Below are positions 1 to 64,000 of a stretch of 64,000 bases of DNA, piece after piece. Origin of the DNA: Streptomyces griseus (GTDB lineage Bacteria; Actinomycetota; Actinomycetes; Nanopelagicales; Nanopelagicaceae). The notes beneath the pieces are model-generated. The model was not told the DNA's origin. It saw nothing but the letters and a program-made list of their open reading frames with translations, and made no database searches. The DNA lies in NCBI GenBank assembly GCA_945865365.1, contig CAMBDL010000005.1:1-64000 (forward strand), in the 5' to 3' direction. The position numbers and the translations under genes are program-made. Each line of letters begins with the position of its first letter. Within the stretch, counting starts at the first letter, position 1.

Positions 1-82
1 TGGCGGGTGAAGGATTTGAACCTTCGAAGGCAGAGCCGGGGGATTTACAGTCCCCTCCCATTGGCCGCTCGGGCAACCCGCC
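1..82 (-). tRNA. tRNA-Tyr (anticodon GUA)
   Basis: Read on the minus strand, a seven-base acceptor stem GGCGGGT pairs with ACCCGCC at the left end of the window, and the base at position 1 gives discriminator A. The anticodon loop CTGTAAA holds GTA (plus-strand bases 46-48). The T arm GGTTCAAATCC and a long variable arm, as in bacterial tRNA-Tyr, are visible. The CCA end would lie outside the window, so whether it is encoded cannot be told. Confidence 0.95.
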
Positions 83-192
83 AAGGTCGAACAAGTAGTG
101 CGGCAATTATGGATAGTGCGAAGGGAAAGGATACCTTAGGCACGTAGGCACGCTGACCCACTTGAATTGGCTGCCAGAGAAGGAGCCCCACC

Positions 193-684
193 GTGGCAGC
201 AGATAGTAGTTTCGACGTAACCTCCACAATCGATCGCATGGAGCTCGATAACGCCATTAACCAAGCGATCCGTGAGATTGATACACGCTTTGATTTCAAA
301 AATACGGGTTCAAAGATTGAATTAGAGGGCGAAAAGATTTTAATTGAGGCCGATACCGAGGAGCGCGCGAAAGCCGCACTGGATGTCGTAAAAGATAAGA
401 TGATTAAGCGTGGAGTTTCATTAAAGCACCTTGATGCTGGTGCTCCATTCTTGTCAGGAAAGATCTACAAGATTGCTGTCCCGCTAAAAGAGGGAATCTC
501 AACTGAGAATGCCAAGAAGATTGCAAAGTTGATTCGTGATGAAGGTCCAAAATCTGTTAAGACTCAGATCCAAGGTGATGAGCTTCGAGTGACATCTAAA
601 AGTCGTGATGATTTACAAGAGACCATGGCCATGGTTAAAGATGGTGGCTGGGACTTTGCAGTTCAATTTACGAACTTTAGATAA
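193..684 (+). CDS. yajQ: YajQ family nucleotide-binding protein
   Basis: This 163-residue protein matches the UPF0234/YajQ family, small cytoplasmic proteins with two ferredoxin-like folds reported to bind nucleotides; some members bind cyclic di-GMP. The N-terminus with SSFDVTS and the internal [11 protein letters not shown] stretch are family hallmarks, and the C-terminus ends in VQFTNFR as in other members. The GTG start is supported by an AAGGAG ribosome site at 180-185, seven bases upstream. The next gene starts directly after the stop codon, so the two are probably co-transcribed. Its physiological role in this organism is not known. Confidence 0.93.
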
Positions 685-1575
685 TTGAGCAAAAATAAGT
701 TAGGCCTTATCTTTGGCTTGAGTGCTTATGGACTATGGGGTTTATTTCCCCTGTATTGGCCATTGCTTGAACCTGCTGAAGCTGCAGAGATAGTTTCACA
801 TCGCGCAGTATGGACATTAGTTTTCTGTATCATCATCTTGTCCATAACTAAGGCGCTTAAATCAACGATTGCAACGTTGAAGCGGCCTCGGGTAGCTCTC
901 AAACTATTTGCTGCCTCTTTTTTGATCTCCATTAACTGGTTGGTCTATATCTGGGCAACTAATAATGGTCATGTTGTTGAGGCATCTCTTGGTTATTACA
1001 TCAACCCTTTAATCATTATCGCTTTTGGTGTTTTGTTGCTGAAAGAAAAGATGCGCACTTTGCAATGGGTCGCAGTTGGAGTTGCATCCCTAGGTGTTTT
1101 AATTTTGACGATCGACTACGGCCGCCTGCCATGGGTTGCATTAGCTCTAGCAATCTCATGGGGTAGCTATGGCCTTATAAAGAAACAGTTGGGTCTTGGA
1201 GCACTTGAAGGTCTTGCGATTGAAACGGGTATCTCTTTCATTCCATATGCTGGATATCTGCTGTATTTAGGTAATCAAGGCACCGGACAGTTTGGTCATA
1301 GCCCAGGATTAACATTTCTCCTTATTAGCGCTGGTGCAATTACTGCTATTCCACTGCTCTTATTCAACGGTTCAACCACTCGCTTGCCGCTTTCAACGAT
1401 TGGACTTTTGCAATACATCACACCCACTCTGCAGTTTTCGATTGGTGTGTGGGTGCGTCATGAAGATATGCCAACTGCGCGTTGGCTAGGCTTTCTCATT
1501 ATTTGGGTTGCACTTATTACTTTAGGAACAGATTTAGTGCGATCAAGCCGTTCGGTCGATAACCGCGTCGCATAG
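685..1575 (+). CDS. rarD: RarD-type EamA family permease
   Basis: A 296-residue hydrophobic protein with about ten predicted membrane helices, of the RarD branch of the drug/metabolite transporter (EamA) superfamily. The N-terminal GLSAYGLWGLFPLYW motif and the AAEIVSHRAVW segment are typical of RarD. The substrate is unknown for most members, and chloramphenicol sensitivity names are historical. It starts with TTG immediately after the yajQ stop, with no spacer. The last 33 bases overlap the 3' end of the convergent polyprenyl synthase gene. Confidence 0.88.
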   Translation: MSKNKLGLIFGLSAYGLWGLFPLYWPLLEPAEAAEIVSHRAVWTLVFCIIILSITKALKSTIATLKRPRVALKLFAASFLISINWLVYIWATNNGHVVEASLGYYINPLIIIAFGVLLLKEKMRTLQWVAVGVASLGVLILTIDYGRLPWVALALAISWGSYGLIKKQLGLGALEGLAIETGISFIPYAGYLLYLGNQGTGQFGHSPGLTFLLISAGAITAIPLLLFNGSTTRLPLSTIGLLQYITPTLQFSIGVWVRHEDMPTARWLGFLIIWVALITLGTDLVRSSRSVDNRVA

Positions 1576-2532
1576 CGAGATTAACGCACCTGTTGCATCA
1601 GATACTGGAAGTGGGCCAAGAGCAAGACGTGCCTCATTAGCTATCTGATGTAACTTCTCACGTGCTTGACCTAAAGCTTCGTGAGTGCGAAGTTGAACTA
1701 AAACTTGCGCAACAATATCTTCATCTCCAATAGGTGCACTCAATAACTGCTGTAGCTCACGATCGGCAGGATTTGTAGACTTCATAACATTGAGAGTTAC
1801 TAACGTTGGAACGCCTTCGCGTAGATCAGTACCTGGGGTCTTTCCAGATTGATTTGACTCACTTGCAATATCGATCACGTCATCGGCTAATTGAAATGCC
1901 ACTCCGATTTTTTCTCCAAAGACAGTAACAGTCTCCATAATATCCGCTGGTGCACCTGAAACCATCGCTCCGTAACGCGCACTCGCAGCAATGAGTGAAC
2001 CTGTCTTATCGGCAACGACTTTCAAATAATATTCGAGTGGATCTTGCCCAGGATTTGGTCCTTGGGTTTCCATAATTTGACCAATGACTAAACGCTCAAA
2101 TGTGCGTGCTTGCAGCCGCACAGCATCCGGACCAAGATCGGCTAACAAATCTGAGGACTTGGCAAAGAGAAAATCTCCCGTCAAAATTGCAATCGTATTT
2201 CCCCAACGAATATTTGCACTCTCTACTCCGCGACGCAGTGGCGCTTCATCCATAACGTCATCGTGGTACAGCGTTGCTAGGTGAGTGATTTCGCAGGCAA
2301 CGGCGGCGGGGATCACTCCAGAGGCCATTGGGTCACCAAATTGTGAGGTCAAAAGTACTAAAAGTGGTCGTAAACGCTTGCCGCCAGCGGCTACTAAGTG
2401 GTGAGCAGTCTCATCGACAAAAGGATATTCACTGCGCGTGTGACTAAGCAGGAGGGATTCCACTGCCGCCATTTGTGCAACCAGTGTCGCCTCAAGTGCT
2501 GGCGCAACATTGGGAATTCCAAATGCAGACAT
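1543..2532 (-). CDS. Long-chain polyprenyl diphosphate synthase
   Basis: A 329-residue trans-prenyltransferase that condenses isopentenyl diphosphate onto an allylic primer. GKRLRP (51-56), the first aspartate-rich motif DDVMD (91-95) and the second DDVID (217-221) are all intact. The gene overlaps the nuoN stop by one base and is the last gene of the nuo transcript. With menaquinone genes nearby, it most likely makes the menaquinone side chain, as hepT/ispB/grcC-type enzymes do. Chain length cannot be read with certainty from the sequence; geranylgeranyl synthase activity is a less likely alternative. Confidence 0.88.
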   Translation of the reverse strand: MSAFGIPNVAPALEATLVAQMAAVESLLLSHTRSEYPFVDETAHHLVAAGGKRLRPLLVLLTSQFGDPMASGVIPAAVACEITHLATLYHDDVMDEAPLRRGVESANIRWGNTIAILTGDFLFAKSSDLLADLGPDAVRLQARTFERLVIGQIMETQGPNPGQDPLEYYLKVVADKTGSLIAASARYGAMVSGAPADIMETVTVFGEKIGVAFQLADDVIDIASESNQSGKTPGTDLREGVPTLVTLNVMKSTNPADRELQQLLSAPIGDEDIVAQVLVQLRTHEALGQAREKLHQIANEARLALGPLPVSDATGALISLCDAVIDRTA

Positions 2533-4049
2533 CAGCGAATGAAGGTTGAGAAGTGTGAGATCAGATTGAGTAGCGGTGCTGGATACACACCAAGTACAAC
2601 TGTCACAGCCATCGAGATAACCAGGGTTGCACGAGTAAGAATCGATGGCAGTTGAACGCTTGTGCCATCTTGAGTTGCATCGGTAAAGAACATCAAAACA
2701 ATGACGCGAATATAGAAGAAGGCTGCGATAGCGCTTGAAAGTACGCCGGCAATAACTACGCCCTTTGCGCCACTTTCATAAGCTGCTGAAAAGATTGAAA
2801 ACTTTCCGATGAAGCCGCTTGTAAGTGGAATGCCTGCAAAAGCTAAAAGGAAACCTGCAAAGCTTGCTGCAACCCATGGAGAACGCTTGCCAAGGCCCTT
2901 CCAACGATTTAAATCAGTGACTTCTCCTGATGAATCGCGAACGAGAGTTACAACTGCGAAAGCGCCGACCGTGGCAACTCCATAAGCGAATAAGTAAAAG
3001 ATAGAGGCTTCAAGTCCGGCTTTATTGAGCGCGATTACACCAGCGAGTAAGAAACCTGCATGAGCAATAGATGAATACGCCAGCATGCGCTTAACATCAC
3101 GCTGCGAAATTGCAACTAGAGAACCAAAGAGCATTGTGATAATTGCAATAGCCGACAACGGCGGAGTCCACGACCACTGTGCATTAGCAAATACAGTGTA
3201 ATAAATACGTAGCATCGCGCCAAAAGCTGCAACTTTTGTTGCAGCTGCCATAAATCCTGTTATTGGCGTAGGTGCACCTTGATAAACATCCGGTGACCAT
3301 GCATGGAATGGGACTGCACCGACCTTAAAGAGAAGCCCAATTGATAAAAATGCCATACCCATCAGGAGTAGTACGTCATTTCCACTGCCACCTACTACAG
3401 ATTCACGGATCCCCGCATATGTGACTGAGGCTGAATAACCATATAAATAAGCCATTCCGAAGAGGAAAAACGCCGATGAAAATGCACCCAACAAGAAGTA
3501 CTTAAGCGCTGCCTCTTGTGAGGCTAATCGGCGACGGCGAGATAACCCGGCCATTAAGTACAACGGTAGTGAAAGCATTTCAAGTGCCACGAACAAAGTA
3601 ATTAAATCGCTAGCAATTGGGAACAGCATCATTCCCGACACTGCAAAGAGAGTGAGTGGGTAGACTTCAGTTACTTGATTACCGGTTTCAACTGAATGGC
3701 GCTCTTCCTCAGAGCCAGGCAGAGCTGCAGCAAGTGCGGTGAAATGATCGGTATCGGCAATCAGAAAAATCGAGATGATAGAGATAATAAGAATCGATGC
3801 CTGCAGCAATATCGCTGGACCATCGATAATTACCGAGCCCATAGCAGCAGACATCGACTGCTCGTTCTGGATTCTCCACACCTGTACTAAAGAGAGAACT
3901 AGAGTTCCAATAGTTAAACTCAGTTGAGTTATAGCTCTTAAAGCTTTCGAGACAAATGCCTCAACTAGCACACCAATTAAAGCGCCACCCAAAAGAATCA
4001 AGATGGGTGAAAGAAGAGTGTAGTTAAGAACTGGCGCGGTGAATGTCAT
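2532..4049 (-). CDS. nuoN: NADH-quinone oxidoreductase subunit N
   Basis: A 505-residue antiporter-like membrane subunit of complex I that forms part of the proton-pumping arm. Around 14 hydrophobic helices are visible. The key glutamate lies in the helix LFVALEMLSLPLYLMAG, and the lysine/histidine helices include FKVGAVPFHAWSPDVYQGAP. It overlaps its neighbours nuoM and the polyprenyl synthase by one base each, which suggests translational coupling. Length and order fit the standard actinobacterial nuo operon. Confidence 0.97.
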   Translation of the reverse strand: MTFTAPVLNYTLLSPILILLGGALIGVLVEAFVSKALRAITQLSLTIGTLVLSLVQVWRIQNEQSMSAAMGSVIIDGPAILLQASILIISIISIFLIADTDHFTALAAALPGSEEERHSVETGNQVTEVYPLTLFAVSGMMLFPIASDLITLFVALEMLSLPLYLMAGLSRRRRLASQEAALKYFLLGAFSSAFFLFGMAYLYGYSASVTYAGIRESVVGGSGNDVLLLMGMAFLSIGLLFKVGAVPFHAWSPDVYQGAPTPITGFMAAATKVAAFGAMLRIYYTVFANAQWSWTPPLSAIAIITMLFGSLVAISQRDVKRMLAYSSIAHAGFLLAGVIALNKAGLEASIFYLFAYGVATVGAFAVVTLVRDSSGEVTDLNRWKGLGKRSPWVAASFAGFLLAFAGIPLTSGFIGKFSIFSAAYESGAKGVVIAGVLSSAIAAFFYIRVIVLMFFTDATQDGTSVQLPSILTRATLVISMAVTVVLGVYPAPLLNLISHFSTFIR

Positions 4050-5557
4050 TACTTGCCTCCACTTGTTGGCATTGGATCAGTAAAACCCAATTGAGCAATC
4101 ACGTGTGTGGCCGCGGGATTAATAACATTGAGTAAGGGTGCAGGATAGAAGCCGAGAACGAAAATAATTACAATCACTGGAGCAATAGCTAACTTCTCGC
4201 GAAGATTGAGGTCGCTTAGGTTTTCATTTCCAGGTGTAGTTGGACCATGTAATGCTTTTTGAACTGGAATCAAGATATAGAGGGAAGCTAAGACGATTCC
4301 AAAGGTTGCGATAACTGCATGGACTGGATAGCGAGTAAAAGTTCCAACAAGTACTAAGAACTCGCTAACAAAGCTCGACATTCCAGGAAGCGCCAGGGAA
4401 GACATTCCGGCAAGGAAGAACATCCAGGCCATAACTGGGGTTATGCGCTGCAATCCACCGAAGTCTGAGATTGTGGATGAACCTCGTCGAGAAATCATCC
4501 AACCTCCTACTAAGAACAGTGCTGCAGTCGAGAAACCGTGATTAAACATGTATAAAGCTGCCCCGCTGTAGCCTTGTGAGGTCATCGCGAAGATTCCCAA
4601 CGTGATAAACCCGAAGTGAGAAATCGAAGTGAAGGCGATTAAACGCTTCAAGTCACGCTGTCCGATTGCCAAGATCGCACCGTAGATAATTGAAATTACA
4701 GCTAGAACCAAAATTACTGGAGTAAAGGTTTTACTTGCTTCTGGAAATAAGGTTAGGCAGTAGCGAATCATTCCAAAAGTTCCAACTTTATCGAGTACAC
4801 CAAGTAGTAATACAGAAGTTCCCGGAGTAGCTGACTGTGCAGCATCCGGTAGCCACGTATGAAGTGGCCATAGTGGGGCCTTGATTGCAAAGGCGATAAA
4901 GAATCCAAGGAATAAGAGGTTTTGCGTCATAGAGCTCATCTGAAGTTGTGACAGTGCAGCGAGATCAAATGTATGACCACCTTGGGCACCTGACATAACG
5001 TAGAGCGCAATGATTGAGGCTAACATCATTAATCCGCCGAACAGACTGTAAATCAAAAACTTAACTGCAGCTGCCGAGCGCTCTCCTGTGCCATAACCAC
5101 CAATCAGAAAGTAAACGGGAATCAACATCGCTTCGAAGATTACATAAAATAGGAAGACATCGGTTGCTGCAAAGACGCCGATCATCATTGTCTCTAAGAC
5201 AAGGATAAGAATATAAAAGGTTTTAACGCTCCAACGTCCGCCTTGCGATTCATTCCACCCTGAAAGTACAACTACTGGGGCAAGAATTGTTGACATCAAA
5301 ATTAAGACAAGGGCCAGACCGTCAACGCCAAGTGCGTAGTTAATTCCAAAAGATGGAATCCATGAATACTTTTCAACGTACTGAAGATCCACATTATCGC
5401 GCTGGAAACCCATGGCCATAGCAATAGTCACGCCCATTACAACTAGAGTTGAGGCAAGAGCAACCTGCTTAACAAGCTTTTCATTCTCCTTTGGCAGTGC
5501 AACTACAACTGCAGAACCAATCAGTGGTAAAACCATTAATAACGTTAACCAGTTCAT
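4049..5557 (-). CDS. nuoM: NADH-quinone oxidoreductase subunit M
   Basis: A 502-residue antiporter-like membrane subunit of complex I. The pump glutamate is in FYVIFEAMLIPVYFLIG, and the conserved lysine helix AIKAPLWPLHTWLPDA is intact. An upstream in-frame start at 5575 exists, but the start at 5557 (protein beginning MNWLTLL) gives a TAATG junction with nuoL and the normal N-terminus, so it is preferred. The end overlaps nuoN by one base. Confidence 0.97.
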   Translation of the reverse strand: MNWLTLLMVLPLIGSAVVVALPKENEKLVKQVALASTLVVMGVTIAMAMGFQRDNVDLQYVEKYSWIPSFGINYALGVDGLALVLILMSTILAPVVVLSGWNESQGGRWSVKTFYILILVLETMMIGVFAATDVFLFYVIFEAMLIPVYFLIGGYGTGERSAAAVKFLIYSLFGGLMMLASIIALYVMSGAQGGHTFDLAALSQLQMSSMTQNLLFLGFFIAFAIKAPLWPLHTWLPDAAQSATPGTSVLLLGVLDKVGTFGMIRYCLTLFPEASKTFTPVILVLAVISIIYGAILAIGQRDLKRLIAFTSISHFGFITLGIFAMTSQGYSGAALYMFNHGFSTAALFLVGGWMISRRGSSTISDFGGLQRITPVMAWMFFLAGMSSLALPGMSSFVSEFLVLVGTFTRYPVHAVIATFGIVLASLYILIPVQKALHGPTTPGNENLSDLNLREKLAIAPVIVIIFVLGFYPAPLLNVINPAATHVIAQLGFTDPMPTSGGK

Positions 5558-7446
5558 TATTGAGTCACCACCCAAATCGCTGCGACCAGCGCAACTGCGC
5601 CGATTAAGATTAATGCTGCATAACTACGGACAAAACCGCTCTGTATTCCACGCAACGCTGAGCCAGAGCTAAGTGCAATACGGCCAACACTGCGCACAGC
5701 CCCATCAATAACGGCCTCGTCGGTCTTGACTAAGACGGCAGTGAGAGCCTTACCTGGCTGCATAAAGACGGCCTCATTAAAGCGATCTTGCAACAAATCT
5801 TGGCGAGCAATTGTCGTAAAGATTGAAACATCGATCGGAGCAACGGCTGCAACCTCGTTACGTGAATACTTAACGAATGCGATTGCAACACCTATGGCAA
5901 CCATTGCTAATGCAAGACCAGATACAACCATTGGAGAAAGTAGCTCTTCATGCTCCCCATGGTTTTCAAATAATGGAGATAGCCAGTTAACCAAAGCGTC
6001 GCCATGACTTAAGAGATACCCAGAGGTCACAGATCCAATTGCAAGAATTGCCATTGGTAGCCACATCAACCATGGAGACTCATGTGGATGAGCCTCATCA
6101 TCCCAACGTGACTTTCCAGTGAAGGTAAGAATCATGACGCGAGTCATATAGAAAGCGGTAATACCAGCACCTAGCAAAGTTACGCAGCCAAGAATAACTC
6201 CTTTGATGCCACCCGAGTTAAATGCAGTTTCAATAATCATATCTTTTGAGTAGAAACCAGCAAATGGTGGAACTCCTAAAATTGCTAAGTAGCCTAGACC
6301 AAAGGTTGCAAATGTAATTGGCATAAATCTGCGAAGTGCACCGTATTTGCGCATGTTCACTTCATCATTCATTCCATGCATAACTGAGCCTGCTCCAAGG
6401 AACATTCCAGCTTTAAAGAAACCGTGAGTAAGTAAGTGCATGATTGCAAAGGCATAACCAACTGGACCAAGACCCGCGCCCAAAATCATGTAGCCAATTT
6501 GTGACATTGTCGATGCTGCAAGTGCCTTCTTTATGTCATCTTTGGCAGTACCAATAAGTGCACCGAACATTAAAGTTATTGCGCCAACGATTACAACTAA
6601 TAACTGGGCAGTTGGTGCAGCATCAAAAATAAAGTTAGAACGGGTAATTAAATAGACGCCAGCGGTAACCATGGTTGCCGCATGGATAAGTGCCGATACT
6701 GGAGTTGGGCCAGCCATGGCATCTCCCAGCCAGGCCTGCAGGGGAAACTGCGCAGATTTTCCAGTAGCTGCAACTAATAACATGATGCCGATTCCAGTTA
6801 AAGCTGCAGTAGATGTGTGCTCCACGGCCGCTTTTACGCCGCTAAATGAGACTGTGCCCATGGTCGCAAAGGCGATCATGATGGCAAATGACAGGCCCAT
6901 GTCTCCTATGCGGTTCATAACAAATGCTTTTTTGGATGCAGTGGCATATGCCGGCTTTTGATTCCAGAAACCAATGAGCAAGTATGAGGCTAAACCAACG
7001 CCTTCCCAGCCCACATAGAGATTGAGATAACTATCGCCAAGGACCAACAGCAACATGGCGGCGATAAAGAGATTTAGAAAGGCAAAGAAACGTCGACGAT
7101 CTGGATCATGCGACATGTATGAAATCGAATAGATGTGGATCAAAGTTCCGACACCAGTAATGAGAAGAACAAAACAGATGGATAGCTGATCTAACATCAA
7201 GCTGGCATCGATCTTAAAGCTGCCAACTGAGATCCACTCAAAGAGTTTCTGAGTTATTGGACGCTCACTGTTGGAGCGACCGAGCATTAATGAAAGCTGA
7301 TACAGGCCAACAAAAAATGATGAAGCAGAGAGTGCCGTTGCAAGTAAATGTCCCCACTTATCGCTGCGACGACCGGTAAGCAAGAGAATCGCAGTACCCG
7401 CAAGTGGGAGTGCGATTAAATATACAAGGGTTGTTGAGGCCATCAT
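5557..7446 (-). CDS. nuoL: NADH-quinone oxidoreductase subunit L
   Basis: At 629 residues this is the largest antiporter-like subunit of complex I, with the distal proton channel and the long C-terminal lateral helix. [20 protein letters not shown] holds the conserved glutamate, and [22 protein letters not shown] is the classic lysine helix region (two motifs run together in the family). Length is normal. It lies two bases after nuoK and overlaps nuoM by one base. Confidence 0.97.
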
Positions 7447-7448
7447 AG

Positions 7449-7748
7449 TTATCGCTTCAACAAACTAGCATCATCAATAGATGCTGATCGGCGCGACCTG
7501 TAAATCGTCACGATAATTGCTAGACCAACTACAACTTCGCACGCGGCGACCACCATCGTAAAGAAGGCGACTACTTGGCCGTTGAGGTCTCCATTGATTC
7601 TAGAAAAAGTTACAAAAGATAAATTTGCAGCATTAAGCATTAATTCAATACACATAAATACAACGATGGCGTTGCGGCGTATAACTACGCCAACGGCACC
7701 GATAGTAAAGAGGAGGGCTGAGAGGTAAAGATAGTTAGCTGCGTTCAT
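7449..7748 (-). CDS. nuoK: NADH-quinone oxidoreductase subunit K
   Basis: A 99-residue, three-helix membrane subunit of complex I. It carries the two buried glutamates expected for the family, one in [14 protein letters not shown] and one in [13 protein letters not shown], both used in the proton path. It abuts nuoJ with no spacer and is followed two bases later by nuoL. Confidence 0.97.
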
Positions 7749-8540
7749 TTACTTCTCCTCCTCTATGCTCGTATCGACGGTTCCAAGTTCAAAGACTGAG
7801 GAATTCAAAACATCTCCGCGCGCCTTTAAGCTGGCATTAATGGAGGCTGCGGCGGCCGTTCCATCAGGCAAAAGCGCCGGAACATCTACTGCGTTGTGGC
7901 GAGCAAAGACACCTGGAGCAGGCAGGCCTGCGGCATTTGCCAATGAGCCAGAACGAAAGCGTTGGATTGAAAGTTCACGCTGGGTCGGCTTCGTTTGAAT
8001 GAGGTGATGGTGAGCTAAAACCATTGAACCGAGGGCTGCAGTAATTAAAAGTGCTGAAACAACTTCAAATGGCCAAACATAGGTTGAGAATAAAAGATTA
8101 GCAATTCCTTCTACATTGCCATCAGCGTTAGCGGCTTCTACTCCAACTGCATTGCGGCCGAGAGTTGCGCGACCTAGTAGAGAAATCATCAAGCCGCCGA
8201 AGCCGACTGCAGCTGTAATTGCAATGGGGCGAAGGCCTTGAATCGTCTCTGTTAATGAATCAGAGGAGTCGACACCAACGAGCATGAGAATAAATAGGAA
8301 GAGCATCATTACCGCGCCGGTATAAACAACAATTTGTACGATACCAAGAAATGGCGCCCCTTGAGCAATATAAAATATCGCTAGAGCGATCATTACAAAG
8401 GCCATCAAGATCGCTGAGTGAACCGCTTTTTTAACTAACAACATTCCAAGGGCTGCTGCAAGCGTTAAGGGCGCAAGAATCCAAAACAGAGTTGCTTCTG
8501 GTTTTGCAGTCTGCCCAACTTGAATTGCTAGATCTATCAT
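7749..8540 (-). CDS. nuoJ: NADH-quinone oxidoreductase subunit J
   Basis: A 263-residue membrane subunit of complex I with five hydrophobic helices in the first 190 residues, including the conserved [20 protein letters not shown] region. A hydrophilic tail of about 70 residues follows, as in other actinobacterial NuoJ, which are longer than the E. coli protein. The start overlaps nuoI as ATGA. Confidence 0.95.
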
Positions 8541-9148
8541 TTATTTACGTCCTGTGATGGATGAGCTTGCGTAACATCGCCTTTGTAATAATTCGTATCA
8601 GTCATATCTGGATACATCGGGTGCGGAGGCATTAACATGCCTGCGCGCAATGGACCAAGCAGGTCTTCTTTTTCAAAGATTAATTTCGCACGGGAATCAT
8701 CGGCGAGTTCGTACTCGTTCGTCATTGTGAGTGCGCGAGTAGGGCAAGCTTCAATGCATAGCCCACAAAACACACACCGCAAGTAATTGATCTGATAAAC
8801 CTTGCCATAGCGCTCTCCGGGTGACATACGATTTTCTTCCGTGTTGTCTGCGCCTTCAACATAAATCGCATCTGCTGGACAGGCCCACGCACATAGTTCA
8901 CAGCCAATACATTTTTCTAAACCATCGGGATGGCGATTTAGCTGGTGGCGACCGTGAAAACGCTCTTGAGTTGGTGCTTTTACTTCGGGATACTCAACGG
9001 TCTCAGGCTTCTTAAAGATAGTTGAAAACGTAATCCAGAAGCCCTTCAAGTGCCCATATAGACCGACAGAGCCAGGTTGATCTACCTGTGAGAAATCAAC
9101 TTTAGTTAAGTCAAGCTCATTGTTTTTAAAAGCTTCGATCTCAGCCAC
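8537..9148 (-). CDS. nuoI: NADH-quinone oxidoreductase subunit I (two 4Fe-4S clusters)
   Basis: The ferredoxin-like subunit that carries clusters N6a and N6b of complex I. Both cluster motifs are present: [12 protein letters not shown] and [12 protein letters not shown]. An in-frame frame reaches 9268, deep inside nuoH. The GTG at 9148 is preferred because an AAGGAG site lies six bases upstream and the protein then begins VAEIEAF, giving 203 residues. With this start, the gene overlaps the nuoH stop by eight bases. Coupling to nuoJ is by ATGA. Confidence 0.95.
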
Positions 9149-10385
9149 GGTCGACTCCTTCTTTGTTAGAGACATTGATTGAAGTGATTGAATTCGGAAG
9201 TTGCGGCACAGCAAAACTTGGTGCATCAGCGTCGTCGATAATTTCTTCAAGCTTTTTCTTCTTGGCATTTTCGAAACCGATATTGACTGCCATTATGAGA
9301 AAAACTACCGCGGATGCAAAGGCAACAACTACAATTTTTGGTGCACCCTGTAGTGAAAGTATGCGAAGTGTTGCAACGACCAATATCCACATAATTGAGA
9401 CCGGAATCAAGACTTTCCAACCGAACTGCATGAACTGGTCGTAGCGAAGACGGGGCAAGGTTCCACGCAGCCACACAAATACAAAGAAAAAGACCAAAAC
9501 CTTAGAAAAGAACCAGATTGCTGTAAACCAACCGCCCAACCAGTTTTCAGTAAAGCCTAAGAATGGTGGAGCGTGATATCCGCCGAGGAAGAGCGTTGTT
9601 GCTAATGCAGAGACTGCAATGATGTTGACGTACTCTGCCAAGAAAAAGAGTGCAAATTTAAGTGAGGAGTATTCGGTGTGGAAACCACCTACGAGCTCAC
9701 CTTCGGCTTCGGCTAGATCAAATGGTGCGCGATTAGTTTCGCCAACCATAGAGATTGCATAGATAGCAAAAGATGGAAATAGAACTACGCCGTACCACCA
9801 AGAAGTCTGAGCGGCCACGATGTCAGAGGTTGACATAGAGCCTGCATAAATAAAGACGGCAACCAATGAAAGTCCCATCGCAATTTCATATGAAATTACT
9901 TGAGCACTCGAACGAAGTCCACCAAGTAGCGGATACGTTGAACCTGAAGACCAGCCAGCCAAAATAATTCCATACACACCAACTGATGCGATGGCCAAAA
10001 CATAGAGAACACCAACTGATAAATCAGTTAGTTGCATGGCGGTTTTCTGTCCAAATAACGTCACGGGCCCAGTAATTGGAATAACTGCAAAGGACATAAA
10101 ACAGGTTGTAGCGCTAATAATTGGCGCTAGCACGAAGACAATCTTGTCTGCCGCCGCGGGAATCAAATCTTCTTTTAGGGCAAGTTTTACGCCATCGGCT
10201 AGAGCCTGAATTAAACCAAATGGCCCAACGCGGTTAGGTCCTGGGCGTTGCTGCATACGACCAACTAAGCGACGCTCGCCCCACACCGACAGAAGAGTGA
10301 GAACTACACAGACAATAAAGACGAGCAAAGCTTTAACGGTGATTAACCAACCAGGATCTGCTCCAATTAACTCTGCTGTTGTCAT
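9141..10385 (-). CDS. nuoH: NADH-quinone oxidoreductase subunit H
   Basis: A 414-residue membrane subunit of complex I that sits next to the quinone chamber. The family motifs [19 protein letters not shown] and [16 protein letters not shown] are present, the latter carrying the acidic residues of the E-channel. About eight helices are seen, then a charged C-terminal tail of roughly 60 residues. It overlaps nuoG as ATGA and nuoI by eight bases. Confidence 0.97.
9155..9160 (-). promoter_or_regulatory. Ribosome binding site of nuoI
   Basis: AAGGAG on the minus strand lies inside the end of nuoH, six bases before a GTG at 9148. It decides the nuoI start in favour of 9148 over the upstream in-frame starts within nuoH. 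Confidence 0.8.
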
Positions 10386-12733
10386 ACCTTCACCACCGTA
10401 ACTACTACGCCATGTGCAGCGCCTAGGTTTACAAGTAATTGAGAACCACGTGAATTACGCGGCGCCCAGATTGCATCATCATGAATATCTTCAACTAAGG
10501 CTTCTAGCGTTACTGAGCCCAAGGCCGTTGAAATCTTGAGTTTGTCACCATCGACAACGCCCATTGAAGTTGCGCGCTTCGGTGAAATCACTGCAACGCT
10601 TTGGCGGGCCGTACCAGCTAAATTCTCTTCACCTTTTTGTAAAGTTCCAAGATCTAAAAGGCGACGCCATGAAGTAAGAACAAACTCGTTCTCCTTAAGC
10701 GATGAAGCCTTTTCAGATTTCACACTCTTCATTGTGGTGCGTGCGCCATCCCATGCGCCAAGAGAGGCAATCTCTTTTGCTGCTGCTGTGACAGTACCAA
10801 GATTGAGTGAAGCGCCCATCTCTTCGGCAATCATTGAAAGAATGCGGAGATCGCTTCGATTGAGTGAGTTATCTACTGCAGCATCAAATTTACGTGCGCG
10901 GCCTTCCCAGTTGAGGAAAGATCCACTCTTTTCAGTGATTGCGGCAACTGGCAAAATCACATTAGCGCGCTGTGTCACCTCACTTGGTGCGATTTCAAGA
11001 GATACAACAAAGGCTTTACCAAGTGCGGCTAAAGCGGTGGAGCTGTTATTGCCATCTAGTGGATCTACCCCACCAACTAGTAGCGCACCTAAGTCGCCCG
11101 AATTAATCGCAGCATAAATCTCATCGCTTGTGCGGCCAACCGAGTCCGGCAGTGATGGGGTATTCCATAGTGCAGCAATATCCACGCGGGCTGCCGCATC
11201 GGTTACTGGACGGCCACCGGGTAATAAGCTTCCAATGGCTCCGGCCTCGAGTGCACCGCGTTCTCCAGCTCGACGAGGTATCCAAGCCACCTTGGCACTA
11301 GTTGAATCTGCAAGTGCAGCGACTGCAGTTAAAACTCCAGCGCTCTCTGAGGCGCGTTCTCCAACAAGAATTAATGATTTAGTTGTCAGTGGCAATCCGA
11401 TAATCGCATCGGCTTCTTGACCAGGGGCAACCTTTACAAATTCGCCTTTGAGTTTTTCAACCCCGATAGATAGTTTGCTACCGATAGAGGTAACTTTTAG
11501 CGCACGCTTACGGAACTGCTTATTTAAACGTAGGAAGACGATTGGAGACTCTTCTTCAGGTTCAAAGCCAACCAAGACAACATGATCTGCGCGATCGATA
11601 TCAAGATAAGTAGTTGTTGAACCGACTACGCGGGCTGCAAGGAATTCACGTTCTTCTTCCGATGAAATCCGTGAGCGAAAATCAATATCGTTGGTGCCTA
11701 GAGCAACGCGCGCGAACTTGCTATAACCATATGCATCTTCATGTGTTGCGCGTCCGCCGACCAACACTGCAGCCTGTGCAGCTTTTAAACCTTGTGCTGC
11801 AGCAGCCAAAGCTTCTGGCCATGATGCCTGAACTAAATCACCATCACTATTGCGAACTTGTGGATGAGTAAAACGGTCGACGGCAGTGACATATTTAAAT
11901 GCCCAACGTCCTTTATCGCAGTTCCACTCTTCATTAACAGATGCATCTTCTCCTGCTAAGCGGCGAAGTGTCTTTCCACGACGGACATCGGTGCGCATAT
12001 CGCAACCCGATGCGCAGTGTTCGCATGCAGATGGCGTTGACACTAAATCAAATGGACGTGCGCGGAAACGATATGAAGCCCCAGTGAGTGCACCTACTGG
12101 ACAAATCTGAATGGTATTGCCTGAAAAATAAGACTTAAATGGCTGCTTTTCATAAATTCCTACTTGTTGCAGCGCTCCACGTTCATTAAGAGTGATGAAT
12201 GGATCGCTAGCAATTTGCTCTGAAAAACGAGTACAGCGCGCGCATAAAACACAGCGTTCGCGATCTAGCAAAACTTGAGATGAGATATTAATTGGCTTCT
12301 CAAATGTGCGTTTTACGCCTTGGAAACGTGACTCACTGTGTCCTGAACTAAGAGCTTGATTTTGAAGCGGACACTCGCCACCCTTATCGCAGACTGGGCA
12401 ATCCAGTGGGTGGTTAATTAGCAGTAGCTCCATTACGCCTTTTTGGGCTTTATCGGCGACAACTGAAGTTAATTGTGTCTTCACAATCATTCCTGGCTCA
12501 ACTGGAATCGTGCATGAGGCTTGTGGCTTAGGAAAAGCACGACCATTGATTTCAATATCAACTAAGCACTGGCGACATGCACCTACTGGATCTAATAATG
12601 GATGATCGCAAAAACGTGGGATTTGAATTCCAAGTTGTTCGGCAGCGCGAATTACTAAAGTGCCTTTAGGAACGCTTACTTCAAAGCCATCGATTACGAC
12701 AGTGATTATGTCTACCATTTCAGTGGTTGTCAT
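10382..12733 (-). CDS. nuoG: NADH-quinone oxidoreductase subunit G
   Basis: The 783-residue large iron-sulfur subunit of the peripheral arm. The N-terminal 2Fe-2S domain shows [28 protein letters not shown] follows, and then the CVLCARC cluster region. The rest is a molybdopterin-oxidoreductase-like domain with a further CEHCASGCD cluster motif near residue 230, the extra N7-type site seen in some bacteria. It abuts nuoF with no gap and overlaps nuoH by four bases. Length is within the actinobacterial range. Confidence 0.96.
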
Positions 12734-14014
12734 TTAAGCACCTGCCTTAACAAATAGAGTTGATGCAACTGGATCAAATGGGCATCTACCTTGAGTCATA
12801 TGTGCAATGTATTCGTCACGGAAATATTTAATGGATGAAGTAATTGGACTAGTTGCGCCATCACCGAGTGCACAAAATGATCGACCTAAAATATTGTCGC
12901 AGAGATCTAATAACTTAGCTAAATCTGCTTCAATACCTTTGCCGTCCTCTAGGTCGCGAAGGATCTGCACTAACCACCACGTGCCTTCACGGCAAGGTGT
13001 GCACTTTCCGCACGATTCATGCTTATAAAACTCAGTCCATCGCAATACTGCACGCACAACACATGTTGTCTCATCAAAAATCTGTAGGGCTTTAGTTCCA
13101 AGCATTGAACCCGCCGCCGCTACGCCTTCGTAGTCCAAAGGAGTATCAAGGTGCTCCTGGGTAAAGATTGGAGTTGAAGATCCGCCAGGAGTCCAGAACT
13201 TCAAAGTGTGGCCCGTGCGAATGCCACCCGAGAGTTCAAGAATTTCGCGCAAAGTAATTCCGAGGGGGGCTTCAAACTGACCCGGGTTATTTACGTGGCC
13301 CGATAGCGAATAAAGCGTAGTTCCTTTGCTTTTTTCAGTGCCCATCGATTGATACCACTCAGCTCCGTTAGCAACAATCGCTGGAACTGCTGCTATGGAT
13401 TCAACATTGTTCACAACAGTAGGTCGCGCATACAAACCAGCAATCGCAGGAAAAGGTGGACGAAGGCGTGGCTGACCTCGGAAACCCTCTAGTGAATCTA
13501 AGAGCGCAGTCTCTTCGCCACAAATATATGCACCGGCACCAACGTGCAGTACTAAATCAACCCCATTTCCTAAGTGCCCCGCTTTGTAGGCATCTTCGAT
13601 GGCTTGGTTCATACGGCGAACAACATGCGTAACTTCTCCGCGGATATAAATAAATGCATGCTTTGCACGAATCGCATGGCAGGCAATGATGCAGCCTTCA
13701 ATCAGAACGTGTGGATTAGCCATGAGCAATGGCGTATCTTTACACGTTCCTGGCTCTGACTCATCGGCGTTAACAACTAAGTAATGATCTTTGTTATCAC
13801 CCTGCGGAATAAATCCCCACTTCATTCCCGTTGGAAATCCTGCCCCGCCTCGACCGCGCAAACCTGAATCTTTAACTAATTGAATCACTGCATCAGGATC
13901 CATAGTTAAAGCTTTTTGCGAAGCCTTGTATCCACCATGGCGCGTATAAGCCTCGATTGTAAAAGAGTCTTTTTCATCCCAATGAGCTGAAAGTACGGGC
14001 ACTAACTTCGTCAT
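12734..14014 (-). CDS. nuoF: NADH-quinone oxidoreductase subunit F (NADH and FMN binding)
   Basis: A 426-residue subunit where NADH is oxidised. The glycine-rich nucleotide motif GRGGAGFPTG (about 54-63) and the FMN region AYICGEETALL are intact. The 4Fe-4S motif ESCGKCTPCREGT for cluster N3 lies about 80 residues from the end. The start overlaps the nuoE stop by one base (TAATG). Confidence 0.97.
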   Translation of the reverse strand: MTKLVPVLSAHWDEKDSFTIEAYTRHGGYKASQKALTMDPDAVIQLVKDSGLRGRGGAGFPTGMKWGFIPQGDNKDHYLVVNADESEPGTCKDTPLLMANPHVLIEGCIIACHAIRAKHAFIYIRGEVTHVVRRMNQAIEDAYKAGHLGNGVDLVLHVGAGAYICGEETALLDSLEGFRGQPRLRPPFPAIAGLYARPTVVNNVESIAAVPAIVANGAEWYQSMGTEKSKGTTLYSLSGHVNNPGQFEAPLGITLREILELSGGIRTGHTLKFWTPGGSSTPIFTQEHLDTPLDYEGVAAAGSMLGTKALQIFDETTCVVRAVLRWTEFYKHESCGKCTPCREGTWWLVQILRDLEDGKGIEADLAKLLDLCDNILGRSFCALGDGATSPITSSIKYFRDEYIAHMTQGRCPFDPVASTLFVKAGA

Positions 14015-14640
14015 TATTTACCCTCTTTCGAAATCTTTAATCCAAGAAGTGAAGGTTGTCCGGCTTGAACACCTTCATGTGCTTTTCCATCATTTATTCC
14101 AGCAAGAACTGCAGAAGCCTCTTTCCATGTAACTAAAGAATTAGGACCACGTGTAGGAGGTTGTGGATTTCCATCGCGCATTGAATCCACTAAATCTTTT
14201 GCTGACTGCACAGTCTGGTTGTCGTAGAACTCCCAGTTGGCCATGACAACAGGTGCATAATCACAGGCAGCGTTGCACTCAATATGTTCAAGTGAGACTT
14301 TGCCATCGGCAGTTACGCCATCGTTTTCTACCCCAAGGTGCTCTTTTAATCCCGCAAAAATTGCATCTCCACCCATGACTGCACACAGTGTATTTGTGCA
14401 GACACCTACGTGATATTCACCAACTGGCTTGCGCTTGTATTGTGTATAAAAAGATGCAACTGCCGAGACTTCAGCGGTCTCTAACGTTAATAACTTTGCG
14501 ATTAATTCAATTCCTTCACCATCGACAAATCCAACTCGTGATTGCACAAAGTGCAATAGCGGCATGATCGCTGAACGTGAGCGTGGATAACGCTTGATCA
14601 TAGAATCCATGATTGCCAAATCTTCAGTTGAATAAGCCAT
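14014..14640 (-). CDS. nuoE: NADH-quinone oxidoreductase subunit E
   Basis: A 208-residue thioredoxin-fold subunit that binds a 2Fe-2S cluster. The four cysteines appear as CTNTLC and CNAAC. An extra 30-40 hydrophilic residues at the C-terminus are not part of the cluster domain. One-base overlaps link it to nuoD and nuoF. Confidence 0.96.
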   Translation of the reverse strand: MAYSTEDLAIMDSMIKRYPRSRSAIMPLLHFVQSRVGFVDGEGIELIAKLLTLETAEVSAVASFYTQYKRKPVGEYHVGVCTNTLCAVMGGDAIFAGLKEHLGVENDGVTADGKVSLEHIECNAACDYAPVVMANWEFYDNQTVQSAKDLVDSMRDGNPQPPTRGPNSLVTWKEASAVLAGINDGKAHEGVQAGQPSLLGLKISKEGK

Positions 14641-15977
14641 TAGCGGTCAACGCCTCCCATAACAGGATCGATAGATGCAACTGCACCAATAATGTCAGCG
14701 ATCATCCCGCCTTCACTCATTGCAGAAGTTGCTTGTAAGTTATTAAAAGATGGTTCGCGGAAGTGAACTCGATACGGACGTGTTCCGCCGTCAGAAACTA
14801 CGCTTGCACCAAGTTCACCACGTGGAGATTCGACAGTTGCGTAGACCTGGCCAGCTGGAACTTGGAAGCCTTCAGTAACTAATTTAAAGTGGTGAATTAA
14901 TGACTCCATTGATGTACCCATAATTTCGCGAATATGCGCAAGTGAATTACCAAGGCCATCGCTTCCTAAGGCTAATTGTGCTGGCCATGCAATTTTCTTA
15001 TCAGCCACCATTACTGGTGCACCTTGAAGTTTTTCCAACTTATCGAGGGCTTGTTCGATAATACGCAGAGACTGTTCTAATTCATTCATACGAATTAAGA
15101 AGCGACCATACACATCACATGTATCGGCAGTAATTACATCAAAGTTATAGTTTTCATAGCCGCAATATGGCTGTACCTTGCGAAGATCCCAAGGAAGGCC
15201 GGTAGAACGAAGTACTGGCCCTGTAATACCAAGCGTCGTAGCACCTGCAAGATCTAAGTAACCGATTCCCTGTGTGCGCTTGAGCCAGATTGAGTTGCCA
15301 ACAAGTAGTGACGTGTTGTCCTTAAAGTTCTTGCGCATTAATTTAACTGCATCACGAATCTTAGGGATTGCACCTTCGGGTAGATCTTGTTGAACTCCCC
15401 CTGGTCGGATATAGGCCATATTCATCCGTAATCCCGAGATCATTTCAAAGAGATCCAGAACGATTTCACGCTCGCGAAAGGCAAAGAACATCGGGGTAAT
15501 TGCGCCCAGCTCTAGTGCACCAGTGCCTAGCGCGACCATGTGTGAGGAGATGCGATTGAGCTCCATCATCATGACACGAATAACGCTAGCTCGCTCTGGA
15601 ACATCTTCAGTAATACCTAAGAGTTGTTCAACAGCTAAGCAATAAGCAGTCTCGTTAAATAATGGTGAAAGGTAATCCATGCGAGTTACAAACGTTGTTC
15701 CCTGAGTCCAGTTACGGAACTCCATATTTTTCTCAATTCCAGTGTGAAGGTAACCAATTCCGCAACGAACCTCAGTAACGGTCTCACCTTCTAGCTCAAG
15801 AATAAGTCGCAGTACCCCGTGTGTTGATGGATGTTGCGGACCCATGTTTACAACAACGCGTTCTTCTTTGGTTGAGCCAATCTCTTGAATTAGTGAATCC
15901 CAGTCTCCGCCAGTGACGGAAAAAACTGTGCCTTCAGTGGTATCGCGCGATGGCGCGTAAGGATCAAATGTTGTCAC
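14640..15977 (-). CDS. nuoD: NADH-quinone oxidoreductase subunit D
   Basis: A 445-residue subunit that forms the quinone head-group pocket with NuoB. The N-terminal [15 protein letters not shown] motif with the conserved histidine is present, as are [10 protein letters not shown] and the C-terminal [18 protein letters not shown]. Its start overlaps nuoC by four bases and its stop overlaps nuoE by one. Confidence 0.97.
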
Positions 15978-16603
15978 TTGTAGCTCCTTCGCTCATCTGG
16001 AGCGGGAATTGTTGCGCCCTTATATTCGACGGCAATTCCACCGAGTGCATAATCTTTACGTTGCGGATGGCCTTGCCAGTCATCTGGCATTAAAATTCGT
16101 GTTAAACCAGGATGACCATCAAAAATAATTCCAAACATGTCAAAAGTTTCGCGCTCGTGCCAATTGTTTCCAGCCCATACTTCAACAAGTGAAGGAATGT
16201 GTGCATCAGAATCGGCAACTGCTACCTCTAGCCGAATACGGCGATTATTTGTCAGCGAAAGCAATGGATATACCGCACTGAATTCACGACCAGTCCTTTG
16301 AGGATAGTGAACTCCATTAACACCCATGCACATTTCAAACTTCAATGAATCGCGCAAAATTAATGCAACGGCAACGAGTTTTTCGCGCTTCACGTGCAAA
16401 GTAAGTTCGCCGCGATCTACAACAACTCGCTCAATTGCTTGCGAAAACTCTGGATAAGCCCGCTCTAAATCATCGGCAACGTCATCAAAATAACTACCGT
16501 AAGGGCGCTCAGATGAGCCTGTTGACGCAGGGGTGCGAACTAATCCGCTATAGCCAGATGTATCACCCGTACCGCGAGCGCCAAACATTCCAGAATCACT
16601 CAT
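15974..16603 (-). CDS. nuoC: NADH-quinone oxidoreductase subunit C
   Basis: A 209-residue peripheral-arm subunit without cofactor. The family signature [18 protein letters not shown] is complete, followed by [17 protein letters not shown]. It is a separate gene and not fused to nuoD, as is usual in Actinobacteria. It directly abuts nuoB. Confidence 0.97.
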
Positions 16604-17161
16604 TTACGCTAACAAGCCCTTCATCTCAATAGTTGGCTTGGCGTTCATGGCGGCTAGCTCAACCTCCTTAATAATTTGTATGCGGTTAGCGCCAAGTTTT
16701 TCATCATAGATTTTTTCGTGAAGCTTCAATATTGCATCCATCAACATTTCAGGACGTGGTGGGCAGCCCGGTAGATAAATATCAACAGGAACAACGTGAT
16801 CAACACCTTGAACAACGGCGTAGTTATTAAACATTCCACCAGAAGATGCGCATGCACCCATGGCGATAACCCATTTAGGCGCCGACATTTGATCATAAAT
16901 CTGGCGAAGTACTGGCGCCATTTTGTTTGAAACTCGTCCGGCTACGATCATTAAATCTGCTTGACGTGGTGATGCACGGAAAACTTCCATACCAAAACGT
17001 GAAATGTCATATTTAGCTGCTGAACCAACGGCCATCATTTCGATGGCGCAGCATGCAAGACCAAAGGTTGCTGGCCATAGCGAGTTCTTGCGCATATAAC
17101 CAGCAAGTTTTTCAACAGTTGTTAATAAAAAGCCGCTAGGAATCTTCTCTTCTAGGCCCAT
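16604..17161 (-). CDS. nuoB: NADH-quinone oxidoreductase subunit B
   Basis: A 185-residue subunit carrying the terminal cluster N2, which hands electrons to menaquinone. The tandem cysteines are in LACCAIEMM, and the other two ligands are in the MGACASSGG region and PGCPPRPE. It lies three bases after nuoA and abuts nuoC. Confidence 0.97.
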
Positions 17162-17164
17162 GTG

Positions 17165-17536
17165 CTAGTCCCATTCCAATCCACCGCGTCGCCATACATA
17201 TGCATATGCGACGAAAACTGTGCCAATAAAAATCGCCATTTCAACTAAACCAAAAACGCCTAACTTATCGAAAGTGACTGCCCATGGATAAAGGAAAACA
17301 ATTTCTATATCAAAGATAATAAATAGCATTGCAGTTAAAAAATACTTGACTGGAAAACGTCCACCTTCGGCAGCTTGTGGTGAAGGTTCGATTCCACACT
17401 CGTAAGCATCGGCCTTTGCCCGGTTATAGCGAGCTGGCCCCGTGAGTGCTCCAGCGGCAATTGAGATTATGGAAAAACCAAAGCCAATAGCCCCTAGCAC
17501 CAGGATCGGCACGTATGGATTGGATGTGGATATCAC
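17165..17536 (-). CDS. nuoA: NADH-quinone oxidoreductase subunit A
   Basis: A 123-residue, three-helix membrane subunit, first gene of the nuo operon. YECGIEP and the FDIEIVFLYPW helix are diagnostic. The GTG start has no ribosome site. A TAAGAT hexamer lies seven bases upstream, so the whole operon is probably read from a leaderless mRNA beginning at or next to this GTG. Confidence 0.96.
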   Translation of the reverse strand: MISTSNPYVPILVLGAIGFGFSIISIAAGALTGPARYNRAKADAYECGIEPSPQAAEGGRFPVKYFLTAMLFIIFDIEIVFLYPWAVTFDKLGVFGLVEMAIFIGTVFVAYAYVWRRGGLEWD

Positions 17537-17543
17537 GTAAGAA

Positions 17544-17549
17544 ATCTTA
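17544..17549 (-). promoter_or_regulatory. Probable -10 box of the nuo operon
   Basis: TAAGAT on the minus strand ends seven bases before the nuoA GTG. This matches the TANNNT spacing seen before many starts in the window. No convincing -35 was found. Confidence 0.55.
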
Positions 17550-17576
17550 GAGTCGATAGGCCTATGCCAATGACCG

Positions 17577-18269
17577 CTAGCCCTTTATCCCGCTGTGAAC
17601 TGCAACAACCCCAAAAGTCAGGTTTTTCCAGCTCACGAGCGTCCAGCCTGCCGCTGCCATGGCCGCTGCCAGATCGACTTGATTGGGCCAGGCGCGAATG
17701 GATTCAGCTAAATAGGCGTAGGCATCGGGATTTGAGGAGGTTTTCCGGGCGATAACAGGCAAGGCTCGCATGAGATAGCCCATATAGAGAGTACGAAATG
17801 GCCGCCATGTGGGGTGTGAGAACTCAACTACGACCATCCGGCCGCCTGGTTTAGTAACTCGAAGGGCTTGGGCCAGGGCCTTTGGGTAGTCAACGGTGTT
17901 ACGAAGGCCAAAGGAGATCGTGGTGACATCAAAGGTATTGGCCTCAAAAGGCAGGTTGAGGGCATCGGCTTTGGAAAAAGTCAGATATGGGCGGGAGTTT
18001 CGGCCTTGGGCCAACATCCCCTCTGAAAAATCCGTGGAGAGAACATCGGCACCGGCCTCATGCAGGGGTTGCGAGGATGAGCCCGGGCCTGCAGCTATAT
18101 CCAGAATCTTCATTCCTGGGGCAGGCGCGATTATCTTGGTTACTGCTTTGCGCCATGCCTTTGTGCGGCCAAGACTCAACAGATCATTAACAATGTCATA
18201 TCGCTTGGCGACTCCATCAAACATCGCAGCGACTTCATCGGGATCTTTATTTAGATGAGCGCGCGACAT
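17577..18269 (-). CDS. ubiE/menG: Demethylmenaquinone methyltransferase
   Basis: A 230-residue SAM-dependent methyltransferase for the last step of menaquinone synthesis. LDIAAGPGSSS is the SAM-binding glycine motif. The family block TISFGLRNTVDYPKAL, and the C-terminal SNPDAYAYLAESIRAWP, match MenG of mycobacteria. The ATG at 18269 gives MSRAHLNKDP, the N-terminus known from actinobacterial homologues. A GTG at 18302 would add 11 residues and has TAGGTT five bases before it, so it remains possible. The gene is clearly richer in G+C than the facing bioY. Confidence 0.93.
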   Translation of the reverse strand: MSRAHLNKDPDEVAAMFDGVAKRYDIVNDLLSLGRTKAWRKAVTKIIAPAPGMKILDIAAGPGSSSQPLHEAGADVLSTDFSEGMLAQGRNSRPYLTFSKADALNLPFEANTFDVTTISFGLRNTVDYPKALAQALRVTKPGGRMVVVEFSHPTWRPFRTLYMGYLMRALPVIARKTSSNPDAYAYLAESIRAWPNQVDLAAAMAAAGWTLVSWKNLTFGVVAVHSGIKG

Positions 18270-18327
18270 AGGTGCATTCTCTCGTGAAGTAGGCTCATCC
18301 ACAACTTAACCTACCGAGGAGAAGCTC

Positions 18328-18912
18328 ATGACATTTGCTGCAGGCTCACTTCGAGCAAGCGTTCTGCCTCGTAGTTCTGCAATTTCAAACATAGCGTTAA
18401 TTTCTGGTGGCGTACTCCTGCTTGCAGCATCTGCTCAAATTGCGATTCCTGTCCCTGGTTCTCCAGTACCTGTAACAGGTCAAACCCTTGGTGTCCTTTT
18501 AATTGGAACAAGTTATGGAAGCGGAATCGGCCTTGCAACGTTTGCTTTTTATTTACTAGCTGGAATTGCGGGAGCTCCTGTATTTGCTGGAGCAAGTTTT
18601 GGAATTGAGAAAGTTACTGGCGCGACTGGTGGATATTTAATCGGAATGTTAATAACTACGTACGTTCTAGGGCTATTAGCTAAACGCCGCCTTGATCAAA
18701 AATTTCTAACAGCACTTCCATTGATGCTACTTGGAAACGTAATTATTTTTTCATGTGGAATTATCTGGCTTCACTATTTCACTGGTAAAGACTGGACATG
18801 GACAATTAACGCTGGGTTGACTCCATTTATAGTCGGAGAGATTTTAAAAATTGCTATTGCCGGGACATCTCTACCAATTTTATGGCGGCTTGTTAATGCC
18901 AAGAAGCAGTAA
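18328..18912 (+). CDS. bioY: Biotin transporter substrate-binding subunit BioY
   Basis: A 194-residue membrane protein of the BioY family, the S component of ECF-type biotin importers. The family segments IPVPGSPVPVTGQTLGVLL and GIAGAPVFAG are both present, with about six helices. The ATG has GAGGAG six bases upstream. No bioM/bioN (ATPase and T component) lies nearby, so it either works alone or shares an energising module encoded elsewhere. It is ten bases upstream of menF and probably co-transcribed with it. Confidence 0.95.
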   Translation: MTFAAGSLRASVLPRSSAISNIALISGGVLLLAASAQIAIPVPGSPVPVTGQTLGVLLIGTSYGSGIGLATFAFYLLAGIAGAPVFAGASFGIEKVTGATGGYLIGMLITTYVLGLLAKRRLDQKFLTALPLMLLGNVIIFSCGIIWLHYFTGKDWTWTINAGLTPFIVGEILKIAIAGTSLPILWRLVNAKKQ

Positions 18913-18922
18913 GTAGCTACAT

Positions 18923-20143
18923 ATGCCTACCTTAATTCCGGTTACCACAACGCACCTAGGTGAGCATGTGCCACTCTTAGATCTTTTACCCGATGACGCG
19001 CCTCTTGCCTGGGTTCGCAATGGTGAAGGATTAGTTGGATGGGGAGTCCATGCAACAACTACCGTCAGCGGACCACATCGTTTTGCTGATGCTAGGCATT
19101 GGTGGCAAAAACAACTTGAAGGCTTTGCGGTGTCAAATTCGGTTCATGGCAGCGGCACTGGTCCTCTTTTATTTACTTCATTTTCTTTCTCTCCCAATGA
19201 TTCCTCTGTCTTGATAATTCCTAAGATAATTGTAGGTAAGAAGGGCGATAAATCCTGGATCACATGGCTTGGTTCATCCCCACAACCTACTTTGAAGTCG
19301 GAGCAAAGAATTTTCTTGCCTAACCCGGTTCGTTGGAATGAAGATCAAGACACTGATGCACATTGGAAACAACGTGTAACTGATTCAGTTCAGCGAATAC
19401 ACGATGGTGTGTTAGATAAAGTTGTACTTGCGCGTGATTTCTCTGGAACGGCGCAATCACCAATCGATGCACGATCGATTTTGAAGAAATTAGCTGCTGA
19501 ATACCCCTCAACATGGAGCTTTGCAGTCTCAGGCCTTGTTGGTGCGACTCCAGAACTCTTACTCCGTCTATCTCGCACAATGGTTACTTCACGCGTGCTT
19601 GCAGGAACGATCAGTAAAACCGGCGATGATGAGCGGGATCTAGCTCTTGCAGCTTCACTTGCACGTTCTTCTAAAGATTTAGAAGAACATGAGTATGCGG
19701 TGCGATCGGTTGCTGATGCGCTTGAACCTTTTTGCACATCAACAAATGTTCCAGAGTCACCGTATGTCTTGCACTTAGCAAATGTCATGCACCTTGCAAC
19801 AGATGTAACTGGTGCATTGGCAGAAAAACTTGCCCATGTTGATGCTTTTACAATTCTTGAACAACTACATCCTTCGGCGGCAGTGTGTGGAACTCCGCGA
19901 GCAATAGCTAGTGAGTTGATTAATGAAATCGAAGGAATGTCTCGCGGTCGATATGCAGGGCCAGTTGGGTGGATCGATGCAGCAGGCGATGGCGAACTCG
20001 GAATCGCTCTGCGTTGTGGCCAAATAAACGCCAACGCAGTTCGCATATTTGCGGGTTGTGGAATTGTTGCTGGATCTAATGCAGATATAGAGCTTGCTGA
20101 AAGTGAAGCGAAGTTAGTTCCAATGCGTAGTGCACTCTCTTAA
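18923..20143 (+). CDS. menF: Isochorismate synthase
   Basis: A 406-residue chorismate-binding enzyme that turns chorismate into isochorismate, the entry to menaquinone synthesis. GATPELLLRL, SRVLAGTISKTG, HLHPSAAVCGTPR-like residues (QLHPSAAVCGTPR) and the C-terminal IFAGCGIVAGSN are typical of the MenF/EntC/DhbC group. The men context points to menaquinone and not siderophore production. Its stop overlaps the convergent menD stop by four bases. Confidence 0.93.
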   Translation: MPTLIPVTTTHLGEHVPLLDLLPDDAPLAWVRNGEGLVGWGVHATTTVSGPHRFADARHWWQKQLEGFAVSNSVHGSGTGPLLFTSFSFSPNDSSVLIIPKIIVGKKGDKSWITWLGSSPQPTLKSEQRIFLPNPVRWNEDQDTDAHWKQRVTDSVQRIHDGVLDKVVLARDFSGTAQSPIDARSILKKLAAEYPSTWSFAVSGLVGATPELLLRLSRTMVTSRVLAGTISKTGDDERDLALAASLARSSKDLEEHEYAVRSVADALEPFCTSTNVPESPYVLHLANVMHLATDVTGALAEKLAHVDAFTILEQLHPSAAVCGTPRAIASELINEIEGMSRGRYAGPVGWIDAAGDGELGIALRCGQINANAVRIFAGCGIVAGSNADIELAESEAKLVPMRSALS

Positions 20144-21714
20144 ATGGAGTTCATCTTTTCGTAAATATCCTTTAAGTTATCGGCATTGGCTTCACGTGAA
20201 GGTACTTGTGCAACAACCACTGAGACTCCATGTATGGGTGCAGACATTGCTTTCTTAAGTTCATCGATTGAGGTAACAGTTCTTGAGTCAATTCCCATCG
20301 CTGAAGCAATTACAGCTGGATCTAATCCATGAGGAGTTCCAAAAACCTCTTCAAAACCCGAAACTCCACGCTGTGGAAGTGTAGAAAAAATCCCGCCGCC
20401 ATCATTATTAATAACTATGAACATGCAATTAATCTCTTCGCGTTGAATTAAACCAGTGATGTCATGCAAAAATGCTAAATCTCCAAGCACTGCGAAGCTA
20501 GCTGTGCGCCCACAGGCCACACCTAAAGCAGTAGAGACACTCCCATCTATACCGGCTAATCCTCGATTTGCATACGTGTGGATATCACCTCGTGGAGAAG
20601 CAAAGCCTTCTATATCTCTAATTGGCCGAGACGATGCAATAAAAAGCACAGAACCGCTAGGAAGCTCGGCAGAAATTGTTTTAGCAATATTCGCTTCATT
20701 CCAACCATTCATTTCACTAATAACTTTTGCACACCGTTGTGAGTATTTCTGCCATTGAGCAACCCACTCTTCGGATGCAGGTTGAGCATCTAAATGAGGA
20801 ATTGATGTGAACTTCTTATCCCCTGTGCGATCACTATCGATAGTTGCCATACGCGGATCTATCACGCATTGCAATGGTGCTAACTTGATAAGGGAATTTA
20901 CCGAACGTGACAAAGTTGTGCGGCCAATGACAATGGCCACTTGAGGAATTAATGCACTACGAATCTCCATCGACGTTAAGAAAATCGATGCATGAGCAAC
21001 TGCATCTGGAAATGACAGCGGATCTTCTGCAATGACTGGCCAATTAAGTTTTTTAGCAAAGGCTTGCACCTCTTCGATACTTAATCCGCCACGGTCATGT
21101 CCAATGACCAGGACACCGCGGCTTCCTTGAATTTTTAAGCTTCCTGCTTTTGTGCGTGTCATGGACCGTGCGACTGTGACAGTAATGTCATCAAGCCAGT
21201 CAGTTGAATCATCTGGCAGAAGTGGCTCATCAAACTGTAGATTTAAGTGAACGGGACCTGTTCGCAAACTATCTAAGGGCAGATCCATAGGAAAAACTGG
21301 GCCATCAATATCGGCAAAGTAGCGCACAGCCTTACCAAAAATTCGCGCCTGCTCAGTCGTTTGATTTGCTCCAGTACGACGGAGCATTGCTGGCCTATCA
21401 GCCGTTAAAACCAGTAAAGGGCTGTTGGTGTGGCTAGCCTCTAAAACAGCAGGATGGTAATTGGCAACTGCAGTTCCACTTGTGCATACAACTGGAACTG
21501 GACGGCCGGTTGATTTAATCAGTCCTAAAGCAAAGAAGGCTGCAGTCCGCTCGTCGATGCGAATATGTATTTTTATTAAGCCCCGTGCTGCCGCCGCATT
21601 AAAAGCTAAAGATAGTGGTGCATTTCTAGAGCCCGGTGAAACTACTACGTCTGTGATTCCAGCTTCAATAATCTGCCGAACTACTACACGTGCTAAAGAG
21701 GTTGATGCATTCAT
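20140..21714 (-). CDS. menD: 2-succinyl-5-enolpyruvyl-6-hydroxy-3-cyclohexene-1-carboxylate synthase
   Basis: A 524-residue thiamine-diphosphate enzyme that joins isochorismate and 2-oxoglutarate. The N-terminal VVSPGSRNAPLSLAF block and the active glutamate region HIRIDERTAAFFALG are intact. The diphosphate-binding motif is GDLAFLHD, continuing to NNDGGGIFSTLP. The ATG at 21714 forms an ATGA junction with menC and has a G-rich site upstream; a GTG nine bases earlier is the alternative. Confidence 0.95.
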   Translation of the reverse strand: MNASTSLARVVVRQIIEAGITDVVVSPGSRNAPLSLAFNAAAARGLIKIHIRIDERTAAFFALGLIKSTGRPVPVVCTSGTAVANYHPAVLEASHTNSPLLVLTADRPAMLRRTGANQTTEQARIFGKAVRYFADIDGPVFPMDLPLDSLRTGPVHLNLQFDEPLLPDDSTDWLDDITVTVARSMTRTKAGSLKIQGSRGVLVIGHDRGGLSIEEVQAFAKKLNWPVIAEDPLSFPDAVAHASIFLTSMEIRSALIPQVAIVIGRTTLSRSVNSLIKLAPLQCVIDPRMATIDSDRTGDKKFTSIPHLDAQPASEEWVAQWQKYSQRCAKVISEMNGWNEANIAKTISAELPSGSVLFIASSRPIRDIEGFASPRGDIHTYANRGLAGIDGSVSTALGVACGRTASFAVLGDLAFLHDITGLIQREEINCMFIVINNDGGGIFSTLPQRGVSGFEEVFGTPHGLDPAVIASAMGIDSRTVTSIDELKKAMSAPIHGVSVVVAQVPSREANADNLKDIYEKMNSI

Positions 21715-22682
21715 ACGTTCCACCCTCTCTCATAGATATAACTCTCGGCTCCTGCGCTCCAGGTCATACGAATTCTATTCTTCCACCAGTTTAATCGCTC
21801 ATTGGAAGCGGCTAATTTATTAAGCACTGAAATATCTGGTCGTACATCAGTGACTTCAATCATTCCATCTTTTATTGGAAGTTGATCAACATCTACTGCT
21901 AAAAGAGAGCCAGTGCCTAAACCACATGCAAAATCAAGTGAAGGTAAAGTACTCGCTAGCTTAAGCCCGTAAGAGATTCCTACTGCACTTTCTAATGCAC
22001 TTGAGACGACCACAGGAAGTTTGTGATGCTTTGCTATTTCAAGTGATCGAGTTATGCCACCTAATGGGGCAACTTTCAACATCACAATATCTACCGCATC
22101 TGATAAATCCACAGCAAAAGGGTCTTTAGCCTTTCTAATCACCTCGTCTCCAACGATTTTTATCTGTGTGCGTTTTTTTAACTCACGCAACTCTTCAACT
22201 GTTGCACATGGCTGTTCTGCATATTCAATATCTCCTACTGAATTAAGAAAAGAGGTCGCCTGATCTACATTCCATAATCCATTAACGTCGATTCGAATTT
22301 TCGCATCTGGGCGAAGCTCACGAATGATCCGTAAGCGCTCTCGATCTTTGCCTGGATCATTTCCAACCTTTACTTTAATAACCGAACACCCAGGATAAGT
22401 TTCTAGAAGTGCTTGAATCTCGGCTGGGTTATCTAAAGCTGGCAGAGTCGCATTTACAGCTATATCTGAACGAAGGGCTGGTGGTGCTGGCACAAAGGCG
22501 GCTTCAATGGCGCTAGTTAGCCACGGCACTGATTCGCTATAGCTGTACTCCAAAAATGGAGAGAACTCCCCCCAACCCACTGGCCCCTCAAAAAGCGCCA
22601 CTTCACGAGACGTGATGGATCGAAAGTCAGTCCTTGTTGCAAGTGCAACAACACGAAGTGAGCCCAGAATTGAATCAAGCAT
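21711..22682 (-). CDS. menC: o-Succinylbenzoate synthase
   Basis: A 323-residue enolase-superfamily dehydratase. The catalytic KxK pair is in VIKVKVGND, the metal ligands are in RIDVNGLW, EQPC and VGDEV, and the second catalytic lysine is in VMLKVAPLGG. It lies directly after menB (three-base gap) and overlaps menD as ATGA. Length is normal for the short actinobacterial form. Confidence 0.94.
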   Translation of the reverse strand: MLDSILGSLRVVALATRTDFRSITSREVALFEGPVGWGEFSPFLEYSYSESVPWLTSAIEAAFVPAPPALRSDIAVNATLPALDNPAEIQALLETYPGCSVIKVKVGNDPGKDRERLRIIRELRPDAKIRIDVNGLWNVDQATSFLNSVGDIEYAEQPCATVEELRELKKRTQIKIVGDEVIRKAKDPFAVDLSDAVDIVMLKVAPLGGITRSLEIAKHHKLPVVVSSALESAVGISYGLKLASTLPSLDFACGLGTGSLLAVDVDQLPIKDGMIEVTDVRPDISVLNKLAASNERLNWWKNRIRMTWSAGAESYIYERGWNV

Positions 22683-22685
22683 TAT

Positions 22686-23564
22686 TTATGGACGCTTTGG
22701 GAACTTTTCAAAATTTGGCTTGCGCTTCTCTTTATAGGCATCGCGTCCCTCTTGTCCTTCTTCACTCATATAAAACAATAGAGTTGCATCTCCTGCTAGC
22801 TGTTGAATACCAGCTTGACCATCATCTGCCGCATTCAGACTAGATTTCAGCAAACGTAGTGCGAGTGGAGAGTTTTGTAACATTTCACGACACCATGAAA
22901 CTGTTTCAGCTTCAAGTTCAGAAACTGGAACTACTGTATTAACAAGTCCCATTGCGAGCGCTTCTTGTGCATCATAGTGTCGTGTCATAAACCAAATTTC
23001 GCGTGCTTTTTTCTGTCCAACATGCGCAGCTAAAAGTCCTGCGCCATATCCACCATCAAATGAACCTACCATCGGACCTGTCTGACCAAACTTTGCATTA
23101 TCTGCTGCAATAGTTAAATCGCACACAACATGCAGTACATGGCCTCCACCAATTGCCCATCCTGCAACCATTGCAACAACTGGTTTAGGTGTCCTGCGGA
23201 TTTGAATTTGCAAATCTAGGACATTGAGTCGACCAATTCCTTTTTTCGATAGCGAGTCATCGCCCAGATACCCATCATCACCGCGAACACTGATATCTCC
23301 ACCTGAGCAAAACGCCTCAGTTCCTGTACCCGTCAGAATAATTACACCGATCTCCTCATTATCGCGAGCAAGGGAGAAGGCCTCGATTAGTTCAATAATT
23401 GTTTGTGGCCGAAATGCGTTGTGTACCTTGGGGCGGTTTATCGTGATCTTCGCGATTCCATCACCCATCTGATAATTAATATCAACAAAACCCTCCCCTC
23501 CTGGGGCGGTAATCCACTGCGGCAGCTCACGGCTGCCAAAATCACGATTAATAGGCTTGCTCAT
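22686..23564 (-). CDS. menB: 1,4-Dihydroxy-2-naphthoyl-CoA synthase
   Basis: A 292-residue crotonase-fold enzyme that closes the second ring of the naphthoquinone. Visible motifs are [12 protein letters not shown], the oxyanion region [12 protein letters not shown] and [12 protein letters not shown] with the MenB-specific aspartate. The C-terminal tail [14 protein letters not shown] is also a MenB hallmark. A GGAGG ribosome site precedes the ATG. It heads the menB-menC-menD transcript. Confidence 0.96.
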
Positions 23565-23605
23565 ATTTCCTCCACTATCGTTGCTAGCGATAGCCTACGG
23601 CTGCA

Positions 23606-24682
23606 ATGGATATGAAGTCACAACGAGAATTACTGCGGGTCAGCCCTGCGTGCGAACTCCCGGATTTAGCCGGACTCATCACGTCAGCCCTCGTAGGTAC
23701 TGGTCCTGCCTTGGGCCTGGCAGATGTCGGCTCACAGACATGTCTTTCCACTATCTGCCTAGTCATAGGCACTAGCGGAAGTTCAGGTCTCGTGAAGGAG
23801 GTCGCCTTCACATCGCAATCCCTTCTCGCATCGGCACGAGCAGCTAATGCATTTATCGGAGCGGCTAATGGATCTGCGTGGTCTTTACTTTTGCCCACTA
23901 CACACATTGCAGGCATCAACGTAATTATTCGCTCGATGGAAGTTGGCACGCTCCCAGTTGATCTACGAAATTTTAACGGTGAATTTCCAACCGTAGATTT
24001 TACTTCTGTCGTACCAACACAACTATTTAGAGCACTTAACTCTGATGACAGATTACTGCGACACCTTCAAAGTGCACGTGCAGTCTTAGTCGGTGGTGCC
24101 ACACTTTCACCCGTATTGCGACAAGAAGCTGAAAGCGCTGGAATACACGTCATTGAAACGTATGGAATGACTGAAACGTGTGGCGGATGTATTTACGACG
24201 GTACTGCACTAAATGGAGTGGATTTTCGAATCAACGAACACGGAGTTATTGAGATTCAGGGATCAGTTTTAGCTGATAGCTACTTGAATATTCCTGAGCA
24301 ATTTAAACTCCACGATGGTTGGTTTACAACCAATGACCTTGGTGAAATCACAGATGAAAAACTTAAGGTATTAGGCAGGGCTGACGATGTAATTATATCT
24401 GGTGGTGAAAATTTATCGCTCATCGCAGTTGAAGCTACTTTGTCGGTTCGTTACCCCGACATTGAGTGTGCCGCATTTGCAGTTAATGACAAGCAATGGG
24501 GCCATGCGCTGCATGTCGCCATAGTCGGTGATGTTAGTGAGACAGAGATTTCACATTACTTAGAAGCGGCATTGGGCGACATAGCAAAACCTAAAGGTAT
24601 TCACTTTCTAGATTCACTTCCCCTACTAGGAATCGGCAAAATTGACCGTATGGCACTTGCACGAATGGCTGAGAATGAATAA
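23606..24682 (+). CDS. menE: o-Succinylbenzoate-CoA ligase
   Basis: A 358-residue acyl-adenylate enzyme, compact as in other actinobacterial MenE. The phosphate loop is TSGSSGLVKEV, a variant of TSGSTGxPK. YGMTETCGG, GWFTTNDLGE, GRADDVIISGGENLS and the C-terminal GIGKIDRMAL with the catalytic lysine follow in order. The start is divergent from menB with 41 bases between. TAGCCT at 23591-23596 lies nine bases before the ATG; a second ATG at 23612 is possible. Confidence 0.92.
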   Translation: MDMKSQRELLRVSPACELPDLAGLITSALVGTGPALGLADVGSQTCLSTICLVIGTSGSSGLVKEVAFTSQSLLASARAANAFIGAANGSAWSLLLPTTHIAGINVIIRSMEVGTLPVDLRNFNGEFPTVDFTSVVPTQLFRALNSDDRLLRHLQSARAVLVGGATLSPVLRQEAESAGIHVIETYGMTETCGGCIYDGTALNGVDFRINEHGVIEIQGSVLADSYLNIPEQFKLHDGWFTTNDLGEITDEKLKVLGRADDVIISGGENLSLIAVEATLSVRYPDIECAAFAVNDKQWGHALHVAIVGDVSETEISHYLEAALGDIAKPKGIHFLDSLPLLGIGKIDRMALARMAENE

Positions 24683-25523
24683 ATGGATCCTGGGCGCAAG
24701 GCCACGCACACTGCCCGCAGCTATTGCTCCCGTCATTGTTGCATCGGCACTTGCGGCTCCAGATTTCAATTGGTTTCGCGCAGCATTGGCGCTAAAGGTA
24801 GGTTTATGGCTGCAAATCGCCGTTAACTTTGCCAATGATTACTCCGATGGTGTTAAGGGAACCGATACGCACCGAATTGGGCCAACTCGTTTAGTTGCAA
24901 GTGGCTTAGCAACTGCTCGTTCAGTAAAGAATGCCGCGTTTATCTCTTTTGCTATTGCCTCGATAGCTGGCCTGTGGCTTGCACTATTAACTTCACCACT
25001 CTTAATCGCTATCGGCCTACTTTCAATCTTAGCTGCCTGGAATTACACCGGGGGTAAGAGACCATATGGCTACAGTGGTTATGGTGAGATTTCAGTATTT
25101 ATCTTCTTTGGTATCGTGGCAACGGTCGGTAGTTTTTATGTGCAGACCGAAAAACTCACACTCATGAGTTTTATCGTAGCTATTCCAATGGGTGCACTTT
25201 CATGTGCAATTCTCTCGATAAATAACCTTCGAGATCGCGAACAAGATGAATTAGCCGGTAAACGTACTCTCGCCGTTCGGATAGGAGATGATGCTGCCAG
25301 GCGTTTCTTTGTTGCATTGCTCGTTCTTGCCCATACTGCTGCGATAGCTACTTTCAGGCCCTTAGCCCTGCTGACGCTCTTGGTAACTCCACTTACTTTC
25401 TCAATCGCCCGCACAGTTCTGGGTGGGGCAAGCGGAGCTCAATTAATTCCACTCCTTGGCACAACTGGTAAATTACAAATAATCTTCGCGGCGGTTTTTG
25501 CACTTGCGTTAGCGATACAATAA
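24675..25523 (+). CDS. menA: 1,4-Dihydroxy-2-naphthoate polyprenyltransferase
   Basis: A 282-residue UbiA-family membrane prenyltransferase that attaches the isoprenoid tail to dihydroxynaphthoate. The first aspartate motif is NFANDYSDGVKGTD and the second is NNLRDREQDELAGK; about eight helices are seen. The ATG at 24675 (protein MNKWILGARPRTLPA) overlaps the end of menE by eight bases and is preferred over an in-frame start at 24642 inside menE. Confidence 0.95.
   Translation: MNKWILGARPRTLPAAIAPVIVASALAAPDFNWFRAALALKVGLWLQIAVNFANDYSDGVKGTDTHRIGPTRLVASGLATARSVKNAAFISFAIASIAGLWLALLTSPLLIAIGLLSILAAWNYTGGKRPYGYSGYGEISVFIFFGIVATVGSFYVQTEKLTLMSFIVAIPMGALSCAILSINNLRDREQDELAGKRTLAVRIGDDAARRFFVALLVLAHTAAIATFRPLALLTLLVTPLTFSIARTVLGGASGAQLIPLLGTTGKLQIIFAAVFALALAIQ
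25516..25521 (+). promoter_or_regulatory. Probable -10 box overlapping the menA stop
   Basis: TACAAT ends six bases before the ATG at 25528. Its last T is the first base of the menA TAA stop codon. The downstream gene can thus have its own leaderless transcript. Confidence 0.5.
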
Positions 25524-25527
25524 AACC

Positions 25528-25791
25528 ATGACACGCCTGATCCCCATTTTTCTTGTCTTTGGCCTAACCATTTATGCACTCATAGATTGCGCACGCACCG
25601 ATGAGTCACAAATTAAGAATCTGCCAAAGTGGGGTTGGCTATTAATAATTATCCTTCTCGGGCCGCAAGCCGTTGCAATTGGACCTGTTGCATATTTAAT
25701 TGCTGGAAGAAATAAGCCAAAAGGCTCAAAAATGCCTAAACGTCGCATCTTGCCACCCGATGATGACCCAGATTTTCTAGGACGTCTCTAA
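25528..25791 (+). CDS. Small PLDc_N-type membrane protein
   Basis: An 87-residue protein with two hydrophobic segments (about 3-18 and 35-60) linked by a short loop, and a charged tail ending DDDPDFLGRL. It resembles the phospholipase D N-terminal-like (PLDc_N) family of small actinobacterial membrane proteins, often found next to menA and cytochrome c maturation genes. There is no catalytic domain. Function unknown. Its stop overlaps the convergent ccsB stop by four bases. Confidence 0.8.
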   Translation: MTRLIPIFLVFGLTIYALIDCARTDESQIKNLPKWGWLLIIILLGPQAVAIGPVAYLIAGRNKPKGSKMPKRRILPPDDDPDFLGRL

Positions 25792-26681
25792 AGCCCAGAA
25801 TAGGTATGTTTTCCAGTGCCCCAAATATTGACGTACACGTAGTTAAAGAGAAATGTTGAGCCAGCAAACAAACATAGCCATGCAGCTCGGCGTCCGCGCC
25901 ATCCAATTGTGACGCGTGCGTGTAAGTAGGCGGCATATGCAACCCATGTAATAAATGCCCACGTCTCTTTAGGATCCCAGCCCCAATAACGCCCCCATGC
26001 ACTCTCGGCCCAAATTGCTCCGGCTATAACGGCAAACGTCCATAAAGGAAAGACAAATGCAACTAAGCGATATGAAAGTTGGTCTAGATCTTCAAGTGAA
26101 GGCAGTCGTTTTGCCCAAGCAGTTCGCTCGCCCTTTGATTCCATAGAATCTAGGTATAAGTAAGCGGCGGCAACAGCATTGGCAAGTAAAAAAACACCGC
26201 CGGAAATAATTGCTGCAGAAACGTGAATAACTAGCCACGTCGATTTAAGGGCGGGAACTAGTGGCGCACTTGGTCGATATAGAACAGCTACTGCAGTTCC
26301 CAAAGTTAGCAAGACCGCTGTTGAAACTAAAAACCCCAACCATCGCAGATCATATTTACGAAGGGCAACTAAGTAGGCGCCTGAAAAAGCTAATGCACCA
26401 GTAATTGAAAACTCATACATATTGCCCCAGGGGACTCGTCCGGCAGAAACTCCACGCGCGATTACTCCGGCACATAGAAGTATGAAGCCAAGAATCATCA
26501 TTGCCGTAGCTATCCGTGCAACTTTTTCTGTTCGTTTATAATCAAAAACTTTCTCCGATGTCGCCTCTGGAGTCTTCACTGCCCACGCTGTTTCAACGGC
26601 ATGAGCAAAAAAGGAGAGTGTGTATATTGCCATTGATGAGTAAATTAAATAATTGGAGAGATAGGCCCAGGTACGTGACAT
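25788..26681 (-). CDS. ccsB: Cytochrome c maturation protein CcsB (heme handling)
   Basis: A 297-residue membrane protein of the CcsA/CcsB/ResC type, which with ResB forms the system II synthetase that carries heme across the membrane and attaches it to apocytochrome c. The tryptophan-rich WWD-type motif WGWDPKETWAFITW is intact, with heme-ligand histidines nearby. About eight helices. It directly follows resB. Confidence 0.94.
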   Translation of the reverse strand: MSRTWAYLSNYLIYSSMAIYTLSFFAHAVETAWAVKTPEATSEKVFDYKRTEKVARIATAMMILGFILLCAGVIARGVSAGRVPWGNMYEFSITGALAFSGAYLVALRKYDLRWLGFLVSTAVLLTLGTAVAVLYRPSAPLVPALKSTWLVIHVSAAIISGGVFLLANAVAAAYLYLDSMESKGERTAWAKRLPSLEDLDQLSYRLVAFVFPLWTFAVIAGAIWAESAWGRYWGWDPKETWAFITWVAYAAYLHARVTIGWRGRRAAWLCLFAGSTFLFNYVYVNIWGTGKHTYSGL

Positions 26682-28151
26682 TTAGATCTCCCTTTTTATA
26701 GCGCTTACAAATATGGCTAACTCTTGCTCTAGGCCAGGCGCTGCATTTTTAGCTAACCCAGCTACTTCAACATCTGCCCCAACTCGAATCCATATTCTGC
26801 GACGGCGAGTAAAAAGTGACGCTAATAGACCAAGGATGGAAACAATAGCCCCGAGTAGCGCATAGTTCTTGCCAGAATCATCGACTATTTGGATGTTAAC
26901 CCATTGAACATAGCCCTCGAAAGTGAGTGATCCGCCTGCATAGGTAAAGCTTTCACCGGGCTTGAGTGATTTCAAGCCGATCTGCTTCATCTGTGATGTG
27001 TCGATGCGATAAACGGATTGTGGGGTACCTGAATCTAAACCTAAATCTCCAGACCAGGCAGATAACAGTAGGCGCGGATCTAAAGCTTGTGGGAATGCGC
27101 TGATTGCTCCATTGCCATTACTACGTTCATATGTTGGAAGGAACGAGCCGACAAAGCCAACCTGTGGTTGGGCATCTGGAACTTTAATGGCACCGATTGA
27201 ACGTAGATTTCCATCTTGCGGTAAAAATGGAATTGGACCTTGCAGTCCAACATTTCCCTTTGAGTCTTGCACGGTAACAATAGGTGAATAACCAGTAGCT
27301 TGAAGATAAATCTTGGTGTTACCAATCGCTAGAGGGGAATTAACTTTAATTACCTTTTTTTCACCCTTAGTTAAATCTCCTTGATACAGAGTCACGTCTA
27401 GGGTGTAATCCTCTGGTGCATTTGTGACAATGTTGTACTGCGCATCGAAATCATCTACCTTCAGGATGAAGTTCGCTAACTCTCCATCTTTGAAAAGTTT
27501 CCCGTACGCTAACGAATCATAACTAGTTGGGGTATTAACAAAGCGCTCTCCAACATTTAGGATTGCTTCACCGCGCATACCAAATAACGATGACATTGAA
27601 ATTCCAAGCAAAATGAGAATGAGGGCCAGATGGAAAAAGAGATTTCCAGTTTCGCGTGAATAGCCCTTTTCTGCCGAGATCGACCCATCTTTTTCCAGCA
27701 CTCGGAAACGATTCTTCTTCAGCCAGGCTCTCGCAGTTTCGATTTCATCTCCATGTGCCGGCCAGGAAGAATAGAACTCCATTCGATCCAAATTCTTAGG
27801 AGTCGACGGAGGCAAAGCTCGTGCAGCTTGAAAATGCCCGATTGTTCGTGGCAATACACAGCCAATGAGTGAGATAAATAGAAGTATGTATATCGCACTA
27901 AACCAAGGCGATCCGTACACATCAAAGAGGGAGAACCGATCCAACCATGTAGCTAGATCCGGTGAGCGCTTAAAATAGTCAGAAACTGCCATCGGATTTT
28001 GAGTTCGCTGAGGAATGAGCGAGCCCGGAATGGCGGCAACACCTAAGAGCATCAATAGAATTAATGCGGTGCGCATACTTGTTAACTGCCGCCACGCAAA
28101 TCTAAATAATCCGATGCTGCCTAGCTCTGGAAGTTGGGCTTCTTGGCTCAT
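26682..28151 (-). CDS. resB: Cytochrome c biogenesis protein ResB
   Basis: A 489-residue partner of CcsB. Three helices lie near the N-terminus (including the region starting ALILLMLLGVAAIPGSLIP), then a large extracytoplasmic domain from about 210 to 420, then a final helix near 435-460. The family start of a short cytoplasmic stretch followed by LTSMRTALILL is clear. It abuts ccsB and ccdA with no spacer. Confidence 0.92.
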   Translation of the reverse strand: MSQEAQLPELGSIGLFRFAWRQLTSMRTALILLMLLGVAAIPGSLIPQRTQNPMAVSDYFKRSPDLATWLDRFSLFDVYGSPWFSAIYILLFISLIGCVLPRTIGHFQAARALPPSTPKNLDRMEFYSSWPAHGDEIETARAWLKKNRFRVLEKDGSISAEKGYSRETGNLFFHLALILILLGISMSSLFGMRGEAILNVGERFVNTPTSYDSLAYGKLFKDGELANFILKVDDFDAQYNIVTNAPEDYTLDVTLYQGDLTKGEKKVIKVNSPLAIGNTKIYLQATGYSPIVTVQDSKGNVGLQGPIPFLPQDGNLRSIGAIKVPDAQPQVGFVGSFLPTYERSNGNGAISAFPQALDPRLLLSAWSGDLGLDSGTPQSVYRIDTSQMKQIGLKSLKPGESFTYAGGSLTFEGYVQWVNIQIVDDSGKNYALLGAIVSILGLLASLFTRRRRIWIRVGADVEVAGLAKNAAPGLEQELAIFVSAIKREI

Positions 28152-28877
28152 TTAAACCACCGGAATGAAATCTGAAATAACTCCGCGCAAAGAGTTCATT
28201 ATGTAACCCCATGCTCCAGAGAGTTGCAAGACGCCGATCGTGATTAAAAATATGCCACCAATTTTAGAGATGAGATCTCCCCTGCGGACAATAACTTTAC
28301 GAAGTCTTTCAGAGCGATCAAGAAAAACTCCGGAAGCGATAAATGGTAGACCTAGGCCAAGGCAGTAACCAAGTGATAACAATGCACCACGGACTGCACT
28401 CGACTCTTGGAAAGCTAATGTTTGAACTGCCGCAAGTGCTGGGCCAATACAAGGAGTCCATCCAATTCCAAATAGAAAACCAAGTATGGGGGCACCGATA
28501 AGTCCACCAGTGGTTTTCATTTGGGGGCGTATTGTTGGCATCATTGCAAATTTTCCAAGAAAAATTAGACCGAGAAAGATTGTGACAACTCCGAGTACGC
28601 GTGATATTCCAACTTCATGGGCGACTAATTTATTTCCTAATCCCCCAAATACTGCCCCATAAGAAAGAAATACCACACTAAAGCCAAGAACAAAGAGAAG
28701 TGAACCTAGAAAGAGTTTCCCGCGGTTGCTCGAAAACCCAGCTGCAAAAGATAAATACCCAGGGACAAGCGGCAGAACGCATGGTGATAGAAATGAAAGA
28801 AGTCCAGCAATGAAAGCTATGGGAAATGCTGCTAGTAAGAATCCACTGAAAATCTGTTCGACAAAGAAATCTCTCAT
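28152..28877 (-). CDS. ccdA: Thiol-disulfide carrier CcdA
   Basis: A 241-residue, six-helix membrane protein that moves reducing power from cytoplasmic thioredoxin to the outside, keeping the CxxCH of apocytochromes reduced. Its two redox cysteines are in LSPCVLPLVPGY and GWTPCIGPAL, as in all CcdA proteins. It overlaps resA by four bases. Confidence 0.95.
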   Translation of the reverse strand: MRDFFVEQIFSGFLLAAFPIAFIAGLLSFLSPCVLPLVPGYLSFAAGFSSNRGKLFLGSLLFVLGFSVVFLSYGAVFGGLGNKLVAHEVGISRVLGVVTIFLGLIFLGKFAMMPTIRPQMKTTGGLIGAPILGFLFGIGWTPCIGPALAAVQTLAFQESSAVRGALLSLGYCLGLGLPFIASGVFLDRSERLRKVIVRRGDLISKIGGIFLITIGVLQLSGAWGYIMNSLRGVISDFIPVV

Positions 28878-29419
28878 TCTGCACTCACTTTTTCAATCAA
28901 CTCTGACAGCGAGGCCACGGTAATTTGACCTGAGATGCGCCCTGCTACCTTGCCATTTCTGTCAATTACAACGGTTGAAGGAATCGCATTTGCAGACAAA
29001 GAGCCTTTGAATCCAATCAAAATTGAGTCATCAATAAGAGTGGGATACGGAATCGCAAAACGTCGGGCAAAAGCTTCAGCAGTTGGTGGATTATCTCGGG
29101 TAAGAATTCCGATGAAAGTCACTTCACTATATTTCTTTGATAAGGCAATTAGCGCAGGAATCTCTGCGCGACAAGGCGCGCACCATGATGCCCAAACATT
29201 AACTACTGTGACTCTTCCTAAACCGTAAGAATAATTCGTTCCCGATAGAGTCATGCCAGCAAGTGCTGGTGCATCAATTCGATCAGTGGATTTAAGATAA
29301 GTCACTACACCATTTCCTGAAACAAAACTATCTTGTGACGTTGTACTCCCGCCTCCGCTACATCCGGTTACAGCCAGAATTACAATAAGGCCATACATTG
29401 CTTTGTATAAACTCTTCAT
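28874..29419 (-). CDS. resA: Thioredoxin-like lipoprotein of ResA type
   Basis: A 181-residue TlpA/ResA-like protein. The N-terminus has a signal peptide ending in a lipobox (VTGC, cysteine near residue 20), so it should be anchored to the outer face of the membrane. The active site WASWCAPCRAEIP is complete. With CcdA it should reduce apocytochrome c. It overlaps the upstream phosphatase stop by one base. Confidence 0.93.
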   Translation of the reverse strand: MKSLYKAMYGLIVILAVTGCSGGGSTTSQDSFVSGNGVVTYLKSTDRIDAPALAGMTLSGTNYSYGLGRVTVVNVWASWCAPCRAEIPALIALSKKYSEVTFIGILTRDNPPTAEAFARRFAIPYPTLIDDSILIGFKGSLSANAIPSTVVIDRNGKVAGRISGQITVASLSELIEKVSAE

Positions 29420-30039
29420 TATTGTCCTGGAAGCAAGTGGCGTGCAGGTTCTGAATAAGTGAGTCCGGCTATTAATCCATCATCGTCAAAGTGAATGCTT
29501 GTGACCGAAGCCAAGGAGCATTCACGCTTGCGTGGATCATGAAGTAAGCGTCGGTTTTCAATTGCACTTCTTAAAATCCATATAGGTAGCTGATGTGACA
29601 CACAAATTGCATCTTTTCCATTAGCGGCCTCTCGCGCTGCAAATACGGCAGCTAGCATGCGATTTACTTGCTGATCGTATGGTTCACCCCATGACGGCCG
29701 CCAAGGATTCCATAAGTGTCTCCATGCAGCAGGATGTCGCAACACTCCATCGCCAACCCCAAATGGCTTACCTTCGAATACATTTGCCGCCTCAATTAAA
29801 CGCTCATCGGTAGTTATTTCAACTGCGTGTGCTGCAGCAATTGGTGCCGCCGTCTCTTGTGCGCGCTGTAACGGTGAAACACATAGAGCACCTAGGTCAA
29901 TGGACTTAGACCAGTCTCCAAGTGCGTGTGCCATTTCTTGGCCGCGATCAGAGAGTCGCCATCCAGGTTGACGCCCATAGAGAATCTTCTGAGGGTTTTC
30001 TACCTCACCGTGACGAATCACATGTACCGTTGAACTCAT
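29419..30039 (-). CDS. Histidine phosphatase family protein
   Basis: A 206-residue phosphoglycerate-mutase-like protein. The catalytic RHGE motif is in VIRHGEV near residue 9; a second histidine is in VSHQLPIW. A similar gene heads the cytochrome c maturation operon of mycobacteria (the Rv0525 position), so the place is conserved, but its substrate is unknown. TATGCT lies six bases before the ATG and no ribosome site is seen, which suggests a leaderless start for the operon. Confidence 0.9.
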   Translation of the reverse strand: MSSTVHVIRHGEVENPQKILYGRQPGWRLSDRGQEMAHALGDWSKSIDLGALCVSPLQRAQETAAPIAAAHAVEITTDERLIEAANVFEGKPFGVGDGVLRHPAAWRHLWNPWRPSWGEPYDQQVNRMLAAVFAAREAANGKDAICVSHQLPIWILRSAIENRRLLHDPRKRECSLASVTSIHFDDDGLIAGLTYSEPARHLLPGQ

Positions 30040-30045
30040 TGGGTA

Positions 30046-30051
30046 AGCATA
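30046..30051 (-). promoter_or_regulatory. Probable -10 box of the resA-ccdA-resB-ccsB operon
   Basis: TATGCT on the minus strand, followed by exactly six bases and the ATG of the histidine phosphatase gene. Confidence 0.6.
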
Positions 30052-30077
30052 AAGCGTCCCTCAGAGCTCAAGTTCGT

Positions 30078-30083
30078 TAAGGT
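30078..30083 (+). promoter_or_regulatory. Probable -10 box of the HAD hydrolase gene
   Basis: TAAGGT, then exactly six bases, then ATG at 30090. No ribosome binding site is present. Confidence 0.6.
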
Positions 30084-30089
30084 AGTGAC

Positions 30090-30857
30090 ATGGCACTCAC
30101 GGCGAAGCGAGCAGCCTTTTTTGATGTAGATAACACGCTAATCCGTGGCTCCACGATCTACTTTCTTGGGCGTGGCATGTACCAACGTGGATATTTCACG
30201 AAAAAGGATATCTCCCGCTTTGTTCTAGCTAATCTGCGATTTCGTTTAACAGGTAAAGAAAATAGAGAAGAGATAGCTCGCTTTCAAGAATCTGCAACAA
30301 ATTTTATTGGTGGCCATAGCGTCAAAGATATTGAAGCAATTGCTCAAGAGATTTACGATGAGTTTGTTTCTCCTGCAATGTGGCAAGGAACGATTGATAT
30401 TGCACAAAAGCACTTAGCAAGTGATGAAGAAGTATGGTTAGTTACTGCCGCTCCGGAAGACATGGCTGTTCTTATTGCTAATCGCTTAGGATTTACTGGA
30501 GCTTTGGGAAGTAAAGCGCAGGTTAAAGATGGTGCTTACACAGGTGAGATGCTCGGCGCTCTGTTGCATGGAAAAGAAAAGGCAATAGCTATAAGGGATC
30601 TTGCTCAACGCGTAGGTTTGAAATTAGAAGATTGCTATGCGTACTCAGATAGTCATAACGATCTACCGTTATTGCAGTGTGTGGGTCATCCATCGGCGAT
30701 TAACCCAGATGCGATTCTTGGCCTGCGTGCAATGGCTGAAGGGTGGCCAATTCATGATTTTCGGCGTGCCAGATTTATTGGCCGTGCGATTTCACCAGTT
30801 GTCGTGCGGCTTGCAGCCTTAGCAACATGGCTCACTCCAAGGCGAAAGCGTCGTTGA
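30090..30857 (+). CDS. HAD-IB family hydrolase (SerB-like)
   Basis: A 255-residue haloacid-dehalogenase phosphatase of subfamily IB. The nucleophile motif FFDVDNTLIRGST is at the N-terminus, motif II is VTAAPEDM, and motif III/IV is YSDSHNDLPLL. The C-terminal 50 residues contain a basic, partly hydrophobic tail ending PRRKRR. It is divergent from the phosphatase operon with 50 bases between. Phosphoserine phosphatase is one possible activity, but the substrate is not decided by the sequence. Confidence 0.88.
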   Translation: MALTAKRAAFFDVDNTLIRGSTIYFLGRGMYQRGYFTKKDISRFVLANLRFRLTGKENREEIARFQESATNFIGGHSVKDIEAIAQEIYDEFVSPAMWQGTIDIAQKHLASDEEVWLVTAAPEDMAVLIANRLGFTGALGSKAQVKDGAYTGEMLGALLHGKEKAIAIRDLAQRVGLKLEDCYAYSDSHNDLPLLQCVGHPSAINPDAILGLRAMAEGWPIHDFRRARFIGRAISPVVVRLAALATWLTPRRKRR

Positions 30858-30897
30858 TTACGCAATAAGTACTAAAGCCCAGTAATGTAAGCAAGTT

Positions 30898-33093
30898 ATG
30901 GAAATGCGCTCATTCTCCGACTACTTACGTAGTGTCGATGACGCTGCGCTTTTAGAGCTTTTTGTTAAGCGCCCCGATCTTGTAGTACCAGTGCCACCAG
31001 ATGTTGCATCTCTTGCAGTACGTGCCTGTTCTCCGCCTAGTTTGGCTCGTGCAATTGATTCACTTAATCATTGGCAGTTTCAAGTTCTTGAGGCGGCGGC
31101 GGCATCAAATGAGCCATTCTCAATTAAATCAGTTGCAGGATTAACTGATAAATCTAGTTCTAGCGCTCTAACTTTTTTAATTTCGATGGGTTTAATATAT
31201 CCATCAAGTGATGGAATGCGCCTTCCTTCTCAGTTACGTGAAGTGCTTGGAAATGAGCCTGCTGGGCTTGGTCCAGCCTCAATGGTCAAACTTAAATTAG
31301 CAGATCTCGATAATGCGCCAGCTGATGCTAAGCGAGCACTTGAACGTTTAGTCTGGGGGCCACCTCGTGGAAGCGTTGGAGACATTAAAAATCCTGGACC
31401 AGGTGTTGCTTGGCTATTGGAAAGAAAATTTTTAGTACCTCTTGATCAGCGGACAGTTGTTCTGCCCCGTGAAGTTGCGATTTATTGTCGTGGTGGAAAA
31501 ATTCATAAAGAAAACCTTATAAATGCACCGCTTTTAACTGGTGCTATTCGTGATGAAAGACAGATTAATCTGGCATCAATTGCAAATATTTCAACTGTAC
31601 TGCGCTGGGTTGAAGAGTTATTAAATTTTTGGGCACAGGAACCGGCTGATGCTCTGCGTGCCGGGGGGCTGGGCGTACGCGATCTTAAAATTATTTCAAC
31701 CCATCTCGGTGTTGATGAATCGTGCACTGCCTTTATCACCGAACTTGCATTTCTGACCTCACTAATAAGTGTTGATTCAGATGATCGAATAATGCCCAGC
31801 AATAAGTTTGATGTCTGGCTGATGCAAACGCCCGCAGATAGATGGCAAGCTTTGGCCGCGGCTTGGTTAATCACTTCAAGAGCTAGCGGGCTGGTTGGCC
31901 GAGCAGAAGCAAAAAATGTTGCAGCACTTGGTCCTGAGTTAGATCGAGTTAATGCTGCGCGTGTTCGCGCACTTACTCTTTCAATTCTTAAAGAGAATCA
32001 AGGAACTGCGCCGAATTTAGCCTCATTTAACTCACTTCTTACGTGGCGCGCACCTGTTCGACGAAACTCATCGATGCAGGAAGAGCTTGCATCGTGGAGC
32101 TTACGTGAGGCTGAATGGCTTGGAATTACTGGTCAAGGTGCGCTTTCTCACTATGGTCTGGCTTTCCTTGACGGTGGCGACATGAGTTTTATTAATAAAG
32201 ATCTTCCAAAAACTGTCGACCATATCCTCATACAAAGTGATAACACGGCAATTGCTCCAGGGCCGTTAGAGCACGAAATCTCACAACAGTTGGCGATTAT
32301 GGCCGAAATTGAAAGCCGCGGCGGAGCAACTGTTTATAGATTTAGTGAAGCCACAATACGCAGAGCTTTAGATCATGGAAAAACTGGAGATGAGATAAAA
32401 GCATTTTTGATTAAGACTTCCAAGACTCCAATGCCACAACCACTTGAATATCTAATTGTTGATGTTGCAAAGAAGCATGGAAAGTTACGCGTTGGGAACA
32501 CTGCTTCATTCCTCCGATGCGAAGACACTGCATTGTTAGCACAAATTATGAATGATAAAAAGTTAGAAGTTCTTGCGCTAAGACGGATAGCACCAGAAGT
32601 AATTATTTGTAATCATGATGCAGTTGATGTAATGCGCCTTCTACGCGAAACGGGTTATTTACCGGCAGCAGAATCTGCCAATGGTTTAATTTTGACTGGC
32701 ACCCGGACCAACCGTGCGCAAACAAAACCACGTCCTCCAAGAATTATTGGAGAGATTGAAATTCCAGATAGTGACACGCTTAACGCTGCAATCCGCGCCA
32801 TACGTACAGGTGAAAAGTCGAGTCATAAACAGGCCCATCTTCGACAAGTTGCTAATGAAGCATTGGGTGCACTGCCACGAAGCACGGCAAATGAAACGAT
32901 GGATTTAGTAAATAGATATATTCTGGAGGAGAAATCGCTTTCTATTGGGTATGCCGATAACAATGGCGCGGTAACTCACCGAATAATCGATCCAATTCGC
33001 GTAAGTGCTGGAGCCTTAATCGCCCGTGACCACGCAACCGGGGAAGTACAGTCCTTTCGAATTCCGCGCATCACCGGCGTGGCTGCGTTATAG
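30898..33093 (+). CDS. Helicase_C_3 / XPB-associated protein
   Basis: A 731-residue cytoplasmic protein that resembles the actinobacterial proteins found beside XPB helicases (Rv0862c position in M. tuberculosis). These carry a Helicase_C_3 domain similar to the N-terminal part of XPB; here it should lie around residues 430-560 (VDHILIQSDNTAIAPGPL onwards). The C-terminal 80 residues look like a WYL-type fold (LSIGYADNNG..RIIDPIRV). No Walker motif is present, so it is not a helicase itself. Probable role in DNA repair with XPB. TAATGT lies nine bases before the ATG. Confidence 0.82.
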   Translation: MEMRSFSDYLRSVDDAALLELFVKRPDLVVPVPPDVASLAVRACSPPSLARAIDSLNHWQFQVLEAAAASNEPFSIKSVAGLTDKSSSSALTFLISMGLIYPSSDGMRLPSQLREVLGNEPAGLGPASMVKLKLADLDNAPADAKRALERLVWGPPRGSVGDIKNPGPGVAWLLERKFLVPLDQRTVVLPREVAIYCRGGKIHKENLINAPLLTGAIRDERQINLASIANISTVLRWVEELLNFWAQEPADALRAGGLGVRDLKIISTHLGVDESCTAFITELAFLTSLISVDSDDRIMPSNKFDVWLMQTPADRWQALAAAWLITSRASGLVGRAEAKNVAALGPELDRVNAARVRALTLSILKENQGTAPNLASFNSLLTWRAPVRRNSSMQEELASWSLREAEWLGITGQGALSHYGLAFLDGGDMSFINKDLPKTVDHILIQSDNTAIAPGPLEHEISQQLAIMAEIESRGGATVYRFSEATIRRALDHGKTGDEIKAFLIKTSKTPMPQPLEYLIVDVAKKHGKLRVGNTASFLRCEDTALLAQIMNDKKLEVLALRRIAPEVIICNHDAVDVMRLLRETGYLPAAESANGLILTGTRTNRAQTKPRPPRIIGEIEIPDSDTLNAAIRAIRTGEKSSHKQAHLRQVANEALGALPRSTANETMDLVNRYILEEKSLSIGYADNNGAVTHRIIDPIRVSAGALIARDHATGEVQSFRIPRITGVAAL

Positions 33094-33096
33094 ACT
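33091..33096 (+). promoter_or_regulatory. Probable -10 box formed partly by a stop codon
   Basis: TAGACT, six bases, then ATG at 33103. The first three bases are the TAG stop of the preceding gene. Confidence 0.6.
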
Positions 33097-33102
33097 TGCG
33101 CC

Positions 33103-34164
33103 ATGTTGTCCGCGCTAGAAAAACTCGTGAGGTTGGAGTCCCCAACCGAAGATCTAGATGCCTGTCGTCACGTTGTTGCACTTGCATCTGAATTAGCTCT
33201 TGAGGTTTTAGGTTCGCCTGCAACTATCCAAGAAGTAAAAGGGCGCCCAGTATTTTGGTGGGGCTCTGAAAATCCTGAGGTAATCGTGCTTGCACATTTA
33301 GACACTGTTTGGCCAAAAGGCTCATTTGAACCAGTATGGAGCGTTGAAGGAGATGCAGCACGCGGTCCAGGTGTCTTTGATATGAAAGCTGGCTTTATAC
33401 AAGCGCTCTATGCAATGCATGGAATCTCTGGTGCTGCAGCACTCGTTGCAACAACTGATGAAGAAACTGGAAGCGTGACTAGTAAAGAGTTCATAAAAGA
33501 TATTTCGAGTAAGGCTAAAGCGGTATTAGTGATTGAAGCCTCCCTAAACGGCAAAGTGAAAACTGGGCGTAAAGGTACTGCGATGTATCAAGTTCGAATT
33601 CATGGAAAAGCATCACACGCTGGACTAGAGCCCGAAAAAGGTGAAAACTCAACGGTAGAAATGGCGCATGCAATTCTGAGCATTACAGAGCTCGAGAATA
33701 AATCTCTGGGAACAACTGTAGTTCCAACAATGTTGCGCGCCGGAAATACAACTAACACTGTTCCGAATTTAGCTGTATTAGACATAGATGTACGATCATT
33801 TTCAATGGCTGAAATCGAACGAGTAGATGCAGCAATTCGAAACTTGCAGGCAGTCAATCCTGCAACACGTTATGAAATCTCTGGTGGTTTTAATCGACCC
33901 CCGCTGGAAACTACATCAACTATGGCGCTTTATGAACGTGCGGCTAGAGTTGCCGCCACTTTAGGTATGCCGCCACTTGAACACGCATCCGTTGGCGGTG
34001 CCAGTGACGGCAACTTCGCAGCTGCTGCAGGTGCACAAGTTCTAGATGGCTTAGGTGCAATAGGCGATGGCGCTCATGCTGCTCACGAGTGGGTAGACAT
34101 CACCACTCTTAAGCCTCAAAGCGCTTTTTTACATGCGCTCATTAGGGACTTACTTAATGACTGA
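33103..34164 (+). CDS. M20 family metallopeptidase
   Basis: A 353-residue M20/CPG2-like peptidase, probably cytoplasmic as no signal peptide is seen. The metal ligands are recognisable: H in LAHLDTVWP, D in GPGVFDMKAG, the catalytic and ligand glutamates in TTDEETGS, and the last histidine in GDGAHAAHEWV. The dimerisation domain contains HGKASHAGLEPEKGENS. Glutamate carboxypeptidase or acetylornithine/succinyl-diaminopimelate deacylase activity are possible; the substrate is not decided. It sits between the Helicase_C_3 and XPB genes and overlaps XPB by eight bases. Confidence 0.9.
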   Translation: MLSALEKLVRLESPTEDLDACRHVVALASELALEVLGSPATIQEVKGRPVFWWGSENPEVIVLAHLDTVWPKGSFEPVWSVEGDAARGPGVFDMKAGFIQALYAMHGISGAAALVATTDEETGSVTSKEFIKDISSKAKAVLVIEASLNGKVKTGRKGTAMYQVRIHGKASHAGLEPEKGENSTVEMAHAILSITELENKSLGTTVVPTMLRAGNTTNTVPNLAVLDIDVRSFSMAEIERVDAAIRNLQAVNPATRYEISGGFNRPPLETTSTMALYERAARVAATLGMPPLEHASVGGASDGNFAAAAGAQVLDGLGAIGDGAHAAHEWVDITTLKPQSAFLHALIRDLLND

Positions 34165-35806
34165 TGGACCGTTAATCGTTCAAAGCGATAAGACGTTACT
34201 TTTAGATATCGATCATCCATTATCTACTGAGTGCCGACGTGCGATTGCACCATTTGCTGAATTAGAGCGTTCTCCGGAGCACATCCATACGTATCGTTTA
34301 ACCCCTCTGGGTTTGTGGAATGCTCGTGCTGCTGGCCATGATGCTGAGCAAGTTATTGATACGCTCATTAAATATTCGCGATACGCGGTTCCACATTCAA
34401 TATTGATAGATGTCGCAGAGACAATGTCGCGATATGGACGTTTACGTCTTGAAGCTGATCCAGTACATGGCCTCATTCTTGTCACTACAGATACTGCCGT
34501 ACTCGAAGAAGTAATACGTGCACGCAAAATTGCACCTTTGCTTGGTGCCAGAATCGATGCACAAACGATTGCAGTTTTGCCGAGCCAGCGCGGTCAGATC
34601 AAACAGTCACTGTTGCGCTTAGGTTGGCCGGCTGAAGATTTTGCCGGCTATGTAGATGGCCAAGCTCATGCTATTGATCTTGTTCAAAACGATTGGAAAA
34701 TACGTCCGTACCAAGAGTTAGCTGCTGAAGGTTTTTGGCATGGTGGCTCAGGAGTAGTTGTATTGCCGTGTGGAGCAGGAAAGACAATTGTTGGTGCGGC
34801 AGCAATGGCACACGCAAAAGCAACAACATTAATTTTGGTAACAAATACAATTGCTGCTCGCCAGTGGCGAGAAGAGTTGCTCAAGCGAACAACACTCAAT
34901 GAAGACGAGATTGGTGAATACTCTGGAGCCAAGAAAGAGATTCGCCCTGTAACTATCGCGACATATCAAGTGATGACTAAGAAGAAAAATGGCCTATATG
35001 CCCACCTAGACCTCTTTGATTCTTATGACTGGGGCTTGATTATCTACGATGAAGTGCACTTATTACCCGCACCAATCTTTCGCTTTACAGCAGATATTCA
35101 ATCTCGCCGGCGCTTAGGTTTAACTGCAACGCTCGTGCGAGAAGATGGCATGGAGGGCGAAGTTTTTTCACTAATTGGGCCCAAGCGATATGACGTTCCT
35201 TGGAAAGAGATTGAGTCACAAGGTTATATCGCCCCCGCCGAATGTATTGAAGTTCGAGTTAACTTAACTGAGAGTGAAAGATTGTTATATGCAACCGCTG
35301 AACCTGAAAATCGCTACCGAACTTGTGCAACAACACGTACTAAGCGTGATGTCGTTGAAGCTCTTGTCGAAAAACATAGTGGCGAACAAATCTTAGTAAT
35401 TGGACAGTACATCGACCAACTCGATGAACTCTCAGAGACCCTTGGAGTTCCACTCATTAAGGGTGATACCCCAATTAAGGAGCGCGAAGTTCTCTTTAAT
35501 AAATTTAGAACCGGTGAAATTACGTGTCTTGTAGTTTCAAAAGTTGCTAATTTTTCAATTGACCTGCCTGATGCAACAATTGCGATTCAGGTCTCAGGAG
35601 CTTTCGGAAGTCGCCAAGAGGAGGCTCAGCGATTAGGGCGAATCCTTCGTCCTAAATCTGACGGGCGAAGCGCAAAGTTTTATTCAGTAATTTCTCGTGA
35701 CACCATCGATCAGGACTTTGCTCAAAACCGCCAACGTTTCTTAGCTGAACAAGGCTATTCGTACAAAATTATCGACGCTGACGATGTTTTTCAAGGCAAG
35801 ATCTAA
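34157..35806 (+). CDS. XPB-type DNA repair helicase
   Basis: A 549-residue superfamily 2 helicase like mycobacterial Ercc3. Walker A is LPCGAGKTIVGAA, the DEAH-type box is IIYDEVHLLPA, motif III is LGLTATLVREDG, and the arginine finger motif is QRLGRILRPK. The N-terminal 140 residues are the damage-recognition part. An in-frame start at 34133 lies inside the peptidase gene; the ATG at 34157, protein MTDGPLIVQ, is preferred and gives an eight-base overlap (ATGACTGA). The 3' end overlaps the convergent glutaredoxin gene by 38 bases. Confidence 0.94.
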   Translation: MTDGPLIVQSDKTLLLDIDHPLSTECRRAIAPFAELERSPEHIHTYRLTPLGLWNARAAGHDAEQVIDTLIKYSRYAVPHSILIDVAETMSRYGRLRLEADPVHGLILVTTDTAVLEEVIRARKIAPLLGARIDAQTIAVLPSQRGQIKQSLLRLGWPAEDFAGYVDGQAHAIDLVQNDWKIRPYQELAAEGFWHGGSGVVVLPCGAGKTIVGAAAMAHAKATTLILVTNTIAARQWREELLKRTTLNEDEIGEYSGAKKEIRPVTIATYQVMTKKKNGLYAHLDLFDSYDWGLIIYDEVHLLPAPIFRFTADIQSRRRLGLTATLVREDGMEGEVFSLIGPKRYDVPWKEIESQGYIAPAECIEVRVNLTESERLLYATAEPENRYRTCATTRTKRDVVEALVEKHSGEQILVIGQYIDQLDELSETLGVPLIKGDTPIKEREVLFNKFRTGEITCLVVSKVANFSIDLPDATIAIQVSGAFGSRQEEAQRLGRILRPKSDGRSAKFYSVISRDTIDQDFAQNRQRFLAEQGYSYKIIDADDVFQGKI

Positions 35807-36071
35807 AGCGTTCGGGATCAACTCTCCAAAAATCGTGATGTTCACCGTCAATATGTATGACTGGAATCTGTTCACCATAAAGTTTCTCTAGTTCTGAATT
35901 TCCATCGATATAAATTTTTTCAATCGAAAATTCAAGTTCGCTCTGCAGAGATTCAAGGGTCTCTACAGCTACCTCACAAAGATGGCAACCATGTCTGGTG
36001 AAAATGGAGACCACAGGAGCATTAACCCTGTTAGTTTGCTTAAAGAATTCTGATTCCTCGCTTTGAGTCAC
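35769..36071 (-). CDS. Glutaredoxin-like protein
   Basis: A 100-residue thioredoxin-fold protein. The active site HGCHLCEVA has a CxxC pair near residue 29, and the cis-proline segment is QIPVIHIDGE. It belongs to the glutaredoxin-like DUF836 group common in Actinobacteria. The GTG start has no ribosome site; a weak GATGAT hexamer lies six bases upstream. Its last 38 bases are shared with the XPB 3' end on the other strand. Partner unknown. Confidence 0.88.
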   Translation of the reverse strand: MTQSEESEFFKQTNRVNAPVVSIFTRHGCHLCEVAVETLESLQSELEFSIEKIYIDGNSELEKLYGEQIPVIHIDGEHHDFWRVDPERFRSCLEKHRQRR

Positions 36072-36092
36072 GGAGGAATCATCTCACCCTGC

Positions 36093-36098
36093 TAACGT
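36093..36098 (+). promoter_or_regulatory. Probable -10 box of the secreted metallopeptidase gene
   Basis: TAACGT, exactly six bases, then GTG at 36105. It lies in a 33-base divergent gap. Confidence 0.6.
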
Positions 36099-36104
36099 GA
36101 GCAG

Positions 36105-38504
36105 GTGCAGAAATCCTCCATGAGACGGTTGTGGGCAATCTCCTTGTCTGTGGCTCTTGTGGCTTCAATATTTTCAGCTCCGCCTTCTCACGCTCTTTTT
36201 CGAGTTATACCCGCACTGAACTGGGGAAATATTTACGCAGGTATTGCAACGAACCCATCAAGCTACGACCGACCTAAACTTGGTAATCTACAAGTGCAGT
36301 CACAATTTATTGTTAAGTACAACAGTTTTCCCGCATGGGCGAAAAATGAGGTTCAGGCGGCAATTGATATCTGGGCAAGTAGTTTCCCCTCATCAGTGCC
36401 AATCAGTGTGGACGCAACATGGGGAGGAGTCAACTCTATTGGGCTCCTCGGGAGCGCTAATGCGGTTAATTTCTACTCAGCATTTTCAGGAGCTCCAGAC
36501 CCTTCACTGTGGTATCCCTCTGCTCTTGCAAATGCATTAGCAGGCAGAGATTTAGATAAATCAAAGCCTGAGATCATTATCCAGGTCAATTCAAGCGCGC
36601 AATGGAATGTGCGCGGAGATGGAAAACCTACTAAAAATGAATTTGATCTAGAATCGGTATTTCTTCATGAAATTGCACACGGCTTAGGATTTGTATCTAA
36701 TAGCGCATATGGTTTAACGAGTGATGCGGATAATAACTTCGTGGCAGTTGGAAGTCTTGAACAACCAACGCCTTTCGATGCATACACCCTAACCACAGAT
36801 GGACGCAGACTCGCAGATGTACCAACTCCATCGACACAATTAGCATCTACATTAACCTCACCTATTTATTGGTCTGGTCAACTTGGAATCAAGGCAAATA
36901 ATGGTGAGAAGCCGAAACTATTTGCGCCAAGCCGCTTTCTACCGGGCTCATCAATTAGTCATTTAGATGAAGAGGTTTTCGCAAACTCTGGTCTTAACTC
37001 TCTCATGTCGCCTAACCTTGACCCGGGTGAAATCTATAGAGAGCTTGGGCCACTTGTTCTGGCGATGATGGAAGATATGCGTAATAAGCCACCTGCTGGA
37101 ACTTCTTCAGAACCGCCCAACCCCCCTAGAAATGCCAAGGCATATGTGGGAGATAAGTCTGCACTTATAGTTTTTGACCCGCCCTCAAATGTGCGAACTG
37201 CACAAATCAGTGAATATATTGTTAAGAATCTCAAGACTGGTTTTGAAAAAAGTGTAACTTCAAGTCCTGTAGTCATGCCTGACTTAATTAATGGAAGTTT
37301 GTATAGTTTTAGTGTTACAGCTCGAAATATAGTTGGCGATTCACTGCCAGTATTAACTGGCTCCGTGCTAGCCCAATCCTCATGGAAAAGTACGGTTTTA
37401 GATTCAGCTGCTGATGCGCAGAACATAGCCAGTGCCACATTCAATGGTCAGTCGGTTATTGCCTACTCAGACTCAAAAACTGGTGACTTAAAACTCGCCT
37501 TATACGATGGGAATGTTTGGAAAAAAATTACCGTTGATGGGGCCGGTGGAACTAATGGACGCACGCGATCATCGGTTAATGGGCCCATATCTATGTGTGT
37601 CAATGGTGCCCTCACAAAGCAAACACTTCATATTTTCTATCCAGATCAAGTCAATAAAGATCTACGTTATGCGACTTTCAATGGGAAGAGTTTTACTTTT
37701 GAAGTAGTAGATGGAAATGGATTAAGCATAAATGATTATGCTGATCCTAAGCGAGTGCGTTCAGCTGCTGAAGTAAATATCTCAAACGCATGCGTTGCCA
37801 CACCAAATACAATTCAAGTTTTTTATCGAGATGAGACGCAAGGAATTTTACTAGGTGCGGTGAAGGTAAATAATAAGCATTGGCAGTATGAAATGGTTGA
37901 CGGTGATAGTAATCTGAAAAATCGAACAACGGGAGACGTTGGATATCACCTATCTGCAATCTTCGATGGCTCACAAACAGTGGTTTTATATGATTCCGTA
38001 GTTGAGGTTAATCAAAAGAAAGAGATAGTGAACGGGCAGATACGAGTTGCTTCTCGGGCAGCTACTGATGCTTCTGGATGGACCTATCAGAGCCTAGATT
38101 TCTCAACAGATAAGGCGACAGTCTTTGGTTTTGATGTTGCCTTAGCAAAGGTTGGTAAGGATGTAATCGCAGTCTGGCTTGCCAGTTCATTAGTCTCACA
38201 ATCAAAACCAGATCAAATTCGCTGGGCAAAGTTAAGTACGCCTACGCTTATTAGCTCACTTGCGCCTGTAAATTTCGGTTCACCACATGCAGATATACAT
38301 ATTGATGGAACAACTCTCATCTTTGGATGCCAAGAACGTTTGTGCTCTCTCGATACGAAGAAGTCATCCTCTGAACAAGGAGCGATTAATTTAGTCAGAA
38401 ATGTCCAAGGAAGTGAAGCGACACAAAGTGCATGGGTTATTGTGAAAAAAGTTAAATACTTAGCCACAAGCATGCACGGCAAGCTTGTCCTTCTAAAACC
38501 GTAA
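36105..38504 (+). CDS. Secreted HExxH metallopeptidase with FnIII domain
   Basis: A 799-residue exported protein. A signal peptide ends near SHA (28-30). The peptidase domain covers about 60-325, with HEIAHGLGF at 188-196, an SHLDE segment at 285-289 and a likely Met-turn LMSP at 300-303. The usual metzincin third histidine (HExxHxxGxxH) is absent: asparagine stands there. His286 in SHLDE is a candidate third zinc ligand, which is my inference. A fibronectin type III domain follows at about 335-425, then about 370 residues of repeated beta segments that look like a propeller. GTG start without ribosome site. Substrate unknown. Confidence 0.82.
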   Translation: MQKSSMRRLWAISLSVALVASIFSAPPSHALFRVIPALNWGNIYAGIATNPSSYDRPKLGNLQVQSQFIVKYNSFPAWAKNEVQAAIDIWASSFPSSVPISVDATWGGVNSIGLLGSANAVNFYSAFSGAPDPSLWYPSALANALAGRDLDKSKPEIIIQVNSSAQWNVRGDGKPTKNEFDLESVFLHEIAHGLGFVSNSAYGLTSDADNNFVAVGSLEQPTPFDAYTLTTDGRRLADVPTPSTQLASTLTSPIYWSGQLGIKANNGEKPKLFAPSRFLPGSSISHLDEEVFANSGLNSLMSPNLDPGEIYRELGPLVLAMMEDMRNKPPAGTSSEPPNPPRNAKAYVGDKSALIVFDPPSNVRTAQISEYIVKNLKTGFEKSVTSSPVVMPDLINGSLYSFSVTARNIVGDSLPVLTGSVLAQSSWKSTVLDSAADAQNIASATFNGQSVIAYSDSKTGDLKLALYDGNVWKKITVDGAGGTNGRTRSSVNGPISMCVNGALTKQTLHIFYPDQVNKDLRYATFNGKSFTFEVVDGNGLSINDYADPKRVRSAAEVNISNACVATPNTIQVFYRDETQGILLGAVKVNNKHWQYEMVDGDSNLKNRTTGDVGYHLSAIFDGSQTVVLYDSVVEVNQKKEIVNGQIRVASRAATDASGWTYQSLDFSTDKATVFGFDVALAKVGKDVIAVWLASSLVSQSKPDQIRWAKLSTPTLISSLAPVNFGSPHADIHIDGTTLIFGCQERLCSLDTKKSSSEQGAINLVRNVQGSEATQSAWVIVKKVKYLATSMHGKLVLLKP

Positions 38505-38522
38505 TTATTATTTGGGTTACCT

Positions 38523-39710
38523 CTAGTTGAGAGAGAAAATCGAAACTGTTTCTTTGTCAGCGCTCAAACATAGAGGCCCTAGCGATTTAGAGCTCACCAG
38601 ACCAAGGACTTTACTCTGACTGGTTGGTGCTGCATATGCAGCAATGACTGAGCCTTTAGCGTCGAAACTGAGTAGTAGTGGTCTGGGAGCCTTAGGCGAC
38701 CAACGAGCAAGTTGTGTTACGGGCCCCACAGATGCGAAAAATGCATATGTCGATCCAGAAGTAAATGCTTGTCCTGTTGATGTAAATCGATGAGTCCATG
38801 ATGGAACATAAGAACTTGAAAATTTTGTAACTGCAGATTTGATCACTTTTCCAGATATAACCTCACCTGCTAATAGAAGAGATGAGGTAGCACTATTCCA
38901 ATTTCTCATTGACTTAGTTGCTGAACTTCGTACAACTGATAGCACTTGATTACTCTTTGAAATTTTCACAATAATGCCATCGGTTGTACCGACAAGTTTT
39001 TTACCTTTAAGTGTTTCTGCGCTGGAGCCAACAACGCTCAGCGAGCCATCGCTATGCCGCACCACAGCATCTAAGGTTGTGGATTCTGAACCGATAGAGA
39101 GTGGCTTACCAAATTCACCGCTTAATCCAGTGCTCACCACAAAACCTGAGCTTCCATTATTTGTTGCGGCAATCCCTGCGATTGAAACTCCATTTTGATC
39201 AACAGCGATCGAAGTAATGAGCACTGGTGATGTGTTTTCCAAGGTGAATTTACTTACTTCTTGCGTATTTTTATCAATTTTCCATAAAACAATGGTGCGT
39301 AAGCTTGTATCGAAATCTTCCGAGACTGCAGAGACGTTGTCTGGATTAAGAGTCGATGCGCTGGGTAGTGGAGTTGGGGTTGGAGGTATCTGCGAAATTG
39401 AACCTGCAATCCAAATATTGCCAGTGTTATCTATTGCTGCGCAGGTTGCAATAGATTGCACTTGCGGTTCTAAATCAACTTTCCACAGTTCTTCACCTGT
39501 TGCGTTGATTGTTCGAACAAAAGATCTTTCTAATTTTGTTCCATAAATCACCACAGTCGCGCCAGAGGTAACTATTCCGCTTACTTCGCCCACATTTCCT
39601 ATAGATGCTAACAATTTCAAATCACTAACCACAATCTGCGCTGGAGCAGCCACTCCGCTTGGTGAAAAAAGTAGGCTTGCTAGAAAAATAAGTAAAAGTA
39701 GCCGCTTCAC
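38523..39710 (-). CDS. Secreted beta-propeller-like protein, unknown function
   Basis: A 395-residue protein with a signal peptide (cleavage near GVAA, residue 22). The rest is made of repeated beta-rich blades with segments such as DNTGNIWIAGS, DQNGVSIAGIA and HSDGSLSVVGS, typical of propeller repeats. A proline/threonine linker (PPTPTPLPS) interrupts the second blade. The GTG start overlaps the proC stop (GTGA), so it seems to be translated with proC. No enzymatic motif was recognised. Confidence 0.75.
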   Translation of the reverse strand: MKRLLLLIFLASLLFSPSGVAAPAQIVVSDLKLLASIGNVGEVSGIVTSGATVVIYGTKLERSFVRTINATGEELWKVDLEPQVQSIATCAAIDNTGNIWIAGSISQIPPTPTPLPSASTLNPDNVSAVSEDFDTSLRTIVLWKIDKNTQEVSKFTLENTSPVLITSIAVDQNGVSIAGIAATNNGSSGFVVSTGLSGEFGKPLSIGSESTTLDAVVRHSDGSLSVVGSSAETLKGKKLVGTTDGIIVKISKSNQVLSVVRSSATKSMRNWNSATSSLLLAGEVISGKVIKSAVTKFSSSYVPSWTHRFTSTGQAFTSGSTYAFFASVGPVTQLARWSPKAPRPLLLSFDAKGSVIAAYAAPTSQSKVLGLVSSKSLGPLCLSADKETVSIFSLN

Positions 39711-40504
39711 GCTAGTTCCTGCGAGCGATCGCGCGCGGCCTTCATAGCTCTAGCTACAAGCGAGGATAGTTCGCCGGCGTCAAAAGAGGCCAAGGCTGCC
39801 GCAGTTGTTCCATTGGGGCTCGTAACATTTTCGCGCAGGGTTGTGGCAGATTTTCCAGAAGTCTCTAAGAGCTTAGCTGCACCGATAATTGTCTGATGAG
39901 TCAATGTCGTTGCATCGTCGGCAGAAAGTCCGAGCTCTTGAGCACCAGCAACCATAGCCTCCACAAATTTAAAGAAGTATGCAGGACCTGACCCACTTGT
40001 TGCAGTTACCGCATCCTGTAAATCTTCGGGTACTTCAATTACTTTGCCCGTGGCAGCTAAAAACTTCGTTACAAACTCCTTTTGCGCAGGGCTGACACCA
40101 GCACCAAGTGACATAGCCGCCATACCCGCCCCAGCCATTGTGGCAGTGTTTGGCATTACTCGAATCACAGGGTTATCGAGGTGCTGGGAGATAAAATCGA
40201 TTCTCTTTCCAGCTGCAAAACTAACAATTAGGGCTTGCGGATTAATTGTCTCTCGCATTTCATCTAACACTCCGGCCATATCCTGTGGCTTTACTACAAG
40301 CAAGATAGCGTGAGCTGAAGCTACATTCGCTGCAAGATCACTCGCGTTAACTCCATATGTAGCAATAAGTTCATCACGGCGTTCAACACGCTTTTCAGAG
40401 ATAGTCACAGAATCTGATTTCACGCCACTTGCAATAAGCGCAGAAATAAGCGCCTCGCCCATTACTCCAGCACCTATTACACCAACGCACATCTGCTGAT
40501 TCAT
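39707..40504 (-). CDS. proC: Pyrroline-5-carboxylate reductase
   Basis: A 265-residue NAD(P)H-dependent enzyme for the last step of proline synthesis. The Rossmann motif GVIGAGVMGEALISAL is at the N-terminus, VKPQDM is the cofactor-adjacent loop, MPNTATMAGAGM follows, and the C-terminal block AVTATSGSGPAYFFKF with GAAKLL is the active-site region. TACGCT lies exactly six bases before the ATG, consistent with leaderless translation. Confidence 0.95.
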   Translation of the reverse strand: MNQQMCVGVIGAGVMGEALISALIASGVKSDSVTISEKRVERRDELIATYGVNASDLAANVASAHAILLVVKPQDMAGVLDEMRETINPQALIVSFAAGKRIDFISQHLDNPVIRVMPNTATMAGAGMAAMSLGAGVSPAQKEFVTKFLAATGKVIEVPEDLQDAVTATSGSGPAYFFKFVEAMVAGAQELGLSADDATTLTHQTIIGAAKLLETSGKSATTLRENVTSPNGTTAAALASFDAGELSSLVARAMKAARDRSQELA

Positions 40505-40510
40505 TGTGCA

Positions 40511-40516
40511 AGCGTA
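40511..40516 (-). promoter_or_regulatory. Probable -10 box of proC
   Basis: TACGCT on the minus strand, six bases, then the proC ATG. It lies in the 39-base divergent gap. Confidence 0.6.
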
Positions 40517-40529
40517 CCTGTTAAGCGTG

Positions 40530-40535
40530 TAGGCT
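40530..40535 (+). promoter_or_regulatory. Probable -10 box of the cysteine-rich protein gene
   Basis: TAGGCT, eight bases, then ATG at 40544. The spacing is two bases longer than the common pattern in this window. Confidence 0.45.
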
Positions 40536-40543
40536 CTGCGACT

Positions 40544-41356
40544 ATGTCGGAACTAAAGCCAGGTTTTGCACGTGATTGGGTTGAATTTACTGACCCACAT
40601 AACGCAGAAGAAATATTTAAGTGCGACCTAACCTGGTTGACCTCATATTGGACCTGTATTTATGGAGATGGCTGCCAAGGTGTATTCAAGAGTCAACCTG
40701 ATGCTGGTTGCTGTACCGAAGGCGCCATGTATACCGATGAAGAGGATGAAAAACGCACAGATAAAGCCGCAGCATATTTAACACCAGACATGTGGCAGTT
40801 TTATTCTGAAGCACGCCCTAAGAAACCTGGAGCAAAGCTTCGTATTTCAGAAAAAGATGAGGATGGCGAGCGCAAGACTCGGCGCGTAGAAGATGGTTGC
40901 ATCTTCTTAAACCGCAAAGGCTATGAGGCTGAAGGTTTTACCGGATCATTTGGTTGCGTATTACACCACCTTGCAATTAAGGAAAATAAGCACTTCGTAG
41001 ACACCAAGCCAGATGTGTGCTGGCAGTTGCCACTGCGACGCAGTTTTGAAACTCGTGAAGTTGGCGAGCGCGAATACTCCGTGACCGTTATTGGCGAATA
41101 CGAGCGCTTAGTATGGGGCGATGGTGGCGATGATTTTGATTGGTACTGCACGAGTAATACCGATGCCCATGTCGGCAAAGAGCCTGTCTATATTTCAAAT
41201 AAGTATGAGCTTCAAAAACTTATGGGCGAAGGGCCTTACGCTGAGTTAGCACGCATGTGTGATCAACGTATGGCGGGAATTCGTGATGCCCAAGCGCGAT
41301 CACTACCTCTCTTTGTAATCCAGCATCCAGCAACACTGGCTGCCGCTAAGCAATAA
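40544..41356 (+). CDS. Cysteine-rich conserved protein, possible metal binder
   Basis: A 270-residue soluble protein with a striking set of cysteines: 27, 38, 44, the pair 56-57, 119, 138, 159, 202 and 239, plus histidines 141-142. The segments AGCCTEGA, EDGCIFLN, GCVLHHLA and DVCWQLPLR recall the Zn/Fe-chelating DUF3109/YkgJ-type domain. That link is from memory and not certain. Acidic region 61-75. It is divergent from proC and 26 bases upstream of radA. Function unknown; an oxidoreductase or metal-cluster role is only a guess. Confidence 0.7.
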   Translation: MSELKPGFARDWVEFTDPHNAEEIFKCDLTWLTSYWTCIYGDGCQGVFKSQPDAGCCTEGAMYTDEEDEKRTDKAAAYLTPDMWQFYSEARPKKPGAKLRISEKDEDGERKTRRVEDGCIFLNRKGYEAEGFTGSFGCVLHHLAIKENKHFVDTKPDVCWQLPLRRSFETREVGEREYSVTVIGEYERLVWGDGGDDFDWYCTSNTDAHVGKEPVYISNKYELQKLMGEGPYAELARMCDQRMAGIRDAQARSLPLFVIQHPATLAAAKQ

Positions 41357-41370
41357 CCACTCCTTGGTTC

Positions 41371-41376
41371 TAGGCT
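41371..41376 (+). promoter_or_regulatory. Probable -10 box of radA
   Basis: TAGGCT, exactly six bases, then ATG at 41383. No ribosome binding site is present. Confidence 0.6.
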
Positions 41377-41382
41377 CTACCC

Positions 41383-42750
41383 ATGGCCAAAGTCGAGAAA
41401 GATCCCTTCCGCTGCAGTGAGTGTGGATGGACATCGCAAAAATGGGTTGGTCGATGCGGTGAGTGCCAAGCCTGGGGTTGTGTTGAAGAGCTAGCAGCAC
41501 CTAAAAAACTCTCTCTAGTTGCTGGGCACGTGACGCATAAAGCCACCCCTATTGGCGATGTTGATCTATCTGCAGCTCACGCTCGTCCAACAGGTGTATC
41601 TGAACTTGATCGTGTTTTAGGTGGTGGGTTAGTTCCAGGAGCAGCGATTTTATTAGCAGGCGAACCCGGAGTTGGAAAATCTACATTACTTTTATCTGTT
41701 GCAGCACAAAGTGCAGCACAAGGAATCTCCGCCCTTTACATAAGTGGTGAAGAATCTGCATCCCAGGTTCGTTTACGTGCTGAGCGAATTAAGGCGATAG
41801 ATCCCGCATTATTTTTAGCCTCTGAAACCGATTTAGGCGCGGTGATTGCTCACATTGATGCCGTGAAGCCTGAGTTAGTAATTATCGATTCAATTCAAAC
41901 TATCGGTAGCTCAACGGCCGATGGATCACCTGGTGGAGTTACACAAGTACGTGAAGTCGCAGGAGCGCTTATTCGTATCTGTAAAGATCGAGATATCACT
42001 CTTTTATTAGTAGGCCATGTTACTAAAGATGGTTCAATTGCTGGTCCACGCTTACTCGAACATATAGTTGATGTGGTTCTTCAGTTTGAAGGCGAACGTC
42101 ACTCACGATTACGGTTGATTCGTGCAATTAAAAACCGTTTTGGTGCATCTGATGAAGTTGGATGTTTTGATTTAAGTGATGTTGGAATTGAATCTGTACT
42201 CGATCCAACTGGACTCTTTACTTCTCGCCATACTGAACCGGTTCCTGGTACATGCGTCACGGTCACACTTGAAGGCCGACGCCCATTACTTGCTGAGATT
42301 CAAGCGCTAGTAAGTCAAGGGCGGGAAAATGACTTTGGAAATGTGCGAAGAGTTGTATCAGGATTAGATTCGGCTCGAACATCTATGACTTTAGCTGTAC
42401 TAGAACTTCGGGCACATGTTCGTATTGGTGGGCGCGATGTATATGCGGCAACCGTGGGTGGAATGAAAATGTCGGAGCCTGCAGCTGATTTAGCCCTCGC
42501 CTTGGCGGTCGCTTCGGCAGCCAAGGGCCTTGCCCTGCCACCTGATTTAGTTGCAGTAGGTGAAGTTGGTTTAGCTGGTGAAATCCGAAAAGTGAGCGGA
42601 GTTAATCGCCGCCTGCAAGAGGCCTACCGCTTAGGTTTTAAACGCGCCCTTGTCCCAACTGGGTCAGAGACAACCATCGCAGGTATGGAGATAGTAGAAG
42701 TTTCTCGCCTTGATCAAGCGCTCTCACGGGTAAAAATAACTGGCGAATGA
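41383..42750 (+). CDS. radA: DNA repair protein RadA
   Basis: A 455-residue RecA-related helicase that promotes branch migration in recombination. The N-terminal C4 zinc finger has CSECG and CGECQ pairs. Walker A is GEPGVGKST, and the RadA-specific KNRFG motif is in IKNRFGASDE. The C-terminal Lon-like domain (about 330-455) is complete. It overlaps mutY by four bases. The c-di-AMP cyclase gene disA, which usually follows radA in Actinobacteria, is not present here. Confidence 0.96.
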   Translation: MAKVEKDPFRCSECGWTSQKWVGRCGECQAWGCVEELAAPKKLSLVAGHVTHKATPIGDVDLSAAHARPTGVSELDRVLGGGLVPGAAILLAGEPGVGKSTLLLSVAAQSAAQGISALYISGEESASQVRLRAERIKAIDPALFLASETDLGAVIAHIDAVKPELVIIDSIQTIGSSTADGSPGGVTQVREVAGALIRICKDRDITLLLVGHVTKDGSIAGPRLLEHIVDVVLQFEGERHSRLRLIRAIKNRFGASDEVGCFDLSDVGIESVLDPTGLFTSRHTEPVPGTCVTVTLEGRRPLLAEIQALVSQGRENDFGNVRRVVSGLDSARTSMTLAVLELRAHVRIGGRDVYAATVGGMKMSEPAADLALALAVASAAKGLALPPDLVAVGEVGLAGEIRKVSGVNRRLQEAYRLGFKRALVPTGSETTIAGMEIVEVSRLDQALSRVKITGE

Positions 42751-43598
42751 ACCCGCTTGAAAAACCGATAGTTAACTGGTTTAAGAGAAATAAACGGGAT
42801 TTACCATGGCGCAATACATCACCATGGGGAGTCATGGTCAGCGAGTACATGCTGCAACAAACACCTGTAAATCGTGTTTTACCACAGTGGATTCAATGGA
42901 TGGAACGTTGGCCAACTCCATCTGATTTAGCACAAGCAACTCCGGCACAGGTAATTACTGCATGGGGCCGACTTGGTTATCCGAGGCGCGCACTGCGATT
43001 ACATAGTGCTGCTCAGATTATCGCCGAAGATTTTAATAATAAAGTTCCTAGTAATGCTAAAACTCTGCAACTACTTCCTGGAATCGGTGAATACACAGCT
43101 GCAGCCATTGCAGCATTTGCTTTTGAGGAAGCAACCTTGGTGATGGATGTAAATATTCGGCGCTTGCTTGTACGCGTGATAGATGGTGAAGAACATCCAA
43201 AGCCCGCCCCAACAGTGAGGGAAAAGAGTTCACGTCAATCATTAATGCCAAGCAAGGATGCACATATCTGGGCGGCGGCAACTATGGAATTAGGTGCACT
43301 CGTATGTACTTCCTCTAACCCAAAGTGTGAACTCTGTCCTGTCATTTCACAATGTAATTGGCGCAAGAATGGTTATCCAAAGAGTGAACTCGTTCGGAAA
43401 TCTCAAGATTGGCATGGAACCGATCGCAAGTGTCGTGGAACAATTGTTCAAGCCTTACGCGAGAATGAATCCTTAACCGAGAATGCAATTAAGAAACTCT
43501 GGCCAGATGAGTCCCAGGTAGAAAAAGCCATTAAAACACTGCAGGACGACCAGTTAATTCAGGCTATTTCTCGCAATCGCTATAGGCTTCCACAATGA
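42747..43598 (+). CDS. mutY: A/G-specific adenine glycosylase
   Basis: A 283-residue base-excision repair enzyme that removes adenine opposite 8-oxoguanine. The catalytic glutamate is in SEYMLQQTPV, the helix-hairpin-helix is LPGIGEYTAAAI, the catalytic aspartate is in VMDVNIRR, and the 4Fe-4S cluster cysteines are in CTSSNPKCELC and SQC. The usual NUDIX-like C-terminal domain is missing; the last 70 residues look like a small winged helix. Overlaps radA and the following GNAT gene by four bases each. Confidence 0.93.
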   Translation: MNPLEKPIVNWFKRNKRDLPWRNTSPWGVMVSEYMLQQTPVNRVLPQWIQWMERWPTPSDLAQATPAQVITAWGRLGYPRRALRLHSAAQIIAEDFNNKVPSNAKTLQLLPGIGEYTAAAIAAFAFEEATLVMDVNIRRLLVRVIDGEEHPKPAPTVREKSSRQSLMPSKDAHIWAAATMELGALVCTSSNPKCELCPVISQCNWRKNGYPKSELVRKSQDWHGTDRKCRGTIVQALRENESLTENAIKKLWPDESQVEKAIKTLQDDQLIQAISRNRYRLPQ

Positions 43599-44062
43599 TT
43601 CGTGTGGCCGTTAAAGCAGATGCGCCGAAGATTCTGCAGTTAATTAGGGATCTAGCCTTATATGAGAAAGCCCCCCTTGAGGCTGTGGCAACCTTAGAAC
43701 AGATTGAGCAAACAATCTTTTCGAATCAGCCGAGCGCGTTTGCCCACGTCGCAGAGGTTGATGGAGAGGTTGTTGGAATCTCCATCTGGTTCCTCAATTA
43801 CTCAACCTGGCTTGGAAAGCCAGGAATTTATCTAGAGGATCTCTATGTTGACCCTTTGCACCGCGGCAAAGGTTTAGGTCTGGCACTATTAAAAGAGCTC
43901 GCCTCTATATGTAGTGAGCGCGGATATGAGCGATTGCAGTGGTGGGTATTGGATTGGAATGAAGCCTCGATTGAGTTCTATAAATCCTTAGGCGCAGTTG
44001 CCATGGATGAATGGACCGTCTATCGAGTTACCGGAGAAGCGTTAAGAAAACTAGGCTCCTAA
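43595..44062 (+). CDS. GNAT family N-acetyltransferase (SSAT-like)
   Basis: A 155-residue acetyltransferase. The acetyl-CoA motif is VDPLHRGKGLGLALL, preceded by GIYLEDLYV, and followed by WWVLDWNEASIEFYKSLGA, a pattern close to diamine (spermidine/spermine) N-acetyltransferases. Its natural substrate could be a polyamine or an amino group on a small molecule. It starts four bases inside mutY and its stop is one base from the convergent clpC stop. Confidence 0.88.
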   Translation: MIRVAVKADAPKILQLIRDLALYEKAPLEAVATLEQIEQTIFSNQPSAFAHVAEVDGEVVGISIWFLNYSTWLGKPGIYLEDLYVDPLHRGKGLGLALLKELASICSERGYERLQWWVLDWNEASIEFYKSLGAVAMDEWTVYRVTGEALRKLGS

Positions 44063-44063
44063 C

Positions 44064-46565
44064 TTAGGCTGTTGGTGCCTCAGCTAAATCCTCTGGGCTA
44101 TCAGGGGTTTCAACTTTGGAAGCACCCTTGAAAGTGAACACTGCGTCAGCGCCTTCACCTTCGGCATCGACAACAACGATTTCGCCAGCCTTGAGCTCAC
44201 CAAACAAAATTCTTTCAGAGAGCGCATCTTCGATCTCACGTTGAATAGTGCGGCGAAGTGGTCGTGCGCCAAGAAGAGGATCGTAACCACGAGCAGCGAG
44301 TAAGTCTTTAGCTGCAGGAGTTAATTCGATTCCCATATCTTTTGCTTGCAAGCGATCATCTAGGTTCTTGATCATTAAATCAACGATCTGAACAATCTGA
44401 TCCTTAGTTAACTGGTGGAAGACGATTACGTCATCGATACGGTTCAGGAACTCAGGACGGAAATGCGTCTTAAGTTCATCATTTACCTTGCCCTTCATTC
44501 GATCATAATTTGTCTGTTCATCATCGCTATTTGCAAAACCAAGACCTAGGCTCTTTGAAATATCTCGAGTTCCAAGGTTGGTAGTCATAATGATGACCGT
44601 ATTTTTAAAGTCAACGGTGCGGCCTTGTGAATCTGTTAGGCGACCATCTTCTAAGACCTGCAGAAGTGAGTTAAAGATATCTGGGTGTGCCTTTTCGATC
44701 TCATCGAAGAGAACTACCGAGAAAGGGCGACGACGAACTTTTTCAGTTAACTGTCCACCTTCGTCGTAACCGACGTAGCCTGGAGGTGCACCAAATAAAC
44801 GTGATGCTGTGTGGCGCTCTGAGTATTCAGACATATCGAGTTGAATCAAAGCATCTTGATCACCGAATAAGAACGATGCCAAGGTACGTGAGAGTTCGGT
44901 CTTACCAACACCTGATGGCCCGGCAAAGATAAATGATCCACCAGGACGTCGTGGATCTTTAAGACCTGCTCGTGTACGGCGAATCGCTTGCGACAACGCC
45001 TTAATTGCTTGATCTTGACCGATGACACGATTATGTAGTTCATCTTCCATGCGAAGTAGGCGTGCCGTCTCTTCCTCGGTTAACTTAAATACTGGAATTC
45101 CAGTTGAAATAGATAGAACTTGTGCGATCAACTCTTCATCGACCTCAGTGACCTTGTCTAAATCAGTTGCTTTCCAGTTCTTTTCAGCTTCATGCTTTTC
45201 AGCGATTAAGGTTTTTTCTTTATCACGAAGCGATGCCGCTTTTTCAAAGTCCTGACCATCGATAGCCGACTCTTTTTCCTTGCGCGCATCGGCGATTTTT
45301 TCATCAAATGCACGGAGTTCAGCAGGCGCGGTCATGCGCTTGATTCGAAGGCGTGAGCCAGCCTCATCAATAAGATCAATCGCTTTGTCTGGCAAGAATC
45401 GATCAGAGACATATCGATCAGCTAAATTTGCTGCTGCCGCCAATGCGCCATCAGTAATCGATACACGGTGATGTGTTTCGTAGCGATCGCGCAAACCTTT
45501 TAGAATTTCAATTGTGTGTGCAACTGATGGCTCTTTCACTTGAATCGGTTGGAAGCGGCGCTCAAGGGCAGCATCTTTTTCAACATGCTTGCGGTATTCA
45601 TCCAGAGTTGTTGCACCGATTGTCTGGAGCTCACCACGTGCCAACATAGGCTTTAAAATACTGGCCGCATCGATTGCGCCTTCTGCTGCGCCTGCGCCAA
45701 CAAGGGTGTGAATCTCATCGATAAAGAGAATGATGTCACCTCGAGTTTTAATCTCTTTCAAGACCTTCTTCAAACGCTCTTCGAAATCTCCACGGTAACG
45801 GCTTCCGGCAACAAGTGCCCCTAAGTCAAGTGAGTACAGCTGCTTATCTTTCAAAGTCTCAGGAACATCATTCTTATAAATCGCTTGTGCAAGACCCTCG
45901 ACAACGGCTGTTTTACCTACACCTGGTTCACCAATTAACACTGGGTTATTCTTAGTACGGCGAGAAAGTACTTGCATCACACGTTCGATTTCATTCTCGC
46001 GACCGATAACAGGATCTAACTTTCCTTCACGTGCAGCTTGCGTAAGGTTTCTTCCAAATTGATCAAGGACTAATGATGTTGCAGGCGTTCCTTCTGCAGG
46101 TCCACCTTGTGCGACGGCCTCTTTACCTTGATAACCTGATAAAAGTTGAATAACTTGTTGCCGAACTCGATTTAAATCTGCACCGAGTTTTACAAGCACC
46201 TGTGCGGCAACGCCTTCACCTTCACGGATTAAGCCGAGCAAAATATGTTCAGTACCAATGTAGTTGTGACCTAGTTGCAAGGCTTCACGTAAGGAGAGCT
46301 CCAGAACTTTTTTAGCACGAGGGGTAAATGGGATATGACCGCTCGGGGCTTGCTGTCCTTGTCCGATGATCTCTTCCACTTGGGCGCGAACACCTTCGAG
46401 TGAGATTCCAAGTGATTCCAACGCTTTAGCTGCGACGCCTTCGCCCTCATGAATTAGACCCAGCAGAATGTGCTCGGTACCGATGTAGTTGTGATTGAGC
46501 ATGCGAGCCTCTTCTTGGGCCAGCACAACAACACGGCGGGCTCGGTCGGTAAAGCGCTCAAACAT
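44064..46565 (-). CDS. clpC: ATP-dependent Clp protease ATPase subunit ClpC
   Basis: An 833-residue Hsp100 unfoldase that feeds proteins to ClpP. Two N-terminal Clp repeats (about 1-145), first AAA+ domain with GEPGVGKT, a UVR segment near 425-460, and second AAA+ domain with [11 protein letters not shown] are all present. The ATG at 46565 ([11 protein letters not shown]) has AAGGAG seven bases upstream and is the family start; a more upstream frame adds nine residues without support. No obvious CtsR or ClgR operator was recognised. Confidence 0.97.
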
Positions 46566-46572
46566 GGGCTTA

Positions 46573-46578
46573 CTCCTT
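46573..46578 (-). promoter_or_regulatory. Ribosome binding site of clpC
   Basis: AAGGAG on the minus strand, seven bases before the ATG at 46565, which fixes the clpC start. Confidence 0.8.
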
Positions 46579-46688
46579 TTTATTCGATTCATTAAGCCTA
46601 ATACCTACAGGCCAAGACCCGCGCGGTGGATAGCTCGTGCCAGTTACAACCCTAGAGGTAGGGGTTTTATGCCCGAAAAGCCCACTAT

Positions 46689-47183
46689 CTAGGCGAGTTT
46701 TTTCAACATTCTGGTATTTCCAAGGGTATTTGGCTTGGCTGATTCTAAATCTAAGAACTCAGCGACGCCGGCATCGTAGGAGCGCAGTAATTGGTCATAA
46801 ACATCAGGATCTACTGGAGTGCCTTCGATAACGTCAAAGCCATGGCGGCCAAAGAACTCGGTTTCAAAGGTTAGGCAGAAAATTCGCTGCACTCCAATAT
46901 TTTTTGCTCGAGAAATAACTGCATCAAGAATTTTATGACCAATCCCCTGACCTCGTAGCGCTTCATCTACTGCCACTGTACGAACTTCTGCTAAATCCTC
47001 CCACAGCACATGCAGTGCACCACAGCCAATAACTTTGTCACCATCAACTGCAACCGTGAACTCCTGAACGCTTTCATACAACGTTACAGTCTCTTTAGTT
47101 AGAAGACGACCCTCTGGTGCATACGAATCTATTAGGGCGCGAATGCCCTTAATGTCGCTCGTTCGAGCTGCACGAATCTCCAC
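46689..47183 (-). CDS. GNAT acetyltransferase, ArgA-like (N-acetylglutamate synthase)
   Basis: A 164-residue acetyltransferase similar to the short, stand-alone actinobacterial N-acetylglutamate synthases (Rv2747 type). AEVRTVAVDEALRGQGIGHKIL is the acetyl-CoA block (two motifs run together), and CLTFETEFFGRHGFDVIEGTP is typical of ArgA C-terminal domains. It would start arginine synthesis. It lies two bases after lysS and is probably co-transcribed with it. A different amino-acid acetyltransferase activity cannot be excluded. Confidence 0.82.
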   Translation of the reverse strand: MEIRAARTSDIKGIRALIDSYAPEGRLLTKETVTLYESVQEFTVAVDGDKVIGCGALHVLWEDLAEVRTVAVDEALRGQGIGHKILDAVISRAKNIGVQRIFCLTFETEFFGRHGFDVIEGTPVDPDVYDQLLRSYDAGVAEFLDLESAKPNTLGNTRMLKKLA

Positions 47184-47185
47184 AA

Positions 47186-48691
47186 TTAATCGCTTTCAGG
47201 TTTTACTAACGGGAATAAAATAGTTTCGCGAATTCCAAGTCCAGTTAGTGCCATCAGCAAACGATCTACTCCCATGCCCATGCCACCTGTAGGTGGCATT
47301 GCAAACTCCATTGCGCGCAAGAAATCTTCGTCAACTTGCATCGCCTCTAAATCACCCTTGGCACCTAGTGATGATTGCTCGACTAAACGATCGCGTTGAA
47401 TCACTGGATCAATTAACTCTGAGTATCCCGTTGCTAATTCAAAACCATCAACGTAGAGATCCCATTTTTCAGCAACTCCAGGAGTTTCTCGGTGTGCACG
47501 TACTAACGGAGATGTGTCAACTGGATAACCCATAACAAAAGTAGGCGCAATTAATTGATCTTTAGCGACATGTTCAAAAATCCCCTCAGCTAACTTTCCT
47601 GTAATCCACTTAGGATCAATTTTCATACCTAGTTTTGTGGCAATTGTTTTTAACTCATCAATATGCGTAAGCGCACTGACCTCTTGGCCGACGCCCTCTG
47701 AAATAGCGCCATAGAGTGAGATTTCGCGCCACGTGCCGCCCAAATCTGCTTGGCGCCCATCGTGATGAGTAACAATGTGCGATCCAGCAACTGCCATTGC
47801 GGCATTTTGAACAAGGGCACGAGTGAGCTCGGCAATTGATTTCCAATCTCCATATGCCTGATAGCTCTCGATCATTGCAAACTCAGGAGAGTGTGACGAG
47901 TCAGCGCCTTCATTACGAAAGTTTCTATTTATTTCAAAGACCCGCTCTATTCCGCCCACAACGCAGCGCTTGAGGAAAAGCTCTGGTGCGATGCGCAAAA
48001 ACAGCTCCATGTCATAAGCGTTAGAAAAAGATTTGAATGGGCGGGCGGTTGCGCCGCCATGCATAACTTGCAACATTGGGGTTTCGACTTCAATGAAATC
48101 TGCCTTGGTGAATGTGTCACGCAGAGATGTCATAACCGCTGGACGCAAGCGTGCATTAGAACGGGCTTCGGGGCGAACTATTAAGTCCACATAGCGCATT
48201 CGCACACGAGTTTCTTCAGACATTGGTTTGTGATCATTAGGTAACGGGCGAAGTGATTTTGAAGCTAACTTCCAAGAGTTAGCAAGAATTGAGAGCTCTC
48301 CGCGCTTTGATGTAATTATCTCACCAGTTACCGAAACGATGTCACCTAAATCAATATCGGATTTCCACGAATCAATAGATTCTTGCCCAATTTTATCTAA
48401 GGAAAACATCGCTTGAAGTTCGGTTCCATCGCCCTCACGCAAAGTTGCAAAACAAAGTTTTCCTGTATCACGCTTAAATATTATGCGGCCAGTCAAACTT
48501 TCAGTAACGCCGGTTGCAACATCAATCTCTAAGCCCGCGTGCTCGGTGCGAACCTCCTTTAATGTCTTGGTTCGAGGCACTGAAACTGGATACGGCTCCA
48601 CTCCAGCGCTAATGAGCGCAGCGCGCTTTTCACGGCGAATCCGTAACTGTTCTGGCAGCTCGTCTTCGGTTGGCAGGTTTTCAGTGCTCAT
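47186..48691 (-). CDS. lysS: Lysyl-tRNA synthetase, class II
   Basis: A 501-residue enzyme that charges tRNA-Lys. The N-terminal anticodon-binding OB domain (about 55-165) precedes the catalytic core with class II motif 1 (EVETPMLQ), motif 2 (FEINRNFRNEG) and motif 3 (GMGMGVDRLLMALTG). The ATG has no ribosome site; TAGACT lies ten bases upstream. The gene order lysS-clpC is conserved in Actinobacteria. Confidence 0.97.
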   Translation of the reverse strand: MSTENLPTEDELPEQLRIRREKRAALISAGVEPYPVSVPRTKTLKEVRTEHAGLEIDVATGVTESLTGRIIFKRDTGKLCFATLREGDGTELQAMFSLDKIGQESIDSWKSDIDLGDIVSVTGEIITSKRGELSILANSWKLASKSLRPLPNDHKPMSEETRVRMRYVDLIVRPEARSNARLRPAVMTSLRDTFTKADFIEVETPMLQVMHGGATARPFKSFSNAYDMELFLRIAPELFLKRCVVGGIERVFEINRNFRNEGADSSHSPEFAMIESYQAYGDWKSIAELTRALVQNAAMAVAGSHIVTHHDGRQADLGGTWREISLYGAISEGVGQEVSALTHIDELKTIATKLGMKIDPKWITGKLAEGIFEHVAKDQLIAPTFVMGYPVDTSPLVRAHRETPGVAEKWDLYVDGFELATGYSELIDPVIQRDRLVEQSSLGAKGDLEAMQVDEDFLRAMEFAMPPTGGMGMGVDRLLMALTGLGIRETILFPLVKPESD

Positions 48692-48712
48692 AATGAAAGC
48701 AAGTCTAGCGAC

Positions 48713-49477
48713 TCAAGCATTTCGTTCGTGAATTAAGCGAAGGCCAATCAAGGTTAAGTCTGGCTCATGCTTATCAATAGTTTCAGAGACTCCGATTATT
48801 AATGGCGCTAATCCGCCTGTGGCGATGACTGTTGGCTTGCCTGAATATGATTCGGCTAATTCTGCAGTGATTCGATCAACTAATCCATCGACTTGGCCGG
48901 CAAAACCATAGATTGTGCCTGATTGCAAAGCTTCAACAGTATTTTTACCGATGACATTTTTTGGTCTGACAAGTTCAACTTTACGAAGTTGGGCAGCGCG
49001 TGCAGCTAGCGCATCCACTGAGATTTCTATACCTGGAGCAAGTGCGCCACCTAAAAACTCGCCTTTAGGTGAGACAACATCTAAATTAGTAGAGGTCCCA
49101 AAATCCACAACGATTGATGGGCCACCAAATAATGTGTGTGCTGCAAGCGTATTAACGATGCGATCGGCGCCAATCTCCTTTGGATTATCGACTAGCAAAG
49201 GCACCCCCGTCTTGATACCAGGTTCAACAATGGTTGTTCGCACATCGGCAAAATAATCTGCAATCATGTTGCGCAGCTCCCGCAGAGTTGCAGGTACGGT
49301 AGAACAAATCGATAGTCCAGTAACTGTGTAGTCCTCAACTAAAGAGCGATACTGCAGCCACAATTCATCGGCAGTACTTCGTGGGTCGGTTTTAACACGC
49401 CACGATCGTATAAGTTCTTCACCATCAAAAATACCTAATACAGTATTTGTATTACCCACATCAATTGTTAGCAGCAT
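48713..49477 (-). CDS. coaX: Type III pantothenate kinase
   Basis: A 254-residue kinase of the ASKHA fold for the first step of coenzyme A synthesis. The phosphate motif DVGNTNTVLG is at the N-terminus, GADRIVNTLAAH and DFGTSTNLDVV are the other conserved blocks. It overlaps the end of panC by one base (TAATG). Usually panD lies between panC and coaX in mycobacteria; it is absent here. Confidence 0.94.
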   Translation of the reverse strand: MLLTIDVGNTNTVLGIFDGEELIRSWRVKTDPRSTADELWLQYRSLVEDYTVTGLSICSTVPATLRELRNMIADYFADVRTTIVEPGIKTGVPLLVDNPKEIGADRIVNTLAAHTLFGGPSIVVDFGTSTNLDVVSPKGEFLGGALAPGIEISVDALAARAAQLRKVELVRPKNVIGKNTVEALQSGTIYGFAGQVDGLVDRITAELAESYSGKPTVIATGGLAPLIIGVSETIDKHEPDLTLIGLRLIHERNA

Positions 49478-50226
49478 TAGGCACCCATTCGCATGTTATC
49501 TATTAGTCGCACGCCATCTATCCAGCCAGCGATAATCGCACGTTTATTTTTTGTCATTTCAGTTGCTTCAGTAAAATCATCTTCATCCACAATCACTGCA
49601 TAATCGCATGTGAAGGCCGAATCAGTTGCAACTGTGGTCGAGATTATCTCCTGCGCAATTGCCACAGTTGGGGCTAATCGAGCTGCAGCCATTGCGCGAT
49701 AAATGACATTTGCACTGACACGGCCTTCAACCGTCAAGCGAACATTGCGCGATGACAGTGCAAGGCCATCGAATTCGCGAACCGTAGGTACGCCGATGAT
49801 TTCTACCGACGTCTTCATTGCTCGTATAATCTGGAGTTGTTGGAAATCTTTCTCACCAAAAATAGCTGCATCGGGTTTTACGATCTCGAATAATCTATTT
49901 ACGACTGTAACGACACCATCGAAATGTCCCGGTCTAGATGCACCTTCAAATACATCTCCCAGCACTCCCGCAAATCCTTGTGAAATCTCTCCGGGATAAA
50001 TCTCTTCATAATCAGGCATCCAAATCTCGGTTGCACCGGCCAATGTAGCTAGCTGAATATCCCGCTCTGGCGAGCGTGGATATTTCACTGCATCATCTTC
50101 GTTTTCAAATTGAAGTGGATTAACAAAGATGCTTACAACAACTTCTTTGCTCATTGAACGCGCACGCTTAATCAACGCTTGGTGGCCCTTATGTAAGGCA
50201 CCCATCGTTGGCACTAATACGCTCAT
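49477..50226 (-). CDS. panC: Pantothenate synthetase, short N-terminus
   Basis: A 249-residue ligase joining pantoate and beta-alanine. VPTMGALHKGH (residues 5-15), VNPLQF, the FGEKDFQQLQ block and DGLALSSRN are intact, so the active site seems complete. The motif VPTMG normally begins near residue 25; here it begins near residue 5, and an in-frame stop lies a few codons upstream, so no longer start is possible. The C-terminus is also short. A GGAG site precedes the ATG. Confidence 0.9.
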   Translation of the reverse strand: MSVLVPTMGALHKGHQALIKRARSMSKEVVVSIFVNPLQFENEDDAVKYPRSPERDIQLATLAGATEIWMPDYEEIYPGEISQGFAGVLGDVFEGASRPGHFDGVVTVVNRLFEIVKPDAAIFGEKDFQQLQIIRAMKTSVEIIGVPTVREFDGLALSSRNVRLTVEGRVSANVIYRAMAAARLAPTVAIAQEIISTTVATDSAFTCDYAVIVDEDDFTEATEMTKNKRAIIAGWIDGVRLIDNMRMGA

Positions 50227-50268
50227 ATGGCTCCAGTCCTTTCAGGTACCGGGCGAGGTGTTTAAAGT

Positions 50269-50724
50269 TTACGACGATTCTGGCAATTGTGCCAAAAGCT
50301 CACTAATTCGCCCGTGAGTGAGCAGGATTGCATCTGGGTCGACTTCAAGCCACGGTTCTAAAACAAATCGACGCTCATGAGCTCTTGGGTGCGGCAGTTG
50401 TAACTCATCACTGCCGCTCACTATAGATCCGTACTGAATTAAATCTAAGTCTATTGTTCGAGGGCCCCACCGTTCATTGCGCTGCCGATGTAACGCTTTT
50501 TCAATCCCATGCATTACTGACAATAACTCCAGTGCTGGAAGTTCACTTTCCACAATGCATACTGCATTTACATAATCTGGTTGCTCTGGTCCACCAACTG
50601 GAGCGGTTGTGTAATAACTGGAAACTTCAAGTACATCAGTTGCTTCTTGCAGTAGCGCAATTGCAATATCTAGATTCTCCTTAGGGTCACCTAGATTTGC
50701 ACCTAGTGCAATTACTGCTTTCAT
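50269..50724 (-). CDS. folK: HPPK, 6-hydroxymethyl-dihydropterin pyrophosphokinase
   Basis: A 151-residue pyrophosphokinase of folate synthesis. The N-terminal ALGANLGDP and the signature RWGPRTIDLDLIQYG are present, followed by LPHPRAHERRFVLEPW. It overlaps folB as ATGA. It is followed by a 42-base gap and panC. Confidence 0.95.
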   Translation of the reverse strand: MKAVIALGANLGDPKENLDIAIALLQEATDVLEVSSYYTTAPVGGPEQPDYVNAVCIVESELPALELLSVMHGIEKALHRQRNERWGPRTIDLDLIQYGSIVSGSDELQLPHPRAHERRFVLEPWLEVDPDAILLTHGRISELLAQLPESS

Positions 50725-51083
50725 CGCGTTCGAGTAATCGTAACTGCAATATCGCTAACTTTTACACCAACAGGGGCTTGGGGCTTATGAACCGTTATTG
50801 AAACTTCCAGAACTTTTTCTTGCGTGCTCAGAATCTTCTCCGCAATACGTCCAGCTAGTTTTTCAATCAATGAAACGGGATCGCTAGTTATCTCATTTAC
50901 TACTAACTCAGTAATGAGGCCATAGTTAACGGTATCTTCTATGTCATCACTTATTGATGCAGCTAATAAGTCCACTCGCATAGAAACATCAACGAAAAAA
51001 TCCTGACCCTTTGTGCGCTCGTGATCAAAGAGACCGTGATAGCCATAGCCATGGATTCGCGTTATAAGTATTAAGTCGTTCAT
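50721..51083 (-). CDS. folB: Dihydroneopterin aldolase
   Basis: A 120-residue folate enzyme. GYHGLFDHERTKGQDFFVDV contains the family GxxxxExxxGQ pattern with the conserved glutamate, and the VSLIEKLAGRIAEKIL helix follows. The C-terminal KPQAPVGVKVSDIAVTI is typical. It overlaps folP by four bases and folK by four. Confidence 0.95.
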   Translation of the reverse strand: MNDLILITRIHGYGYHGLFDHERTKGQDFFVDVSMRVDLLAASISDDIEDTVNYGLITELVVNEITSDPVSLIEKLAGRIAEKILSTQEKVLEVSITVHKPQAPVGVKVSDIAVTITRTR

Positions 51084-51835
51084 GCTGAAAGCGCATCCTT
51101 GTGAGGTTTCACAGAATGAACTCTAACTCCCCAGATTCCACTCGTGGAAAGGGTTTTGGTGAGCGCAACTGAAGCGGCTTCACGCTCATCGGGCGTATCG
51201 GAACCTAAGAAACGTTTGCGTGAGCCGCCTACTAGTACGGGGTACCCACGCTCTACAAATTTCTCTATGTTATTAATGATTTCCCAGTTGTGATCAGCGT
51301 TTTTAGCAAAGCCAATGCCTGGGTCGATAATCAAATTATCTTTACTAATCCCAGCTTCTATTGCAGCAGAGATTCGTAACTCTAATTCATTGATTACATC
51401 GGCGACGACATTTTCATAAGTTGCCATCGAGTTCATATCTTTGGACTGTCCACGCCAATGCATTGCAATGTAAGGGAGCTTTAAATCTGCCACAGCTGCA
51501 AGCATCTCTGGATCGGCTAATCCTGCACTGACATCATTAATAATCCTCGCACCAGCAGCTACCGCCGCACGCGCCGTACTGGCACGCATCGTATCGATGC
51601 TTATCGTCACTCCAAGTTTTGATAACTCACTAATCACCGGAATAACTCGACTTAATTCCTCGGCCTCATTAACCCGGTCCGCACCCGGCCGAGTGGATTC
51701 ACCGCCAATATCAATAATGTCAACGCCCTCTGAAATCATTTCGATTCCACGCTGAAGCGCCGCTTCTACAGAGTTATGTCGACCACCATCTGCAAATGAA
51801 TCTGGTGTGACGTTGAGAATTCCCATGATAATCAT
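51080..51835 (-). CDS. folP: Dihydropteroate synthase
   Basis: A 251-residue TIM-barrel enzyme, the target of sulfonamides. GILNVTPDSFADGG at the N-terminus, DIGGESTRPGAD, INDVSAG, DPGIGFAK and GGSRKRFLG are all in place. The start at 51835 follows the folE stop by five bases; an ATG three codons later (MGILNV) is an alternative. Confidence 0.96.
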   Translation of the reverse strand: MIIMGILNVTPDSFADGGRHNSVEAALQRGIEMISEGVDIIDIGGESTRPGADRVNEAEELSRVIPVISELSKLGVTISIDTMRASTARAAVAAGARIINDVSAGLADPEMLAAVADLKLPYIAMHWRGQSKDMNSMATYENVVADVINELELRISAAIEAGISKDNLIIDPGIGFAKNADHNWEIINNIEKFVERGYPVLVGGSRKRFLGSDTPDEREAASVALTKTLSTSGIWGVRVHSVKPHKDALSA

Positions 51836-51840
51836 GGTCG

Positions 51841-52443
51841 TTACCTATGCGTAATAAGACTAATGGCTTCAGCACGAGTCGCAGCATTCTGTAACGCACC
51901 TCGTACGGCACTTGTAGTTGTGCGTGCGTGAGACTTTTTAACTCCACGCATTGACATACACAGATGTTCGCAGTCAATTATCACAATGACTCCAAGTGGA
52001 TCAAGGATGTCAACAAGTGCATCAGCGATCTGGGTTGTTAAGCGCTCTTGAACCTGTGGCCGTTTTGCATATACATCTACCAACCGCGCTAACTTTGATA
52101 GACCAGTGATTTTGCCACGTGGTATATAGCCGATATGGGCCACCCCGTGAAAAGGCGTTAAATGGTGCTCGCAGTGCGAAAACACTTCAATATCGCGGAC
52201 AATTACCAGCTCTTCGTGGCCAATATCAAAAGTTGTCGTCAAGACGTCCTCCGGTGATTGCCACAGACCACCAAAATTCTCTTTCATTGCCCGTGCAACT
52301 CGAGCAGGTGTTTCTTTTAGACCATCGCGATCTGGATCTTCACCAAGGGCAAGTAAGAGCTCGCGAACCGCTTTCTCTGCGCGCTCTTGATCATATGGTC
52401 CCGATGCACGGCCATCGGTAACCGATACTTTATTAATCGTCAC
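51841..52443 (-). CDS. folE: GTP cyclohydrolase I
   Basis: A 200-residue zinc enzyme, first in pterin synthesis. The zinc ligands are in [11 protein letters not shown] and [11 protein letters not shown]; the [16 protein letters not shown] block is intact. The GTG start lies inside the end of ftsH (11-base overlap) with an AGAAGG site upstream. Confidence 0.96.
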
Positions 52444-54493
52444 TTGTAGCCTTCTTGCGACGTGTTGGTTTCTTAACTTCCACTACTAACTCTGCACGAG
52501 CCGGAACTTCCACTGGAGGCTCTTCAGATGGAATACGAGTAATAGAACCTGTCCATGCAGGACGTGCGGTAACAGACTTTACTTTCTTAAAGATACGAGC
52601 AATTTCTTCTTTATTTAATGTCTCTTTATCAAGGAGCTCCAATACCATCTCATCTAAAACTTTGCGATTTGCAACCAAGATATCAAAAGCCTCTTGGTGT
52701 GCATTTTCAATTAGATTACGGATTTCGCGATCTACAATTCCGGCAATATTTTCTGAATAGTCGCGCTGATGACCATAGTCACGACCCATAAATGGAGCAT
52801 CGCTATCGGCGCCTAATTTAATTGCACCAATTGCTTCAGTCATTCCATATTGGGTGACCATCGCACGAGCGAGGGCAGTTGCTTTCTCAATATCATTTGA
52901 GGCACCAGTAGATGGATCGTGAAAGATTAACTCTTCAGCGGCACGGCCACCAAGTGAGTAAGCCAGCTGATCTAGCAACTGATTACGCGTTACGGAATAG
53001 CGATCTTCATCGGGAAGAATCATGGTGTAACCAAGAGCTCGGCCTCGAGGCATGATGGTGATTTTATGAACTGGATCAGTGTGTGGCAGCGCATGGGCTA
53101 CAAGTGCATGCCCGCCTTCATGATAGGCCGTTACGCGCCGCTCATCATCACTCATGATGCGTGATTTACGTTGCGGACCCGCCATTACGCGATCGATTGC
53201 TTCATCAAGTTCAAAGTTAGAGATTTCCTTTTTTTCTTCGCGAGCAGTTAATAGCGCGGCCTCATTTAGAACATTGGCAAGATCGGCGCCAGTAAATCCT
53301 GGTGTGCGTCGTGCATAGTCGACAAGTTTTACATCTGAACTAAGAGGTTTGTTCTTTACGTGTACTGCCAAGATAGCTTCACGTCCCTTTAGATCTGGTC
53401 GATCAACTGCAATCTGTCGATCAAAGCGACCTGGACGCAAAAGTGCAGGATCTAAAACATCCGGGCGATTAGTGGCTGCGATAAGAATAACTTGTGTATT
53501 CTCTTCAAAGCCATCCATCTCAACTAGTAACTGATTAAGCGTTTGTTCACGTTCGTCGTGACCGCCACCCATACCAGCACCTCGTTGACGACCGACTGCA
53601 TCAATCTCATCAACAAAGACTATTGATGGTGAATTCTCTTTAGCTTGGTTGAAGAGATCTCGCACACGTGCGGCACCTACACCCACAAACATTTCAACAA
53701 AGTCAGAGCCTGAAATTGAGTAGAAGGGAACGCCAGCCTCTCCCGCAACTGCACGAGCAAGAAGTGTCTTACCGGTTCCTGGAGGGCCAAAAAGTAAAAC
53801 TCCCTTTGGAATTTTTGCACCAAGTGCACCGTACTTATCTGGGTTAGCTAGGAAGTCCTTTATCTCTTCAAGTTCGGCGATTGCTTCATCGGCGCCAGCT
53901 ACATCTTTAAAAGTAGTCTTTGGAACATCGTTGGTTTGCAGTTTGGCTCGAGAGCGCCCAAATTGAAATACTTTATTTCCACCCTGGGCCTGACTCATCA
54001 TCCAGAAGAAGAGGAAGCCAATTAATAGGAATGGAACTATAGAAAATAGGAACGAGACCAGAAGGGACTGTGAAGGGACCCTTACATTCCAGCCTTTTGA
54101 GGGCGGATTTGAGGTTAAAGCATCGACCAAAGTTGGCTCTTGGCGCGCCACATAAGAGGCCTCTACTTTCGAGGCTCCTTTTATCGTTGTTCCGGTTCGC
54201 AGAATCAATCGAATCTTCTGATCTTTATCCACGATTTCAGCTGATTCAACTTGAGACTGTGAAATAGCATCGAGTGCTTGTGAGGTTTCAATCTGCGTAT
54301 AACGATTTCCTGCAGATGTTATTTGTCCAAAGATAGAAACTGAAAATATTGCTACAAGAATCCAAAAAAGTGGTCCACGAAAGATTCGACCTGCACGAGT
54401 AGTAGGCTTTTTAGATGCAGAATTCCCAGCAAAACTCTTCTTAAGCGGTGTTTTTTTTGCTGGTTTCTTTAGTGACTTCTTTGTTTCAGACAT
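52433..54493 (-). CDS. ftsH: ATP-dependent membrane metalloprotease FtsH
   Basis: A 686-residue membrane-anchored AAA+ protease. Two helices (about 43-63 and 150-170) flank a short external domain. Walker A is GPPGTGKT, the second region of homology is [20 protein letters not shown], and the zinc site is HEGGH (HEAGH in most homologues). The tail is lysine-rich. It lies between hpt and folE in the conserved actinobacterial order. Confidence 0.97.
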
Positions 54494-54520
54494 ATTCCGT
54501 AATTCTCGTTTCGTGAGTTC

Positions 54521-55072
54521 TTATGAATACATGTGCTTGGCAAGCACTGCAATAAATGGAAGGTTGCGATAATTTTCATCAAAGTCCAAACCGTAACCAA
54601 CTACGAAATCTGGTGGAATCTCAAATCCTACATATTTGACTGCAACCTCAACTTTGGCAGCGTCGGGCTTTCGCAAAATAGAGAGAATCTCTACGCTTTC
54701 GGCTCCGCGTGACTCTAAATTAGCTTTTAACCAAGAAAGTGTTAACCCTGAATCAACAATATCTTCAACGATTAAAACATTGCGACCGGTGATATCTCTA
54801 TCTAAATCTTTTAGGATGCGAACAACACCGCTTGATTTTGTACCAGAGCCATAAGAAGAAACTGCCATCCAATCCATCTCAACATGGCGTTGCAATGCGC
54901 GCGAAAGATCTGCCATCGCCATGACTGCACCTTTGAGCACGCCAATTAATAGGAGATCTCTACCTTCGTAATCTTTATCAACGCGTGCAGCTAGCTCAAT
55001 AATTTTGGCTTGCAGCTCATCCTCAGTGACAACGACCCGTTCGATGTCCTTCTCTACTCCTGCTAAATCCAC
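54521..55072 (-). CDS. hpt: Hypoxanthine phosphoribosyltransferase
   Basis: A purine salvage enzyme, 183 residues from the chosen start. The PRPP-binding motif VLIVEDIVDSGLTL is intact, as are LLIGVLKGAVM and the flexible loop VSSYGSGTKSSG. A longer frame reaches 55126 and overlaps tilS; the GTG at 55072 is preferred because AGGGGAG lies five bases upstream and 13 bases separate it from the tilS stop. Confidence 0.94.
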   Translation of the reverse strand: MDLAGVEKDIERVVVTEDELQAKIIELAARVDKDYEGRDLLLIGVLKGAVMAMADLSRALQRHVEMDWMAVSSYGSGTKSSGVVRILKDLDRDITGRNVLIVEDIVDSGLTLSWLKANLESRGAESVEILSILRKPDAAKVEVAVKYVGFEIPPDFVVGYGLDFDENYRNLPFIAVLAKHMYS

Positions 55073-55077
55073 GCCGG

Positions 55078-55084
55078 CTCCCCT
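55078..55084 (-). promoter_or_regulatory. Ribosome binding site of hpt
   Basis: AGGGGAG on the minus strand, five bases before a GTG at 55072. It decides the hpt start against the longer frame. Confidence 0.75.
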
Positions 55085-55085
55085 G

Positions 55086-56042
55086 CTAGTGATGTAAGAG
55101 CGAAAGTCTGCCCGAAAAACGTCCAACCTTCACACCACCTGGCAGATGCGCCTCTGCCTGCCCATTCCACGCGGTTATCAGCGCCTCAACTGCACTTACA
55201 TGCTCGGCGGTAACCGATCCACCAGGGGCTCCTGCGGCATAGATAGCCATCCGGATAATTCGGCTTCTAATCGCCTTGGGAAGATTGTGGAGGTGATCAC
55301 AATCAAGATCTGCAAGATCCAACGAGGCGGCTTCACGCTCTGCCCATTCATCGAGGGCATCGGCATCATGGCGCAGAAGTTCGGCGCTTCGAGCTAGGGC
55401 TTGCGAAATTCCAGGTCCAATTGCAGCTTCTAGCGCTGGCAAGGCCTGAGTTCGAACACGCACTCGGGCAAAAGTGGTGTCCTGATTGTGCGGATCACTC
55501 CATGGGGTTAATCCGATTTCAGCACACACGTTTTCAGTTTCACTTCTAGTAATTGAAAGTAGTGGACGGATATAGATTCCATTGTGTGGTGCCATTGCAG
55601 AGAGTGAACGTGTTCCAGATCCACGAGCAAGGCCAAGTAACACTCCTTCGGCTTGATCATTGTGTGTGTGACCCAAGAAAACTGCAACTGCTCCTAGTTT
55701 TTCACTCGCTTTATTTAACGCCTCATAGCGTGCACTTCGTGCAGATGCCTCTAATCCATCAGTGATAGTTACAACAACTTTCTCAATTGTTGTTGTAATT
55801 CCTAAGGTGATCATCTGCTCTGCAACTTTCGATGCTTGTTCGGCAGAACCGCTTTGTAACTGGTGATCAATGGTCACAGCATGTACGTTGATCGCTAATT
55901 TCTTTGCTTCAACCGACAAGGCGTATGCGAGTGCAAGTGAATCGGCGCCGCCAGATACGGCAACAACTACATAGTCGCCGGCTTCAAATTTTTCTAGCCA
56001 TGGGCGTACCGCACTTCTAATAGATGGCAGGTGCGATGTCAT
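55086..56042 (-). CDS. tilS: tRNA(Ile)-lysidine synthetase
   Basis: A 318-residue N-type ATP pyrophosphatase that modifies C34 of the AUA-reading tRNA-Ile. The P-loop is VVAVSGGADSLALAYAL, and the second block is FLGHTHNDQAEGVLLGLARGSG (family HTxxDQxET-like, here HNDQAEG). It has the short C-terminus usual in Actinobacteria. TAGTCT lies exactly six bases before the ATG. It is essential in most bacteria. Confidence 0.94.
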   Translation of the reverse strand: MTSHLPSIRSAVRPWLEKFEAGDYVVVAVSGGADSLALAYALSVEAKKLAINVHAVTIDHQLQSGSAEQASKVAEQMITLGITTTIEKVVVTITDGLEASARSARYEALNKASEKLGAVAVFLGHTHNDQAEGVLLGLARGSGTRSLSAMAPHNGIYIRPLLSITRSETENVCAEIGLTPWSDPHNQDTTFARVRVRTQALPALEAAIGPGISQALARSAELLRHDADALDEWAEREAASLDLADLDCDHLHNLPKAIRSRIIRMAIYAAGAPGGSVTAEHVSAVEALITAWNGQAEAHLPGGVKVGRFSGRLSLLHH

Positions 56043-56048
56043 GCGATA

Positions 56049-56054
56049 AGACTA
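56049..56054 (-). promoter_or_regulatory. Probable -10 box of tilS
   Basis: TAGTCT on the minus strand, exactly six bases before the tilS ATG. It could drive the tilS-hpt-ftsH-fol transcript. Confidence 0.6.
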
Positions 56055-57254
56055 GACCCGGCCACCAAATGGCATAAGTCCCTTAACGCTGTAAATACTT
56101 GAGTACAGCAAGCCCGCATTCTTTGAATTAGCTTCCCACATCATGCCGTTGCCTGCATAAATTGTGATGTGATGGATGGTTGAAATACTTCCCTTGTATG
56201 AATAAAACAAGAGATCTCCTGGTACTAAGGCGTTGAGGGAAACATGCTTGGTGTATCCCGAATACAGCGCTGAGTTGAGGCGATCCCAATTTGGCCAACC
56301 AAGCCCAGCGTATTTGTAGGCTGCATAAACTAGGCCCGAACAGTCGAACGTATTTGGTCCTTGCGTGCCCCATACATATGGTTTTCTGGCAAGAACTTGT
56401 TTCTTTGCAAACTCAACGGCTTTTAATCGCTGTGCTTCAGAGGTACGAATCGTTGAGCGACCCTTGAAGCCAATGTCTGGCCAGATCTTTGCTTGTCCCG
56501 TGGTCTGTGTTGCTTGATTAGCTTGCGCCTCTTCTAGGAGTGCAAGTTGTCGCTGTTGCTCCAAAGTTATTCTAACTTTACGTGCACTCAATAACTCTTT
56601 CATCAACTGATCTTGAATCTTTTGCAACTTGGCAACTTCCTTAGCTTGCGCAGCTTTGGCTTCGTCTGCAACTTTTTTAGCTGCCGCAACTTTATCTGTC
56701 GCCTTTTGTTGAACAATTTTCGCCTCATCGGCAGCTTTCTTCGCTGCGCGTGCAATGACTTCTGCAGCCTTAAATCTTTCAAGTGCAACTGTGTTCTTTG
56801 AACCTAAAGTGCTGAGAGTGCTGAGTTGATCCATTAAATCCTGTGGACCATTTGCGCTAAGCAACGGTTCGATGTCGCTCATATTTCCGCCAAGAATGTA
56901 TGCATTGGCCGCTAGTTTTCCAATAACTCTATGCGCCTCTTCTACTGCAGCTGCAGTTTCAGCGGCATACTGTGCGGCCACTCGCGCGGCCGCTTCGGCA
57001 ATAACTAACTCTCTTTGGGCTTGTATATAAAGGGCAGTTGCGGCATTGGCTTTTGCAGTAAGCGTGCGCAAACTTTGATTAGCGGCCGCTAACTGTGCTG
57101 CTTGAGCATCGGCGGCTTTCTTTTTCGCAGCTTCAGCCTTCTTTGCAGCTTCAATTTGGGCCAATGTTGGTTTTGGGGTCTTGGCCACAGCCGGCGCTGT
57201 TGACAGCGTCAGAATGGCGATCAGAGCACATGAAACCGCTCGATATTTTTTCAA
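56052..57254 (-). CDS. Secreted NlpC/P60 endopeptidase with coiled coil
   Basis: A 400-residue exported peptidoglycan hydrolase of RipA/RipB type. After a signal peptide (cleavage near VAKT, about residue 25), a long alanine/lysine-rich coiled coil covers about 30-240. The NlpC/P60 domain is at about 275-400 with the catalytic cysteine in TFDCSGLVYAAYKYAG and the histidine in IHHITIYAGNGMM. It should cut peptide cross-links during division. TTG start with GGAGG seven bases upstream. A 75-base gap separates it from the ABC permease, with nothing further recognised. Confidence 0.9.
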   Translation of the reverse strand: MKKYRAVSCALIAILTLSTAPAVAKTPKPTLAQIEAAKKAEAAKKKAADAQAAQLAAANQSLRTLTAKANAATALYIQAQRELVIAEAAARVAAQYAAETAAAVEEAHRVIGKLAANAYILGGNMSDIEPLLSANGPQDLMDQLSTLSTLGSKNTVALERFKAAEVIARAAKKAADEAKIVQQKATDKVAAAKKVADEAKAAQAKEVAKLQKIQDQLMKELLSARKVRITLEQQRQLALLEEAQANQATQTTGQAKIWPDIGFKGRSTIRTSEAQRLKAVEFAKKQVLARKPYVWGTQGPNTFDCSGLVYAAYKYAGLGWPNWDRLNSALYSGYTKHVSLNALVPGDLLFYSYKGSISTIHHITIYAGNGMMWEANSKNAGLLYSSIYSVKGLMPFGGRV

Positions 57255-57329
57255 TTAAAGACCTCCGGGGGAAGGGCTTAAGAATAAATGAGGGAACTTA
57301 GAAAAGCTTGGTAATACGTGCTGGTGTCT

Positions 57330-58136
57330 CTAATTAGATACGTCACGGCGCACAAAAAGGAAAGAGGCAACTACTGAGCCAATAGCGACATAAATGCCAC
57401 CGACTAAGAGCGCGTGCGAATATTCAATACCGGTGCTCATTCCCCGAGGTACACCTCCAGATGCAATGGCGGAAAGCTGCGCACCGGGCATCCAATCTTG
57501 CAGTGAGTTTTTCACTGCAATCAGCAGATTCTCAACGATTAGCAGCCAGAGAACTCCAAATGAAATCGCACTTATTGGGGAGCGAAGCAATAACCCTAAG
57601 ACCATGCCTATAGTTCCGAAGCCAATGACTGAAATAACTATATTAATGAAGCTTGTAAATAAAGCATGCCGTCCATCGCTACCAAACCACAACTCTGTTG
57701 AAACTTTGGCACGTGGTGCCAAAATTACTGAGGCACTAATACTGACAATGGCCGATAAAATAATCATTACGAGTGCGAAAAGTTTCATGGCGATAAATTT
57801 ACCGGCGAGAATGCGTAAGCGTCCTGGTTGTCGTACTAATAAATTGCGTAATGTGCCATAGGTATATTCCTGTGCAGTTTGCGCAGCAAAAACACAAAGT
57901 GCAATTATTCCTAAGAAGCCACCGACGCTGCTAAAACCTTGAACTCCTCCTGTTGCAAGTCCTAATACTTCTCGACTTACTGTTCGACCGCGGTCTGAGT
58001 TTCCTTCTGGTGAATCAATGAGAAGAAATAGCAGCGAAGAAAAGAGTGCACTAAAGAAAACGACGGCCCCCATAGTGCCAAGAAAGAGCGTTGGGCGGCG
58101 TAATTTACGCAGCTCTGCAAAAGCTACATTCCACAT
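57330..58136 (-). CDS. ABC-2 type transporter permease
   Basis: A 268-residue membrane protein with six predicted helices, beginning MWNVAFAELRKLRRPTLFL, a typical start for ABC-2 permeases. The TAQEYTYGTLRNLLVRQPGRL segment is a family hallmark. It forms a pair with the ATPase gene upstream (one-base overlap). The exported substrate is unknown; bacitracin, lantibiotic or other antimicrobial export are common for this group. Confidence 0.87.
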   Translation of the reverse strand: MWNVAFAELRKLRRPTLFLGTMGAVVFFSALFSSLLFLLIDSPEGNSDRGRTVSREVLGLATGGVQGFSSVGGFLGIIALCVFAAQTAQEYTYGTLRNLLVRQPGRLRILAGKFIAMKLFALVMIILSAIVSISASVILAPRAKVSTELWFGSDGRHALFTSFINIVISVIGFGTIGMVLGLLLRSPISAISFGVLWLLIVENLLIAVKNSLQDWMPGAQLSAIASGGVPRGMSTGIEYSHALLVGGIYVAIGSVVASFLFVRRDVSN

Positions 58137-59041
58137 TATTTTTCACCTGTCATTTCAAAGAATGTTTCTTCAAGATTTGGTAGTTGTGGAGTTAGTTGGG
58201 ACAAGGTTATTCCTGCTCCAAAAGCTGCACGGTTGAATTCGATCGCCCAGGCAGCTGGACCTTCAACATGAACTGCTCCATCGCGGATTACGGCGTGATG
58301 TCCTGCAGTCTGTGCAATAGAAAGTAGTGTGACAAGATCACTTTCATTTGCACCTTTGGCGATAATTACTGGTTGCTGACTAAACATTAAATCGGCCATT
58401 TTGCCAGTAAAGACAACTTCACCTTTTCGCAACATCACTAAGTAATCACTAATGAGTTCGAGCTCTGAGAGTAAGTGCGAAGATACAAAGACCGAGGTTC
58501 CATCATTTGCGAGTGAGCGGAGCAGCGCACGAACTTCTTGAATACCTTCGGGATCTAAACCATTAGTTGGCTCATCCAGCATTAACAGTTGTGGATTTGG
58601 CAGTAAGGCTGCCGCAATTCCTAAGCGTTGTTTCATTCCTAATGAATAAGTTTTATATTTTGATTTACCACGATCACCAAGACCAACTTGCTCAAGTAAT
58701 CCCTGCACTCGATCGGTTGAGAATCCACCAAGGGCTGCTAGATAGTTTAAATTCTCTTTACCGCTTAGCGCTGGATAAAAAGCTGGTCCTTCAATCATGG
58801 CGCCAACTCGCGGCAAATACTTTTCGGGGTGTTTAATTGACTCACCTAATATCTCACCGGTACCGCCGGTTGGGGTGATTAACCCCAACAACATGCGCAT
58901 AGTGGTGGTCTTGCCTGAACCATTTGGGCCCACAAAACCACAGATCGTCCCAAGCGGAACTTCAAAAGTTGCATGAGAAACAGCCATGCGGTCGCCATAT
59001 TTCTTGCTTAAATCGGTGACCGAGATTGCAGTGTTGGACAT
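58136..59041 (-). CDS. ABC transporter ATP-binding protein
   Basis: A 301-residue ATPase. Walker A is GPNGSGKTT, the signature is YSLGMKQRLGIA (an LSGGQ variant usual for ABC-2 exporters), Walker B is LLMLDEPTNGLDPEG. The ATG at 59041 (MSNTAISVTDLSKKYG) is preferred over a frame that runs into metZ on the other strand. Only 26 bases separate the two divergent starts. Confidence 0.92.
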   Translation of the reverse strand: MSNTAISVTDLSKKYGDRMAVSHATFEVPLGTICGFVGPNGSGKTTTMRMLLGLITPTGGTGEILGESIKHPEKYLPRVGAMIEGPAFYPALSGKENLNYLAALGGFSTDRVQGLLEQVGLGDRGKSKYKTYSLGMKQRLGIAAALLPNPQLLMLDEPTNGLDPEGIQEVRALLRSLANDGTSVFVSSHLLSELELISDYLVMLRKGEVVFTGKMADLMFSQQPVIIAKGANESDLVTLLSIAQTAGHHAVIRDGAVHVEGPAAWAIEFNRAAFGAGITLSQLTPQLPNLEETFFEMTGEK

Positions 59042-59067
59042 AGGTATTACTCTGCCACAATTATCCA

Positions 59068-60285
59068 ATGAGTACACCATGGGGATACCGCCCACGCAAT
59101 GAGCGTGAAGAGCCTCAATGGGATCTGCATCCGCAAACTCATGCAGTGCGCGCTGGCCTTGCCCGGTCTGGCTTTGGTGAGACATCAGAGGCGCTTTATT
59201 TAAATAGCGGTTTCACATATTCCAGCGCTGAAGAGGCAAATGACTCCTTCGCCGAGGAAACTGATCATTTTCTTTATGGCCGTTTTCATAATCCAACTAT
59301 CGCTATGTTTGAACAACGCTTAGCTGCGATTGAAGGTGCAGATTTCTGCGTTGCAACCGGCTCAGGTATGTCGGCAATGTTTGCCTCTCTTGCATGTTTA
59401 GTAGAACAAGGTGATCACGTTGTTGCATCTGCAGCCATGTTTTCATCCTGCCACGTTGTTATTACGGAGTTTTTACCAAAATGGGGCGTAACGTTTGAAT
59501 TAGTAAAGGGAAATGATCCTGCCGCGTGGGCGAAAGCTTTAAGTAAGCCAACTAAAGCGGTATTTATTGAAACTCCAAGTAATCCCTTAATGGAAATTGT
59601 AGATATTCGCATGGTCAGCGATTTAGCCCATAAAGTTGGCGCAACAGTCATTGTTGATAACGTCATGGCATCTCCTGTTTTGCAAAAGCCACTTCAATTA
59701 GGTGCCGATGTGGTTATGTATTCAGCTACAAAACATATTGATGGTCAGGGACGTGTTCTTGCTGGAGCAATTCTTGGATCATCTTCATACATTCATGAAA
59801 AACTTATGCCTTTCACTCGCCATACTGGACCATCACTAAGTCCATTTAATGCATGGGTGCTTGTTAAATCATTAGAAACTATGGAGATGCGCGTTGAGCG
59901 CATGGCGGCAAACGCTCAAGCTGTCGCTGAATTCTTGGAATCACGAGTTGAGGTTAAATCTGTGCGCTTCCCTGGACTTAAATCTCACCCCGATCATGCC
60001 CTTGCAATGAAACAGATGAGCGGCGGCGGAACCACTGTAGGCATTGAATTTGTAGGGGATCAAAGCCAAGTCTTTGCCTTTATGAACAAGCTAAAAGTCA
60101 TTGATATCTCCAATAACTTGGGTGACAGCAAGTCACTTATTACTCATCCAGCTTCATCTACTCATCGCCGTTTAGCACCTGAAGTGCAAGCGCAAATGGG
60201 CATAACGCCATCAGTGCTTCGCTTATCAGTTGGCTTAGAACATTCGAGTGATTTAATTAAAGACTTAACTCAAGCGCTGAGCTGA
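59068..60285 (+). CDS. metZ: O-succinylhomoserine sulfhydrylase, MetZ-type
   Basis: A 405-residue PLP enzyme of the Cys/Met metabolism family, probably making homocysteine directly from an activated homoserine and sulfide. YGRFHNPTIAMFE, TGSGMSAMF, ETPSNPLMEIVD and the PLP lysine in YSATKHIDGQGR are present. GHIDGQGR-type residues and overall length favour MetZ over MetB, but cystathionine gamma-synthase cannot be excluded from sequence alone. The 3' end overlaps ctaB by 16 bases. Confidence 0.88.
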   Translation: MSTPWGYRPRNEREEPQWDLHPQTHAVRAGLARSGFGETSEALYLNSGFTYSSAEEANDSFAEETDHFLYGRFHNPTIAMFEQRLAAIEGADFCVATGSGMSAMFASLACLVEQGDHVVASAAMFSSCHVVITEFLPKWGVTFELVKGNDPAAWAKALSKPTKAVFIETPSNPLMEIVDIRMVSDLAHKVGATVIVDNVMASPVLQKPLQLGADVVMYSATKHIDGQGRVLAGAILGSSSYIHEKLMPFTRHTGPSLSPFNAWVLVKSLETMEMRVERMAANAQAVAEFLESRVEVKSVRFPGLKSHPDHALAMKQMSGGGTTVGIEFVGDQSQVFAFMNKLKVIDISNNLGDSKSLITHPASSTHRRLAPEVQAQMGITPSVLRLSVGLEHSSDLIKDLTQALS

Positions 60286-61139
60286 GCGGCTACAAGTACA
60301 ACCGATAATAAACTTAAATACGTTATCGACCATTGGAAGATTTTCCCCGCGGTCTTGCCATAATCAGCTGAGCCCTCTTTCAAGGCAATGAGTTCGCGGG
60401 CAAATACCAGGCCTAATAGCACTGTCACAACTAATGACCACATTGGCAATGACGCTGAAAGAATGAGCCACACAGATGATGCGATCATTAAAATTGTATG
60501 GAACCACATTTCGCGATGAACACGAGCTTTAGTTGCAACAACTGGAAGCATAGGTATTCCGGCCGCTGAATAATCGTCTTTGTACTTAATCGCAAGTGCC
60601 CAAAAATGTGGTGGGGTCCAGAAGAAGATCACCATAAAGAAAGCGAGCGCCGGAATTGACAGTGAGTTTGTGACTGCAGCCCAACCGATAAATACTGGCA
60701 TACACCCGGCTGCGCCACCCCAGACAATATTCTGCGATGTTCGACGCTTCAATCCAATTGTGTAGACAACAACATAGAAAGCAATCGCAATCAATGAAAG
60801 TAAGGTTGCAAGAGGTGTAGTAAAAATCCAAAATAGAATTAATGAAAGCGCACCGATAGAGGTTGCAAAAATAGTGGCTTGTTGCTTACTTAACACGCCA
60901 GTCACGATTGGGCGCTTAGATGTGCGTGCCATTAACTTATCAATATCACTTTCAATCACCATATTGAAAGCATTGGCACTACCTGCCGATAATGTTCCAG
61001 CAAGAATTGTCATAGCAACTAAAGTAAAAGAGGGTAGGCCTTTTGCAGCTAGGACCATAGCTGGCAGGGTCGTCACTAAAAGTAGTTCGACGACCCGAAG
61101 CTTCATCAGATCTACATATCCCTGCATAGCCGTTATCAC
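60270..61139 (-). CDS. ctaB: Protoheme IX farnesyltransferase (heme O synthase)
   Basis: A 289-residue UbiA-family membrane enzyme that adds a farnesyl group to heme B for heme-copper oxidases. The first aspartate motif is NMVIESDIDKLMARTSKRP and the second region is the KYKDDYSAAGIPMLP loop, both typical of CtaB/CyoE. About eight helices. TAATCT lies exactly six bases before the GTG start. It supplies the terminal oxidase, which is not in this window. Confidence 0.95.
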   Translation of the reverse strand: MITAMQGYVDLMKLRVVELLLVTTLPAMVLAAKGLPSFTLVAMTILAGTLSAGSANAFNMVIESDIDKLMARTSKRPIVTGVLSKQQATIFATSIGALSLILFWIFTTPLATLLSLIAIAFYVVVYTIGLKRRTSQNIVWGGAAGCMPVFIGWAAVTNSLSIPALAFFMVIFFWTPPHFWALAIKYKDDYSAAGIPMLPVVATKARVHREMWFHTILMIASSVWLILSASLPMWSLVVTVLLGLVFARELIALKEGSADYGKTAGKIFQWSITYLSLLSVVLVAAQLSA

Positions 61140-61145
61140 TAGGCA

Positions 61146-61151
61146 AGATTA
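61146..61151 (-). promoter_or_regulatory. Probable -10 box of ctaB
   Basis: TAATCT on the minus strand, six bases, then the GTG of ctaB. Confidence 0.6.
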
Positions 61152-61284
61152 CTCAGCAACTACATATCGCGTTTACGGATTCTTCTCAGCCAAGAGCCAC
61201 AGTCCCTACACCTAAGAAGAGCACCGCTGTTCAAGCATGGACTCCAATTAAGGCTCCTGCCATGGGAGTTAAAGGCCCAAGAGT
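61152..61284. other. Divergent intergenic region, the longest in the window
   Basis: The bases between the ctaB and propeller -10 boxes. Short open frames here lack starts with the window's leaderless spacing or a ribosome site. A weak ACTCC/GGAGT inverted pair near 61245-61270 was seen, but it has no T-run. Nothing else was recognised. Confidence 0.4.
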
Positions 61285-61290
61285 TAGAGT
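61285..61290 (+). promoter_or_regulatory. Probable -10 box of the secreted YncE-like gene
   Basis: TAGAGT, exactly six bases, then ATG at 61297. No ribosome binding site. Confidence 0.6.
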
Positions 61291-61296
61291 GAGGGC

Positions 61297-62376
61297 ATGC
61301 GCCGTAGCTTTCTACTCTTTATGTTAACAACATCACTCTGCACCCTCTCGATACCGGCACAGAGTGATGTTGTTTCGAGTGATACAAAGATGTCACTTGT
61401 TAAGACAATCTCAGGATCAATATCCCCCAAGTCTGTACGGTCATCGGGCACTGGATTAGTAAGTGCGCATAACATGATGTACCGGCACAGTGTGACAATT
61501 TATAACGCCCATACTTTTGAATTAATTAAGACCATTCCAGATTCGGTAAAGCTTTCAAAGTTTGGTCTTTCTAAATATTCATCAATCTTTAAAGGTGCGC
61601 CAGTTGAGGGTGCCTATTCTCCTGATGGTAAATACTTATATGTCACTAACTATGCCATGTATGGCAAAGGCTTTAATCGTGAAGGCCACGACACGTGTTC
61701 GCCGGCTTCACATTACGACACAAGTTTTCTTTATCGCATCGAGTTGGAGAGTTACACAATTGATGCCGTTTATCCGGTGGGCTCTGTGCCTAAAGTTGTA
61801 GAAGTAACCCCAGATAATAAGTACATCCTTGTTTCCAACTGGTGCTCATATGACCTAAAAGTTATATCGGTTGCAAGCCAAAAAACGGTAAAGACGATCA
61901 AAATTGGTCGGTACCCACGAGGTATTGCCGTTAGCAGTGATAGCAAGACGGCTTATGTAGCCGAAATGGGCGGCGGTAAAATCCACGTTCTCAACTTAGA
62001 GGATTTTTCAATCTCTTACATACCTATTGGCATCACGCCGAGAGCAATTGTTCTTTCCCCCGATAATACAAAGATGTTTGTAACCCTTAACTTATCGGGC
62101 AAGGTCGCCTCTTGGGACTTAATTGCAAGAAAAAGTTTAGGGACCGTGACAACAGGTAAGGCCGCTCGCTCGCTCGCAATTTCTAGTGATGGAACTGCCC
62201 TCTTTGTGGTGAACTTTACAAGTGACACTGTCTCTAAATTACGAACAAGTGATATGAAGATTTTACAGACTATTAAAGTCTGTAATGAGCCCATAGGCGT
62301 GACTTATGATGCCCCAACATCCCGGACATGGATCGCTTGTTATGGTGGATCAATCAAAATCTTTGACAATAAATAG
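61297..62376 (+). CDS. Secreted YncE/YVTN-type beta-propeller protein
   Basis: A 359-residue exported protein. A signal peptide of about 24 residues (cleavage near PAQS) is followed by repeats of the YVTN family: YSPDGKYLYVTN, VTPDNKYILVSN, VSSDSKTAYVAE, LSPDNTKMFVTL and ISSDGTALFVVN, about one per 40 residues, forming a seven-bladed propeller. Four cysteines (CSPASH, NWCSYD, KVCNEP, WIACYG) may make disulfides. No enzyme motif; probably a binding or scaffold protein outside the membrane. The stop abuts the convergent carboxypeptidase stop with no gap. Confidence 0.87.
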   Translation: MRRSFLLFMLTTSLCTLSIPAQSDVVSSDTKMSLVKTISGSISPKSVRSSGTGLVSAHNMMYRHSVTIYNAHTFELIKTIPDSVKLSKFGLSKYSSIFKGAPVEGAYSPDGKYLYVTNYAMYGKGFNREGHDTCSPASHYDTSFLYRIELESYTIDAVYPVGSVPKVVEVTPDNKYILVSNWCSYDLKVISVASQKTVKTIKIGRYPRGIAVSSDSKTAYVAEMGGGKIHVLNLEDFSISYIPIGITPRAIVLSPDNTKMFVTLNLSGKVASWDLIARKSLGTVTTGKAARSLAISSDGTALFVVNFTSDTVSKLRTSDMKILQTIKVCNEPIGVTYDAPTSRTWIACYGGSIKIFDNK

Positions 62377-63552
62377 TTAAGGTGTGGCAGTAGCTTCAGA
62401 GATCACTGCTGGAATATTAGGAGCTGCAATTCTGCCCAATAATCGATCAATTGCGGCTCGCGCTTTATCGCTAGCACGCGTACCGCGTGGGATCTCATCG
62501 GCCAAAGTAACAAAGATGTATTCACGGTCAGTTGATTCAACATACCCAGCAAGAGTTACGGTTCCATTGAGCGTTCCAGTCTTTGCTCTTACTAAACCCA
62601 CAGCGCTTGGGGCAGTAGTTAAAAAACGATAGCGCAGAGTTCCTGACACTCCTGCCACTGGTAATGATTTATAGAAGAGTTCATATTTTGGATCGTTACG
62701 CAGTTTAAAGAGAAGTTTGCCTAACATGCTTGCGGTAATTCGATTCTCTTTTGATAAGCCGCTGGCATCGACTGCAATCAACTTTGTTGAATCAATCTCA
62801 AAGCTATTGAGGAGTTGTTCAAAGGTCAGTTGAACTCCAATGTCACTGAGTGAATAACCCGCCGCTTGCGAAGACAGGCGCGCCAAGCGTTGAGATAATA
62901 AATTATCGCTCCACTTGAGCGAGAAATCTAGAATTTTGGAGAGTTCTGGAGATTCATCTCCCACAATGAACTCATTTGAATCACGTAAGGCTTTACTACT
63001 TGTCACAGATTTTATTGCTGGTTTAAAGCCACGCTTAGCCCAAAAAGCCTTTAAATTCGCCACATCTTGCGAGTAAAGTCCAGCATATTCAACTGTAATA
63101 TTTTTGAGAGATCCGCCATTACTCCTCTTTATCGCGCTCAATGCATTGAAGGCAAGATAAGGAAGTGATGCCCGGTCCATTTTCCGAGCGACGCTATGGC
63201 TCAAGCTAATCCATGGGTCGAGTGTCCCCTGAATTACCAGAGTTTTAGGTTGACTGCCCAGCCAAATCTGCGTGGTGAATGATTTCTCTGGCTCTAAATA
63301 TGTAAGTGCCGATGCAGCTGCAAATATCTTCATGACTGATGCGGGCTTGCGCTGAGAGAAAGAGTTTTTTTCAAAGACAACTTCACCTGATATGCCATCG
63401 ATTAAAACAAATGCAGGATTTGCCAGTGCGGGTAGTTTTAAGAACTTATCAAAGGCGGCTGGAATCGAAGCCGCTGACAAGACAGCATGTGCCGGTAACG
63501 CTGAAAGTGCAGTTGCTATCGCAAGTACAGCAAAAAAACGCTTATTGCGCAT
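62377..63552 (-). CDS. dacB: D-alanyl-D-alanine carboxypeptidase, PBP4 (S13) family
   Basis: A 391-residue exported serine peptidase acting on peptidoglycan. The signal peptide is followed by the SxxK motif SVMK in RKPASVMKIF, the SxN motif SDN in KWSDNLLSQRL, and the KTG triad in VRAKTGTLNG. The ATG at 63552 is preferred; a TTG nine codons upstream overlaps a small upstream ORF. It starts seven bases after that small ORF and may be translated with it. Confidence 0.9.
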   Translation of the reverse strand: MRNKRFFAVLAIATALSALPAHAVLSAASIPAAFDKFLKLPALANPAFVLIDGISGEVVFEKNSFSQRKPASVMKIFAAASALTYLEPEKSFTTQIWLGSQPKTLVIQGTLDPWISLSHSVARKMDRASLPYLAFNALSAIKRSNGGSLKNITVEYAGLYSQDVANLKAFWAKRGFKPAIKSVTSSKALRDSNEFIVGDESPELSKILDFSLKWSDNLLSQRLARLSSQAAGYSLSDIGVQLTFEQLLNSFEIDSTKLIAVDASGLSKENRITASMLGKLLFKLRNDPKYELFYKSLPVAGVSGTLRYRFLTTAPSAVGLVRAKTGTLNGTVTLAGYVESTDREYIFVTLADEIPRGTRASDKARAAIDRLLGRIAAPNIPAVISEATATP

Positions 63553-63559
63553 GGGCCTA

Positions 63560-63658
63560 TTAGCGCCACATCGATGCAATAAGAATATTAGTCAAGGTTA
63601 AAAGAGCAATTACACAGAGAATACGAACGACATAAGCGATCGTATTGATAGCAGTCAT
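63560..63658 (-). CDS. 32-residue membrane ORF upstream of dacB
   Basis: A small open frame: it begins MTAINTIAYVVRILC, continues as one hydrophobic helix, and ends ASMWR before a TAA. TAAACT lies exactly six bases before the ATG, the same spacing as for many recognised genes here. There is no ribosome site. The dacB start follows seven bases after its stop. Whether it is a free membrane peptide or a leader that couples dacB translation cannot be told. No family is recognised. Confidence 0.55.
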   Translation of the reverse strand: MTAINTIAYVVRILCVIALLTLTNILIASMWR

Positions 63659-63664
63659 GTAATC

Positions 63665-63670
63665 AGTTTA
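63665..63670 (-). promoter_or_regulatory. Probable -10 box of the small ORF-dacB unit
   Basis: TAAACT on the minus strand, exactly six bases before the small ORF ATG. It overlaps the divergent -10 box of the methyltransferase gene by two bases. Confidence 0.5.
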
Positions 63671-63674
63671 GAGT
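63669..63674 (+). promoter_or_regulatory. Probable -10 box of the SpoU methyltransferase gene
   Basis: TAGAGT, exactly six bases, then GTG at 63681. It shares bases 63669-63670 with the opposite -10 box. Confidence 0.6.
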
Positions 63675-63680
63675 GGCACC

Positions 63681-64000
63681 GTGTCTTCTCCAACTACCCC
63701 CGCCACCATTGGCCCAGGTGAGTTTTTCCCAGTTGTCGGCGTAGGCCCGCACGAAAAGCCTTGGCCACAGGGTGAGCAATACGACCCTGAACTTTTGCTG
63801 AATGGTGATCGTAGAAATGTTTTAGATCACTATAGATACTGGACTGTTGAAGCCATTGTTGCTGATCTAGATACCAAGCGTCATAAGCTGCATATTGCAA
63901 TTGAAAACTGGCAACATGATTTAAATATTGGCTCGGTAGTGCGAACCGCAAATGCCTTTAATGTTTCTGGTGTCCATATCGTGGGCAAGCGCGATTGGAA
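63681..64000 (+). CDS. TrmH/SpoU family RNA methyltransferase (partial, 5' part)
   Basis: The first 106 codons of a gene that runs out of the window. The protein starts MSSPTTPATIGPGEFFPV. It reaches the SpoU motif 1 region NIGSVVRTANAFNVSGV, the knot-type 2'-O-methyltransferase signature. The RNA target cannot be decided from this part. The GTG start is chosen for its TAGAGT box six bases upstream and the lack of any upstream extension with a better signal. Confidence 0.85.
   Translation, partial: MSSPTTPATIGPGEFFPVVGVGPHEKPWPQGEQYDPELLLNGDRRNVLDHYRYWTVEAIVADLDTKRHKLHIAIENWQHDLNIGSVVRTANAFNVSGVHIVGKRDW

Follow-up and report, generated by a model that had tools for sequence, protein, structure and literature searches.

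TANNNT hexamers lying six or seven bases before start codons in the window (the whole 64,000-nucleotide stretch of DNA analysed) very probably act as -10 elements. The transcription start site is predicted at the first base of the start codon or at most one base away from it, and the resulting mRNAs would be leaderless and translated without a Shine-Dalgarno (SD) site. The host is an acI actinobacterium (Candidatus Planktophila). Support at the level of the sequence comes from a spacing peak, footprints in relatives, sequence make-up and gene context.

In the mechanism proposed, the principal sigma factor would recognise the TANNNT boxes, RNA polymerase would start at the start codon, and the ribosome would recognise the 5' start codon directly, which is how it acts on other leaderless mRNAs. 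In a small genome, such a layout would let promoters cost almost no extra DNA: the -10 box may have its TA, or its last T, in common with the stop codon of the preceding gene, and divergent genes may be served by overlapping boxes on opposite strands. With TANNNT at six to seven bases as a rule, the sequence would suffice to place start codons and promoters for about one gene in five, which is of use in the acI group, where cultures are few.

Box sites and the spacing peak

The sequence-only reading of the window had listed 12 sites at which a TANNNT hexamer ends six bases before the start codon, and all 12 are exact; nuoA, to which it assigned a seven-base spacing, also agrees. A further site, before a GNAT gene, was absent from that list. 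The boxes are as follows, with the number of relatives that keep them where this was counted.

17544..17549, minus strand: nuoA box TAAGAT, 7 bases before the GTG start at 17536
25516..25521, plus strand: PLDc_N (Pfam PF13396) box TACAAT, start 25528; the box ends on the first T of the stop codon (25521-25523) of the gene upstream
30046..30051, minus strand: histidine phosphatase box TATGCT, start 30039; at 6/7 in 28/28 relatives' upstreams
30078..30083, plus strand: HAD box TAAGGT, start 30090; 28/28 relatives' upstreams
33091..33096, plus strand: M20 box TAGACT, start 33103; the ORF upstream (30898-33093) uses the TAG of the box as its stop codon
36093..36098, plus strand: metallopeptidase box TAACGT, GTG start 36105
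40511..40516, minus strand: proC box TACGCT, start 40504; 47/47 relatives
41371..41376, plus strand: radA box TAGGCT, start 41383; 62/62 relatives
43583..43588, plus strand: GNAT gene box TAGGCT, inside the mutY 3' end, start 43595; 27/27 relatives, partly through coding constraint
56049..56054, minus strand: tilS box TAGTCT, start 56042; at 6/7 in 28/28 relatives; the TAG of the box also serves as stop codon to the NlpC/P60 gene upstream (56052-57254)
61146..61151, minus strand: ctaB box TAATCT, GTG start 61139; 30/30 relatives
61285..61290, plus strand: YVTN protein box TAGAGT, start 61297; 14/17 relatives
63665..63670, minus strand: box TAAACT of a 32-aa ORF, start 63658
63669..63674, plus strand: spoU box TAGAGT, GTG start 63681; 28/28 relatives

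No Rfam match was found in the window.

Since start codons could have been picked to fit the motif, genes were counted without choosing starts: a gene was scored if any plausible start had TANNNT at spacing d. This count replaced a single coding-score start per gene, which lost most window sites and placed spacing 6 in three window genes only. A held-out sample of 306 genes from the same genome (contigs C1-C4; 378 kb not belonging to the window, or 27% of the genome) had TANNNT at d = 6 in 46 genes and at d = 7 in 30, while every other spacing between 0 and 25 drew 3-14. At these two spacings, out-of-frame start codons of the same regions yielded 3 and 8, and for in-frame start codons deep within genes the frequency of TANNNT at any one spacing was 0.8% (n = 4245 codons). 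The peak over many genes that the earlier reading had set as its test was found in the 378-kb sample, and also in two more Planktophila genomes (G072 and G073). It was absent from 100 kb of E. coli, in which the gene finder called 68 genes and the two records list 51 and 41 features. Within the window itself, 10/56 genes scored at d = 6 and 1/56 at d = 7, together with 8/56 at d = 15. Raw genome-wide counts of the pattern that ignored gene starts were uninformative (532 vs 482 in the reversed control).

The strict six-base spacing that had been claimed is not supported: the peak spans 6 and 7, in a ratio of 173:64, and the uniformity at six in the window is local.

Start-site context and conservation in relatives

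A pyrimidine occupies position -1 in 205/247 of the starts with TANNNT at 6/7, compared with 181/379 SD-like starts, 218/474 starts with neither signal and 4464/9147 internal codons, an excess expected if transcription begins at the start codon. The start-site context of purine at +1 and pyrimidine at -1 is present, with +1 fixed by the choice of ATG or GTG. No conserved -35 element was seen, as no position outside the vicinity of the box exceeded 0.08 bits over 237 promoters; divergent promoters (n = 106) have a weak T (44%, 0.11 bits) about 35 bases before the start. The commonest box is TAGGCT (28/237), and an extended -10 TG accompanies nine of the 237.

A divergent neighbour lies upstream of 114/243 leaderless starts vs 73/376 SD-like ones, the two classes being exclusive by definition, with 13/1113 genes that have both signals at different starts omitted. 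Sequences resembling an SD site were found in 0/59 radA upstreams and 11/45 M20 upstreams. The strong ribosome sites that the sequence-only reading had assigned to other genes were borne out for clpC (AAGGAG before the ATG at 46565); of the candidate starts inspected for nuoI (9268) and hpt (55126), 9268 shows none.

Footprints were sought upstream of orthologues of 10 of the 12 genes, after collapsing identical upstreams and discarding loci whose N-terminus could not be aligned. For seven of the ten, every distinct upstream has the box at 6/7, whereas four control genes have it in 0/172 upstreams; these counts are not independent events, because the relatives share ancestry. Among 59 radA upstreams, the box stands at 6 in 49 and at 7 in 10. 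In relatives in which the ctaB start moves to other in-frame positions, the box tracks the start codon. Other spacings used as controls are not empty: 15/46 for M20 at 9/10, 11/28 for spoU at 12/13 and 6/28 for tilS at 9/10. In addition, of the nine other Actinomycetes in the sample, two have only a small excess (2% and 4%) at divergent genes. Counted against the leaderless reading were these control spacings and weak Actinomycetes, the closeness of d = 15 to d = 6 in the window, and the retention of the box by only 21/46 relatives for M20 and 16/46 for the metallopeptidase.

That the promoters, though real, give mRNAs with very short leaders of 1-5 bases is improbable. The alternation between spacings 6 and 7 would suit such leaders, as would lysS, whose TANNNT lies at 9/10 in 37/37 relatives and would imply a leader of about three bases; against them, the preference of mapped start sites for pyrimidine at -1 and purine at +1 aligns with the start codon, and the spacing equals the published distance from box to start site. 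Far less credible still is a signal in the RNA, read by the ribosome in place of a DNA promoter box. The fixed spacing relative to the start codon is compatible with it, and some boxes are inside the upstream gene, hence possibly within an operon mRNA. Yet TANNNT at 6/7 is most frequent at genes with a divergent neighbour (40%, n = 72, vs 9%, n = 140, at same-strand gaps below 40), head-to-head boxes overlap across opposite strands, and the motif matches known -10 elements. At spoU, moreover, relatives differ in whether the divergent gene is leaderless or leadered, with the same TAAACT, which lies 28-39 bases before its start in six relatives; this fits a promoter, not a ribosome site. Chance combined with selective choice of start codons, to which the frequency of spacing 15 in the window might lend some colour, is refuted by the held-out, congener and conservation counts. 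The leaderless interpretation advanced earlier, in short, finds support in the peak, the footprints, the bias to a pyrimidine at -1 and the surplus of boxes at divergent neighbours, all of which fit.

Shared stop codons and head-to-head pairs

Less expected than the leaderless layout are boxes that share bases with stop codons, and head-to-head leaderless pairs, some with overlapping boxes. Through both arrangements, a connection between leaderless initiation and compaction of the genome becomes open to testing.

Planktophila probably, though with considerable doubt, reuses a gene's stop codon within the promoter of the gene that follows. At same-strand gaps of 9/10, the TA of the stop is also the TA of the -10 box in 24/40 candidate starts, against 44/294 for the equivalent letters at other gaps; the P-values for this take genes from related genomes to be independent, with candidate start codons as the units instead of genes. 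Each of the 24 fused cases, which include M20 and tilS, has a different downstream gene and protein, over 1.32 Mb; among tilS relatives, the box is the stop of an upstream open frame in 24/28. At a gap of four bases, the T of the stop is the last T of the box in 9/16. With gaps of 16 and 19, which leave the box wholly intergenic, 6/12 candidates have a box, so a high share is not peculiar to the shared registers. Other Actinomycetes gave three fused cases in seven candidates at gaps 9/10 and E. coli 0/3, numbers too few for comparison. No description of such shared stop codons was recognised in the titles and abstract beginnings searched. If the arrangement is real, neighbouring genes could form an operon and still be transcribed separately as leaderless units, with hardly any DNA spent on it, and the promoter would limit the choice of stop codon; combined with the overlap of head-to-head boxes, leaderless initiation would then be a way to streamline the genome.

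Starts of head-to-head leaderless pairs are 19-82 bp apart, with no single preferred distance; those of HAD and the histidine phosphatase have their first bases 51 bp apart. Overlapping opposite-strand boxes with starts 7-25 bp apart are predicted from sequence in 5/23 pairs, and also at spoU, where the boxes of spoU and the 32-aa ORF overlap on a common TA. At this locus, AGTTTAGAGT occurs in 27/30 loci, and the 32-aa ORF (63658) resembles the truncated remnant of a membrane protein that has about 116 aa in relatives. The 23-bp head-to-head pattern was found 165 times vs 71 reversed in 37 Planktophila genomes, 26 vs 14 in 23 others, and 7 vs 5 in the window's own genome; five of these seven sites have an ORF starting on either side (one being the 32-aa relic) and two do not. 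No description of divergent leaderless promoters was recognised from titles and abstract beginnings among the papers listed for that subject.

A palindrome, AGTGNCATGNCACT, centred on the HAD start codon (22/28 relatives' upstreams) looked plausible as an operator and was rejected, as there was no genome-wide excess. With one mismatch allowed, it has one other genome site, and its two sites in all are no commoner than the two in the reversed control, so no regulon is claimed.

Comparison with known systems

The core of these findings is a known kind of promoter in a new lineage, because leaderless promoters already published agree with it in layout, spacing and share. Zheng's 2011 survey of TA-led genes appears to predate the acI genomes. 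Leaderless starts are a known habit of Actinobacteria; here they come with tight packing, the boxes overlapping neighbours' stop codons and each other.

Excerpts of work on Mycobacterium tuberculosis (Cortes 2013, PMC3898074) describe leaderless promoters with a TANNNT box, no clear -35, a purine at +1 and a pyrimidine at -1; about a quarter of the genes with a primary start site are leaderless. All these features, along with the box-to-start distance and the share, recur here. Unlike M. tuberculosis, the present host belongs to a low-GC, streamlined freshwater lineage, and its start sites are predicted from sequence. Similarly, the TA-led genes of Actinobacteria and Deinococcus-Thermus have, in the parts of the survey consulted, TAnnnT about 10 bp upstream, and in Actinobacteria they make up about 20% of genes (Zheng 2011, PMC3160421). 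Both the signal and the share are common to the window's genome, and neither the spacing, at 6-7, nor the high share singled out as notable by the sequence-only reading is remarkable by itself. In Deinococcus radiodurans, as reported in part of PMC12340547, close to a third of genes have TANNNT 6-7 bases ahead of them, the position seen here; that bacterium is of another phylum, and its commonest box is TACACT instead of TAGGCT.

The head-to-head pairs resemble the enterobacterial bidirectional promoters of Warman, Grainger and colleagues, for which excerpts give overlapping boxes and opposite-strand start sites 7-25 bp apart, most commonly 18 bp, with one RNA often non-coding (PMC10268837, PMC12825309). 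Boxes overlap in the present genome too, at predicted start distances of 19, 23 and 24 bp; unlike in those enterobacterial promoters, as far as the excerpts go, both start codons are here the predicted start sites.

Spacing of the TANNNT hexamer

The window is contig 5 of a 26-contig, 1.41-Mb assembly, and the organism is read as an acI-A freshwater actinobacterium; the RadA of the window is 89–98% identical to the best 80 of 253 loci found. A sequence-only reading had placed a TANNNT hexamer, a putative -10 box, six bases before the start codon of twelve genes and seven bases before that of nuoA. All 12 sites proved exact, as did nuoA. To guard against start codons being picked to suit the motif, the count was made start-agnostic: a gene scored at a spacing whenever TANNNT stood at that distance before at least one of its plausible start codons. 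The peak at six bases that this reading predicted over many genes was present in a held-out sample outside the window (378 kb, 306 called genes, four other contigs of the same genome): 46 of the 306 genes scored at spacing 6 and 30 at 7, vs. 3–14 at each other spacing from 0 to 25, and out-of-frame start codons of the same regions gave 3 and 8, respectively. Two congeners (Planktophila) showed the same peak, with 59 of 367 genes at 6 and 30 at 7 in G072 (background of 8.5 per spacing), and 58 of 335 and 26 in G073 (background of 7.0).

The excess at spacings 6 and 7 together amounted to 19% of 307 genes in the genome's own sample and to 24% of 62 genes in G021, a further congener. It ranged over 1–20% in nine more members of the class and was absent from Escherichia coli K-12 (-2% of 68 genes). 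Genes with a divergent neighbor are expected to lead their transcript. Among these, the excess reached 40% of 72 genes (own sample), 51% of 16 (G021), and 2–42% in the nine other class members, where numbers are small (14–28 genes each). A strict spacing of six is not general: in 237 promoters from 1.32 Mb of Planktophila sequence the peak is two-valued, with 173 at spacing 6 and 64 at 7, and radA upstream regions divide into 49/59 and 10/59. The uniform six seen in the window is a local sampling accident.

Conservation among relatives

For 11 genes of the window, orthologous loci were scored for TANNNT at 6 or 7 bases before an in-frame start lying at most 12 codons from the placed orthologous start.

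Relatives carrying the box at spacing 6 or 7
Histidine phosphatase: 28/28
HAD: 28/28
M20: 21/46
Metallopeptidase: 16/46
proC: 47/47
radA: 62/62
GNAT (start 43595): 27/27
tilS: 28/28
ctaB: 30/30
YVTN: 14/17
spoU: 28/28

The control genes of the window had no box at these spacings (mutY 0/57, lysS 0/37, 49477 0/39, 40544 0/39). Control spacings were mostly low, the exceptions being M20 (15/46 at 9/10 and 8/46 at 15/16), spoU (11/28) and radA (6/62) at 12/13, and tilS (6/28) and lysS (37/37) at 9/10. The GNAT box sits in the coding sequence of mutY, so its conservation is partly coding. In ctaB, where the start codon shifts to other in-frame positions among relatives, the box moves along with it. 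A lysS-like ORF (48691, minus strand) has TANNNT 9 or 10 bases before its start in 37/37 relatives; its mRNA may have a very short leader, ~3 bases long. The sequence ACGCTTTATGCT (30046–30056), at the start of the histidine phosphatase gene, is near-invariant among relatives, beyond the needs of a bare TANNNT.

Stop-codon boxes, head-to-head pairs and the spoU locus

M20 and tilS each start 9 bases past an upstream stop codon, whose TAG forms the first half of the box. The tilS box doubles as the stop of the upstream open frame in 24/28 relatives; the other four retain it as TAC or TAT, without a stop. In the 1.32 Mb of Planktophila sequence, 29 same-strand ATG or GTG candidates fall at a gap of 9, vs. 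a mean of 11.6 at gaps 5–8 and 11–20 (Poisson p = 1.3e-5). A TARNNT built from stop and box occurs in 24/40 candidates at gaps 9/10 vs. 44/294 at gaps 5–8 and 11–40 (Fisher p = 3e-9), and the 24 fusions precede 24 different proteins. At gaps 9/10, TAG stops are commoner (19/40 vs. 71/294, p = 0.004) and TGA stops rarer (2/40 vs. 54/294, p = 0.04). In a second register, to which PLDc_N belongs (gap of 4), the last T of the box is the T of the stop (9/16 at gap 4, 3/25 at gap 5); at gaps 16 and 19, 6/12 each carry a wholly intergenic box. Since a stop codon gives TA for free, such boxes could arise easily. That the 9-base gap is itself over-represented speaks for their retention. No description of a stop codon reused as a box was found in the literature searched, as judged from listings.

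Divergent pairs with the layout on both sides (both ORFs coding-like and of at least 50 codons) numbered 23 in the same 1.32 Mb, with the first bases of their starts 19–82 bp apart. Shifted spacings gave no pair in six trials and one in the seventh; nine other Actinomycetes had 3 (720 kb) and E. coli 0 (100 kb). The window contains two such arrangements:

Phosphatase/HAD pair, 51 bp between starts
spoU pair, 23 bp between starts, outside the 23 because its partner ORF is short

Boxes overlap in 5/23 pairs (at 19, 23, and 24 bp), distances at which two polymerases could hardly sit together, so that both genes should compete. Further head-to-head pairs of the same genome (L202, L203, L207, L208) have boxes with TA in common and exactly 22 bases between the start codons; judged by the look of their sequences, L203 presumably pairs a MoaD-like with a TauE-like gene, and L208 an AroA-like with an SRAP-like gene. 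The palindrome AGTGACATGGCACT (30084–30097) is centered on the HAD start codon. At this start, AGTGNCATGNCACT is retained in 22/28 relatives and perfect in some (L155–L157); it is a possible operator over the start site, with no wider regulon seen.

At spoU, the joint box AGTTTAGAGT occurs in 27/30 loci. A membrane-protein gene (115–123 aa) begins 6 or 7 bases past TAAACT in 16/30, and a gene of the same kind begins 28–39 bases past the same TAAACT in 6/30, each preceded by a purine-rich Shine–Dalgarno-like stretch; thus, the same promoter seems to drive one gene in a leaderless form at some loci and in a leadered form at others. In the window and in two relatives, nothing longer than ORFs of 32, 16, and 22 aa, probable relics, stands there. 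Of the remaining loci, three have no box, one (L122) carries a different long ORF, and the last is truncated by the end of its contig. The 32-aa ORF (63560–63658, minus strand) joins the beginning and end of a ~116-aa membrane protein of relatives (L101), as though an in-frame deletion had removed the middle; an assembly error could also account for it. L106 and L120 have their relics, of 16 and 22 aa, in the corresponding position. The full-length relative has no Pfam family.

Probable leaderless starts and known systems

The base directly before the start codon, which played no part in site selection, is C or T in 205/247 TANNNT-type starts, compared with 181/379 Shine–Dalgarno-like starts, 218/474 starts of neither class, and 4464/9147 internal codons. 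A divergent neighbor lies upstream of 114/243 TANNNT-type vs. 73/376 Shine–Dalgarno-like starts. Beyond the neighborhood of the box, no position in the 237 promoters exceeds 0.08 bits; among the 106 with a divergent neighbor, T reaches 44% (0.11 bits) at a position ~35 bases upstream of the start, and an extended -10 TG is present in 9/237. Separately, the longest ORF of clpC (minus strand, 46565–46592) begins nine codons too early, and AAGGAG precedes the ATG at 46565 (MFERFTD). Taken together, the spacing peak, the footprints, the pyrimidine bias, and the divergent context indicate that the leaderless interpretation is right. The two compact arrangements, stop-codon boxes and head-to-head pairs, are worth RNA 5′-end mapping.

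Within the limited collection searched, no literature was found on leaderless starts in the Nanopelagic- lineage or on Planktophila transcription start sites. In Mycobacterium tuberculosis, TANNNT lies 7–12 bases before the start site, and the mapped start-site context matches the pyrimidine bias described here (PMC3898074). In Deinococcus radiodurans, nearly a third of genes have TANNNT ~6–7 bp upstream (PMC12340547). In layout, spacing, and share, the present genome therefore matches a known kind. The layout that had been singled out is real; of the two features regarded as notable, the spacing is 6–7 and not strictly six, and the share is usual for that kind. The layout is an expected feature of Actinobacteria, now documented by sequence for this lineage.
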